Shown here: positions 1 through 37,967 of the stretch, one piece after another | How positions within the stretch are numbered: the first letter of the stretch is position 1 | Layout of the letters: each line of letters opens with the position of its first letter | Source: a virus | Length of the DNA: 37,967 bases | Direction: 5' to 3' (one strand) | Virus record (IMG/VR): IMGVR_UViG_3300046167_000393 | Coordinates: 1-37,967 of that record | The notes under the pieces: generated by a model | What the model saw: the letters and a program-made list of their open reading frames with translations, nothing else | Database searches by the model: none | Told to the model about the DNA's origin: nothing | Made by a program: the position numbers and the translations under genes

Positions 1-75
1 TTCTTTTCTTAATCAGCTCTACAAAGCCATATTAAGCTATCTAACGTTAGATTTAACACACTTTAATTGCATAGT

Positions 76-91
76 GGTATATTCATATACC
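76..91. promoter_or_regulatory. Short perfect inverted repeat (possible operator)
   Basis: GGTATA and TATACC flank the four bases TTCA. The site is unchanged in the second copy (36152-36167), although the surrounding non-coding DNA has diverged. It lies in the roughly 350-base gene-free stretch before the 81-aa gene. A protein-binding site is possible, but a 6-bp arm can arise by chance in AT-rich DNA. Confidence 0.3.
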
Positions 92-258
92 TTGATCAAT
101 TTAAATGCATTAAAACGCTTTAAAATGATTATATTTTATTTTATATCTTATTTTTATGTATATTTTGATGACTCTGCCTGTTTTGGACCCGTGTGGTGTA
201 AGTAACCAACTCTCTCTACACTTCATACTTTCCATCTGACACTTGTATATCCTTTATG

Positions 259-285
259 AATTCAATACCTTTATAAATCTAATAC
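259..285. promoter_or_regulatory. TGAATTYAATA-type boxes upstream of the 81-aa gene
   Basis: AATTCAATAC (259-268) and AATCTAATAC (276-285) lie just before the ATG at 289. The same boxes surround the promoter region at 23.5 kb and occur at 34.2-34.3 kb. They are conserved in the second terminal copy (36335-36361), while the preceding 100 bases differ heavily. A shared operator or promoter element is likely. The rest of 1-258 holds no convincing gene. Confidence 0.5.
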
Positions 286-288
286 CCT

Positions 289-534
289 ATGGCACGCAAA
301 AAAAACAAACTTGTAACTTACGATGAGAATTATCTTAGGCACATATCCTTTTGTATAGACAACAATATTAAGATATATGCCGTGCCAAAGAATCAACGAG
401 AATATTATGTTGAAGTAAATGATAATGGTAAAATAGTTCGTTCACCAGAACCTTATGGATTAAAACAATGGAGTGATAAGATCATAGAGTTATATACATT
501 CTATTACTACAAACATAACCCAACCGACAAATAG
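289..534 (+). CDS. Hypothetical phage protein, 81 aa
   Basis: I do not recognise a domain. The protein is small and basic at its N terminus (MARKKNK), rich in Tyr and Asn, with no signal peptide or membrane segment. The ATG directly follows the AATTYAATAC-type boxes, which may place it under the same control as the replication region. It is separated from the tail operon by the repeat-rich gap 535-737. Four or five substitutions between the two terminal copies are all silent, which supports selection on the protein. Confidence 0.75.
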   Translation: MARKKNKLVTYDENYLRHISFCIDNNIKIYAVPKNQREYYVEVNDNGKIVRSPEPYGLKQWSDKIIELYTFYYYKHNPTDK

Positions 535-560
535 TCAGATAATTTATATTATATATATAT

Positions 561-650
561 TACATAGTGTATTATATTACATAATGTATTATATTGCATA
601 GTGTATTATATTACATAGTGTATTATATACATAGTGTAATACATAATGTA
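561..650. repeat. TACATARTGTA direct-repeat array (six units)
   Basis: Units start at 561, 578, 595, 612, 628 and 640. Five read TACATAGTGTA or TACATAATGTA and the third starts TGCATA. Spacing is 17, 17, 17, 16 and 12 bases, and TATTA usually links the units. Each unit is a near-palindrome (TACAT-A-RTGTA). The array occupies the gap before the tail operon and is identical in the second terminal copy (36637-36726). The same unit occurs three times at 24856-24909. This looks like a set of protein-binding sites (operator or replication iteron). Confidence 0.8.
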
Positions 651-737
651 TATATACATATATATTACATATATATCTGACATATATTCAGTTGGAATAA
701 GTAAAGTACAAAAACAATCTAAATTATTATTTATTAT

Positions 738-1454
738 ATGGCACTAAAACAAATTGAACTAGAAGTACCAACAACTCTATCTGACATTAAACTTTGGCAA
801 TACCAAAAGTATATGAAAATCTTAGAGCAAAATAAAATAGAAGATGCCGAAGATCAAGATCAGGTAATGGATTTCTTAAACATGAAACTTGTTGAGATAT
901 TTTGTAACGTATCTCTTATTGATGTAAGCAAGATACCGTTAAACGAATACAATAAAATACTAGAAATATTAAATAAGGCATTTCAAGAAAAACCTAAGCT
1001 TGTGCAAAGATTTGACTTGCTTGATGTTGATATGGGATTTATACCCAAACTTGACGACATCACACTTGGCGAATATGTAGATATTGAATCAAACATTTCT
1101 GATTGGCAAAAAATGCACAAAGCTATGGCTGTATTGTATCGCCCAGTTAATTTTAAAGTTAAAGATAAGTATGGAATTGCACCGTACAAGGTTAATGAAG
1201 AAACGCAAGAGTTAATGAAAGAAATGCCATTAGATGTTGCAATGAGTTCGATGGTTTTTTTTTACGATTTAGGGAAGGAGTTGCTGGGAGCTATACCGAA
1301 ATATTTGGAGGCGAATTTGAAGAAAGAGGGTATGCAGACGCTAGACAAGCATTTGGAAAAAAATGGGGGTGGTATCAATCAATTTATGCACTCGCTAAAG
1401 GAGATGTCAGAAACTTCAATGCAGTTACCGAACTTCCACTCTACCAATGTTTAA
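738..1454 (+). CDS. Putative tail assembly chaperone, short form (238 aa)
   Basis: This acidic, mostly helical protein opens the tail operon. By position and by its frameshift signal I read it as the G-like short form of a tail assembly chaperone, which in siphoviruses binds the tape measure protein during tail building; I cannot name a family from sequence alone. About 29 codons before its stop lies GAA AAA AAT with seven A's in a row. A -1 slip there opens a 53-codon extension that ends exactly on the next start codon. Unlike most siphoviruses, the tape measure gene is not adjacent but four larger genes downstream. Confidence 0.6.
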   Translation: MALKQIELEVPTTLSDIKLWQYQKYMKILEQNKIEDAEDQDQVMDFLNMKLVEIFCNVSLIDVSKIPLNEYNKILEILNKAFQEKPKLVQRFDLLDVDMGFIPKLDDITLGEYVDIESNISDWQKMHKAMAVLYRPVNFKVKDKYGIAPYKVNEETQELMKEMPLDVAMSSMVFFYDLGKELLGAIPKYLEANLKKEGMQTLDKHLEKNGGGINQFMHSLKEMSETSMQLPNFHSTNV

Positions 1455-1525
1455 ATTACTTAGCATTTGAAAAAGAGAAAATAGATATAGAACAACAAGA
1501 AATAAAAAAAGCATATAAAAGATGA
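1364..1525 (+). CDS. -1 frame extension of the 738 gene (GT-like long form)
   Basis: Read in the -1 frame from TGG at 1364, these 53 codons encode a sensible protein. It begins WGWYQSIYALAKGDV, continues through TELPLYQCLNYLAFEKEK and ends before TGA at 1523-1525. That TGA overlaps the ATG of the next gene (ATGA, 1522-1525), the usual phage coupling arrangement. The slip site is the A-run 1357-1363 (zero frame A AAA AAT). The fused product would be about 262 aa. The run and the extension frame are present in both terminal copies; a G-to-A change at 1521 gives only Arg to Lys. This supports a functional frameshift over an assembly error. Confidence 0.62.
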   Translation, partial: WGWYQSIYALAKGDVRNFNAVTELPLYQCLNYLAFEKEKIDIEQQEIKKAYKR

Positions 1526-2013
1526 CAGGTTTTTACGATATACTAGATAAATTAAAAACATATCTACAAGGCAACAACAATGTTAACACAGTTACATTTG
1601 GAGATATATTTGAAGTTGATCTTGCTAAACAAACTATATTTCCATTATCTCACATAATTGTAAATAGTTGTACATTTCAAGATCATGTTGTAGTATTTAA
1701 TTTACAAATATTATGCATGGATATTGTAAATGAAACTAAAGAAGATAAGAAAGATTTAAATAACTACTTTCACGACATAAACAACAAACAAGATGTGTTA
1801 AACACTCAGTTTGCCGTAGTTAATGGATTACAATCTGCACTAAGAAGAGGTGAGTTGTTTTCTGATTTGTATCAAATAGATACAGATTACACCGCTAATA
1901 TGTTTGAGGACAGGTTTGAGAATCTACTTGCTGGCTGGACGCTGGACGTATCAATTACAGTAGCAAACAATCAAATATCAGATATTAATGCTAATGGTCA
2001 ATCTCCTTGCTAA
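1522..2013 (+). CDS. Putative tail terminator/completion protein, 163 aa
   Basis: Small alpha/beta protein starting MTGFYDILDKLKTYLQ, followed by the motif VTFGDIFEVDLAKQTIFPL and, near residues 125-140, FEDRFENLLAGWTLDV. Proteins with this layout recur in phages of Bacteroidetes next to the HK97-gp10-like gene. Position and size fit a tail terminator or head-tail completion protein, an inference from context. The ATG overlaps the stop of the frameshifted product. The stop at 2011-2013 overlaps the next ATG (TAATG). Confidence 0.55.
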   Translation: MTGFYDILDKLKTYLQGNNNVNTVTFGDIFEVDLAKQTIFPLSHIIVNSCTFQDHVVVFNLQILCMDIVNETKEDKKDLNNYFHDINNKQDVLNTQFAVVNGLQSALRRGELFSDLYQIDTDYTANMFEDRFENLLAGWTLDVSITVANNQISDINANGQSPC

Positions 2014-2597
2014 TGAGTTTTAAACTAGACAATACAAAAAAATACTTAGCAGAATATTCTAAGAATCTATTAAAGTTAGCAAAGATAGAAATAGAAAAAG
2101 CTGACAGAACTAGAAGTTATAGAAGTGGGAGTATTACAGGAGCTATAGATGCAAGCGGAAGTTTAAAAGATAGTTTGCGACTTCAGGGTGCAAAAACTAC
2201 AGGTGTTGTTTATAATTATAGCATAACAGGAAATGCGTATGGGGAAGCTGTAGACGAGGGAACAAAAAGATCAACACCACCTGTACAAAAGTTAATCAAC
2301 TGGCTTGTATCAAAAAACAAAACACTTGTAGATTCAAAAAAAAACATAGTACAATTAAACGATTTTAAGAAAGTAAGAAGAATTGCATTTGCAATACAAA
2401 AATCATTAAACATAAATGGAATACAAAGAACTGGATTTATAACAGATTTAGTAAATGCTGAGTTTAAACAATTAAACGACATATATAAACCTGTAGTTAA
2501 AGATATTGAGGTTGATATAGACAATATTTTACTTAAAGCAGGATATAAAAAGAAAGGTAAAGATACTTACACAATAGAAACGCAAATTAAAGGATAA
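2013..2597 (+). CDS. HK97 gp10-like head-tail/tail completion protein
   Basis: I choose the ATG at 2013, which overlaps the upstream stop, over an in-frame TTG at 2007. The central part (YGEAVDEGTKRSTPPVQKL, about residues 70-88) matches the conserved feature of HK97 gp10-like minor structural proteins, a basic N-terminal helix followed by an EYG-x-EEGT-like turn. These proteins act at the head-tail joint or tail terminus. About 194 aa, strongly basic, with no membrane segment. The stop overlaps the next ATG. Confidence 0.6.
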   Translation: MSFKLDNTKKYLAEYSKNLLKLAKIEIEKADRTRSYRSGSITGAIDASGSLKDSLRLQGAKTTGVVYNYSITGNAYGEAVDEGTKRSTPPVQKLINWLVSKNKTLVDSKKNIVQLNDFKKVRRIAFAIQKSLNINGIQRTGFITDLVNAEFKQLNDIYKPVVKDIEVDIDNILLKAGYKKKGKDTYTIETQIKG

Positions 2598-3763
2598 TGT
2601 CAACAATAATAAATACTAGATCACCGTTTTACAAAAAGATAACTAATTCATCTTTACATACAGCAAAACTAGAGCTGTATATTTGGACAGGTGTATACTC
2701 AGATAGAGCAGCTACAGATAAAAGATATACATTAACTAAAGAAGAAATTGGAGGTAATAACTTTGTTACTTATGAATTAAGTAAGTTAATCAGGGATTAC
2801 ATGATTACAGAATATAATAATTATTCTACAGATTCTCTTTGGGTAGATGCTGTTGTAGAGATTAGAGATTCTAGTAATGCTATTGTACAAGTTGGTGGAT
2901 CAGATACAACAACAAGTACATATTTGGCAATAGATGGATATGGTTATTTTGAGGATGGTGCTAATCCTAGAAGCACGCAGTATACAACCCCTATGTTATT
3001 GCAAAATAACACTACAATTTATTATAGCGATGGACAAGACATAAGAATACCTGTATATGCCGAAGCTGCAACTGTAACAGCTACACTGTCTCCAAGCGTT
3101 ACTGATCCTGACGTAAAATGGAATTTAGCTGATATATTTTGGCAAGCAGGTAGTGATACTTGGAATGGAGGTAATTCAAACTTATCTGTTACAGATAATG
3201 GTAATAGCGATCAGAAAATACAATATTTAATAATTATTGGCACACAAGATTTAGTTGATAATTCAACACTAACTTTATCTAGTAACAATTCTTCATACTC
3301 TACAAATACTGTTATCACGCTAACAAAGGTATGTGAACCTAAGTATGTTCCACTTAGTATTATATTTTACAATAAATATGGTGCTCTACAAAATATGTGG
3401 TTCTTTAAGAAATCTATTACAGATATAAATATAACATCTGAAACGTTTAAGAATAACATGATTGACTTTGATAACTCAGGAGGTACTCCTAGTTATGCAC
3501 TTACAAAACACCAAGAGAAAAAATTTATTGCTAACGGTAAAGAATCTATTACAATAAACTCTGGGTTTTACGATGAATCGTTTAATGAGGTAGTTAGACA
3601 AATGTTATTATCTGAACAAGTATGGATTTATGATGGTAGTAGTACTTTGCCTATAAATTTAAAATCAAATACATTACAGTTTAAAAAATCTGTAAACGAC
3701 AAATTAATTAGCTATACTATATCATTTGAGTATGCCTTTGATAAAATAAATAACATTATATAG
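2597..3763 (+). CDS. Tail/baseplate structural protein, 388 aa
   Basis: Beta-rich, Ser/Thr/Asn-rich protein with no enzymatic motif I recognise. Translationally coupled on both sides: its ATG overlaps the previous stop, and its TAG at 3761-3763 overlaps the GTG start of the next gene. Lying between tail completion genes and the tape measure gene, it is most likely a tail or baseplate component. The exact role cannot be read from sequence. Confidence 0.55.
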   Translation: MSTIINTRSPFYKKITNSSLHTAKLELYIWTGVYSDRAATDKRYTLTKEEIGGNNFVTYELSKLIRDYMITEYNNYSTDSLWVDAVVEIRDSSNAIVQVGGSDTTTSTYLAIDGYGYFEDGANPRSTQYTTPMLLQNNTTIYYSDGQDIRIPVYAEAATVTATLSPSVTDPDVKWNLADIFWQAGSDTWNGGNSNLSVTDNGNSDQKIQYLIIIGTQDLVDNSTLTLSSNNSSYSTNTVITLTKVCEPKYVPLSIIFYNKYGALQNMWFFKKSITDINITSETFKNNMIDFDNSGGTPSYALTKHQEKKFIANGKESITINSGFYDESFNEVVRQMLLSEQVWIYDGSSTLPINLKSNTLQFKKSVNDKLISYTISFEYAFDKINNII

Positions 3764-6450
3764 TGAGACAAGTTGTATTATACATAAAAGACAATAGTGG
3801 AAACTATCAGTTAACAGAAATGTTTAAAGATGAAACTATAACTATAACATCTAAACTACAAGACGTTAGAGATATATCTAAAGTATTTACTGACTTTAGT
3901 CAACCATTTACAATACCTGCATCTAAAGAAAATAATAAAATATTACAACACTGGTATAACTTTAATATAGATGTTGAATATGATTCTGAAGGAGTAATAC
4001 AAACAGGTTTTGACAATAGAGTTAAAAGAGACGCTTTACTTGAATTAGATTATGCTCCTTATAAAGCAGGTAAGATAGATTTAGAATCTGTTAACATGAG
4101 AAATGGCAAACCATTTTCTTATACACTTATTTTTTATGGCAATACAGTTTCATTAAAGACATTAATGGGTGATGACAAATTAAACACACTTAATTATTTA
4201 GACGACAATTACAATCACGATTACAATGCTACTGATATTAGAACTGCTGTAAGGAATGGGTTGTTTTCACAATCAAACAATGTGCCAGCTATAATATATC
4301 CTTTAATATCACACACTAAAAGATTTTATTACGATAGCGAAAACAGTTTGCCACAATTTAGCGGTAATTTATATCATAACTCATCCAACCCTTCTGACAA
4401 TCAGGGATTAGCTTGGACAGATGTAAAACCTGCTGTCACATGTTTAAATGTAATAGAAGCTATAGAATCTAAATATAATATAACTTTTACTAGAGATTTC
4501 TTTGGAGCTACAGCATTTTCTAATTTATATATATGGTTAAGCAGAAACAAAGGACCTATAGGCGGTGATGATGATGATGGTGTGTTAAAAACAAGAATAC
4601 TTGGAGATTGGTCAAGAACATCTGGATACACAGGTTTTACTGTATCTAGCACAGTGTGGAGTTTTTCTTTAGTAAAAAATACAAATACTTTTACAGGGGA
4701 TTTAGATGTTACCGTAGATACTGCTGATTCAAGTAAAGTTTACACACTAAAAGCGTTAGATTTAGAAAATGGATCAGTTGTTTCAGAAATTACTGGTTTA
4801 ACAGGAGATCAAACATTATCTGTAGCTTTTCTTAATACTAATAGCCATCAAATAAGATTTGTAATGGAATCTACAGAATCTATTTCTTTTAGTGCTACTC
4901 TTGAAATAGAAGAGCAAATATTTTCAACAAGTACAACTAACACTGCTGTATATTCAACTGGATCAATTAGTTCTACAGAACAAATTATTATTACTGAAAA
5001 CACTCCTGATATAAAAAACATAGATTTCTTAACAGGTATATTTAAAATGTTTAATCTAACAGCTTATTTTATAGACGACATATCTGATCCTGATTACGGT
5101 AAAATATATGTAGATACTTTAGATAATTTTTATCTGACAGGAAATTATTATGATGTTAGTGCAGATATAGACGTTAAAACATCCGACATAAATGCACCAA
5201 CAAACTATAGTGGAATTGATTTTGTATATGAAGAACCTAGTACTTTAGTTTCTATAAATCATGAAGAACAATTTAATGATGTGTTTGGTGATGCACATGT
5301 TAGAAGAACTAATATTGATAAAACAGAAATATATAAAGTAGAAGCTCCATTTGAACACATAAAGTATGAAAGAATAATAGATACTAATAAAACATCTACA
5401 TCACCATACTCTACAATAGTTTCTCCTACACCATATATAACAGATATACAATGGGGATATTCTGCTGACGGTGAATTTAATGGCACTTTTACACCTAAAG
5501 TACAAGGTGCTGCAACCAATACATTATCTAATAAACTAAAAGACACTAATCAAGAATTTAATAACAAGGTAGAGGTTGGTGATGTTGTAAGAAACTTAAC
5601 AGATAATACATCTGCTAAAGTTACTGTAGTTGATAGTGCAGATACACTTTCTTTATCTAGTGATATTATGGCAAGTGGAGAAAGCTATATGATATTAGGA
5701 GATTATACTGAGCTTGGTAATTATGAGCCAGTGCTATGTAAACCTTTGATTTTTTATGGAATAAGAGAATCTATGGGTTCTACTAAAAGAATAAACTGGA
5801 TTAGCGGTGGTTCTGCTGGTTTGAGTTTTTATTATCGACCATCTAATACTAATGTTGAAGGTGCAACTACTGTTCCCCCTGCTTATACAATAAACTTTGA
5901 CAATGAAGTTGATGAATGGAACTTGACAGATTATAGCAACTTAACACCACCTCAATCTACTAATTCTTTGTTTAAGAAATTTTATGAGGATTATGTAGAA
6001 GATTTGTTTGATGTAAAGAAAAGAATATTTAAGGTAAAAGCACATTTGTCAATGGAGGTAATTATAAATCTTAAGCTTAACGATACTTTAATTATAAATA
6101 ATCAAGCGTTTAAAATTAATTCTATAACTACTAATTTACAAACAGAAATGAGTGAATTAGAGCTGTTAAATGTTGTAAACAATTATTTACCATTATCACT
6201 ATCATTAGACAATGTGTATCAAACATTAGGTATTTATTACACATATTATTATAGTAATTCCATAGGTATAGCTAGTAATTTAAGTAATGGAGACATAATA
6301 TACACTGATTCTAATTTAACAAATACATTAAGTGCTGGAACTTATTATCAAGGAGGAGGTACTGAATCTACTAGAGTTTGTGATTTTGGTGGCAGTATAA
6401 CTGTAAACTCTGTAGGTCAGATAACAAGCATTGATTGTGCACAACCTTAA
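3763..6450 (+). CDS. Large tail/baseplate protein, 895 aa
   Basis: Starts at GTG 3763, overlapping the previous stop. The N terminus (about residues 1-140: short beta strands, then SKVFTDFSQPFTIPASKENN) resembles large structural proteins of Bacteroidetes phages; the rest is Asn/Thr-rich and beta-rich. The C-terminal 80 residues are rich in Tyr, Gly and Ser, like receptor-facing tips. No catalytic motif. Its size and place just before the tape measure gene suggest a baseplate hub or side-fibre attachment role, by context only. Confidence 0.55.
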   Translation: MRQVVLYIKDNSGNYQLTEMFKDETITITSKLQDVRDISKVFTDFSQPFTIPASKENNKILQHWYNFNIDVEYDSEGVIQTGFDNRVKRDALLELDYAPYKAGKIDLESVNMRNGKPFSYTLIFYGNTVSLKTLMGDDKLNTLNYLDDNYNHDYNATDIRTAVRNGLFSQSNNVPAIIYPLISHTKRFYYDSENSLPQFSGNLYHNSSNPSDNQGLAWTDVKPAVTCLNVIEAIESKYNITFTRDFFGATAFSNLYIWLSRNKGPIGGDDDDGVLKTRILGDWSRTSGYTGFTVSSTVWSFSLVKNTNTFTGDLDVTVDTADSSKVYTLKALDLENGSVVSEITGLTGDQTLSVAFLNTNSHQIRFVMESTESISFSATLEIEEQIFSTSTTNTAVYSTGSISSTEQIIITENTPDIKNIDFLTGIFKMFNLTAYFIDDISDPDYGKIYVDTLDNFYLTGNYYDVSADIDVKTSDINAPTNYSGIDFVYEEPSTLVSINHEEQFNDVFGDAHVRRTNIDKTEIYKVEAPFEHIKYERIIDTNKTSTSPYSTIVSPTPYITDIQWGYSADGEFNGTFTPKVQGAATNTLSNKLKDTNQEFNNKVEVGDVVRNLTDNTSAKVTVVDSADTLSLSSDIMASGESYMILGDYTELGNYEPVLCKPLIFYGIRESMGSTKRINWISGGSAGLSFYYRPSNTNVEGATTVPPAYTINFDNEVDEWNLTDYSNLTPPQSTNSLFKKFYEDYVEDLFDVKKRIFKVKAHLSMEVIINLKLNDTLIINNQAFKINSITTNLQTEMSELELLNVVNNYLPLSLSLDNVYQTLGIYYTYYYSNSIGIASNLSNGDIIYTDSNLTNTLSAGTYYQGGGTESTRVCDFGGSITVNSVGQITSIDCAQP

Positions 6451-6459
6451 AATATAATT

Positions 6460-6606
6460 ATGATAAAAAATATACTTGACTTATTAAATGCAGATCACTG
6501 GTATGGTGTTAGCGAAAATGTAGAAATTGCAAAAGGTAAATATGCAGGAGTAAAAGATTTTAAACAAATGAAAGAACAACTAAAAAGAATAAGACATGGC
6601 AACTAA
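6460..6606 (+). CDS. Small hypothetical protein, 48 aa
   Basis: A short reading frame in the 145-base gap before the tape measure gene, starting MIKNILDLLNADHWYG and ending KRIRHGN. It overlaps the tape measure start by 11 bases, a coupling typical of this genome. Charged, no Cys, no membrane segment. It could be a small tape-measure partner, but I recognise no family. Confidence 0.5.
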   Translation: MIKNILDLLNADHWYGVSENVEIAKGKYAGVKDFKQMKEQLKRIRHGN

Positions 6607-8719
6607 AAAAGTACTTATACAGGTTATATTAAACGATAAAGCTAGCAAGCAAATTAAAAAAACTGGTGATGAAGTTCAAAAATTATCTAGTAAGGTTACC
6701 ATATTAAACAAAGAACAAAAACAACAAATCATAAATGATGAAAAATCTGCTATACAGAAAAAGAATCTAATAAATGAGTTAAAAGCACAAGCAGCAGCAG
6801 AGATGAATGTTGTTGCAGCACAAAAACAAGGTAGAGCACAATCTGGATTAAACAATGCAATATTATTAGAAACTGGTCGTTTAGCTTCTGATGCATCTTA
6901 TGGATTTACTGCAATGGCGAATAACTTAGGGCAAATAGTTACCTTGTTTAGTAGTTTTGCAGAAACAAACGGAGGTGTAGTTGCATCTTTTAAAGAGTTA
7001 GGAAAGTCAATTATGGGTATGGGAGGTGTATTAATAGCTATACAGTTATTAATATCTTTTGGACCAAAATTAATTAAGATGTTCACAAACATGAGCACTG
7101 AGGGATATTTGTTAAGTCAAACATTTAAAGATGTTGGTAAAACCGTATCTAGTTTGTCTGGCAATTTTGAAACATACATAAATATATTACAAAGCTCAAC
7201 ACAATCAGAAGAAAACAAAAAGAAAGCGGTACAGGCATTAAATGATGAATATCCAGAATTTATAGAGAATTTAGATAAATCTGGTGTTTCTATGGAGAAC
7301 ATAAAAAACAACACAAAAGATGCTAATGAACAAATAGATTTACAAAGAACAGCAATACTTGAGCTTGCAAAATCTAGGGCGGCTACCGACAAAATACAGG
7401 AAGTACAAACAGAAATTATTAATAAACAAATTGAAAGAGAAAGAGAGTTAATAAGCGTAGGTGCTTTAGGTATGACGCAAGATCAGATGAGAGCTGAAGC
7501 AGATAAAATTGCTTTTGATGAGTTTACAACAATGGAAGAAGCAAGAAAATATAGCACCTTGCTAAGATTAGCAGACAATAAAGAAGAACATGATGAATTT
7601 ATAAAAGACAAACAAGAACAGATAGATTTATTGAGTGAATATGTAAAGGTTGAAATAGAAAGAACAAAAGGTAGCGAAGAACAAAAGAAATACTCTAAAC
7701 TAATAGTTGGTAACTTTGATAGAGAAATACAAGCTATAAAAGATTTAGGAAAAATAAGAAAACAATTCTTTGAGAAAAATCTACAACAAGACGTTAAAGA
7801 TAAAGAGACAGAAGAAGACAAAATCGATTTATTAAGAACACAAGCTTTAGCCAGAGTAGACGCAATTCAAGGAGGTGAAGTAGCAAAAAGACAAGCGAGA
7901 TTAGAAATTAATACTTATTATGACAAACTTGAAGAAGAAGCTGAAGAGAAAAAAGAACTAAAATTACAAGAGATAAGAAACAAATATCAGTTAAAAACTT
8001 TAAAAGTAGAAGAAGACACACTTGATGATCCAGAAACTTTAGACGAACTAGCCGTATTTGAAGAAAAACAATTAGCTAGATTTGCTAAAGAAGAAGAAAT
8101 GGCAATATTAGCATTAGATAAATTAAAATTATCTACAGAAGATAAAGAAAAAGCTGTAACAGACATAGAAGCATATTATGCTGCTGTTAGATTAAAAAAT
8201 GCTGCAGAAAATCAAAAAGCAAAAGAAAAAATAGACGAATTAGAAACAAAATCTAAACTAGAAGCGTTAGATAATATAGGTAAAGCATTGATGGCTGCAT
8301 CACAAATAGCAGGTAAAGCAACTGGTGCGGGTAAAGCTTTAGCTGTGGCAGGAACTTTAGTATCAACGTATTCAGCAGCACAAAAAGCTTATGAAAGCCA
8401 AATGACAGCAACTCCAGATTCTCCTATTAGGGCGGCTATTGCTGCAGCTGCAGCTATAGCACAAGGTTTAGCTAATGTAAAAGCTATTATGTCAGTTAAA
8501 ACACCTGCAATGAAAGGTGTTGGTTCTGTTACAGGTGGTGGATCAACTACAGTTCAAGCTCCTGACTTTAATGTGGTAGGACAGTCAGCTACAAGTCAAT
8601 TAGTAGGAGCTGTACAAGGTCAATTTGGCGGTGCACTTAAAGCTTATGTCGTTAGTTCAGAAATATCATCAGCTCAAGAATTAGACAGAAAAATAAACAC
8701 AACATCCGTTATAGGTTAA
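6596..8719 (+). CDS. Tail tape measure protein, 707 aa
   Basis: Long, highly charged, helical protein. The N-terminal 60 residues are coiled-coil-like; a hydrophobic segment lies at about residues 138-163 (GGVLIAIQLLISFGP); a long Lys/Glu/Gln-rich coiled coil spans about 200-570; an Ala-rich hydrophobic stretch lies near 580-645. This is the typical tape measure pattern, in which helix length sets tail length and the hydrophobic parts may help DNA cross the membrane. 707 aa implies a moderate siphovirus tail of roughly 100 nm by the usual per-residue rule. The protease gene follows directly. Confidence 0.8.
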   Translation: MATKKVLIQVILNDKASKQIKKTGDEVQKLSSKVTILNKEQKQQIINDEKSAIQKKNLINELKAQAAAEMNVVAAQKQGRAQSGLNNAILLETGRLASDASYGFTAMANNLGQIVTLFSSFAETNGGVVASFKELGKSIMGMGGVLIAIQLLISFGPKLIKMFTNMSTEGYLLSQTFKDVGKTVSSLSGNFETYINILQSSTQSEENKKKAVQALNDEYPEFIENLDKSGVSMENIKNNTKDANEQIDLQRTAILELAKSRAATDKIQEVQTEIINKQIERERELISVGALGMTQDQMRAEADKIAFDEFTTMEEARKYSTLLRLADNKEEHDEFIKDKQEQIDLLSEYVKVEIERTKGSEEQKKYSKLIVGNFDREIQAIKDLGKIRKQFFEKNLQQDVKDKETEEDKIDLLRTQALARVDAIQGGEVAKRQARLEINTYYDKLEEEAEEKKELKLQEIRNKYQLKTLKVEEDTLDDPETLDELAVFEEKQLARFAKEEEMAILALDKLKLSTEDKEKAVTDIEAYYAAVRLKNAAENQKAKEKIDELETKSKLEALDNIGKALMAASQIAGKATGAGKALAVAGTLVSTYSAAQKAYESQMTATPDSPIRAAIAAAAAIAQGLANVKAIMSVKTPAMKGVGSVTGGGSTTVQAPDFNVVGQSATSQLVGAVQGQFGGALKAYVVSSEISSAQELDRKINTTSVIG

Positions 8720-8738
8720 TTATATAAATCAATTTAAT

Positions 8739-9746
8739 ATGAAAATAGTAGAACTAATTATAGACGAGGAACAAGAATTCTCAGGAATTGAAGCAATATC
8801 TATTGTAGATGAACCAGCAATAGAAGAAAACTTTATTGCATTATCTAAACAGCACGAAATAAAACTTGCTGAAGTAGATAAAGAAAAAAGAATATTAATG
8901 GGTGCTGCTTTAGTGCCTAACAAAAACATCTATAGAAGAAATGGTGAAGATGAGTATTATATATTCTTTAGTGACGAAACAGTAAGAAAAGCATCTGAAT
9001 TATTCTTAATGAGAGGTAATCAAAATAAATCTACATTAGAACATCAAGCTGAATTATATGGTTTATCTGTTGTTGAATCTTGGATTATAGAAGATGATGT
9101 GCATGATAAATCAAGAAAATACAATATGGATTTACCAGTAGGTACTTGGATGGTTTCTATGAAAGTAAATAACGATGAAGTTTGGAATAACTATGTTAAA
9201 ACTGGTTTAGTAAAAGGATTTTCTATAGAAGGTTATTTTACAGATAAGATAGCTATGAGTAAAATAGAAGAAATACATAATGAAGAAGAAGCTACAGAAA
9301 TACTATTAGAGATCGCTAATTCAATATTAGATAACAAGTATGAATTTGCTACTTATAGTGATTATGGAAGTGGTGTTAGAAATAATGCTAAAAGAGGTAT
9401 TGAACTAAATAAAAAAGTAAATAACAAATGTGCAACTAGCGTAGGTAAAGTTAGAGCACAACAATTAGCTAGAGGAGAAAAATTATCTGTATCTACAATT
9501 AAAAGAATGTATTCTTATTTATCAAGAGCAGAAACGTACTATGATGCTGGAGATAGTAAAGCTTGCGGAACTATATCTTATTTATTATGGGGAGGTAAAG
9601 CAGGTTTAGCTTGGTCAAGAGGTAAATTAAGAGAGCTTGGTGAATTAGATTTAAACGATGATGATCCGTGTCAAGCTGGATATGAGCAAATAGGAATGAA
9701 AGATAAAGACGGTAGAAAAGTACCTAATTGTGTACCTAAACAATAA
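8739..9746 (+). CDS. Prohead serine protease, XkdF-like, with C-terminal extension
   Basis: Residues about 1-185 match the XkdF-type phage serine protease family (peptidase S78_2): an N-terminal part with SIVDEPAIEENF, then probable catalytic His102 (STLEHQAE) and Ser162 (VKGFSIEGYF). These enzymes cleave scaffold and capsid during head maturation. Residues about 205-300 form a second Arg/Lys-rich domain containing SVSTIKRMYSYLSR and ISYLLWGGKAGLAW, seen in other phage head proteins. The C terminus carries a Cys-containing tail (DDDPCQAGYEQIG, then GRKVPNCVPK). The scaffold and capsid genes lie just downstream, as expected. Confidence 0.82.
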   Translation: MKIVELIIDEEQEFSGIEAISIVDEPAIEENFIALSKQHEIKLAEVDKEKRILMGAALVPNKNIYRRNGEDEYYIFFSDETVRKASELFLMRGNQNKSTLEHQAELYGLSVVESWIIEDDVHDKSRKYNMDLPVGTWMVSMKVNNDEVWNNYVKTGLVKGFSIEGYFTDKIAMSKIEEIHNEEEATEILLEIANSILDNKYEFATYSDYGSGVRNNAKRGIELNKKVNNKCATSVGKVRAQQLARGEKLSVSTIKRMYSYLSRAETYYDAGDSKACGTISYLLWGGKAGLAWSRGKLRELGELDLNDDDPCQAGYEQIGMKDKDGRKVPNCVPKQ

Positions 9747-9750
9747 TTAA

Positions 9751-9885
9751 ATGGCAAAAAGTAAAGAAACAGTAAGCAATAGTTCTCCAAAGAACAAAAA
9801 AAGAGGTTGCCTTTGTAAAAACGGAACATACTCTATAAAATGTTGTGACGGTACTTTAAGAGCACAAGGTGTTGGCAAAGTATAA
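9751..9885 (+). CDS. Small four-cysteine protein, 44 aa
   Basis: A tiny gene between protease and scaffold. It has a Lys/Ser-rich N terminus and a compact Cys core: Cys20 and Cys22 (GCLCKNGTYS), Cys31 and Cys32 (KCCDGT), then RAQGVGKV. The CxC...CC arrangement could bind a metal or form disulfides. Similar small proteins sit by head genes in marine flavobacterial phages. The function is unknown; a minor head or scaffold-associated role is only a guess from position. Confidence 0.65.
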   Translation: MAKSKETVSNSSPKNKKRGCLCKNGTYSIKCCDGTLRAQGVGKV

Positions 9886-9948
9886 AAATGTAACAACCTT
9901 TTTATGTGTAGTTAGTTAAGTAATAAATTAATTTAATACTCGAAATTT

Positions 9949-10482
9949 ATGGAAAACACTAAAGCTACATCAATTTTGAACGACATCATGGAAAAACTAT
10001 CATTAGTTAAGAAAGATGAAGTAAAAGAAGTTGAGGTTAAGGAAGAAGTAAATCTATCAGAGCAAATTAAAGAAGAAGAACTAAAATCACAAGAACTTAC
10101 TGAACTTGCCTGTGCTTGCGAAGAAGAGAAAAAAGATTTAGCTTCTGAAGAAGTTGTGTCTGAAGAGTTACAAGAAGAAGCTCCTATCGTGGAGGAAGTT
10201 TCTGAAGAAATTGAGATGGATGAAACAAAATACGTTGGTAGAGACGAATTTGAATCTAAAATCTCTGAATTAAAAGGAATGATTGAGGAAATGAAATTAG
10301 GTTACAGTGAAGAAAAACTATCTATGGAAAAAGAAATAGAGAAGTTATCTGCTGAACCAGCTTCAGAACCAATATCACACAACCCTGAAGGGGAAGTAAA
10401 ACAAAACTTTAAATCTTTTGGTCAAAACAGAGTTATGAACACTAGAGATAGAGTAATGAACAGAATTGCTAATTTAAAATAA
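9949..10482 (+). CDS. Capsid scaffold-like protein, 177 aa
   Basis: Very acidic, Glu/Lys-rich, predicted coiled coil (about residues 20-140), ending in a basic tail (NRVMNTRDRVMNRIANLK). Position immediately before the capsid gene and after the protease, together with composition, fits a scaffolding protein that directs procapsid assembly and is then degraded. It has an isolated pair CAC at residues 56-58. The 63-base leader 9886-9948 contains AATTTAATAC at 9930-9939 and probably a promoter, which I cannot place exactly. Confidence 0.7.
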   Translation: MENTKATSILNDIMEKLSLVKKDEVKEVEVKEEVNLSEQIKEEELKSQELTELACACEEEKKDLASEEVVSEELQEEAPIVEEVSEEIEMDETKYVGRDEFESKISELKGMIEEMKLGYSEEKLSMEKEIEKLSAEPASEPISHNPEGEVKQNFKSFGQNRVMNTRDRVMNRIANLK

Positions 10483-10506
10483 ACTAAAAACTAAAATTAA
10501 TTAAAA

Positions 10507-11466
10507 ATGGCTACTACTACATCAATTACAAGTACTTACGCTGGCGAATTTGCAGGCAAGTACATTTCTGCTGCTTTATTATCTGGTGTAACACTTGATA
10601 GAGGCGGTATTGAAATCAAACCAAATGTAAAGTTCAAAGAGGTGATTAAAAAACTTGCTACTGATTCTAACGTAATCAAAGATGCAACTTGTGATTTCAC
10701 TGATACTGCAACTATTACATTAACTGAGAGAGTTCTTCAACCAGAAGAATTCCAAGTAAACCTAGAGCTTTGTAAGAAAGATTTCAGATCTGACTGGGAA
10801 GCTGTATCTATGGGATACTCTGCTTTTGACAACCTACCTCCAAAATTCTCTGATTACTTAATCGGACACGTTGCAGGTTTAGTTGCAGAAAAAACAGAAA
10901 ACAACATCTGGAAAGGTGTTAACGCTAATGCTGGTGAATTCGATGGATTTACTACATTATTAGGAGCTGACGGTGACGTTATTGACGTTGCTGCTGCTAC
11001 AGTAACTTCTTCTAACGTTATTGCACAATTAGGAGCTATCGTTGATGCGATTCCTTCTGCTTTATACGGAAAAGAAGATTTACACATTTATGTATCACAA
11101 AACATTGCTAGAGCTTACATTAGAGCACTAGGAGGATTTGGAATACTACAAAATGCTGCTGGATCAGAAAATGTATCTGACATAGGAGCTAATGGTGTTA
11201 ACGGACAAGGAACTATGTGGTGGCAAAATGGAGCATTATCTTTTGATGGTGTGAAATTATTTGTTGCTAACGGATTGGCTGATAACAGAGCTGTTGCTGC
11301 ACAAAAATCTAACTTATTCTTTGGAACTGGTTTATTATCTGACCACAACGAAGTTAAGTTGATCGACATGGCTGACCTAGATGGTTCTCAAAACGTAAGA
11401 GTTGTTATGAGATTTACTGCTGGTGTTCAGTACGGAATAGGTTCAGAAATTGTACTATATTCTTAA
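10507..11466 (+). CDS. Major capsid protein, HK97-fold type
   Basis: 319 aa, Ala/Gly/Val-rich with few charges, as in major capsid proteins. It follows the scaffold after 24 bases and is closed by a strong terminator at 11490-11524. Segments such as LCKKDFRSDWEAVSMG, AEKTENNIWKGV and the C-terminal NVRVVMRFTAGVQYGIG fit capsid proteins of tailed phages that infect Bacteroidetes. Codons here are less AT-biased (many GCT, GGA, AAC, TTC) than in neighbouring genes, consistent with high expression. Confidence 0.8.
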   Translation: MATTTSITSTYAGEFAGKYISAALLSGVTLDRGGIEIKPNVKFKEVIKKLATDSNVIKDATCDFTDTATITLTERVLQPEEFQVNLELCKKDFRSDWEAVSMGYSAFDNLPPKFSDYLIGHVAGLVAEKTENNIWKGVNANAGEFDGFTTLLGADGDVIDVAAATVTSSNVIAQLGAIVDAIPSALYGKEDLHIYVSQNIARAYIRALGGFGILQNAAGSENVSDIGANGVNGQGTMWWQNGALSFDGVKLFVANGLADNRAVAAQKSNLFFGTGLLSDHNEVKLIDMADLDGSQNVRVVMRFTAGVQYGIGSEIVLYS

Positions 11467-11489
11467 TAAATTAAATTAACCAAAAATTA

Positions 11490-11524
11490 GGGTAGGTGGG
11501 TTAATGCCTACTTACCCTTTTTTT
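11490..11524 (+). terminator. Intrinsic terminator after the capsid gene
   Basis: GGGTAGGTGGG (11490-11500) pairs with CCTACTTACCC (11507-11517), with two G-U pairs and a six-base loop, followed by seven T's. It would end or attenuate transcription after the capsid gene. Confidence 0.85.
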
Positions 11525-11543
11525 ATAAAAAATAATAAAAACT

Positions 11544-12119
11544 ATGAGCTGTGGAATAAACTTAGGTAGAAAAGAACCTTGTAAAGATGTTGTTGGTGGC
11601 TTGAGAAATGTTTACTTTATAAATTATGATGATTCTAATAAAGCAATCACCTTTGATTCAACAGATGATACTTTAGTGAAAACTTTAGGTACAGATGCGA
11701 CAAACGAAGTAGAAGGACATAAATATGAACTAAAAGGTAACTCATCATTTGAACAAAACATTACCTCATCAAGAGAAAACGGTACAACGTTCTTTGAACA
11801 AACATTAAATTTAACACTACACAAATTGACTAAAGAAGATAATAAAGAATTAAAATTATTAGCTTACGGTCGACCTGTAGTAGTTGTTGAAGATTATAAT
11901 AGTAATTTATTTGTAATGGGAGTTGAACATGGTGCTGATGTTTCTGGTGGAACAATAGTAACTGGTGCTGCTATGGGAGATTTAAGTGGTTACACACTTA
12001 CATTAACTGGTATGGAAAAAGCTCCTGCAAATTTTATATTCAAAACTTCAGAAACTGAAACGGTACAAACTACAATAGACAATGCGTTTATTAATGTAAT
12101 CGTTGGTACTAATTCATAA
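11544..12119 (+). CDS. Probable major tail (tube) protein, 191 aa
   Basis: Starts MSCGINLGRKEPCKDVVGGL; the body is beta-strand-rich. The C-terminal half (VMGVEHGADVSGG, then SGYTLTLTGMEKAPANF) resembles the strand-loop pattern of tail tube subunits. It is bracketed by its own terminators on both sides, which suggests separately tuned high expression, as expected for a tube protein. It could instead be another abundant virion protein. Confidence 0.58.
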   Translation: MSCGINLGRKEPCKDVVGGLRNVYFINYDDSNKAITFDSTDDTLVKTLGTDATNEVEGHKYELKGNSSFEQNITSSRENGTTFFEQTLNLTLHKLTKEDNKELKLLAYGRPVVVVEDYNSNLFVMGVEHGADVSGGTIVTGAAMGDLSGYTLTLTGMEKAPANFIFKTSETETVQTTIDNAFINVIVGTNS

Positions 12120-12143
12120 TAACTAAATTTAATTAGGTTAATT

Positions 12144-12171
12144 AAAGGGGTGCTTCGGTATCCCTTTTTTT
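12144..12171 (+). terminator. Intrinsic terminator with TTCG loop
   Basis: AAAGGGGTGC (12144-12153) pairs with GTATCCCTTT (12158-12167) across the stable tetraloop TTCG and runs into seven T's. It closes the probable tail tube gene. Confidence 0.88.
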
Positions 12172-12207
12172 ATGAAAACAAATTAACCTTTTGTTGTTAT
12201 TTATAAT

Positions 12208-12543
12208 ATGGTAATATTAACAACATCAACAAACGATCAGAGTTTTAAAGTTATTCCCAGAAGTACACCAAGCTCAGTAACGTTTGAACTAACCGATAAA
12301 TCTAAAAGAACTACAAGTTCTGTTACAGTATCCGTAAGTAATTCTAATGGATATATGACTATTACAGGTAGTTTCTCTTTAGTAGAAGACAGATTTTATT
12401 CATTTGCAATTAAAGATGGTTCAGCTATAATATATAGAGGTTCTATTTTTTGTACAGATCAAACTAATTTTAATACCTTTGATGTACACTCTGGAGAATA
12501 TACAACAGAAAACACATACGATAACGATTTTGTAATAATATGA
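12208..12543 (+). CDS. Hypothetical structural protein, 111 aa
   Basis: Beta-rich protein starting MVILTTSTNDQSFKVIPRS, with a central FSLVEDRFYSFAIKDG and a C-terminal IFCTDQTNFNTFDVHSG, ending near NTYDNDFVII. Similar proteins sit directly before the portal gene in Bacteroidetes phages. No function known to me. The stop overlaps the ATG at 12540 (ATGA). A head or neck decoration protein is possible. Confidence 0.6.
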   Translation: MVILTTSTNDQSFKVIPRSTPSSVTFELTDKSKRTTSSVTVSVSNSNGYMTITGSFSLVEDRFYSFAIKDGSAIIYRGSIFCTDQTNFNTFDVHSGEYTTENTYDNDFVII

Positions 12544-13790
12544 AAAAAGTAAATAAAATGGCAAGAAAAAGATATAATAGTAAACCTTTGCCAAAAGCTG
12601 AAAAAGGAAAGATACATATAGTCAATATGTCATCTTATACACGACCAGAAATTGTAGAACAATACAATAGAGATTGGGTAGAGTATGGAGAAGACAATGA
12701 TTATTTTAATTACCTTATAGATAGATATAATGGAAGTGCTACTAATAATGCAGCTATAAATGGTATAGCAGAAATGATATATGGTAAAGGATTAGATGCT
12801 GTAGAAGAGGATGCTAAAGGAAAAGATTATGATGAAATGAAAGAGCTATTCACAAAATCTTGTATGAAAAAAGTATGTTATGACTATAAGATGATGGGAC
12901 AAGCTGCAATACAAATAATCTATTCTAAGGACCACAAAAAAATTGTACAAGTAGAACATATACCTGTAGAGACGTTAAGGGCAGAGAAAGCAAATAACAA
13001 GGGTGAAATACAAGGTTATTACTATGCAAAAGATTGGTCAGAGATTACTGCAAAAACACAACCTAAAAGAATACCTGCATTTGGAACTAGCAAGTCAGGA
13101 TTAGAAATATTATATATTAAACCTTATAGAGCTGGATTTTATTATTACTCACCAGTAGATTATCAAGGAGGTTTGCAGTATGCGGAATTAGAAGAAGAGA
13201 TAGCGAACTATCATATAAACAATATACAGAATGGCTTGGCTCCAAGTATGCTTATAAACTTTAATAATGGTGTGCCTACAGAAGAGCAACGATCTATGAT
13301 TGAGCAAAACATACAAGAAAAGTTTAGCGGTTCTTCTAATGCTGGTAGATTTATATTGGCATTTAATGATAGCAAGGAGCTCTCTGCAAGTATCGAGCCA
13401 GTTATACTAAGTGATGCACACGAGCAGTATAAATTTCTTAGTGATGAATCTATGAGAAAAGTAATGGTATCACACAGAATTGTATCGCCCATGCTTGTAG
13501 GAATAAAAGATAATACTGGATTAGGTAACAACGCTGAAGAATTACAAACAGCATCTTTACTTATGGACAATACAGTTATTCGTCCTATGCAAGTTACCAT
13601 ACTAGATGAACTAGAAAAAGTATTAATGTATAACGGAATTCAATTAGATATATACTTTAAAACACTACAACCTTTAGAATTTACTGATCTAACTAATGCT
13701 ATTACAGATGCAGAAATAGAAAAAGAAACAGGTATAAAGAAAGAGGATAGTGAAGTTATAGAAGAAGAACAAATTAACACAGAAGAATAA
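12540..13790 (+). CDS. Portal protein, 416 aa
   Basis: The DNA entry ring of the head. The N-terminal region (YTRPEIVEQYNRDWVEYG, then DNDYFNYLIDRYNGSATNNA) and the following INGIAEMIYGKGL match portal proteins of Bacteroidetes phages, as do the later SMRKVMVSHRIVSPMLVGI and an acidic C terminus. The ATG at 12540 overlaps the previous stop; an internal ATG at 12558 (MARKRYNSK) is an alternative start. The stop overlaps the adaptor start. Unusually, the terminase genes are not upstream but about 18 kb away around the circle. Confidence 0.78.
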   Translation: MKKVNKMARKRYNSKPLPKAEKGKIHIVNMSSYTRPEIVEQYNRDWVEYGEDNDYFNYLIDRYNGSATNNAAINGIAEMIYGKGLDAVEEDAKGKDYDEMKELFTKSCMKKVCYDYKMMGQAAIQIIYSKDHKKIVQVEHIPVETLRAEKANNKGEIQGYYYAKDWSEITAKTQPKRIPAFGTSKSGLEILYIKPYRAGFYYYSPVDYQGGLQYAELEEEIANYHINNIQNGLAPSMLINFNNGVPTEEQRSMIEQNIQEKFSGSSNAGRFILAFNDSKELSASIEPVILSDAHEQYKFLSDESMRKVMVSHRIVSPMLVGIKDNTGLGNNAEELQTASLLMDNTVIRPMQVTILDELEKVLMYNGIQLDIYFKTLQPLEFTDLTNAITDAEIEKETGIKKEDSEVIEEEQINTEE

Positions 13791-14293
13791 TGGCAAAAGC
13801 ACTATTTATAAAACGATCAGATTTAGTCAAGAACACTGCATTAAATTCAAATGTCGATACAGATAAATTTATACAGTTTATTGATTTAGCACAAGAGATA
13901 CACATTCAAAACTATTTAGGTACAGATTTGTATGATAAAATAAGTGCTGATATTTTAGCTGGTACATTATCTGGAGATTATTTATCTTTAGTAAATGACT
14001 ATATACAACCTATGCTTATACATTTTGCTATGGTAGAATATTTACCATTTGCTGCATATTCTATATCTAATGGAGGTGTATATAAACATAATTCAGAGAA
14101 TAGTCAAAATGCAAGTAAAGAAGAAATAGATTTCTTAATACAAAAAGAAAGGGATTTTGCTGAATACTATGCTCAAAGATTTATAGATTATATGTCGTAT
14201 AATGCATCTTCTAAATTTGATGAATATTATAGTAATTCTAATCAAGATATATATCCAGATAAAGATACAGGATTTCACGGATGGGTAGTATAA
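13790..14293 (+). CDS. Head-tail adaptor-like protein (DUF6712-like), 167 aa
   Basis: Mostly helical protein starting MAKALFIKRSDLVKN, with IQFIDLAQEIHIQNYLGTDL and an aromatic C-terminal half. It directly follows and overlaps the portal gene. In Bacteroidetes phages such proteins occupy the head-tail connector position, comparable to gp6-like adaptors. The family name is from memory; the role is inferred from position. Confidence 0.58.
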   Translation: MAKALFIKRSDLVKNTALNSNVDTDKFIQFIDLAQEIHIQNYLGTDLYDKISADILAGTLSGDYLSLVNDYIQPMLIHFAMVEYLPFAAYSISNGGVYKHNSENSQNASKEEIDFLIQKERDFAEYYAQRFIDYMSYNASSKFDEYYSNSNQDIYPDKDTGFHGWVV

Positions 14294-14397
14294 AGAAGAA
14301 TTACAAACCTAAAGAGGTTAACGTAAAAAAATTATTAACTTACTTAAAAAAGAAAGAGAATGGCAAACACAATAGATTGGGCAAAGATATACTGTAG
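14281..14397 (+). CDS. Small basic hypothetical protein, 38 aa
   Basis: Starts inside the end of the adaptor gene (overlap 13 bases): MGSIKKNYKPKEVNVKK, ending GKHNRLGKDIL. Strongly basic, no Cys. It overlaps the next small gene by 38 bases in another frame. It may be real, since this phage packs genes tightly, but the evidence is only the open frame and position. Confidence 0.4.
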   Translation: MGSIKKNYKPKEVNVKKLLTYLKKKENGKHNRLGKDIL

Positions 14398-14467
14398 CAC
14401 TGAATGGGGTGACACTGCAAACGAAAATACATTACATATCGATTCACAACCAACTTGTTTTGAATAA
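14360..14467 (+). CDS. Small protein before the tail fibre, 35 aa
   Basis: MANTIDWAKIYCSTEWGD followed by HIDSQPTCFE. Short proteins with this W-x3-YC...CF pattern are often found directly before tail fibre genes in marine flavobacterial phages, so I consider it real despite its size. Two cysteines. Its stop overlaps the fibre ATG (TAATG). Function unknown; association with the fibre is suggested only by coupling. Confidence 0.6.
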   Translation: MANTIDWAKIYCSTEWGDTANENTLHIDSQPTCFE

Positions 14468-17400
14468 TGGCTACACTTTCGAATACTAAAATAAAAGATA
14501 CTTATCAGTCGCTTGTTAAGTTTAATGACAATGGCAACATAACAACGTCTCCTAAGCGTCTTACAGACGGTTTTGGGAACGCTTCTCCTTTTTATGTATC
14601 TACCACACAGATTGGTATAGGAACGTCTCCTAACTCAAGCTATGACCTTCATGTTTACGGTAACACTAAAATAGGTGCAAACCTAGATGTTTCTGGTAAT
14701 TTAACAGTCAATGGTACTTTAACATATTTAAACGTAACAGATTTAGCTGTAGAAGATCCGCTAATAAAATTAGCAAAAGACAATGACGCTAATATATTAG
14801 ACATTGGTTTGTTTGGTAAATATGCTGTTTCTACAAATGTCAAGTATAAAGGTTTTTTTAATGATGCTAGTGACGATAAATTTAAAATATTTACAGGATT
14901 AACAACAGAGCCAACAACAACAGTTGATGTTAGTGATAGTGGATATGCCGTAGGAACTCTTGTGGCTAATGTTGAAGGAACTTTAACAGGTGTCATAGCA
15001 TCCAGTACAACAGCTACTACACAAAATGCAGGCGATAACAGTACTAAAGTGGCAACTACTGCTTATGTAGACACAGCAACAGGAAACTACTTGCCTTTAT
15101 CAGGCGGTACAATGACTGGTGATATCGCAATGGGAACTAATGATATTTCTGGCGGAGGAACAGCCACATTTACTACTTTCACTGGAAATTTAACAGGAAA
15201 CGTTACAGGAAACGTTACTGGAAATCTTACAGGTAATGTAACAGGCGATGTTACTGGTGGTACAATATCTGGCACAACTGGAACTTTTAGTGATGATGTT
15301 AGTATAGCAATTTCAAAAAAATTAAAATTTGGTGGTGGTAACCATACATATATTAATGAGGATATTGATGATAGATTAAGGTTTTTTACTGGTGGTACTG
15401 AGTTTATGAGATTTACTGAGGATACTACTAATACTGTGCATTTATTTGAAAAAACTATTGTTGATGATGATTTGCAAATAAACAATAATCTAAGCGGAAC
15501 AACTGCAACATTTACTGGCTTAGTTACTGGAATTGCACCAACATCTGACTTAAATTTTGCTACTAAAAAATATGTTGATGATAATAGTGGTGATGCTGAA
15601 GTTGCTAAAAGAATAGATGTAACTGTTAAAAATGTTAGTGGTGGTTCACTTTCAAAAGGGGTTGTAGTTCATGCAGCGCCAACAGCAACACCACCGAGTG
15701 GAAATGTTATTGAAGTTATAGCAGCAGATGCAAATGATGCAGCTAAAATGCCAGCTATTGGTGTTTTGAATGAAACTATTGCAGATGAGGCAGAGGGTGA
15801 AGCAGTAATGTTTGGAGCAGTTAGTGGCATTGACACCTCTAGTTTTAGTGTTGGTGATGAATTATATGTATCTGAAACTGCTGGTGAATTTACTGCAACT
15901 AAACCAACTCCATTTACAAGTGAAGTTCAAAAAATAGCAGTAGTAATAAAATCTCATGCTAGTAATGGTTTGATAAAAGTTTTTGGTGCTGGTAGGTCAA
16001 ATGATATACCTAACAGAGTTGATAGGGATATGAATTTTACAGATGATTCTGAATTAACTTTTGGTGATTCATCTGATTTAAAAATATATCACACCACTAA
16101 TAATATAGTTAGAATAAACTCAGGCGATTTAATTTTTAATTCATTTGTAACTGATGGTGATATAAAATTTCAATTAGATAATGGAGCTGGTTCTTTGACC
16201 GAGTATTTAAGATTGGATGGTGGAAGTGAGTATATTGTCGCATCAAAAAATATTGGTATCGGTGTAAATCCAATTTCATCATTACATTTAAAATATTCTG
16301 GTGGCTCTTATGCTGCTGATTCAACAAGTGGATTTATAAATCAAGCAGAAACTGGAAGAGCAACACAAAGAATAAGATCAATAGATGATGAACCTGCTGA
16401 ATTATTTTTTGACATTGATGGTGGTATAGCTTGGGATATATCAGCTAGAGATTCCTCATCTAACTATGATTTAATGTTTTATGGTAGAGGATCGACAGTT
16501 GGATACAACCAAGTTGCTGGACCTTATGTTAGATTTCACCAAACTGGAAATGTTACTATTTCTGGTTCAATGAATGTACAAGGTACATCAGGAAGCACAT
16601 TTTATGGAATTGATTTTCAAAGAAGCGGCTCTGGTGTTACAACTCCTGATATTTGGGGAAATGGAAATACATTGGTTTTAGGGCATGATTCATCAACACC
16701 AGTAATTAAAATTGATACAACACAAACAACTTTTGTTGGTGATGCTATATTCCCAACAGTACAAATAAGCAATGGTCAATCCTATAATGAAAATATAAGG
16801 ATGTTTCCATCAGCTAATAATGATTATAGCTCTTTAATTTTAGGTGCTGTTTCTGGAACTGGTGGAACTGGATCAGGTCAATGGACATTGGTTAGATACC
16901 CAGCTGCAAATTCTAATAAATTTACAATTAGACATAGCTCAATTGATTTACAAACTTTTACAACTAATGGAAATTCATTTTTCGCAGAAAGATTAGGTGT
17001 TGGTAATACCTCACCAACAGCTAGATTATCAGTGTTTGAACCAGTTGGAAGTGGTGCTAGTAGAACAACACCAGTAACTGTTATGCATTTAGGCACATCA
17101 CATCCTGATGTAGGTTATAATGGTTTTGGTACATCAATAGTTGATTACAGAAGAACATATCAAGAATCAAGTTCACATGCTGTAAATAGTATTGATTTTA
17201 TTGAAAGAGGAAATTCAAACAATGATTTTGGTGGTGCAATAGATTTTAACACTAAAGCATTAAGTAGTGGAACAGTTGCACCAGTTAGAAGAATGAGAAT
17301 TGATTATACTGGTAAAATCGGTATTAATACAACATCAATACCAGGTTTATTAACTATAAAAGGAGCTTCAACTGCAAACAATCCAATGTTGAGAATAAAT

Positions 17401-17994
17401 TGTGATCAAGCATCATCATTTATACATTCAACAGAAACCATAGCTTCTAGTATGACAAGTGGTCAAACTGTTATTAATGTTATAGGTCGAGAGGGTTCAA
17501 GTTTGAACTCAGCTTGGATGGGTTACCAGTTTAATGGAACTAATGCCTCAACAACTAACTTACTAACTTTTGGACATTGGGGAGCAAATCATTTAATGAC
17601 TATTGATGGTGCTGGAAATACTAATATTGCTGGTAGTTTAACAAATACTGGAAATTATAATTTTAATGGTTTGTTATTGAACACTTATGGAGGCACTGGC
17701 ACACATAGATTAAAAAACGCATCAGTTAATGGTACAGTTTTAACTTTAACAACGACTGGAGATAATAGAGAATTATATTTACAAACCGATCATATATTTT
17801 CAAATGGTACTTTTCATTTAGGAGATAATACACATAATACTAAATATAGAGCATCAACTCATATTTTTGAAAATGGTGCTGCTACTTTCGCTAGTAGTGG
17901 AACTTTTGGTGGGAATTTAACTGTTAATGCTAGAGGATTTTTTAATAGCTGGTGGTGCTTATCCGTTACAAACATCATCAACGCAAAGATATAA
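14467..17994 (+). CDS. Tail fibre, N-terminal part (1175 aa before frameshift)
   Basis: The N terminus (MATLSNTKIKDTYQSLVKF, then a run of GN-LTVNGT-type strands) is typical of virion-attached ends of marine phage fibres. Residues about 235-265 carry LTGNVTG repeats. A module around residues 375-525 (GGSLSKGVVVHAAPTAT, DANDAAKMPAIGVL) recurs in marine phage fibres. Two further modules near 597-680 and 960-1057 are duplicated in the next reading frame. There is no chaperone in this part; the frame runs out just after six T's (17938-17943), where the reading continues in the +1 frame from 17927. The intact protein would be about 1928 aa. Confidence 0.75.
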   Translation: MATLSNTKIKDTYQSLVKFNDNGNITTSPKRLTDGFGNASPFYVSTTQIGIGTSPNSSYDLHVYGNTKIGANLDVSGNLTVNGTLTYLNVTDLAVEDPLIKLAKDNDANILDIGLFGKYAVSTNVKYKGFFNDASDDKFKIFTGLTTEPTTTVDVSDSGYAVGTLVANVEGTLTGVIASSTTATTQNAGDNSTKVATTAYVDTATGNYLPLSGGTMTGDIAMGTNDISGGGTATFTTFTGNLTGNVTGNVTGNLTGNVTGDVTGGTISGTTGTFSDDVSIAISKKLKFGGGNHTYINEDIDDRLRFFTGGTEFMRFTEDTTNTVHLFEKTIVDDDLQINNNLSGTTATFTGLVTGIAPTSDLNFATKKYVDDNSGDAEVAKRIDVTVKNVSGGSLSKGVVVHAAPTATPPSGNVIEVIAADANDAAKMPAIGVLNETIADEAEGEAVMFGAVSGIDTSSFSVGDELYVSETAGEFTATKPTPFTSEVQKIAVVIKSHASNGLIKVFGAGRSNDIPNRVDRDMNFTDDSELTFGDSSDLKIYHTTNNIVRINSGDLIFNSFVTDGDIKFQLDNGAGSLTEYLRLDGGSEYIVASKNIGIGVNPISSLHLKYSGGSYAADSTSGFINQAETGRATQRIRSIDDEPAELFFDIDGGIAWDISARDSSSNYDLMFYGRGSTVGYNQVAGPYVRFHQTGNVTISGSMNVQGTSGSTFYGIDFQRSGSGVTTPDIWGNGNTLVLGHDSSTPVIKIDTTQTTFVGDAIFPTVQISNGQSYNENIRMFPSANNDYSSLILGAVSGTGGTGSGQWTLVRYPAANSNKFTIRHSSIDLQTFTTNGNSFFAERLGVGNTSPTARLSVFEPVGSGASRTTPVTVMHLGTSHPDVGYNGFGTSIVDYRRTYQESSSHAVNSIDFIERGNSNNDFGGAIDFNTKALSSGTVAPVRRMRIDYTGKIGINTTSIPGLLTIKGASTANNPMLRINCDQASSFIHSTETIASSMTSGQTVINVIGREGSSLNSAWMGYQFNGTNASTTNLLTFGHWGANHLMTIDGAGNTNIAGSLTNTGNYNFNGLLLNTYGGTGTHRLKNASVNGTVLTLTTTGDNRELYLQTDHIFSNGTFHLGDNTHNTKYRASTHIFENGAATFASSGTFGGNLTVNARGFFNSWWCLSVTNIINAKI
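15181..15258 (+). repeat. Short tandem coding repeat (LTGNVTG type) in the fibre
   Basis: Imperfect 12-base units of the form ACAGGAAACGTT encode alternating TGN-L/V steps, at least six in a row, ending in TGDVTGG. Such triple-beta or collagen-like steps extend fibre shafts and can change copy number by slippage. Confidence 0.7.
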
Positions 17995-20254
17995 TTTTCA
18001 AATAAGGAATACTAATAACACTGTTAATTCAGGTTATGGATGGTGGCTTGCACATGATACTAATTTTAATTTTGCGTTACATGCTGATGGTTCTGGTGAT
18101 AAGTTAACTATAACTAGATCAGGTGACGCAACTTTTGTTGGAAAAGTAGGTATTGGAGCAGCACCATCAACATCCGATTTACTTTTGGTAAAAGGTTCTA
18201 GTGGATCAGATGTTTCAACAAGATTTATGCCCTTTTCTAATAATGCTAAATCTACTTTATTTTTAAGTTCTGTTAGCTCAGGTGATGGAGGTTATTTTTA
18301 TGATTCTAACAATAATACAAGTGGTTTATTCGCTTATGGTGATTATACTTTTTATGTTGGAACAGGGAACTTAAGTGGTGCTGGACCAGCTAACCCTAGA
18401 ATGACTATAACACAAGCTGGTAGGGTTGGAGTTGGCAACCAAACACCAACAGAAAAACCATTTGAAGTTAATGGTGGAATTTTAGTTTATACCTCACGAT
18501 CTGGTTATGATGCAGATGGTATATTTTTTAGAGAGGGATTTACATCTGGATCATTAAAATATAATTGTTCAATCTTAGCAAAAGATCATAATGGTTCTTT
18601 TCCAGATGGTATTTCTATAAATGCTTATGATGGAATTTCTTTTTGTACTGGTTCAAATGACAGAAATCAAGTTGGTATGTTTGATGTTAGTGGAAATTTT
18701 GGAGTTGGCATTGATCCAGTTTCTAAAATGCACCTTAAATATAGTGGTGGTTCTTATGGAACAGAGGCAACATCTGGTTTTATAAATGAAGCAACTACTG
18801 GTCGAGCAACTATGAGGTTGAGAAGTTTGACTGATAATGCATCAGAACTATTTTTTGATAGCAATGGAGCTATAAGATGGGATATATCAGTTAGAAACTC
18901 ATCTGATAATTATAAAATGAATTTTTACCCACAAGCTGCAACACCAAGTTATACAGGTGTATCAGCACATACTTTTCATTTAGAACAAAATGGTGATGCT
19001 TACCATAGTGGTTCGGTAGGGATTGGATCATCTCCAACAGCTAAACTATCTGTTATAGGAACTGGAGGCGGAAATAATCCAACATTTGCTGTTGATTGTA
19101 CAAGCTCTTTAACTTTTAATCATGCTGTTGAAGTTTTTGCTGGAAATATGACTGCTAATGAATCAGTAATATCATTACTAGGTAGGGCAGGAAGCACAAA
19201 AAATTCTGGTTATTTAGGTTATTTATATTCTGGTACTGCTGGAAGTAATGCTAATATGCTAACATTAGGTATGTGGGGTGCTGATCATTTAGTAAAACTA
19301 AAAGGCAATGGTCAATTTGGTATTGGAACAACACCTGGCTATACTTTGGATGTTGCTGGTACTGCTAGATTAAAAGGACATACAACAGCAGTATTAAGAT
19401 TTGATACTGATGGTGCTGAAGCTAGTAATTATGTAGGTACTATAAATCAATATGAAAATGCTGTTTATTGTGGTCGTGGTTCAGCTGGTTTTCTTGTTGC
19501 TGGTAATTCAAATATTAGATTTGGTTTTGGAAGTGGAGTAACATTAGCACAATCTAAAATGGTCATTTACAATGGTGGTCAAGTTAATATTGGTACATCA
19601 TCAAATTATCAAGGCACTAGATTAAATGTCGAGGGTGATAGAATGGGTGTTAGAACAAGCAACAGTAGTTGGGGACAATTTTATATAGCAAATCCTGGCG
19701 ATGGTGAAGCTGCTATGGCTTTTGGTGCTAATGGAACTGGTCGACCAGGTGGTAATTCGACTTACGGAAGACAATGGATAATGGGGATTGGTCCATATAG
19801 CATTGGAACAAATAAGTGGGCATTGTCAAATAAAACATTACAAGGCAACCCAGCTATAACGATTATAGAAAATACTGGTGCTATGGGTTTACGAAAGGTA
19901 TCTCCTAGCTATCAATTAGATGTTACTGGTGATATAAGAGCTAGTAGTGATGTAATTGCATTTTCTGATAGGAGAGTAAAAGAAAATATTATTACTATTA
20001 ATAGTGCTTTAGATAAGGTTAGTAAGTTGAGAGGTGTTACATATACTAGGAAAGATACAGAAGATAAATCAACTAAACTCGGTGTTATTGCACAAGAAGT
20101 TTTAGAGGTGTTGCCAGAGATTGTTGCACAAGATAAAGATGGTATGTATTCTGTTGCTTATGGCAATATGGCTGGTGTATTTATAGAAGCTATAAAAGAA
20201 TTAAAAGCAGAGGTTGATAGTTTAAAACAAGAAATTAAAGAATTAAAAAAATAA
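17927..20254 (+). CDS. Tail fibre, C-terminal part with peptidase S74 chaperone
   Basis: 775 codons in the +1 frame relative to the upstream part. The ATG at 17927 lies inside the fibre and is probably not a true start: deleting one T from the run 17938-17943 joins NARGF to the in-frame AGGAYPLQ. Residues about 258-335 and 371-470 repeat two modules of the upstream part. The C terminus (about residues 679-775) is an S74 intramolecular chaperone: FSDRRVKENI, then KLGVIAQEVLEVLPEIV and a final coiled coil. This domain trimerises the fibre and then cuts itself off before the Ser of SDRR. Confidence 0.78.
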   Translation: MLEDFLIAGGAYPLQTSSTQRYNFQIRNTNNTVNSGYGWWLAHDTNFNFALHADGSGDKLTITRSGDATFVGKVGIGAAPSTSDLLLVKGSSGSDVSTRFMPFSNNAKSTLFLSSVSSGDGGYFYDSNNNTSGLFAYGDYTFYVGTGNLSGAGPANPRMTITQAGRVGVGNQTPTEKPFEVNGGILVYTSRSGYDADGIFFREGFTSGSLKYNCSILAKDHNGSFPDGISINAYDGISFCTGSNDRNQVGMFDVSGNFGVGIDPVSKMHLKYSGGSYGTEATSGFINEATTGRATMRLRSLTDNASELFFDSNGAIRWDISVRNSSDNYKMNFYPQAATPSYTGVSAHTFHLEQNGDAYHSGSVGIGSSPTAKLSVIGTGGGNNPTFAVDCTSSLTFNHAVEVFAGNMTANESVISLLGRAGSTKNSGYLGYLYSGTAGSNANMLTLGMWGADHLVKLKGNGQFGIGTTPGYTLDVAGTARLKGHTTAVLRFDTDGAEASNYVGTINQYENAVYCGRGSAGFLVAGNSNIRFGFGSGVTLAQSKMVIYNGGQVNIGTSSNYQGTRLNVEGDRMGVRTSNSSWGQFYIANPGDGEAAMAFGANGTGRPGGNSTYGRQWIMGIGPYSIGTNKWALSNKTLQGNPAITIIENTGAMGLRKVSPSYQLDVTGDIRASSDVIAFSDRRVKENIITINSALDKVSKLRGVTYTRKDTEDKSTKLGVIAQEVLEVLPEIVAQDKDGMYSVAYGNMAGVFIEAIKELKAEVDSLKQEIKELKK

Positions 20255-20257
20255 ATT

Positions 20258-20782
20258 ATGGCTTGTCCAAATGTTGCAAATGATGAAATTACAATGCTTA
20301 AAACAGCTAGGGAAAGAACTGGAGCTGGTTACACATCTAGTTTTTCTATTACAAATCCTATTTATATGTCAGATATACAAAGATTGAGTGGCGGTAATAC
20401 AAGTGGATCAGGTAATAGCTATCCAGCAGTTGCATTAGCAAATCCAATAAACAATCGACCAGATGGTGAAAATCCATTAGCTATGTCTGAGTTTAGTTTA
20501 TACGATCAAAACCCACCAAGAACTGCATTTATGTTTAATTATAATAGTTCATCTAGCAATAGTGCTTGTCAATTTGCAATACCTTTTGATACATATTATC
20601 ATGATGATGCAAATAATTTAGTGCCAGATGCTATAAATATTTATACTGCATACACAACCCAAACTGGAACAACAGTAGCGACAGCTGGTTACTATGCTAT
20701 ATACACAACTAGCGGATCGGCTAGTGGTTATTGGATGCAAGTTGGTAACAATGGATTAATAATTGCAACTGGAAGTTGTTAA
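20258..20782 (+). CDS. Hypothetical virion/tail-tip protein, 174 aa
   Basis: Starts MACPNVANDEITMLKTARER three bases after the fibre stop, so probably co-transcribed with it. Gly/Ser/Asn-rich, with NPIYMSDIQRLSGGN and MSEFSLYDQNPP, a pattern seen in tail-tip proteins that contain a short attachment region. It ends with Cys. Likely a receptor-facing accessory or fibre-associated protein. No enzymatic motif. Confidence 0.55.
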   Translation: MACPNVANDEITMLKTARERTGAGYTSSFSITNPIYMSDIQRLSGGNTSGSGNSYPAVALANPINNRPDGENPLAMSEFSLYDQNPPRTAFMFNYNSSSSNSACQFAIPFDTYYHDDANNLVPDAINIYTAYTTQTGTTVATAGYYAIYTTSGSASGYWMQVGNNGLIIATGSC

Positions 20783-20815
20783 AATAAAATTATATAAATA
20801 TAAATAAATAAAACT

Positions 20816-21151
20816 ATGACAAATACTTATACTTGGTCAATAACTCAATTAGATGCTAAAATACAACAAGACGACAATCAAAATGTGGTTTATATGATTC
20901 ACTTTATTTTTAGAGGTGAAAATCAAGAAAATCCAGAATACAATGCATCATATATAGGAACTGCTGGAGTTGAATATAATCCAGAAAATCCATTTATTAA
21001 ATATGATGATTTAACAAAAGAGGAAGTTATAAGTTGGATTACACAAACAGTCGAGGAAGATTGGCTAAAAGAATATGTTGATGATAAAATTGAATTATTA
21101 GTAAATCCAGTAGATGAGATTTTATATCCAAACTGGAACGATCCAGTATAA
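20816..21151 (+). CDS. Small conserved phage protein, 111 aa
   Basis: Begins MTNTYTWSITQLDAKIQ; similar TYTWxIxQLD proteins are widespread in marine phages downstream of fibre genes, often with a C-terminal Pro/Trp-rich end as here (YPNWNDPV). The centre is beta-rich, followed by an acidic helix (EEVISWITQTVEED). Function unknown. It is probably the last gene of the structural operon, since a promoter-like site follows. Confidence 0.62.
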   Translation: MTNTYTWSITQLDAKIQQDDNQNVVYMIHFIFRGENQENPEYNASYIGTAGVEYNPENPFIKYDDLTKEEVISWITQTVEEDWLKEYVDDKIELLVNPVDEILYPNWNDPV

Positions 21152-21156
21152 ATTAC

Positions 21157-21164
21157 TATATTTG
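21157..21164 (+). promoter_or_regulatory. Bacteroidetes-type -7 promoter element
   Basis: TATATTTG matches the Bacteroidetes -7 consensus TAnnTTTG, 25 bases before the ATG at 21189. No clear -33 TTTG lies 19-21 bases upstream. AATTTAATAT follows at 21176-21185. It probably drives the lysis cassette. Confidence 0.5.
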
Positions 21165-21188
21165 TAATATAACTATAAATTTAATATA

Positions 21189-21443
21189 ATGTCTAAAATT
21201 AAAGAAGAAGAATTAAAATTACTACAAGAAAGTCAAACACAATTAAATCAAATTGTTAATCAAATGGGCGTTTTGTCTATACAAAAAATTAATATTGACA
21301 AGCAAGAAAAATCTTTGTTAGAACAATTATCTGAAGTTGAAACAAAACAACTAGAGCTTAAGAAAGAGCTTGAGGAACAGTATGGTAAGGTTTCAGTTAA
21401 TTTAGAAGACGGTTCTTACGAAGAGATACCAGAAGATAAATAA
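21189..21443 (+). CDS. Small coiled-coil protein, 84 aa
   Basis: A single long heptad-patterned helix (about residues 5-66) followed by a conserved-looking end, YGKVSVNLEDGSYEEIPE. Small coiled coils with this YGxVxxNLEDGxY tail recur in marine phages near fibre and lysis genes. It could be a virion accessory or chaperone-like protein. First gene after the promoter at 21157. Confidence 0.6.
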   Translation: MSKIKEEELKLLQESQTQLNQIVNQMGVLSIQKINIDKQEKSLLEQLSEVETKQLELKKELEEQYGKVSVNLEDGSYEEIPEDK

Positions 21444-21447
21444 TATT

Positions 21448-21591
21448 ATGGGGTTTGCAGATATGAAATTATATTTTCTTAATTCAGTAGCTTTCGTTAT
21501 ATCATTAACAGAAGTAGAAATTACATTAAAAATTATATTACTTATTTGCACAATAGCTTATACTATTCAAAAAACTAGAAAAATAAAATGA
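21448..21591 (+). CDS. Small membrane protein in lysis cassette, 47 aa
   Basis: MGFADMKLYFLNSVAF, then a hydrophobic segment at about residues 27-40 (TLKIILLICTIAY) and a basic tail KTRKIK. The topology suits a small inner-membrane protein. Its stop overlaps the ATG of the next membrane protein (ATGA, 21588-21591). Similar small proteins precede lysis genes in marine flavobacterial phages; a holin partner or antiholin is possible. Confidence 0.6.
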   Translation: MGFADMKLYFLNSVAFVISLTEVEITLKIILLICTIAYTIQKTRKIK

Positions 21592-21869
21592 GTAAAGAAT
21601 TAAGTGAAGACAGTAAATTTGAAATTAGTATAAAAACACTTATAGCTATAGGAGCAGGATTGTCGGCTCTTATAGGTATGTGGTTTGCTTTACAAGCAGA
21701 CATAGAAGAGGCAAAAGAATTGCCTAAGCCAGAAATATCAAGAACTGAATACGATCTAAAAGATAAACTGGTAAGAGAAACTATCATGAATACTGGAAAG
21801 AAAGTTGAAGAAAACTCAGATGCTTTAAAAAAGATTGATGATAAGTTATTTGAAATAATTAGTAAATGA
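21588..21869 (+). CDS. Single-pass membrane protein, 93 aa
   Basis: Short cytosolic N terminus, one hydrophobic segment at about residues 14-35 (KTLIAIGAGLSALIGMWFAL), then a charged, helical soluble part ending in a coiled coil (ALKKIDDKLFEIISK). The layout resembles an inner-membrane spanin-like subunit, but no family is certain. Coupled to both neighbours: ATGA overlap upstream, 4-base overlap with the secreted thioredoxin-like gene downstream. Confidence 0.58.
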   Translation: MSKELSEDSKFEISIKTLIAIGAGLSALIGMWFALQADIEEAKELPKPEISRTEYDLKDKLVRETIMNTGKKVEENSDALKKIDDKLFEIISK

Positions 21870-22204
21870 AAAAATTATTATGTGCGATATTTGTATTGGT
21901 TGCGGCATCTGTATATAGTCAAGACATAACTGTCTTGCAAATAAATGCAGAGTGGAATAAAAAAAATAATTACGATTTAAGTAACATTACTGGTGCTACT
22001 GTTAAATTTAGCTATTTAAAAGATCAACCAAACGATGTACAGAACAGTATAATGGCTGTACCTGTTATTGTTATTATGGATCAAACTGGTAGAGTAAGGA
22101 TGCAATATGTTGCAGATATATCTTTACAAATAAAAGCTACTAACTTAGAAATACAAAATACTGTTGACAGATTAAAAAGAAGTAGAAGAGCAAGCACAAA
22201 TTAA
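21866..22204 (+). CDS. Secreted thioredoxin-like protein lacking the CxxC motif
   Basis: Signal peptide MKKLLCAIFVLVAASVYSQ with a cleavage-like site before Gln19, so exported to the periplasm. The rest reads like a thioredoxin fold: ITVLQINAEWNKKNN at the place of the usual ATWCxxC active site but with no Cys, and VPVIVIMDQTGRV matching the cis-Pro strand and hairpin. It is therefore unlikely to be a redox enzyme and may act by binding. In the lysis cassette between a membrane protein and a lipoprotein; a periplasmic helper of lysis is a reasonable but untested idea. Confidence 0.6.
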   Translation: MKKLLCAIFVLVAASVYSQDITVLQINAEWNKKNNYDLSNITGATVKFSYLKDQPNDVQNSIMAVPVIVIMDQTGRVRMQYVADISLQIKATNLEIQNTVDRLKRSRRASTN

Positions 22205-22563
22205 TGATGAGAATATTTATATGTATAATACTAATGTCAATAATAGGGTGCGGAACTTACACCCCAAAACCAATAATCAAACACGTTTTAGCGGTTACAT
22301 CAGAAGGAGATACTCTTCTATTACCAATAGATAAAATACGCCCTAATATTTATCAATCTATATATCCTTTGTATGCTAGGGAGTGGAATCCTTATTACTA
22401 CAATAATTGGAGATATAATAACATATACTCTGGCAATATATATTATGAATCTAATAGTAGTTCTAGTAACAATAATTCTAGCAATACATCTAGCAATCAT
22501 AATACTAAAGACATATCAAGAATAGATATGAACGCTATAAAAGCTAAACGTAATGATAAATAA
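22204..22563 (+). CDS. Putative lipoprotein, possible outer spanin, 119 aa
   Basis: Signal peptide with lipobox (LMSIIGCG, Cys at residue 16), so probably lipid-modified and anchored in a membrane. The middle contains EGDTLLLPIDKIRPNIYQS and an aromatic Tyr/Asn-rich stretch; a low-complexity Ser/Asn run follows at about residues 83-100. Position directly before the endolysin and after a single-pass membrane protein is compatible with an outer-membrane spanin. That assignment rests on context. Confidence 0.6.
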   Translation: MMRIFICIILMSIIGCGTYTPKPIIKHVLAVTSEGDTLLLPIDKIRPNIYQSIYPLYAREWNPYYYNNWRYNNIYSGNIYYESNSSSSNNNSSNTSSNHNTKDISRIDMNAIKAKRNDK

Positions 22564-23033
22564 TGGTTAATATAAGTAAACACATATCTTACAAGGAAGC
22601 TACTAGAAGTGCTACAGCTCTTAGATTAGGCATAGAAAACATACCTAATGAGTATGAGTTACAAAACATGGAGATCATAGCTAAGAAAGTGTTTGAGCCG
22701 TTAAGAGAAGCAGTTGATGCTCCTATAAAAATTAATTCATTCTTTAGAAGTGAAAAACTTAATAAAGCAATTGGTGGAAGTGGTAAAAGTCAACATTGTC
22801 AAGGTAGAGCTATTGATATTGATGATGTTTACGGCAGTGTTTCTAATGCTTATATGTTTTATTATATTAAGGATAATTTGGATTTTGACCAACTTATTTG
22901 GGAATTTGGTTCAGACGCTAATCCTGACTGGGTTCATGTTAGTTATGTAGACGAAGATTCTAATAGAAAAAGATGCCTTAAAGCAATTAGAGAAAACGGT
23001 AAAACTAAATATATTGATATAACAAATGTCTGA
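22563..23033 (+). CDS. Endolysin, peptidase M15 family
   Basis: 156 aa with the zinc D-Ala-D-Ala/L-Ala-D-Glu peptidase signature: SQHCQGRAIDID (His78 and Asp85) and DWVHVS (His125), preceded by INSFFRSEKLNKAIGG. These are the zinc ligands and substrate region of M15 peptidases, which cut peptidoglycan peptides. No signal peptide, so export would need the holin encoded next. The ATG overlaps the previous stop by one base. Confidence 0.86.
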   Translation: MVNISKHISYKEATRSATALRLGIENIPNEYELQNMEIIAKKVFEPLREAVDAPIKINSFFRSEKLNKAIGGSGKSQHCQGRAIDIDDVYGSVSNAYMFYYIKDNLDFDQLIWEFGSDANPDWVHVSYVDEDSNRKRCLKAIRENGKTKYIDITNV

Positions 23034-23226
23034 TAAAAAGAAGTTTAAAGAAACAACAGTTGGTAAGTTATTATTTGGTGCTGCATCAATGATAAATCCA
23101 ACACTAGGTAAAGTATTAAGTGGTGTAAGTTCACCACAAGAAGCGTTAGCTGAAATAGGTAAATCTAAAATATCTAATGAAGACAAGATTAAAGTTACAG
23201 CAAATGATTTACGATCAACAAAATAA
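23026..23226 (+). CDS. Holin, N-terminal part (split by frameshift)
   Basis: 66 aa starting MSDKKKFKETTVGKLLFGAAS, followed by a soluble linker with SNEDKIK. In related marine phages this basic start is fused to the membrane part encoded from 23177 here. Reading +1 after about 23200 (SNEDKIK then LQQMIYDQQ) restores one protein of about 152 aa. The break is a one-base frame change near ATTAAAGTTACAG, from a sequence error, a real mutation or a programmed shift. It overlaps the endolysin end by 8 bases. Confidence 0.6.
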   Translation: MSDKKKFKETTVGKLLFGAASMINPTLGKVLSGVSSPQEALAEIGKSKISNEDKIKVTANDLRSTK

Positions 23227-23485
23227 AGAAATAGAATCTATAACAAATAGATGGGAAGCTGATTCTATGAGTGATTCATGGCTAAGTAAAAACGTTCGTC
23301 CATTAGTTTTAGTGTGGTGTATAATTGTGTTTAGTTTAGCTGGCATTTTAGATAGCATAGAAAGCGTTCCATTCCACATTGGAGCAACTTGGAATGACAC
23401 ATTTGAGAAGGTTATGATGGCTGTTGTCTTAGCATATTTTGGTGGTCGTACCGCAGAAAAATCTACAAGTATATTTAAAGGATAA
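23177..23485 (+). CDS. Holin, membrane part (3TM phage holin-like)
   Basis: Contains SDSWLSKNVRPLVLVW followed by a hydrophobic segment, then a second one (VMMAVVLAYFGGRTAEK). The W-x5-RP motif before the first membrane helix is typical of the 3TM phage/GTA holin family, which forms the membrane lesion that releases the endolysin. ATGs at 23177 or 23204 could start it independently, but the stretch LQQMIYDQQNKEIESITNRW is normally internal, so I think it continues the 23026 frame. Confidence 0.65.
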   Translation: MKTRLKLQQMIYDQQNKEIESITNRWEADSMSDSWLSKNVRPLVLVWCIIVFSLAGILDSIESVPFHIGATWNDTFEKVMMAVVLAYFGGRTAEKSTSIFKG

Positions 23486-23491
23486 TAAATA

Positions 23492-23546
23492 AATTCAATA
23501 CCCTATGAATTTAATAGGTATTTTTATATCTTTGTGAATTCAATAG
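23492..23546. promoter_or_regulatory. Promoter region flanked by AATTYAATA boxes
   Basis: Boxes: AATTCAATAC 23492-23501, AATTTAATAG 23508-23517, AATTCAATAG 23537-23546. Between the last two lies TATCTTTG (23527-23534), a Bacteroidetes -7 element. The first two boxes also form an imperfect stem (AATACCCTAT / ATAGGTATT). Boxes on either side of a -7 element look like an operator for a repressor or activator of the replication operon. Confidence 0.62.
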
Positions 23547-23624
23547 GGTGCGATATTCTGTTGATTTTCTTTGTTTTCAGTAAAAAGGGGTAGCATAGTG
23601 TTGCCTCTTTTTTTTGTCTTTTAC

Positions 23625-23656
23625 CTTGCACATGACATATTTTATCTATATGTTTG
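23625..23656 (+). promoter_or_regulatory. Second promoter, possibly giving a leaderless ERF mRNA
   Basis: CTTG (23625-23628), 20 bases, then TATGTTTG (23649-23656) match the Bacteroidetes -33/-7 consensus. The ATG at 23661 is only four bases further on, at or next to the expected transcription start, so the message may have almost no leader. Confidence 0.5.
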
Positions 23657-23660
23657 TTGT

Positions 23661-24224
23661 ATGAAAAATCTAACAAAGAAGTTGGTGCGTATTCAAGGGA
23701 GTTTGAAAGCACCTAAAAATCAAAGGAATAACTTTGGTAATTACAATTACAGAAGTTGTGAAGACATCTTAGAAGCAGTAAAACCATTACTAGCAAAAGA
23801 AGAGTTGTTATTAACAATTACTGATTCTATTGCTCCAGAACCTTTATTTGTTAATGCAGTTGCAGAGATCACTGACGGTGTAGACAAAATACAAGTCAGA
23901 GCTCAAGCAGGTATTAACTTAAATCGTAAAGGAATGGATGTAGCTCAATGCTATGGTGCATCAAGCAGTTATGCTAGAAAGTACGCTTTAAACGGCTTAT
24001 TTTTAATTGATGATACAAAAGATGCAGATGCTACCAATAATCACGCTAACACATCTAAAAACGCCTCTACGGCTGTCTTAGAGCCAAATAAAGATTGGTT
24101 AGAAGACAAAGGAGACAAGTTTGATAAAGCTAAACAAGCTATAAAAGAAAAAGGTTTTACTATCACCGATATTAGAAAAAAATATAAAGTAAGTAAGAAA
24201 GTAGAGAAATTATTATTAACCTAA
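23661..24224 (+). CDS. erf: ERF-family single-strand annealing protein
   Basis: 187 aa from the ATG at 23661; an upstream in-frame start at 23571 would add 30 residues that include the promoter and is rejected. RNNFGNYNYRSCEDILEAVK and the later GMDVAQCYGASSSYARKYAL are the ERF-family signatures. ERF proteins anneal complementary single strands in phage recombination, often with a partner exonuclease; one is encoded at 28288. The C terminus (about residues 150-187) is a Lys-rich helical tail. First gene of the replication operon. Confidence 0.85.
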   Translation: MKNLTKKLVRIQGSLKAPKNQRNNFGNYNYRSCEDILEAVKPLLAKEELLLTITDSIAPEPLFVNAVAEITDGVDKIQVRAQAGINLNRKGMDVAQCYGASSSYARKYALNGLFLIDDTKDADATNNHANTSKNASTAVLEPNKDWLEDKGDKFDKAKQAIKEKGFTITDIRKKYKVSKKVEKLLLT

Positions 24225-24238
24225 ATTAAATTAAAATT

Positions 24239-24499
24239 ATGAATGAAAAAAAGTATGTAGGTAGTGGAAAAAAAGTTGGAAACTACGATTTAGTGAACTT
24301 CACAATTAGTGAAGAAAAAACACAAGATGCTTGGATTGAGTACAATGGTAAACGCTTTTTAAAGTTAACTATTGGAAATAAAAAACAAGTAGATCAATAC
24401 GGTAAAACACATTCTATATGGATTGATGAATATGTGCCCGAAAATAAAGAGGCACAAGCTCCTTCGGCACCACTTCCAGCACAGGATTTACCATTTTAA
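24239..24499 (+). CDS. SSB-like protein with DLPF tail, 86 aa
   Basis: Short beta-rich protein (YVGSGKKVGNYDLVNFTIS, then KRFLKLTIGNKKQVDQYGKT) with a Pro/Ala linker and the C-terminal end AQDLPF. That end matches the acidic-aromatic-type tip of bacterial single-strand DNA-binding proteins (DDIPF), which docks host replication proteins. It is shorter than a standard SSB. Lying between the annealing protein and the helix-turn-helix gene, it is probably an ssDNA-binding or replisome-recruiting protein. Family membership is inferred. Confidence 0.58.
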   Translation: MNEKKYVGSGKKVGNYDLVNFTISEEKTQDAWIEYNGKRFLKLTIGNKKQVDQYGKTHSIWIDEYVPENKEAQAPSAPLPAQDLPF

Positions 24500-24506
24500 T
24501 TAACAT

Positions 24507-24538
24507 TCCCCCATTACTTAATTGTTTTGGGGGATTTT
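24507..24538 (+). terminator. Probable intrinsic terminator
   Basis: TCCCCC (24507-24512) pairs with GGGGGA (24529-24534) across a 16-base AT-rich loop and is followed by four T's. The short T tract suggests partial termination between the SSB-like gene and the helix-turn-helix gene. Confidence 0.6.
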
Positions 24539-24549
24539 AATCTTACATT

Positions 24550-24855
24550 ATGACACAAAGAAAAAACACAAAATACGTTAACATTAATTTAGCATTTATG
24601 AATACAAACTTATCAATATCAGAAGCTACTGTATTATCCTATATAGATTCATTATCCATTAAGAAAGGTTATTGTTATGCCTCAAATGAAAGTATTTGTA
24701 TGGCATTAAACTTAAACGATAGAACTTTATACAGAATATTAAAGAGTTTAGAAAACAAAGAATACATAAAAAGAGTTACAAAGAGTTTAGGCAATGACGG
24801 AAAAGAACGTAAGATTTATGTCTCTCCAGATGCCAAGAATGTCAGTTGTATGTAA
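24550..24855 (+). CDS. Winged-helix DNA-binding protein, 101 aa
   Basis: About residues 20-80 form a winged helix-turn-helix like that of replication initiators and DnaD-type proteins: LSISEATVLSYIDSLSIKKG, then NESICMALNLNDRTLYRILK and SLENKEYIKRVTK. The C terminus is short (KNVSCM). One base after its stop begins a cluster of three TACATAGTGTA units, which also occur six times before the tail operon. A protein that binds sites next to its own gene is the obvious hypothesis, giving either autoregulation or origin recognition before the primase-helicase. Confidence 0.68.
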   Translation: MTQRKNTKYVNINLAFMNTNLSISEATVLSYIDSLSIKKGYCYASNESICMALNLNDRTLYRILKSLENKEYIKRVTKSLGNDGKERKIYVSPDAKNVSCM

Positions 24856-24909
24856 TACATAGTGTATTATATAAATAAATAATACATAGTGTATTATATA
24901 CATAGTGTA
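24856..24909. repeat. TACATAGTGTA repeat array (three units)
   Basis: Exact TACATAGTGTA units at 24856-24866, 24883-24893 and 24899-24909, each followed by TTATA. They fill the gap between the winged-helix gene and the primase-helicase and share the sequence of the array at 561-650. Candidate iterons or operator. Confidence 0.8.
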
Positions 24910-24937
24910 TTATAAAATATACACGAAAAAAAATACT

Positions 24938-25294
24938 ATGCAAGAAAACTTTGTAAAAATTGGAATCGTACCTAAAGGCAAATACTCTCAACAGAAAGTA
25001 AAGTGCCCAAAATGTAGCCACACTAGGAAAAATAAAAGTGACACCTCGCTTTCTATTAATCTAGAAGATGGCTTATATCATTGCCACCATTGTGGTTGGA
25101 ACGGTTCTGTAAACCCTAACATCAATATGATTAAAGAAAAAATATACACAAAACCAACTACAAGTAATTTACAAAAAATAAACTCAAACGCTATTAAGTT
25201 TTTAAATGCTAGAGGCATTACAAATCAAGTTATAGAAAACAATAAGATTACGACTACAAAAGACGGTAAAAGTGTTGTATTTCCCATACCTTAA
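24938..25294 (+). CDS. Primase-helicase, zinc-binding N-terminal part
   Basis: I choose the ATG at 24938; a GTG at 24905 lies inside the repeat array. Cys23-x2-Cys26 and Cys49-x2-Cys52 (KCPKCSHTRK; YHCHHCGWNGS) form the zinc ribbon of T7 gp4-type primases, which reads the priming site. The frame ends at 25292 just after DGKSVVFP. The partner frame (25272) supplies YLKNNELVNYKTRG, so the natural protein is KSVVFPYLKNNELV with a one-base shift at TTTCCCA (25280-25286). Confidence 0.78.
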   Translation: MQENFVKIGIVPKGKYSQQKVKCPKCSHTRKNKSDTSLSINLEDGLYHCHHCGWNGSVNPNINMIKEKIYTKPTTSNLQKINSNAIKFLNARGITNQVIENNKITTTKDGKSVVFPIP

Positions 25295-26666
25295 AAACAA
25301 TGAACTTGTCAATTATAAAACAAGAGGCATTAATAATAAAACATTTACACAAAGCAAAAACGGACAACCTATAATATTTAATTATGATCGTGTTGTAAAT
25401 CAAGATTTTGTTATACTATGTGAAGGTGAATTAGATTCATTAAGTTGGGAGGTTGCAGGTTTTACTTACCATACGTCTGTAAATATGGGAGCACCAAACG
25501 TTAGAGACAAAAACTTAGATAAGAAATTAGAATGTATTACAAATTGTTATGAAGTGTTTGATAATGCTAAGGCAGTTTATTTATGCACTGATAATGACGA
25601 AAACGGAAGGTATTTAGAAGAGGAATTAATAAGACGTATTGGTGCTGAAAAAATTAGATTAATAGATACTAATCCGTATAAAGATGCAAATGAAGTTTTA
25701 CTTAATGAAGGCATAGATTCTTTACTGCATAGATTTAAAAATGCTAGAGTGCCTAAAGTTGAAGGCATATTTGATGTTAGTGATATATACGATAGTATGT
25801 TAGACGGATATAAAAACGGTCAGGAACGAGGTTCTACAACACATATAGAAGCTATTGATAGGGCATGGACATGGCGTAATGGCGAGGTTAATATATGGAC
25901 AGGTTATCAGAATGAAGGAAAAAGTATGTTTTTAAATCAGCTATCAGTATTAAAGGCATTTCATGATGGATGGAAGTTCGCAGTGTTTTCACCAGAAAAT
26001 ATGCCTATAAATGATTTTTTCCATGATCTTATAGAATGTTACATAGGCAAAAGTTCTGATCCTTTTTATCAAAACAATTACATGAGTGAAGCTGAATTTA
26101 AGCAAGGCATGGAGTTTATGAAAAAACACTTTTTTATTATATATCCAAAAAAAAGTTATAAATTAGAGGACATCTTTGAAAGAGCTAAGTTTTTAGTTAA
26201 GACAAAAGGTATACGTTCTTTAATTATTGATCCGTACAATACTGTACAACACAGGATGCAAAGAGGTGAAAGAGAAGATTTATACATTAGTAGATTTATG
26301 AGTGAGCTAAAAAGGTTTGCCGTAGAAAATAAAATCTCTGTTCATTTAGTTGCACACCAAGTTACGCCACAAAAAGATGATAATGGAAGGTATAGAAAAC
26401 CAGATGTTAACACTATTAAAGGTGGTGGGACATTTGCAGATAAAAGTGACAATGTACTTTTTGTATGGCGACCAAATAGAGCATTAGATTTTAGTAATAC
26501 TCAAGTTACATTTGGCAGTCAAAAAATAAAGAAACAGAAATTAGTAGGTTATCCACAAGACATTGAAGGTATAACTTACCATAGAAAATCGAACAGATAT
26601 TATTTCAATAATCAAACACCCTTTGATGACGTTGATAATATCAGATGCGAAAACGAGCTAGAGTAG
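25272..26666 (+). CDS. Primase-helicase, TOPRIM and helicase part
   Basis: Probably the +1 frame continuation of 24938; the apparent start is a GTG inside the joint. TOPRIM: FVILCEGELDSLSW (Glu) and VYLCTDNDENGRY (DxD). Helicase: Walker A GYQNEGKS near residue 210, Walker B RSLIIDPYN, motif H3 HLVAHQVTP, and a C-terminal TFADKSDNVLFVWRP. This is the T7 gp4 arrangement, which unwinds DNA as a hexamer and primes the lagging strand. No DNA polymerase is encoded nearby, so the host enzyme must be used. Confidence 0.85.
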   Translation: MLYFPYLKNNELVNYKTRGINNKTFTQSKNGQPIIFNYDRVVNQDFVILCEGELDSLSWEVAGFTYHTSVNMGAPNVRDKNLDKKLECITNCYEVFDNAKAVYLCTDNDENGRYLEEELIRRIGAEKIRLIDTNPYKDANEVLLNEGIDSLLHRFKNARVPKVEGIFDVSDIYDSMLDGYKNGQERGSTTHIEAIDRAWTWRNGEVNIWTGYQNEGKSMFLNQLSVLKAFHDGWKFAVFSPENMPINDFFHDLIECYIGKSSDPFYQNNYMSEAEFKQGMEFMKKHFFIIYPKKSYKLEDIFERAKFLVKTKGIRSLIIDPYNTVQHRMQRGEREDLYISRFMSELKRFAVENKISVHLVAHQVTPQKDDNGRYRKPDVNTIKGGGTFADKSDNVLFVWRPNRALDFSNTQVTFGSQKIKKQKLVGYPQDIEGITYHRKSNRYYFNNQTPFDDVDNIRCENELE

Positions 26667-26935
26667 ATGCTAACCAAAAAAAGATTGTCTCTCAAATCAG
26701 AGAGGTAGGATGCTCTGTCCTCCACACTCACCAATTAGGCAAAGGTGCTCCTGATATTATAGTAGGATATGCAGGTAATAATTATCTTATAGAAATTAAA
26801 GACGGAGATAAACCGTTAGCACAACAAAAACTAACACCAGACGAAATAAAGTTTCAAGCTGAATGGCAAGGTAATTATTATGTTGTGAATTCATTTGATA
26901 AACTTAGAGACATAATATTTAAAGATGAGCTCTAA
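26645..26935 (+). CDS. VRR-NUC domain nuclease, 96 aa
   Basis: Stand-alone VRR-NUC nuclease of the PD-(D/E)XK fold: GKGAPDIIVGY (Asp37), NYLIEIKDG (Glu50, Lys52) and the following QQKLTPDEIKF. Such small phage enzymes cut branched or structured DNA, possibly Holliday junctions. It overlaps the helicase end by 22 bases and the sigma-like gene start by 11, a compact replication operon. Confidence 0.84.
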   Translation: MRKRARVDANQKKIVSQIREVGCSVLHTHQLGKGAPDIIVGYAGNNYLIEIKDGDKPLAQQKLTPDEIKFQAEWQGNYYVVNSFDKLRDIIFKDEL

Positions 26936-27494
26936 GATATTAGACATATTAGCTAAGAGACACGATGAGTGGATTAAAATGGCTAAAAGCTTTAAGCTAA
27001 ACAATAATGATGCAAAGGAGTTAGTTCAAGAGATGTACCTTAGAATGTATAATTACACTAAGGATGTAAATCGTATTATGTATAATGATAATGAAATAAA
27101 TACATTTTACATTTATATAACATTAAGGAATTTGTATTACAGTAATTATACAAACTATAAAAAGAAAAAAAAGATTACTGTATTTACAGATATTGATGAT
27201 GAAAAATACAATTATATTATTAATAATATAGCGTATAATGAAGACGAGATATTACACAATTATAATAAGAAAATTGATCTTGAGGCATTATATAATAAAA
27301 TAGATAATATAATAGACGATTGGTATTGGTACGATAAAAAATTAACTAAGTTGTATTTGAATACCGAAATGAGTATGCGAGACATAAGCAAAGAAACTAA
27401 AATAAGTTTAAGTTCAATATTTAATACATTAACAAATGCAAAAGAAAAAATTAGACAAGAAAGCAAAGAAGAGTACAAAAAGTACAAAAGCTAA
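26925..27494 (+). CDS. Sigma-70-like (ECF-type) factor, 189 aa
   Basis: Region-2-like helices at about residues 28-50 (NNDAKELVQEMYLRMYNY) and a region-4-like helix-turn-helix near residues 150-180 (MSMRDISKETKISLSSIFNT, then AKEKIRQE) separated by an Asn/Tyr-rich linker. This is the layout of small sigma factors that direct RNA polymerase to particular promoters, possibly the late genes. Divergent, so target promoters cannot be predicted. It overlaps the next gene by 59 bases. Confidence 0.65.
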   Translation: MSSKILDILAKRHDEWIKMAKSFKLNNNDAKELVQEMYLRMYNYTKDVNRIMYNDNEINTFYIYITLRNLYYSNYTNYKKKKKITVFTDIDDEKYNYIINNIAYNEDEILHNYNKKIDLEALYNKIDNIIDDWYWYDKKLTKLYLNTEMSMRDISKETKISLSSIFNTLTNAKEKIRQESKEEYKKYKS

Positions 27495-27837
27495 AGGTTT
27501 AGGCGATACAGTCGAACAAGTGTTAGAAGCTACTGGAATAGCTAAAGTAGCTAAGTGGGCACTTGGTGAAGATTGTGGCTGTGATGAACGTAAAGCTAAA
27601 CTAAATTACTTATTCCCTTATTATCAGCCAGAGTGTTTAACGGAAGACGAATACAATATTTTAGATAAATATTATACTGAGGCAAAACCAACTGTAACGC
27701 CAGAAAAACAACAAGAGTTACTTACTATATACAATAGGGTTTTTCATCAAAAAATGAATTTAACAAGTTGTTCGTCATGCTTTAAAAACAACTTACATAA
27801 GAAATTAGAACGAGTGTATAAAGAATATAATATATAA
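27436..27837 (+). CDS. Conserved phage protein with Cys motifs, 133 aa
   Basis: Lys-rich N terminus, then AKGLGDTVEQVLEATGIAKV, then GEDCGCDERKAKLNYLF (Cys47, Cys49) and a C-terminal TSCSSCFKN (Cys112, Cys115), with one more Cys at 67. The paired cysteines suggest a structural zinc. Similar proteins follow the sigma-like gene in flavobacterial phages. Function unknown; a transcription accessory role is suggested only by position. The long start overlap with the sigma-like gene makes the exact start uncertain. Confidence 0.62.
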   Translation: MQKKKLDKKAKKSTKSTKAKGLGDTVEQVLEATGIAKVAKWALGEDCGCDERKAKLNYLFPYYQPECLTEDEYNILDKYYTEAKPTVTPEKQQELLTIYNRVFHQKMNLTSCSSCFKNNLHKKLERVYKEYNI

Positions 27838-27839
27838 TT

Positions 27840-27986
27840 ATGCCATTTTTAAAACCAAAGAAATACGAAGAGAAAGCTACGTTCATGGCAAGGTTCATGA
27901 ACAATGCTAAAATGATCTTAGAATACCCAGATACTAAACAACGTTATGCAGTAGGCATGGATGTTTGGAAAAAGAATTTTATGTAA
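27840..27986 (+). CDS. Small hypothetical protein, 48 aa
   Basis: MPFLKPKKYEEKATFMARFM, then KMILEYPDTKQRYAVGMDVW. Basic, Met-rich. Short proteins beginning MPFLKP and ending QRYAVGM recur in marine phages, which supports it as a real gene. Two bases after the upstream stop, so co-transcribed. No known function. Confidence 0.6.
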   Translation: MPFLKPKKYEEKATFMARFMNNAKMILEYPDTKQRYAVGMDVWKKNFM

Positions 27987-27989
27987 TAG

Positions 27990-28019
27990 TTGTATAAGTC
28001 ATTTCTTTTATTAACTTTG
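27990..28019 (+). promoter_or_regulatory. Bacteroidetes-type promoter
   Basis: TTG (27990-27992), 19 bases, TAACTTTG (28012-28019) closely match the Bacteroidetes consensus -33 TTTG and -7 TAnnTTTG. It lies before the lipoprotein-like gene at 28041. Confidence 0.65.
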
Positions 28020-28040
28020 TAAGTGAATAACAAAGAGAAT

Positions 28041-28286
28041 ATGAAAGCAATACTTTATACACTAATTTTATTTACATTGTTTAACTGCTCAGATAACTGC
28101 GATTTAAGTCACTATCCTTCGGCTCCTTACTTTGATGAACCTTATCATGCAGAGTACGGAGACAATACCGTAAAATATATTTATTTATGCAGAGACGGTT
28201 CTAATAGTGAGGTTTACACTTACTATATAGAAGGAGGTTGTTGGGAGTATTACGTTTCATATCAGTATAACTATAATTGTAATTAA
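28041..28286 (+). CDS. Small putative lipoprotein, 81 aa
   Basis: Starting at ATG 28041 (a GTG at 28023 lies just after the -7 element). Signal peptide MKAILYTLILFTLFNC with a lipobox-like LFNC; six Cys in all, Tyr-rich. Probably exported and lipid-anchored, so it may act at the host envelope, for example in exclusion of other phages. That is speculation from its export signal and its own promoter. Confidence 0.52.
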   Translation: MKAILYTLILFTLFNCSDNCDLSHYPSAPYFDEPYHAEYGDNTVKYIYLCRDGSNSEVYTYYIEGGCWEYYVSYQYNYNCN

Positions 28287-28287
28287 T

Positions 28288-29061
28288 ATGAAAGAACCAA
28301 TAATCACACTAGACAATGAGATGCATGATAGACATGAGCTCACACAAAAAGCAATTCAAGATAGCTTTTATTATGGCTACTTAGCAAAAGCTTGTTTATC
28401 AAGTAGTGCAATAAGTCAACTACTTAAATCACCATTAGAATACTTAAATCAAATAAACCTGCCTACTGAATCAGATGCACTAGCTCAAGGATATTTATTT
28501 CATGCTAGTATATTAGAAGAGGATAAATTTAACGAGTGTTTATTCTTAGATGTAAAGACAAAGGCAAATAAAGAATATAAACTTGCCAAAGAAGAAAGGT
28601 GGGATGTCTTTACTGTAAAGGATAGAGACAAAGCATTAAGATTAAGAGATAGATTTTATAATTGTAAACCTGCAAGTGAACTTATAGAGAATAGTGAGTT
28701 TGAAGTGCCTATGGTTAATAATTTAATGGGATACCCTTTTAGAGCTAAGGCAGATGTTTTAGGTCAGTATTTAATAGATTTAAAGACAACTCAAGTTTTA
28801 TCGGCATTTAAGTACAGTGCCAATAAATATAATTATGATAGTCAATGTTACATATATTGTAACCTGTTTGGTAAAAGTTATAAAGATTTTAAATACATTG
28901 TTATAGATAAATCACCAACAAATGAAATTGGTATTTTTAATGTCAGCGAAAATTTCTATTTTAGTGGTGAGCAAAAAGTTGAGTATGCTATAAAAGTATA
29001 TGAAAACTATATTAAGAATGAATTTGATTTAGAAAACTACCTAGTAGAAGACACTTTATAA
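28288..29061 (+). CDS. PD-(D/E)XK exonuclease (RecB/Cas4-like), 257 aa
   Basis: His72 in LAQGYLFHASILE, Asp156 in FRAKADVLG, Asp164 and Lys166 in YLIDLKTT, and Gln186 with Tyr190 in QCYIYC give the complete nuclease motif set of RecB/RecE-type exonucleases. These enzymes resect DNA ends, and phages pair them with an annealing protein; the ERF protein at 23661 is the obvious partner. One base separates it from the lipoprotein gene, so the 28.0 kb promoter may drive both. Confidence 0.82.
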   Translation: MKEPIITLDNEMHDRHELTQKAIQDSFYYGYLAKACLSSSAISQLLKSPLEYLNQINLPTESDALAQGYLFHASILEEDKFNECLFLDVKTKANKEYKLAKEERWDVFTVKDRDKALRLRDRFYNCKPASELIENSEFEVPMVNNLMGYPFRAKADVLGQYLIDLKTTQVLSAFKYSANKYNYDSQCYIYCNLFGKSYKDFKYIVIDKSPTNEIGIFNVSENFYFSGEQKVEYAIKVYENYIKNEFDLENYLVEDTL

Positions 29062-29253
29062 ATGGAAAATGAATATTTAGATTACTTAGATTGTTATGAA
29101 GACACTCTATTATGTCTAAAGAAAAGAGTAATAACAGAAAACGAAATACCTATATTAATCGAGCAATACGAATTAGAAGAGCATTATGAATGTTGCAGTG
29201 CAATGTTACACGCTTTAGAGGATTACAAAGCTCATCAAAATTATTTAACATGA
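29062..29253 (+). CDS. Small acidic hypothetical protein, 63 aa
   Basis: Starts immediately after the exonuclease stop. Rich in Glu, Tyr and Leu with five Cys (LDCYEDTLLC; HYECCSAML), otherwise helical. I recognise no family. Its stop overlaps the ATG of the DnaA-like gene (ATGA), so the pair is translated together. Confidence 0.55.
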   Translation: MENEYLDYLDCYEDTLLCLKKRVITENEIPILIEQYELEEHYECCSAMLHALEDYKAHQNYLT

Positions 29254-29663
29254 TTTCACCAAAACACATAATAGAAAAAATAGTTGAACTATCTAGGATC
29301 AATGTATTTGAGAATACTAGAAAAAGAGAATATGTAGAAGTACGATCTTTATTAAATCATATACTTTATAATCACAAACGAATGACTTTGTTTAGAATTG
29401 TAAGAATATATAAAAAGTATGGATGGGAAGTTAATCACGCTACTATATTACATTCATTAAGAACTTATGAGGTTCATAAGAATTACAATAAAGATTTAAT
29501 AGTATGGGAACAAAAGATTGTTGACAAAATAAACAAAATGGATAATTATAGTAAAAGAGAATATATTAAAAGCAAAGTAAATTATCTTAACAATAAAGAC
29601 GTTGATGAGTTAACTATGGTTATTAGCAATATGGTTGATAAAGAATTACAGTATGCAGAATAA
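29250..29663 (+). CDS. DnaA domain IV-like DNA-binding protein, 137 aa
   Basis: I choose the ATG at 29250, overlapping the previous stop, over an in-frame upstream start at 29190. Residues about 25-75 resemble the DNA-binding domain IV of DnaA: EYVEVRSLLNHILY, then TLFRIVRIYKKYG and the signature-like NHATILHSLRTY, compare DHSTVLH in DnaA. The ATPase domain is absent. Such stand-alone domains could recognise DnaA-box-like sites or modulate host initiation. The C-terminal half is a helical region of unknown role. Confidence 0.65.
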   Translation: MISPKHIIEKIVELSRINVFENTRKREYVEVRSLLNHILYNHKRMTLFRIVRIYKKYGWEVNHATILHSLRTYEVHKNYNKDLIVWEQKIVDKINKMDNYSKREYIKSKVNYLNNKDVDELTMVISNMVDKELQYAE

Positions 29664-29992
29664 ATACAGGAAGCTTTTACAAAAGGAATCGCCTAACTTA
29701 TACAAGAGTTATGAGAATATTGTTGAAGAGCAGTTTGAACTCTTTGCTAAAAAACAATTAGATTATGGCATTAGTAATATAAGCACTGGTGCAAACTTAG
29801 AAACTAAGGAAGGGTAAAGATTTTGCTTTACATGGTTTGTGGTTTAGAATGAACGACAAAATAAGTCGTTGGAAAAACTTAATAATTAAGAATCGTAAAG
29901 GGAATAACGAAACCCTCTTAGATACATATCAGGATTTAGGCAATTACTCTATTATATGCCAACTAATTAAAAAAGGTTTATGGAAGGAGTAG
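29653..29992 (+). CDS. DUF1599-like protein (interrupted by frameshift)
   Basis: The frame from ATG 29653 stops at 29817 after GANLETKEG. The +1 frame from AAA at 29816 continues KDFALHGLWFRMNDKISRWK to TAG at 29990-29992. Joined (LETKEG then KDFALHG) it is about 112 aa and resembles DUF1599 proteins, which are associated with nucleotide metabolism or modification. The break is at GGGTAAA (29812-29818): a one-base insertion error, a mutation or a programmed +1 shift. A TTG at 29635 is a possible earlier start. It overlaps the small terminase start by 13 bases. Confidence 0.6.
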
Positions 29993-30354
29993 ACAACGAA
30001 AACAAAAAGAAAAAAGACGGAAGAGCAAACAACGGTGCTTTAAAAGGTATTTACAGAGGACAAGGACGACCACCAAAGGCAAGAGAAAAAAAGCTAGGTA
30101 ACTATGCTTTGGGAGCTATGAAAAAGGTGTTTGGTAGTGAAGAGAAGGCGTGGCTAGAACTAGCTAAACAAGCTCAAGATAGTTTCCCTCACATGAGATT
30201 ACTTTGGGAATATAAGTACGGTAAACCAAAAGAGTTAAAAGAGTTAAATGTAAAAACAGAAGTTAACATCCCTATTATAGATTTTGCAGATAAGGAAAAA
30301 ATAATTGACATTGAATCAGAAGATATAAAAGATGAAGAAACTAAACCTCAATAA
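29980..30354 (+). CDS. Terminase small subunit, 124 aa
   Basis: A basic, Gly/Asn-rich N terminus (KKKKDGRANNGALKGIYRGQ, GRPPKAREKK), then a helical region and an acidic C terminus. This is the pattern of the small terminase or terminase-associated proteins found before the large subunit in Bacteroidetes phages; the small subunit recognises packaging DNA. It overlaps the large subunit gene by 23 bases. The exact family cannot be fixed by eye. Confidence 0.68.
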   Translation: MEGVDNENKKKKDGRANNGALKGIYRGQGRPPKAREKKLGNYALGAMKKVFGSEEKAWLELAKQAQDSFPHMRLLWEYKYGKPKELKELNVKTEVNIPIIDFADKEKIIDIESEDIKDEETKPQ

Positions 30355-31546
30355 AAAGTATCAAGCTTTATTTAACTCTCAAAGTCGTTACTTTGTAATT
30401 ACTGGAGGGAGGGGTTCTGGAAAATCATTTGCTACAAACACATTCTTAGTATTACTTACTTACGAAAAAGGACATAGGATATTATTTACTCGTTATACTA
30501 TGACCTCAGCAGGTATGTCAATTATACCAGAGTTTATAGAGAAGCTTGAGTTAATGGGCGTACTCGATCAGTTCACTGTAAACAAAACAGAGATCATAAA
30601 CAATTTAACAGGCAGTTCAATATACTTTAGTGGTATTAGAACATCAAGCGGAGATCAAACGGCAAAGCTTAAATCTATACAAGGTGTAAGTACATTTGTG
30701 TTAGACGAAGCAGAAGAGCTAACAGATGAGGAAAGTTTTGATAAGATTGATTTTAGTATTAGGTCGAAGCTCGTTAAGAACAGATGTATATTAATTCTAA
30801 ACCCTACAACAAAAGAGAACTGGATATACCAAAGGTTTTTTCAAAATAGAGGAGTGCCAGACGGACATAATGGAACTAAAGAAAACATAACTTATATACA
30901 TACTACATACCAAGATAACTTAGATCACTTGTCTAAATCGTTTGTTAAGCAAATAGATGTAATGAAAGTTAGACGACCAGAGAAGTTTAAACATCAGATT
31001 GAAGGAGGATGGTTAGAATCAGCAGAGGGTGTTATATTTAAGCATTGGAACATAGGTAAATTTAATGATGAGATAGATTCAATATTTGGTATGGACATAG
31101 GATTTTCAGTTGATCCAAGTGTTTTAGTTGAGGTAGCAATAGATAAAGACAGGAAAGTAATTTGGTTAAAAGAACACTACTATAAAAAAGCATTAAGCAC
31201 AACACAAATATATGAATTGAATAGACGTTATGCAGGTGGCAATTTAATTGTAATGGACAATTCCGAGCCACGCCTTTTGTCTTCCATAAAGAATAAAGGA
31301 TTAAATGTAATACCCACCATAAAAAAGAAAGGCAGTATTCTCGCAGGTGTCTCGTTGATGCAGGATCACCAAATAATTATAGATGATAAATCTGTGAATT
31401 TAATTCGTGAATTTAATAACTATACTTGGAAGCTTACAGGTGCAATTCCTATTGATAAATTTAATCATGGTATTGATGCCTCAAGATATGCAATTCAATA
31501 TCTATTAACTAGATCAGTGCCACATGGTAGCTACTTTATTAAATAA
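30332..31546 (+). CDS. terL: Terminase large subunit, 404 aa
   Basis: Packaging motor and nuclease. The ATPase has Walker A GGRGSGKS (residues 25-32) and Walker B FVLDEAEEL (Asp125, Glu126), with motif III LILNPTTKENW. The C-terminal nuclease domain starts FGMDIGFSVDPSVLVE (about residue 249) and has further acidic positions at VMDNSEPRLLSS and DKFNHGIDASRYAIQYL. The length is normal for a siphovirus TerL. The portal gene does not follow it, which is unusual. Confidence 0.9.
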   Translation: MKKLNLNKKYQALFNSQSRYFVITGGRGSGKSFATNTFLVLLTYEKGHRILFTRYTMTSAGMSIIPEFIEKLELMGVLDQFTVNKTEIINNLTGSSIYFSGIRTSSGDQTAKLKSIQGVSTFVLDEAEELTDEESFDKIDFSIRSKLVKNRCILILNPTTKENWIYQRFFQNRGVPDGHNGTKENITYIHTTYQDNLDHLSKSFVKQIDVMKVRRPEKFKHQIEGGWLESAEGVIFKHWNIGKFNDEIDSIFGMDIGFSVDPSVLVEVAIDKDRKVIWLKEHYYKKALSTTQIYELNRRYAGGNLIVMDNSEPRLLSSIKNKGLNVIPTIKKKGSILAGVSLMQDHQIIIDDKSVNLIREFNNYTWKLTGAIPIDKFNHGIDASRYAIQYLLTRSVPHGSYFIK

Positions 31547-31549
31547 AAA

Positions 31550-32047
31550 ATGAAGATAGGAAACGTTTACATATTAGACAAGTACGAACAACAAATTGTT
31601 GAACTAAGTGCATATCAAAGAGATAAAAACAAAAGGGATACAGGTTGGCATGGACATAAAACAGTAAACGAAACTGGAGAATTAGATTTAGATATAGTTG
31701 GGTTTGGTGCTGAGTTTATATTTTGTAGAGAACTAAATCTATACCCTGACTTTAAAATACATAATACGTCTAAAGTAAATGGAACTGACAATTATGATGC
31801 TATATACAAAGGCAAAACTATTGATGTGAAAGTTAATAGAAATCATAAAAATCCTTTGATGATACCTGCCTATGCCAAAACAGATTGTAATTTGTTTGCT
31901 CTGTTTAGTTGCATATACCCTAGATATAGATTTGAAGGGTTTGCCACAAACGAAATGGTTTTTGATAAATCTAAACTGAGAATGACTAGAGTCATGGCTT
32001 ATGTTACTGAAAAAACAGATTTATTAGAGATAACTCAAGTTTTTTAG
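31550..32047 (+). CDS. Putative PD-(D/E)XK nuclease-like protein, 165 aa
   Basis: Glu55 in GFGAEFIFCRELNLYP, Asp83 in NYDAIYKGKTIDVKV, with Asp92 and Lys94 in the same stretch, give the E...D...DxK pattern of PD-(D/E)XK nucleases; the later SCIYPRYRFEGFATNEM is also typical of such phage proteins. It directly follows the large terminase by three bases. It could be a packaging-associated or structure-specific nuclease. The fold assignment is by eye. Confidence 0.6.
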   Translation: MKIGNVYILDKYEQQIVELSAYQRDKNKRDTGWHGHKTVNETGELDLDIVGFGAEFIFCRELNLYPDFKIHNTSKVNGTDNYDAIYKGKTIDVKVNRNHKNPLMIPAYAKTDCNLFALFSCIYPRYRFEGFATNEMVFDKSKLRMTRVMAYVTEKTDLLEITQVF

Positions 32048-32066
32048 CATTTTTTTTTATAATTTA

Positions 32067-32098
32067 TTTGGTCAGGTGGAGATAATTAACTAGATTTG
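32067..32098 (+). promoter_or_regulatory. Strong Bacteroidetes-type promoter
   Basis: TTTG (32067-32070), 20 bases, TAGATTTG (32091-32098): a full match to the -33/-7 consensus, 23 bases before the ATG at 32121. A nine-T run just upstream may help end terminase transcription. It starts the small-gene island. Confidence 0.78.
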
Positions 32099-32120
32099 TG
32101 TATAACTAATAAATAAAACT

Positions 32121-32279
32121 ATGAAAACAATTAAAAACAAACACTACAATTTAAGACAAATATTAATAGAGTACGGTTGCCAAGAATATGGAGATTGTAT
32201 TGTTGACGATATTTGTAATTTATTTAACTACCCTAACACTTTAACTTATTACCATGAAAGCAAAGAAAGAAATTATTAA
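32121..32279 (+). CDS. Small hypothetical protein, 52 aa
   Basis: First gene of the small-gene island behind the 32.07 kb promoter: MKTIKNKHYNLRQILIEYG, with three Cys (Cys20, Cys26, Cys32). No family recognised. It overlaps the next frame by 26 bases. Many genes of this island begin MKT. Confidence 0.5.
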   Translation: MKTIKNKHYNLRQILIEYGCQEYGDCIVDDICNLFNYPNTLTYYHESKERNY

Positions 32280-32376
32280 CAAACACTTTAAACTAAAAAA
32301 CGATTGGATACAAAACAGTAATCAAAATCGTATGTTAGAACTATTAAATAAACAATTTAAAACAAAGAAATCATGA
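32254..32376 (+). CDS. Small basic hypothetical protein, 40 aa
   Basis: MKAKKEIINKHFKLKND, then NRMLELLNKQFKTKKS. Basic and helical. It overlaps the previous gene and shares ATGA with the next one (32373-32376), which argues for translation. Confidence 0.45.
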   Translation: MKAKKEIINKHFKLKNDWIQNSNQNRMLELLNKQFKTKKS

Positions 32377-32570
32377 TAGTAAAATTAGCAGTTCATTATG
32401 AACAAGAAAGAACAGATAAAAAAGACAATAACAATGGTTTGTTACATGGCATATACCATTATGATGTGCCTAAAAAAAATTTAGATACAGACGATATGTT
32501 TAACAATGACATTGTTCATGTTGAATGGTATAAAACAAAATTAGAAAGAAATAAACAATTAAAATTATAA
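32373..32570 (+). CDS. Small hypothetical protein, 65 aa
   Basis: Begins MIVKLAVHYEQERTDKKDNN, with a His/Tyr-rich centre (GLLHGIYHYDVP) and a basic end. Its MIVK start is shared with the protein at 32718. ATGA-coupled upstream. No known family. Confidence 0.55.
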   Translation: MIVKLAVHYEQERTDKKDNNNGLLHGIYHYDVPKKNLDTDDMFNNDIVHVEWYKTKLERNKQLKL

Positions 32571-32574
32571 CATT

Positions 32575-32721
32575 ATGAGTTGGATAGAAAACGAAACCTT
32601 TGATCATTACAGAAAAAGAGTAAATCAAATAGAAAAATCAATTAACCTATTAAGAAGTCATGGCTACACAGTTGTAGATTTAGAAGGCAAAATAGTAGAA
32701 GAAAAAGTAGAACAACAATGA
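32575..32721 (+). CDS. Small hypothetical protein, 48 aa
   Basis: MSWIENETFDHYRKRVNQIE, then LLRSHGYTVVDLEGKIVEE. Helical and charged. Its stop overlaps the next ATG (ATGA, 32718-32721). The C-terminal part (HGYTVVDLEGK) looks like a small strand-turn motif. Function unknown. Confidence 0.52.
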   Translation: MSWIENETFDHYRKRVNQIEKSINLLRSHGYTVVDLEGKIVEEKVEQQ

Positions 32722-32957
32722 TAGTTAAAAACACATATACAATAACAGAAAATATGGGTTGTTATGATCTTGAAATAGATTATGAATACTACCATAAAAC
32801 ACCAACACACTTTGATCCATTAGAAGACAGGTTAGACATCAAAGAGGTACGATTAAACGGAATGGACATAACTAAATTTTATTGGGATTATCTTGATGAG
32901 GATATGTTTATTGATGTTTATGAGTACGCAACAGAAAACAAATACGAAACAACATGA
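32718..32957 (+). CDS. Small acidic hypothetical protein, 79 aa
   Basis: MIVKNTYTITENMGCYDLEI, Tyr- and Asp-rich, beta-like first half and acidic second half (DYLDEDMFIDVYEYA). ATGA-coupled on both sides. Many phage proteins this acidic bind host proteins, but nothing specific can be claimed. Confidence 0.55.
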   Translation: MIVKNTYTITENMGCYDLEIDYEYYHKTPTHFDPLEDRLDIKEVRLNGMDITKFYWDYLDEDMFIDVYEYATENKYETT

Positions 32958-33142
32958 AAACACAATACAAAGAAGTTATTGACTTTTACAATAATTCAAC
33001 ACCCGCACAACATCAATATTTTTTACAATTAATATCTGACAACATAACATTGTTTAATGCTGAAACAGGAGTGTGTTATGAATTTGATGAAGAGTATATA
33101 ATAAGTTTTAATGGCACACAACATCAAATAAATATCAAATGA
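32954..33142 (+). CDS. Small hypothetical protein, 62 aa
   Basis: MKTQYKEVIDFYNNSTPAQH, one Cys, C-terminal strand-rich (EEYIISFNGTQHQINIK). Coupled by ATGA overlaps to both neighbours. No family recognised. Confidence 0.52.
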   Translation: MKTQYKEVIDFYNNSTPAQHQYFLQLISDNITLFNAETGVCYEFDEEYIISFNGTQHQINIK

Positions 33143-33276
33143 GAAAGTGTAACAAATGTTCGGCAATAATAGAACAGAAAGCTAAACAATTATTCTGTTA
33201 TAATTGCAAAGGGTATAAGATGCCTTACGAAACTTATAAATTTTATTCACTAGCAAACCAATTTGAAAACAAATAA
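33139..33276 (+). CDS. Small zinc-ribbon protein, 45 aa
   Basis: Cys4-x2-Cys7 (MRKCNKCSAIIEQK) and Cys20-x2-Cys23 (FCYNCKGYK) give a minimal four-Cys zinc ribbon. Such tiny ribbons bind nucleic acid or contact RNA polymerase or replication proteins. ATGA-coupled to the previous gene. Confidence 0.6.
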   Translation: MRKCNKCSAIIEQKAKQLFCYNCKGYKMPYETYKFYSLANQFENK

Positions 33277-33277
33277 T

Positions 33278-33385
33278 ATGATTGAACACGAACACACAGA
33301 TACAGATGTTGTAGATACTTTGTATTGGGATTTCCCAAAAGTATTTGACAAAATTATAGAACACTTAGATAATCAAAACAAATAA
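33278..33385 (+). CDS. Small acidic protein, 35 aa
   Basis: MIEHEHTDTDVVDTLYWDF, then KVFDKIIEHLDNQNK. Short and acidic, no recognised motif. It fits between two accepted genes with gaps of one and two bases. Confidence 0.42.
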   Translation: MIEHEHTDTDVVDTLYWDFPKVFDKIIEHLDNQNK

Positions 33386-33387
33386 TT

Positions 33388-33585
33388 ATGAGAAAAAAAT
33401 TTATAAACGGAATACTTAATTTAGCAGGAGATGAATTTGAAAGCAGACAAGATTTAATTCAATTAGCGAAAAAAAACAATAATGAATTAAGAGATATGTT
33501 GCTTCACTTTATAGAGAATGAAAGAATGAAAAATTATAAAATAAAAGGATTAAAACATTATTATGAAAGTAAACAGAGTATATAA
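33388..33585 (+). CDS. Small helical protein, 65 aa
   Basis: MRKKFINGILNLAGDEFESR, then IQLAKKNNNELRDMLLHFI and a basic tail. Helical, charged, no Cys. It overlaps the next gene by 23 bases. Unknown. Confidence 0.5.
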   Translation: MRKKFINGILNLAGDEFESRQDLIQLAKKNNNELRDMLLHFIENERMKNYKIKGLKHYYESKQSI

Positions 33586-33760
33586 AACAGTACGCCCAAT
33601 GAAAAAGTTTGGCAATTTAATAAAGGATTTATTTATGCCTAAACAATCTAATCACTTTTGGATTAGAGTAAAAGAAATCGCAGAAACTAAAGAGGAAAAA
33701 GAAGAGCAAATTTATGCCATAATAGAATTATTAAATAATAGAATAGATATAAAACTATGA
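33563..33760 (+). CDS. Small basic protein, 65 aa
   Basis: MKVNRVYKTVRPMKKFGNLI, then a helical region (KEEKEEQIYAIIELLNNRID). Basic N-terminal half. ATGA overlap with the following gene (33757-33760). Unknown. Confidence 0.5.
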   Translation: MKVNRVYKTVRPMKKFGNLIKDLFMPKQSNHFWIRVKEIAETKEEKEEQIYAIIELLNNRIDIKL

Positions 33761-33945
33761 GTAATTTAAAAGCACACTTACAACAGGATTTACTTGAAGC
33801 ACATGAGTGTTTTTACAATGTAAATAGAAATATAAATAACTATGTTGTAGATAATCAATACAACAACGAATTTAAAAGAAACCTAGAGAAGCTAGACAAT
33901 TTCTTTACTTATTGGAACTATCACGCTAAAAACTTAAATAAATAA
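33757..33945 (+). CDS. Small helical protein, 62 aa
   Basis: MSNLKAHLQQDLLEAHECFY, Asn/Tyr-rich, helical with a single Cys; the end is YWNYHAKNLNK. ATGA-coupled to the previous gene. No family recognised. Confidence 0.5.
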   Translation: MSNLKAHLQQDLLEAHECFYNVNRNINNYVVDNQYNNEFKRNLEKLDNFFTYWNYHAKNLNK

Positions 33946-33947
33946 AT

Positions 33948-34118
33948 ATGACACACTTAGAAGATTTAAACCGAATTGAAATCAGACACCTTAGAGATAT
34001 GAATCAAATATTAAAATCTGAGATCATGAAGCTAAAGAATGTGAATCGAACACTACAAGCCACTGTTGAATTATATCTACAACAACAAGAACAAGAATAT
34101 AAAGAAAGCAAAGTTTGA
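33948..34118 (+). CDS. Small coiled-coil protein, 56 aa
   Basis: MTHLEDLNRIEIRHLRDMNQ followed by a heptad pattern and a Gln-rich end (LYLQQQEQEYKESKV). Probably a short dimeric coiled coil. Its stop overlaps the TTG start of the next frame. Confidence 0.5.
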   Translation: MTHLEDLNRIEIRHLRDMNQILKSEIMKLKNVNRTLQATVELYLQQQEQEYKESKV

Positions 34119-34258
34119 GAACGTTAACGTTTGAAATAAAAGAAGTAGGACAAGAGCCATACCAAAAGCAATTCAATACTGATAGGTCAATTCAATGGAC
34201 AGTTCAACAATATTCAAGGCACAGAGCAATTCAATACATGAATTTAATACAGGAATAA
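34115..34258 (+). CDS. Small protein overlapping the box cluster, 47 aa (TTG start)
   Basis: An open frame from TTG 34115, overlapping the previous stop (TTGA): MRTLTFEIKEVGQEPYQKQF, then NTDRSIQWTVQQYSRHRAIQ and a short end MNLIQE. It reads like a real protein segment. It contains four AATTYAATA-type boxes, read in different frames (CAA-TTC-AAT, ATT-CAA-TGG, ATT-CAA-TAC, AAT-TTA-ATA), so the DNA motif is not explained by the protein sequence. Confidence 0.45.
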   Translation: MRTLTFEIKEVGQEPYQKQFNTDRSIQWTVQQYSRHRAIQYMNLIQE

Positions 34259-34308
34259 ATTTAATACCTTTGAATTCAATATAAATTCAATATACATAAA
34301 TTTAATAC
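34170..34308. repeat. Cluster of eight AATTYAATA boxes
   Basis: Boxes at 34170-34179, 34189-34198 (ending in GG), 34228-34237, 34241-34250, 34258-34267, 34273-34282, 34284-34293 and 34299-34308. Three of the last four read AATTCAATAT or AATTTAATAC with a preceding A or TG. A -7-like TACCTTTG (34265-34272) is wedged between two boxes, as at 23.5 kb. Likely a multi-site operator or origin element at the end of the first half of the small-gene island. Confidence 0.68.
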
Positions 34309-34326
34309 GTTTTGTTTGTTTGTTTG

Positions 34327-34355
34327 CCCTCCTGCATTTTGTAGGGGGGTTTTTT
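34327..34355 (+). terminator. Intrinsic terminator
   Basis: CCCTCCTGC (34327-34335) pairs with GTAGGGGGG (34341-34349), with two G-U pairs and one T-T mismatch, followed by six T's. Confidence 0.82.
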
Positions 34356-34466
34356 GTTGGATAACTTGCAAAGCTAAAAACAATAAAAGCAAGAAAGCAA
34401 ACTAATGTTCTTATTTAGAATTAATATAAATTAATAGTTATTAACGCACTTTGTGAATTATTTATA

Positions 34467-34474
34467 TATATTTG
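34467..34474 (+). promoter_or_regulatory. Bacteroidetes-type -7 element
   Basis: TATATTTG matches TAnnTTTG. A TTTG at 34450-34453 is only 13 bases upstream, too close for a normal -33. It restarts transcription after the terminator. The stretch 34356-34466 holds no gene I can support. Confidence 0.45.
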
Positions 34475-34496
34475 TGTAAACATTAAAACAAACAAT

Positions 34497-34589
34497 ATGA
34501 ATATTTGGAAAAACATTAAGGGAAATTATGGTAAATTTTTTATTGCAGAATTACATAATATATTAACTAATATTGTGAATAATTATTAA
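34497..34589 (+). CDS. Very small protein, 30 aa
   Basis: MNIWKNIKGNYGKFFIAELH, ending LTNIVNNY, directly behind the 34.47 kb promoter element. It shares the leader AACAATATGA with the next gene. Too short for a family; may be a leader peptide. Confidence 0.35.
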   Translation: MNIWKNIKGNYGKFFIAELHNILTNIVNNY

Positions 34590-34606
34590 CTAAATAAATA
34601 AACAAT

Positions 34607-34717
34607 ATGAAAACAATTCACAAACTTTTTATCGATGCCTTAGTAATAATTTCTTTTATTACGTTCGCCTTTGTTATGGTGGCATCTCTTATAATTTTAA
34701 CTAAACTATTTATATAA
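34607..34717 (+). CDS. Single-pass membrane peptide, 36 aa
   Basis: MKTIHKLFIDALVIISF followed by a hydrophobic run to the end (TFAFVMVASLIILTKLFI). One or two membrane passes. Its stop overlaps the next ATG (TAATG). The gene after it also has a membrane segment, so they may work together at the host membrane. Confidence 0.5.
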   Translation: MKTIHKLFIDALVIISFITFAFVMVASLIILTKLFI

Positions 34718-34902
34718 TGAAAACAAAAAGAATTAACGAATTAAACAACCTTTATGCAGTGCCAAAGGGCAAAGTATATAAAGTAAAAAGAAACGCCCCA
34801 AAAAGCATCTTAAAACGCTTTATTTTAAGTGATTTGTTTATTAAAGTATTTGTTTATACAAGTGCTTTTATTTTAACCCTTTTATTAACCCTAGAAATAT
34901 AA
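34717..34902 (+). CDS. Small C-terminal membrane-anchored protein, 61 aa
   Basis: A basic N-terminal half (MKTKRINELNNLYAVPKGKV, then KVKRNAPKSILKR) and a C-terminal hydrophobic segment (FVYTSAFILTLLLTLEI). Probably a tail-anchored membrane protein. Coupled to the upstream membrane peptide. Confidence 0.55.
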   Translation: MKTKRINELNNLYAVPKGKVYKVKRNAPKSILKRFILSDLFIKVFVYTSAFILTLLLTLEI

Positions 34903-34906
34903 AACA

Positions 34907-35212
34907 ATGAAAACAAAAGAACAGACAAAACAAATTCACGAAATTAAAAATTATAGAAAATTTAATATTTCAGTTTTACACCCTACTAACAACATAGGAA
35001 CAAGAGTAAAAATAACCGAACCAAAAAGATATAACACAGACAAAACAAGAAAAGTAATTTTATCTTATGATTATGAAATTGGGGACATTGCCCAGCAAGG
35101 TTTGAATTATTTAATAGAAAAAGGTTTTAAACCTGTTGCTAGATGTTCAGAATATAAATATTATACTATTCTCTGCGATAGTTGGGGAAATGATTTTATT
35201 GAATTAAATTAA
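34907..35212 (+). CDS. Hypothetical protein, 101 aa
   Basis: The largest gene of this part of the island: MKTKEQTKQIHEIKNYRKFN, then ISVLHPTNNIGTRVKITEPK and a C-terminal QQGLNYLIEKGFKPVARCSE. Mixed alpha/beta, two Cys. No family recognised. Confidence 0.58.
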   Translation: MKTKEQTKQIHEIKNYRKFNISVLHPTNNIGTRVKITEPKRYNTDKTRKVILSYDYEIGDIAQQGLNYLIEKGFKPVARCSEYKYYTILCDSWGNDFIELN

Positions 35213-35216
35213 GATT

Positions 35217-35342
35217 ATGAATTTATATTATAACAACTTAAAACAATTACAAAAAATATACAATACTACTTGCAACGCTTACGAGTGGAAAATTAACATG
35301 CTAGAAAAAGAAATAAAAGAACTTAAAAACAAAATAAAATAA
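35217..35342 (+). CDS. Small coiled-coil-like protein, 41 aa
   Basis: MNLYYNNLKQLQKIYNTTCN, then a Lys/Glu helix (MLEKEIKELKNKIK). Probably one short amphipathic helix. Intergenic gaps are four and five bases. Confidence 0.45.
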   Translation: MNLYYNNLKQLQKIYNTTCNAYEWKINMLEKEIKELKNKIK

Positions 35343-35347
35343 ACATT

Positions 35348-35512
35348 ATGAAAACATTTAAAACATTTAACGAAGCAATAGAACATATTAAATTAAAATG
35401 TGCTTATTTAGAAATAGATTCTAAAATATTTATACAATATCTTAAAAAAAATAGTGTTGTTAAATTAGATGGCACCTTTTATTTTATAGATGAATATAAC
35501 TTATTAAACTAA
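35348..35512 (+). CDS. Small hypothetical protein, 54 aa
   Basis: MKTFKTFNEAIEHIKLKCAY, then LEIDSKIFIQYLKKNSVVKL and a short strand-rich end. Resembles a tiny alpha/beta fold. Unknown. Confidence 0.48.
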   Translation: MKTFKTFNEAIEHIKLKCAYLEIDSKIFIQYLKKNSVVKLDGTFYFIDEYNLLN

Positions 35513-35516
35513 CATT

Positions 35517-35768
35517 ATGCACCGACTAGAAAAAAACATACTGCACCATGCAAATAAAAGAAGAGAACAAAGAAACTTAAATTGTTTATGTTGTAACGAA
35601 CCAATGATTAAGATAGGCACTAAAGTCAAGATAGTAGATAATTTTGAAGAGCACCCAAACTATAAACTAAATACTATCTTACAAATAATAGAACATGATG
35701 AAGATGGATATTACATTTTAAATAATGGTTCTTGTTGTTCAGAGGGCGAAATTGAAACAATAAATTAA
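35517..35768 (+). CDS. Small Cys-containing protein, 83 aa
   Basis: A basic start (MHRLEKNILHHANKRREQRN), then LNCLCCNEPMIKIGTKVKIV and a C-terminal pair (GSCCSEGE). CLCC and CC could bind zinc. The middle (KIGTKVKIVDNFEEHPNYK) looks like a small beta barrel. No family assigned. Confidence 0.55.
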   Translation: MHRLEKNILHHANKRREQRNLNCLCCNEPMIKIGTKVKIVDNFEEHPNYKLNTILQIIEHDEDGYYILNNGSCCSEGEIETIN

Positions 35769-35779
35769 ATTATATTAAT

Positions 35780-35941
35780 ATGAAAACAGAACAAAGAAAG
35801 TATTTTATAAATGATGTTATTAACGCAGGATATAATATTGAGCCGTTAACCTGTTTAAATTGTAACAGTCAAGAAGTAACATTTAACCAACATTTAAATG
35901 ATGCTTACTGTTCAGAATGCGGAACATGGCAAACTGAATAA
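35780..35941 (+). CDS. Small zinc-ribbon protein, 53 aa
   Basis: Cys25-x2-Cys28 (LTCLNCNSQE) and Cys44-x2-Cys47 (YCSECGTWQTE) form a zinc ribbon. It is the second such protein of the island (the first is at 33139) and the last gene before the terminator. Confidence 0.6.
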   Translation: MKTEQRKYFINDVINAGYNIEPLTCLNCNSQEVTFNQHLNDAYCSECGTWQTE

Positions 35942-35982
35942 ATTAAATTATATTAATCTTTTATCGCCTTTTATTAAAAATT

Positions 35983-36007
35983 AACCTCCTTTTCAGGGGG
36001 TTTTTTT
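35983..36007 (+). terminator. Intrinsic terminator at the end of the small-gene island
   Basis: AACCTCCT (35983-35990) pairs with AGGGGGTT (35995-36002) around TTTC, and seven T's in all (36001-36007) follow. The stretch 36008-36364 (equivalent to 1-288) holds no supported gene. Confidence 0.82.
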
Positions 36008-36364
36008 ATTCCTCACATTTTGTTAGATTCCTGACATTTAGTTAATTATGATTAATTAAATATTGAAAATATATATTTCTTTTCTTAATCAGCTCTACAA
36101 AGCCATATTTAGCTATCTAACGTTAGATTTAACACACTTTAATTGCATAGTGGTATATTCATATACCTTGATCAATTTAAATGCATTAGAACGCTTTAAA
36201 ATGATTATTATTTATTTTATATCTTATTTTTATGTAATATTTAGACACTCTACCTGTTTTGCACCCGTGTGGTGTAAGGAACTAACTTTCTCTACACTTC
36301 ATACTTTCCATCTGACACTTGTATATCCTTTATGAATTCAATACCTTTATAAATCTAATACCTT

Positions 36365-36610
36365 ATGGCACGCAAAAAAAACAAACTTGTAACTTACGAT
36401 GAGAATTATCTTAGGCACATATCCTTTTGCATAGACAACAACATAAAGATATATGCCGTGCCAAAGAATCAACGAGAATATTATGTTGAAGTAAATGATA
36501 ATGGTAAAATAGTTCGTTCACCAGAACCTTATGGATTAAAACAATGGAGTGATAAGATCATAGAGCTATATACATTCTACTACTACAAACATAACCCAAC
36601 CGACAAATAG
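36365..36610 (+). CDS. Hypothetical phage protein, 81 aa (second copy)
   Basis: Same protein as at 289-534 with only silent base changes. It is the same gene read again across the genome end, not a duplicated gene. Confidence 0.75.
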   Translation: MARKKNKLVTYDENYLRHISFCIDNNIKIYAVPKNQREYYVEVNDNGKIVRSPEPYGLKQWSDKIIELYTFYYYKHNPTDK

Positions 36611-36813
36611 TCAGATAATTTATATTATATATATATTACATAGTGTATTATATTACATAATGTATTATATTGCATAGTGTATTATATTACATAGTGTATT
36701 ATATACATAGTGTAATACATAATGTATATATACATATATATTACATATATATCTGACATATATTCAGTTGGAATAAGTAAAGTACAAAAACAATCTAAAT
36801 TATTATTTATTAT

Positions 36814-37530
36814 ATGGCACTAAAACAAATTGAACTAGAAGTACCAACAACTCTATCTGACATTAAACTTTGGCAATACCAAAAGTATATGAAAATCTTA
36901 GAGCAAAATAAAATAGAAGATGCCGAAGATCAAGATCAGGTAATGGATTTCTTAAACATGAAACTTGTTGAGATATTTTGTAACGTATCTCTTATTGATG
37001 TAAGCAAGATACCGTTAAACGAATACAATAAAATACTAGAAATATTAAATAAGGCATTTCAAGAAAAACCTAAGCTTGTGCAAAGATTTGACTTGCTTGA
37101 TGTTGATATGGGATTTATACCCAAACTTGACGACATCACACTTGGCGAATATGTAGATATTGAATCAAACATTTCTGATTGGCAAAAAATGCACAAAGCT
37201 ATGGCTGTATTGTATCGTCCAGTTAATTTTAAAGTTAAAGATAAGTATGGAATTGCACCGTACAAGGTTAATGAAGAAACGCAAGAGCTAATGAAAGAAA
37301 TGCCATTAGATGTTGCAATGAGTTCGATGGTTTTTTTTTACGATTTAGGGAAGGAGTTGCTGGGAGCTATACCGAAATATTTGGAGGCGAATTTGAAGAA
37401 AGAGGGTATGCAGACGCTAGACAAGCATTTGGAAAAAAATGGGGGTGGTATCAATCAATTTATGCACTCGCTAAAGGAGATGTCAGAAACTTCAATGCAG
37501 TTACCGAACTTCCACTCTACCAATGTTTAA
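36814..37530 (+). CDS. Putative tail assembly chaperone, second copy
   Basis: Same protein as at 738-1454 with two silent changes. The A-run used for the proposed -1 shift (37433-37439) and the extension frame to 37601 are preserved. The only coding change in the extension is Arg to Lys in its last residue. Confidence 0.6.
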   Translation: MALKQIELEVPTTLSDIKLWQYQKYMKILEQNKIEDAEDQDQVMDFLNMKLVEIFCNVSLIDVSKIPLNEYNKILEILNKAFQEKPKLVQRFDLLDVDMGFIPKLDDITLGEYVDIESNISDWQKMHKAMAVLYRPVNFKVKDKYGIAPYKVNEETQELMKEMPLDVAMSSMVFFYDLGKELLGAIPKYLEANLKKEGMQTLDKHLEKNGGGINQFMHSLKEMSETSMQLPNFHSTNV

Positions 37531-37597
37531 ATTACTTAGCATTTGAAAAAGAGAAAATAGATATAGAACAACAAGAAATAAAAAAAGCATATAAAAA

Positions 37598-37967
37598 ATG
37601 ACAGGTTTTTACGACATACTAGATAAATTAAAAACATATCTACAAGGCAACAACAATGTTAACACAGTTACATTTGGAGATATATTTGAAGTTGATCTTG
37701 CTAAACAAACTATATTTCCATTATCTCACATAATTGTAAATAGTTGTACATTTCAAGATCATGTTGTAGTATTTAATTTACAAATATTATGCATGGATAT
37801 TGTAAATGAAACTAAAGAAGATAAGAAAGATTTAAATAACTACTTTCACGACATAAACAACAAACAAGATGTGTTAAACACTCAGTTTGCCGTAGTTAAT
37901 GGATTACAATCTGCACTAAGAAGAGGTGAGTTGTTTTCTGATTTGTATCAAATAGATACAGATTACA
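37598..37967 (+). CDS. Tail terminator-like protein, second copy, cut by window end
   Basis: Copy of the gene at 1522-2013, with one silent change visible. It is cut off by the end of the window, not truncated biologically. Confidence 0.55.
   Translation, partial: MTGFYDILDKLKTYLQGNNNVNTVTFGDIFEVDLAKQTIFPLSHIIVNSCTFQDHVVVFNLQILCMDIVNETKEDKKDLNNYFHDINNKQDVLNTQFAVVNGLQSALRRGELFSDLYQIDTDY

Follow-up and report, generated by a model that had tools for sequence, protein, structure and literature searches.

Two distant arrays of the same near-palindromic unit, TACATARTGTA, are very likely read by a single small protein: a 101-aa winged-helix (wH) protein whose gene (24550–24855, + strand) adjoins one of the arrays. 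On balance we favor the view that the arrays are iterons of a two-site replication origin, which would work, by analogy, as SPP1 gp38 does with oriL and oriR. The evidence is drawn from sequence, and consists of the arrays and their exclusivity, their joint change among relatives, the tracking of the motif by the recognition helix, operon position, low duplex stability and the absence of host-type promoters. The window – the whole stretch of DNA analyzed here – is a 37,967-base IMG/VR virus contig with a circle length of ~36.1 kb. It is from a virus of marine bacteria; related contigs are lytic flavobacterial-type phages.

The tail-side array (561–650, + strand) comprises six near-palindromic 11-bp sites. 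Five are exact (starting at 561, 578, 612, 628 and 640) and the sixth, at 595, is the single-mismatch unit TGCATAGTGTA, so that the six units first noticed from the sequence alone hold as sites, one of them imperfect. The primase-side array (24856–24909, + strand) contains, as had been claimed, three exact sites (24856, 24883 and 24899). It begins at the base adjoining the end of the wH ORF (24855), the palindrome flanks (TAATACA...TGTATTA) extending into the wH stop codon, and precedes the primase ATG at 24938: both neighbors are those originally described. Start-to-start spacings are 17, 17, 17, 16 and 12 bp in the tail-side array and 27 and 16 bp in the primase-side array; the proposed 16–17 base period is thus mostly correct, but fails for the spacings of 12 and 27. 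A genome scan found eight exact copies of TACATARTGTA in the two arrays and none elsewhere (~0.10 are expected by chance per 36 kb), so the unit is not common by chance, and its exclusivity to the arrays rules out chance repeats as their origin. An RNA hairpin element was also considered and rejected: the units make weak stems, and they occur in both orientations in one relative (G013) and in the TACAWTGTA class.

All recognized genes lie on one strand. A terminator-like intrinsic hairpin (23582–23612, + strand) ends the late region 5′ of the replication operon, and a Bacteroidota-type promoter match, TTG-N20-TANNTTTG (23626–23656, + strand), heads the series ERF–SSB–wH–array–primase; a comparable match lies immediately 5′ of ERF in G002, G003, G006, G013 and G032. 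The first gene of the operon encodes an ERF single-strand annealing protein (23649–24224, + strand; Pfam ERF, 2e-34). The second encodes an 86-aa protein (24239–24499, + strand) that is predicted to be SSB-like from its acidic C-terminal tail and is syntenic in relatives; no family match was found for it. Beyond the wH gene and the array lies the primase-helicase (24938–26666, + strand), with zinc, Toprim and DnaB_C domains; a frameshift near 25290 breaks it in the contig, and close relatives have an intact ORF of 574–575 aa. A further terminator-like hairpin (35983–36002) is followed by an 81-aa gene (289–534, + strand; phrog_5945, 2e-5) that is kept in most array-bearing relatives, then by the tail-side array and the structural genes, beginning with the first tail-operon gene (738–1454, + strand; phrog_32199, 9e-23). 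By this layout of hairpins and promoter the primase-side array is internal to the replication operon; the tail-side array lies ~11.7 kb beyond it, close to the start of the late region.

Scanning viral contigs by pattern and by protein yielded many relatives. Those with a wH protein at 81–100% identity all keep an array adjoining the wH stop, the first site varying most, and tail-gene relatives down to ~65% identity keep the tail-side array before that gene; the conservation presupposed by the sequence-only reading is therefore seen at both loci. The unit itself varies, taking the form TACATAGTGTA, TACAWTGTA, TACATARAGTA, TACACTWAGTGTA, ACATGTTAT or GTTACAAGTAAC, and in every genome with both loci its type is identical at the two. 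TACAWTGTA is found in G002, G003 and G006, a variant with TACAACGTA in G037, TACATARAGTA in G013, TACACTWAGTGTA in G042, ACATGTTAT in G032, GTTACAAGTAACTGTATATA in G031, and an AT-only unit in G033. Each array has two to seven sites across the relatives, and the spacers differ between the two arrays, leaving the unit alone in common. Motif switches number at least five independent events as judged by eye without a dated tree, related contigs not being independent.

Pairing of the arrays was compared by strand-insensitive 8-mers. The true pairing ranks first of 5040 permutations (seven motif classes) in each of three representative sets. In 12 of 13 genomes the tail-side array shares more 8-mers with its own partner than with any of 20 further AT-rich stretches taken from that genome; the exception is G033, whose AT-only arrays are ignored by the measure. 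Set against dinucleotide shuffles of the primase-side array, most genomes show a clear excess; that of the window is modest, 5 of 300 shuffles reaching the value.

Two relatives, G045 and G036, lack the primase-side array, which is thus dispensable; G045 retains the tail-side array, and on this pattern the latter may be the more important of the two. Tenacibaculum phage JQ was rejected as a named relative: its primase-helicase is 54% identical, yet neither the gap separating the helicase from the gene before it nor the larger gaps examined showed a comparable array. No wH relatives were found in bacterial genomes, and hence no prophage evidence.

That one DNA-binding protein serves both arrays, as the sequence-only reading had suggested, gains support from the joint change of motif, and the wH protein is the best candidate. 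Its gene is found in all motif classes, even where moved and diverged (G031). In several genes G013 is nearer to the window than are G014, G018 or G023 (TerL, 88% versus 83% identity; ERF, 82% versus 64–67%), yet its arrays are of the TACATARAGTA type. The recognition helix of its wH protein reads NERTLYRIF, as against NDRTLYR[IV]L in 30 distinct wH proteins of the TACATARTGTA type. L362 and L365 also carry the NERTLYRIF helix, and their arrays contain TACTTTATGTA (the reverse of TACATAAAGTA), TACATAGAGTA and TACATAAAGTA. Both had initially been grouped with the standard unit, whereas their arrays belong to the G013 class.

Four substitutions, C50S, D57E, L64F and K70R, affect positions that are invariant in the 30 standard wH proteins and are changed alike in both altered proteins. 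All four fall within residues 46–70, the helix-turn-helix of the wH model, a span that holds 14 of the 45 invariant positions (p ∼0.007, for a span picked post hoc). Because the arrays change with the wH recognition helix, and because a second wH protein of the altered type had an altered array, the data argue for one reader of both.

The family of the wH protein is consistent with a role in replication, but does not point there exclusively. It matches HTH_36 (PF13730) at 5e-10 (39.4 bits; gathering cut-off 25) and phrog_428 (replication initiation) at 1e-13, the latter over residues 86–177 only of a 455-aa protein; its PHROG matches are mostly replication initiation proteins, aligned through the DNA-binding part alone. 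The closest PDB entries to its AlphaFold model (pLDDT 83) are the iteron-binding N-terminal domains of RepA (4pql, 4pt7 and 5kbj). The RepA_N model (PF06970) is absent from its Pfam matches, and the likeness is one of fold only. Two features count against an origin: MarR-type regulators follow close behind the RepA domains in the fold comparison, MarR- and PadR-type regulators being nearly as close in fold and sequence, and the protein ends at 101 aa, without a C-terminal helicase-loading domain.

These MarR/PadR-like neighbors favor the foremost alternative, namely that the wH protein is a transcription regulator governing an early–late switch, in which the tail-side array would repress or activate the late operon and the primase-side array would throttle the replication genes. 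The positions of the arrays, one heading the late operon and the other directly before the primase, suit such a switch, as does the retention of the tail-side array in the relative that has lost the primase-side one. In clade A the last tail-side site usually lies 98–105 bp 5′ of the tail ATG, a distance that suits a promoter element too. Conservation extends to the segment that separates the tail-side array from the tail gene: at a roughly constant distance 3′ of the array it carries a CAG-TGG/TACA element and a short hairpin, CTGACATATATTCAG (677–691, + strand), a possible late promoter or 5′ leader element. This segment may hold a late promoter for a sigma-factor-like protein encoded by the phage (26925–27494, + strand; NCBIfam sigma70-ECF, 1.5e-6, below cut-off; PHROG sigma factor, 1.7e-4). 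That protein is a candidate late sigma factor and, by this evidence, not the array reader; it would perhaps act with the wH protein at the late operon. A precedent exists in plasmid pRN1, where ORF56, a small DNA-binding protein whose gene shares a transcript with that of the replication protein ORF904, is a transcriptional repressor and copy-control protein; in the part of the published account available to us no second distant array is described (PMC4234260).

Several observations weigh against a switch. No host-type promoter, and no TANNTTTG, was found in any array of the 13 genomes, and a primase promoter within the array was rejected on this ground. Some primase-side sites lie directly against the primase ATG: in G025 and G027 a third, full site ends 4 bp 5′ of it, leaving no room for an activated primase promoter, and the wH protein is accordingly ruled out as an activator of the primase. 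The ERF promoter, which drives the wH gene itself, has no site nearby, and this rules out autorepression. Finally, a regulator site would not have to be the least stable stretch of a genome. By nearest-neighbor duplex stability the least stable 100 bp is an array in 11 of 13 genomes, and in seven of the 13 the arrays rank first and second, a result confounded by the AT-richness of the motif; AT-rich promoter regions melt easily too. Neither array coincides with a switch in GC skew, which, with all genes in one direction, is uninformative as an origin signal. We consider a transcription switch a minority prospect, and favor iterons because the primase-side array is promoterless and intra-operonic, has a full site by the ATG in G025 and G027, and is, like its partner, a melting hot spot. 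Replication is, we think, probably the main role of the arrays. Of the two roles first proposed, origin iterons appear to fit better than a link between replication and late expression; judged from sequence, the arrays may also have a role at the late operon, and the two could coexist.

It is improbable that the reader is some other protein – the sigma-like protein, a DnaA-domain-IV-like protein or a host factor – with the wH gene a bystander. All the genomes compared have a sigma-like gene, but palindromes occurring in both orientations are unlike promoter elements. The DnaA-domain-IV-like protein (29190–29663) was rejected, being absent or barely recognizable in most array-bearing relatives; the specificity of a host factor would not shift with phage lineage; and it is the wH recognition helix that tracks the motif and predicted the arrays of L362 and L365. 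Least probable is that the arrays resemble each other through recombination or copying without a common reader, or as AT-rich chance repeats: both are AT-rich tandem repeats able to expand and contract, and their site numbers vary, but they share the unit and not the spacers, have changed class several times, each time at both loci, and have far fewer 8-mers in common with other AT-rich segments of the same genomes.

Under the two-site origin that we favor, the wH protein would bind each palindrome, probably as a dimer, and occupancy of an array by wH dimers would melt the adjoining AT-rich DNA. The primase-helicase encoded alongside could then be recruited into the melted DNA. The initiator would here be cut down to its DNA-binding domain, with the primase-helicase beside it. 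The tail-side array would then act either as a second origin or as a replication-fork barrier that promotes a change to concatemer synthesis with ERF and SSB.

The closest parallel is the Bacillus phage SPP1, whose replisome organizer, gp38, has its repeat arrays at two sites, oriL and oriR, some 12–13 kb apart; once bound by gp38, oriR is thought to stall forks and to start concatemer replication (PMC6316719, PMC3485210). By published description the features in common are one phage protein for both arrays (in the window, very probably wH) and two direct-repeat arrays ~12–13 kb apart in a circular genome, one with the replication genes, the other in late-gene intergenic DNA, and both adjoining AT-rich DNA. 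Both phages are of the lytic siphovirus kind with a single-strand annealing recombinase, an SSB and a Terminase_3-type TerL, the type to which the TerL of SPP1 belongs. There are also differences. SPP1 has a larger initiator, a helicase loader (gp39), a DnaB-type helicase (gp40) and host primase; here the putative initiator is a bare DNA-binding domain of 101 aa, and primase and helicase are fused. Furthermore, oriL lies within gene 38, whereas the array lies 3′ of the wH gene. With a fused primase-helicase as the next gene, and no separate loader and DnaB-type helicase, the window would work like SPP1 but is not classed as an SPP1-type member. The claim that no described system matches therefore stands for the unit and falls for the two-array architecture, which is already known from SPP1; no description of the window's system was found in the literature searched (most subscription journals lie outside its coverage).

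Other systems share parts of this arrangement. The satellite phage P4 has separated repeat clusters, ori and crr, read by one replication protein; that protein, alpha, is multifunctional – primase, helicase and origin binder in one – and its motif is unrelated to that of the window. By its HTH_36 match the wH protein belongs to the DNA-binding family of pPR9 Rep and of the phage replisome organizers phrog_428, phrog_270 and phrog_186, initiators that, unlike it, extend C-terminally into another replication domain. In pPR9 Rep, a working plasmid initiator, HTH_36 forms the N-terminal domain, and domain and origin have been exchanged together in this otherwise pSK41-like plasmid (PMC5703833), an exchange that parallels the joint change of wH and arrays. 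The nearest solved folds are those of the RepA_N initiators (pSK41/pTZ2162) and of satellite PLE RepA, which as winged-helix dimers recognize semi-palindromic direct repeats within AT-rich origins (PMC7145576). RepA_N proteins differ in having a long C-terminal domain, and the wH protein matches HTH_36 instead of their Pfam family.

That one protein serves two arrays is well supported, and the consequences are of some interest. Initiators and iterons must change together, and the steps are seldom observed; here, within one phage group, a small protein and its arrays at two loci show six or more matched specificities, and very few helix residues mark one specificity switch. The result is a compact system for decoding winged-helix recognition, and one that tests whether a bare DNA-binding domain and a fused primase-helicase can start replication. 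Origins in uncultured flavobacterial phages could be placed from sequence alone. More speculatively, and with some doubt on our part, a free-standing DNA-binding domain could be both initiator and late-gene switch: the wH protein would fire the primase-side origin, and occupancy of the tail-side array would couple late transcription or the concatemer switch to initiator level. Repeated joint changes of initiator and array specificity would then make replication incompatibility groups among otherwise similar phages.

The ends of the contig overlap by 1891 bp, and the tail-side array is accordingly present a second time at 36637–36726 (+ strand). The overlap contains 26 mismatches, none of them between 505 and 1141. 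The array is, as had been noted, identical in the two terminal copies, but the adjoining coding DNA is equally unchanged, making this identity weak evidence when taken alone; the relatives supply the strong case for conservation. The two copies look like strain variation at the circular join.

Ahead of the first gene of the tail operon lies a short hairpin with downstream elements (window 677-760), and the same arrangement is present in relatives. The hairpin reads CTGACATATATTCAG in the window and CTGCCACTACGGCAG or TGCCATACAGGCA in other genomes: between relatives its arms are altered yet still matching. It is followed by GTTGG, often then by a ...TACA box, and is kept even in genomes whose arrays switch to another class of repeat unit. 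It is possible that the hairpin/GTTGG/TACA segment is a late promoter or leader element.

A sigma-70-like protein (26925-27494) is conserved across all compared genomes and is a candidate late sigma factor. A small nuclease-like gene (26645-26935) adjoins it; in phage P12024S, a gene for sigma region 2 comes directly after a VRR-NUC gene.

In the related viral contigs L395 (G045; 19025 bp), L373-L375 and L366 the winged-helix gene is present, with no array between it and the primase gene; G045 retains three tail-side units, ATGTATCATGATATA, with a 17-bp period. The contig L391 (G043) is almost identical to G045 near the replication genes. Its match to the tail gene has 39% identity and contains two in-frame TAG codons, possibly reflecting TAG recoding or a chimeric contig.

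The resemblance of a 157-aa protein (29190-29663) to the C-terminal part of DnaA is weak (E 0.06), and in most relatives this protein is missing or hardly recognisable.

The primase-helicase (24938-26666) is split into two frames near 25290; eight close relatives carry an intact ORF of 574-575 aa, so the split probably arose from an error in assembly or sequencing. The contig ends overlap (1-1891 versus 36077-37967). Between the two copies there are 26 mismatches, which concentrate in the non-coding stretch around 110-370, as if two strains had been joined.
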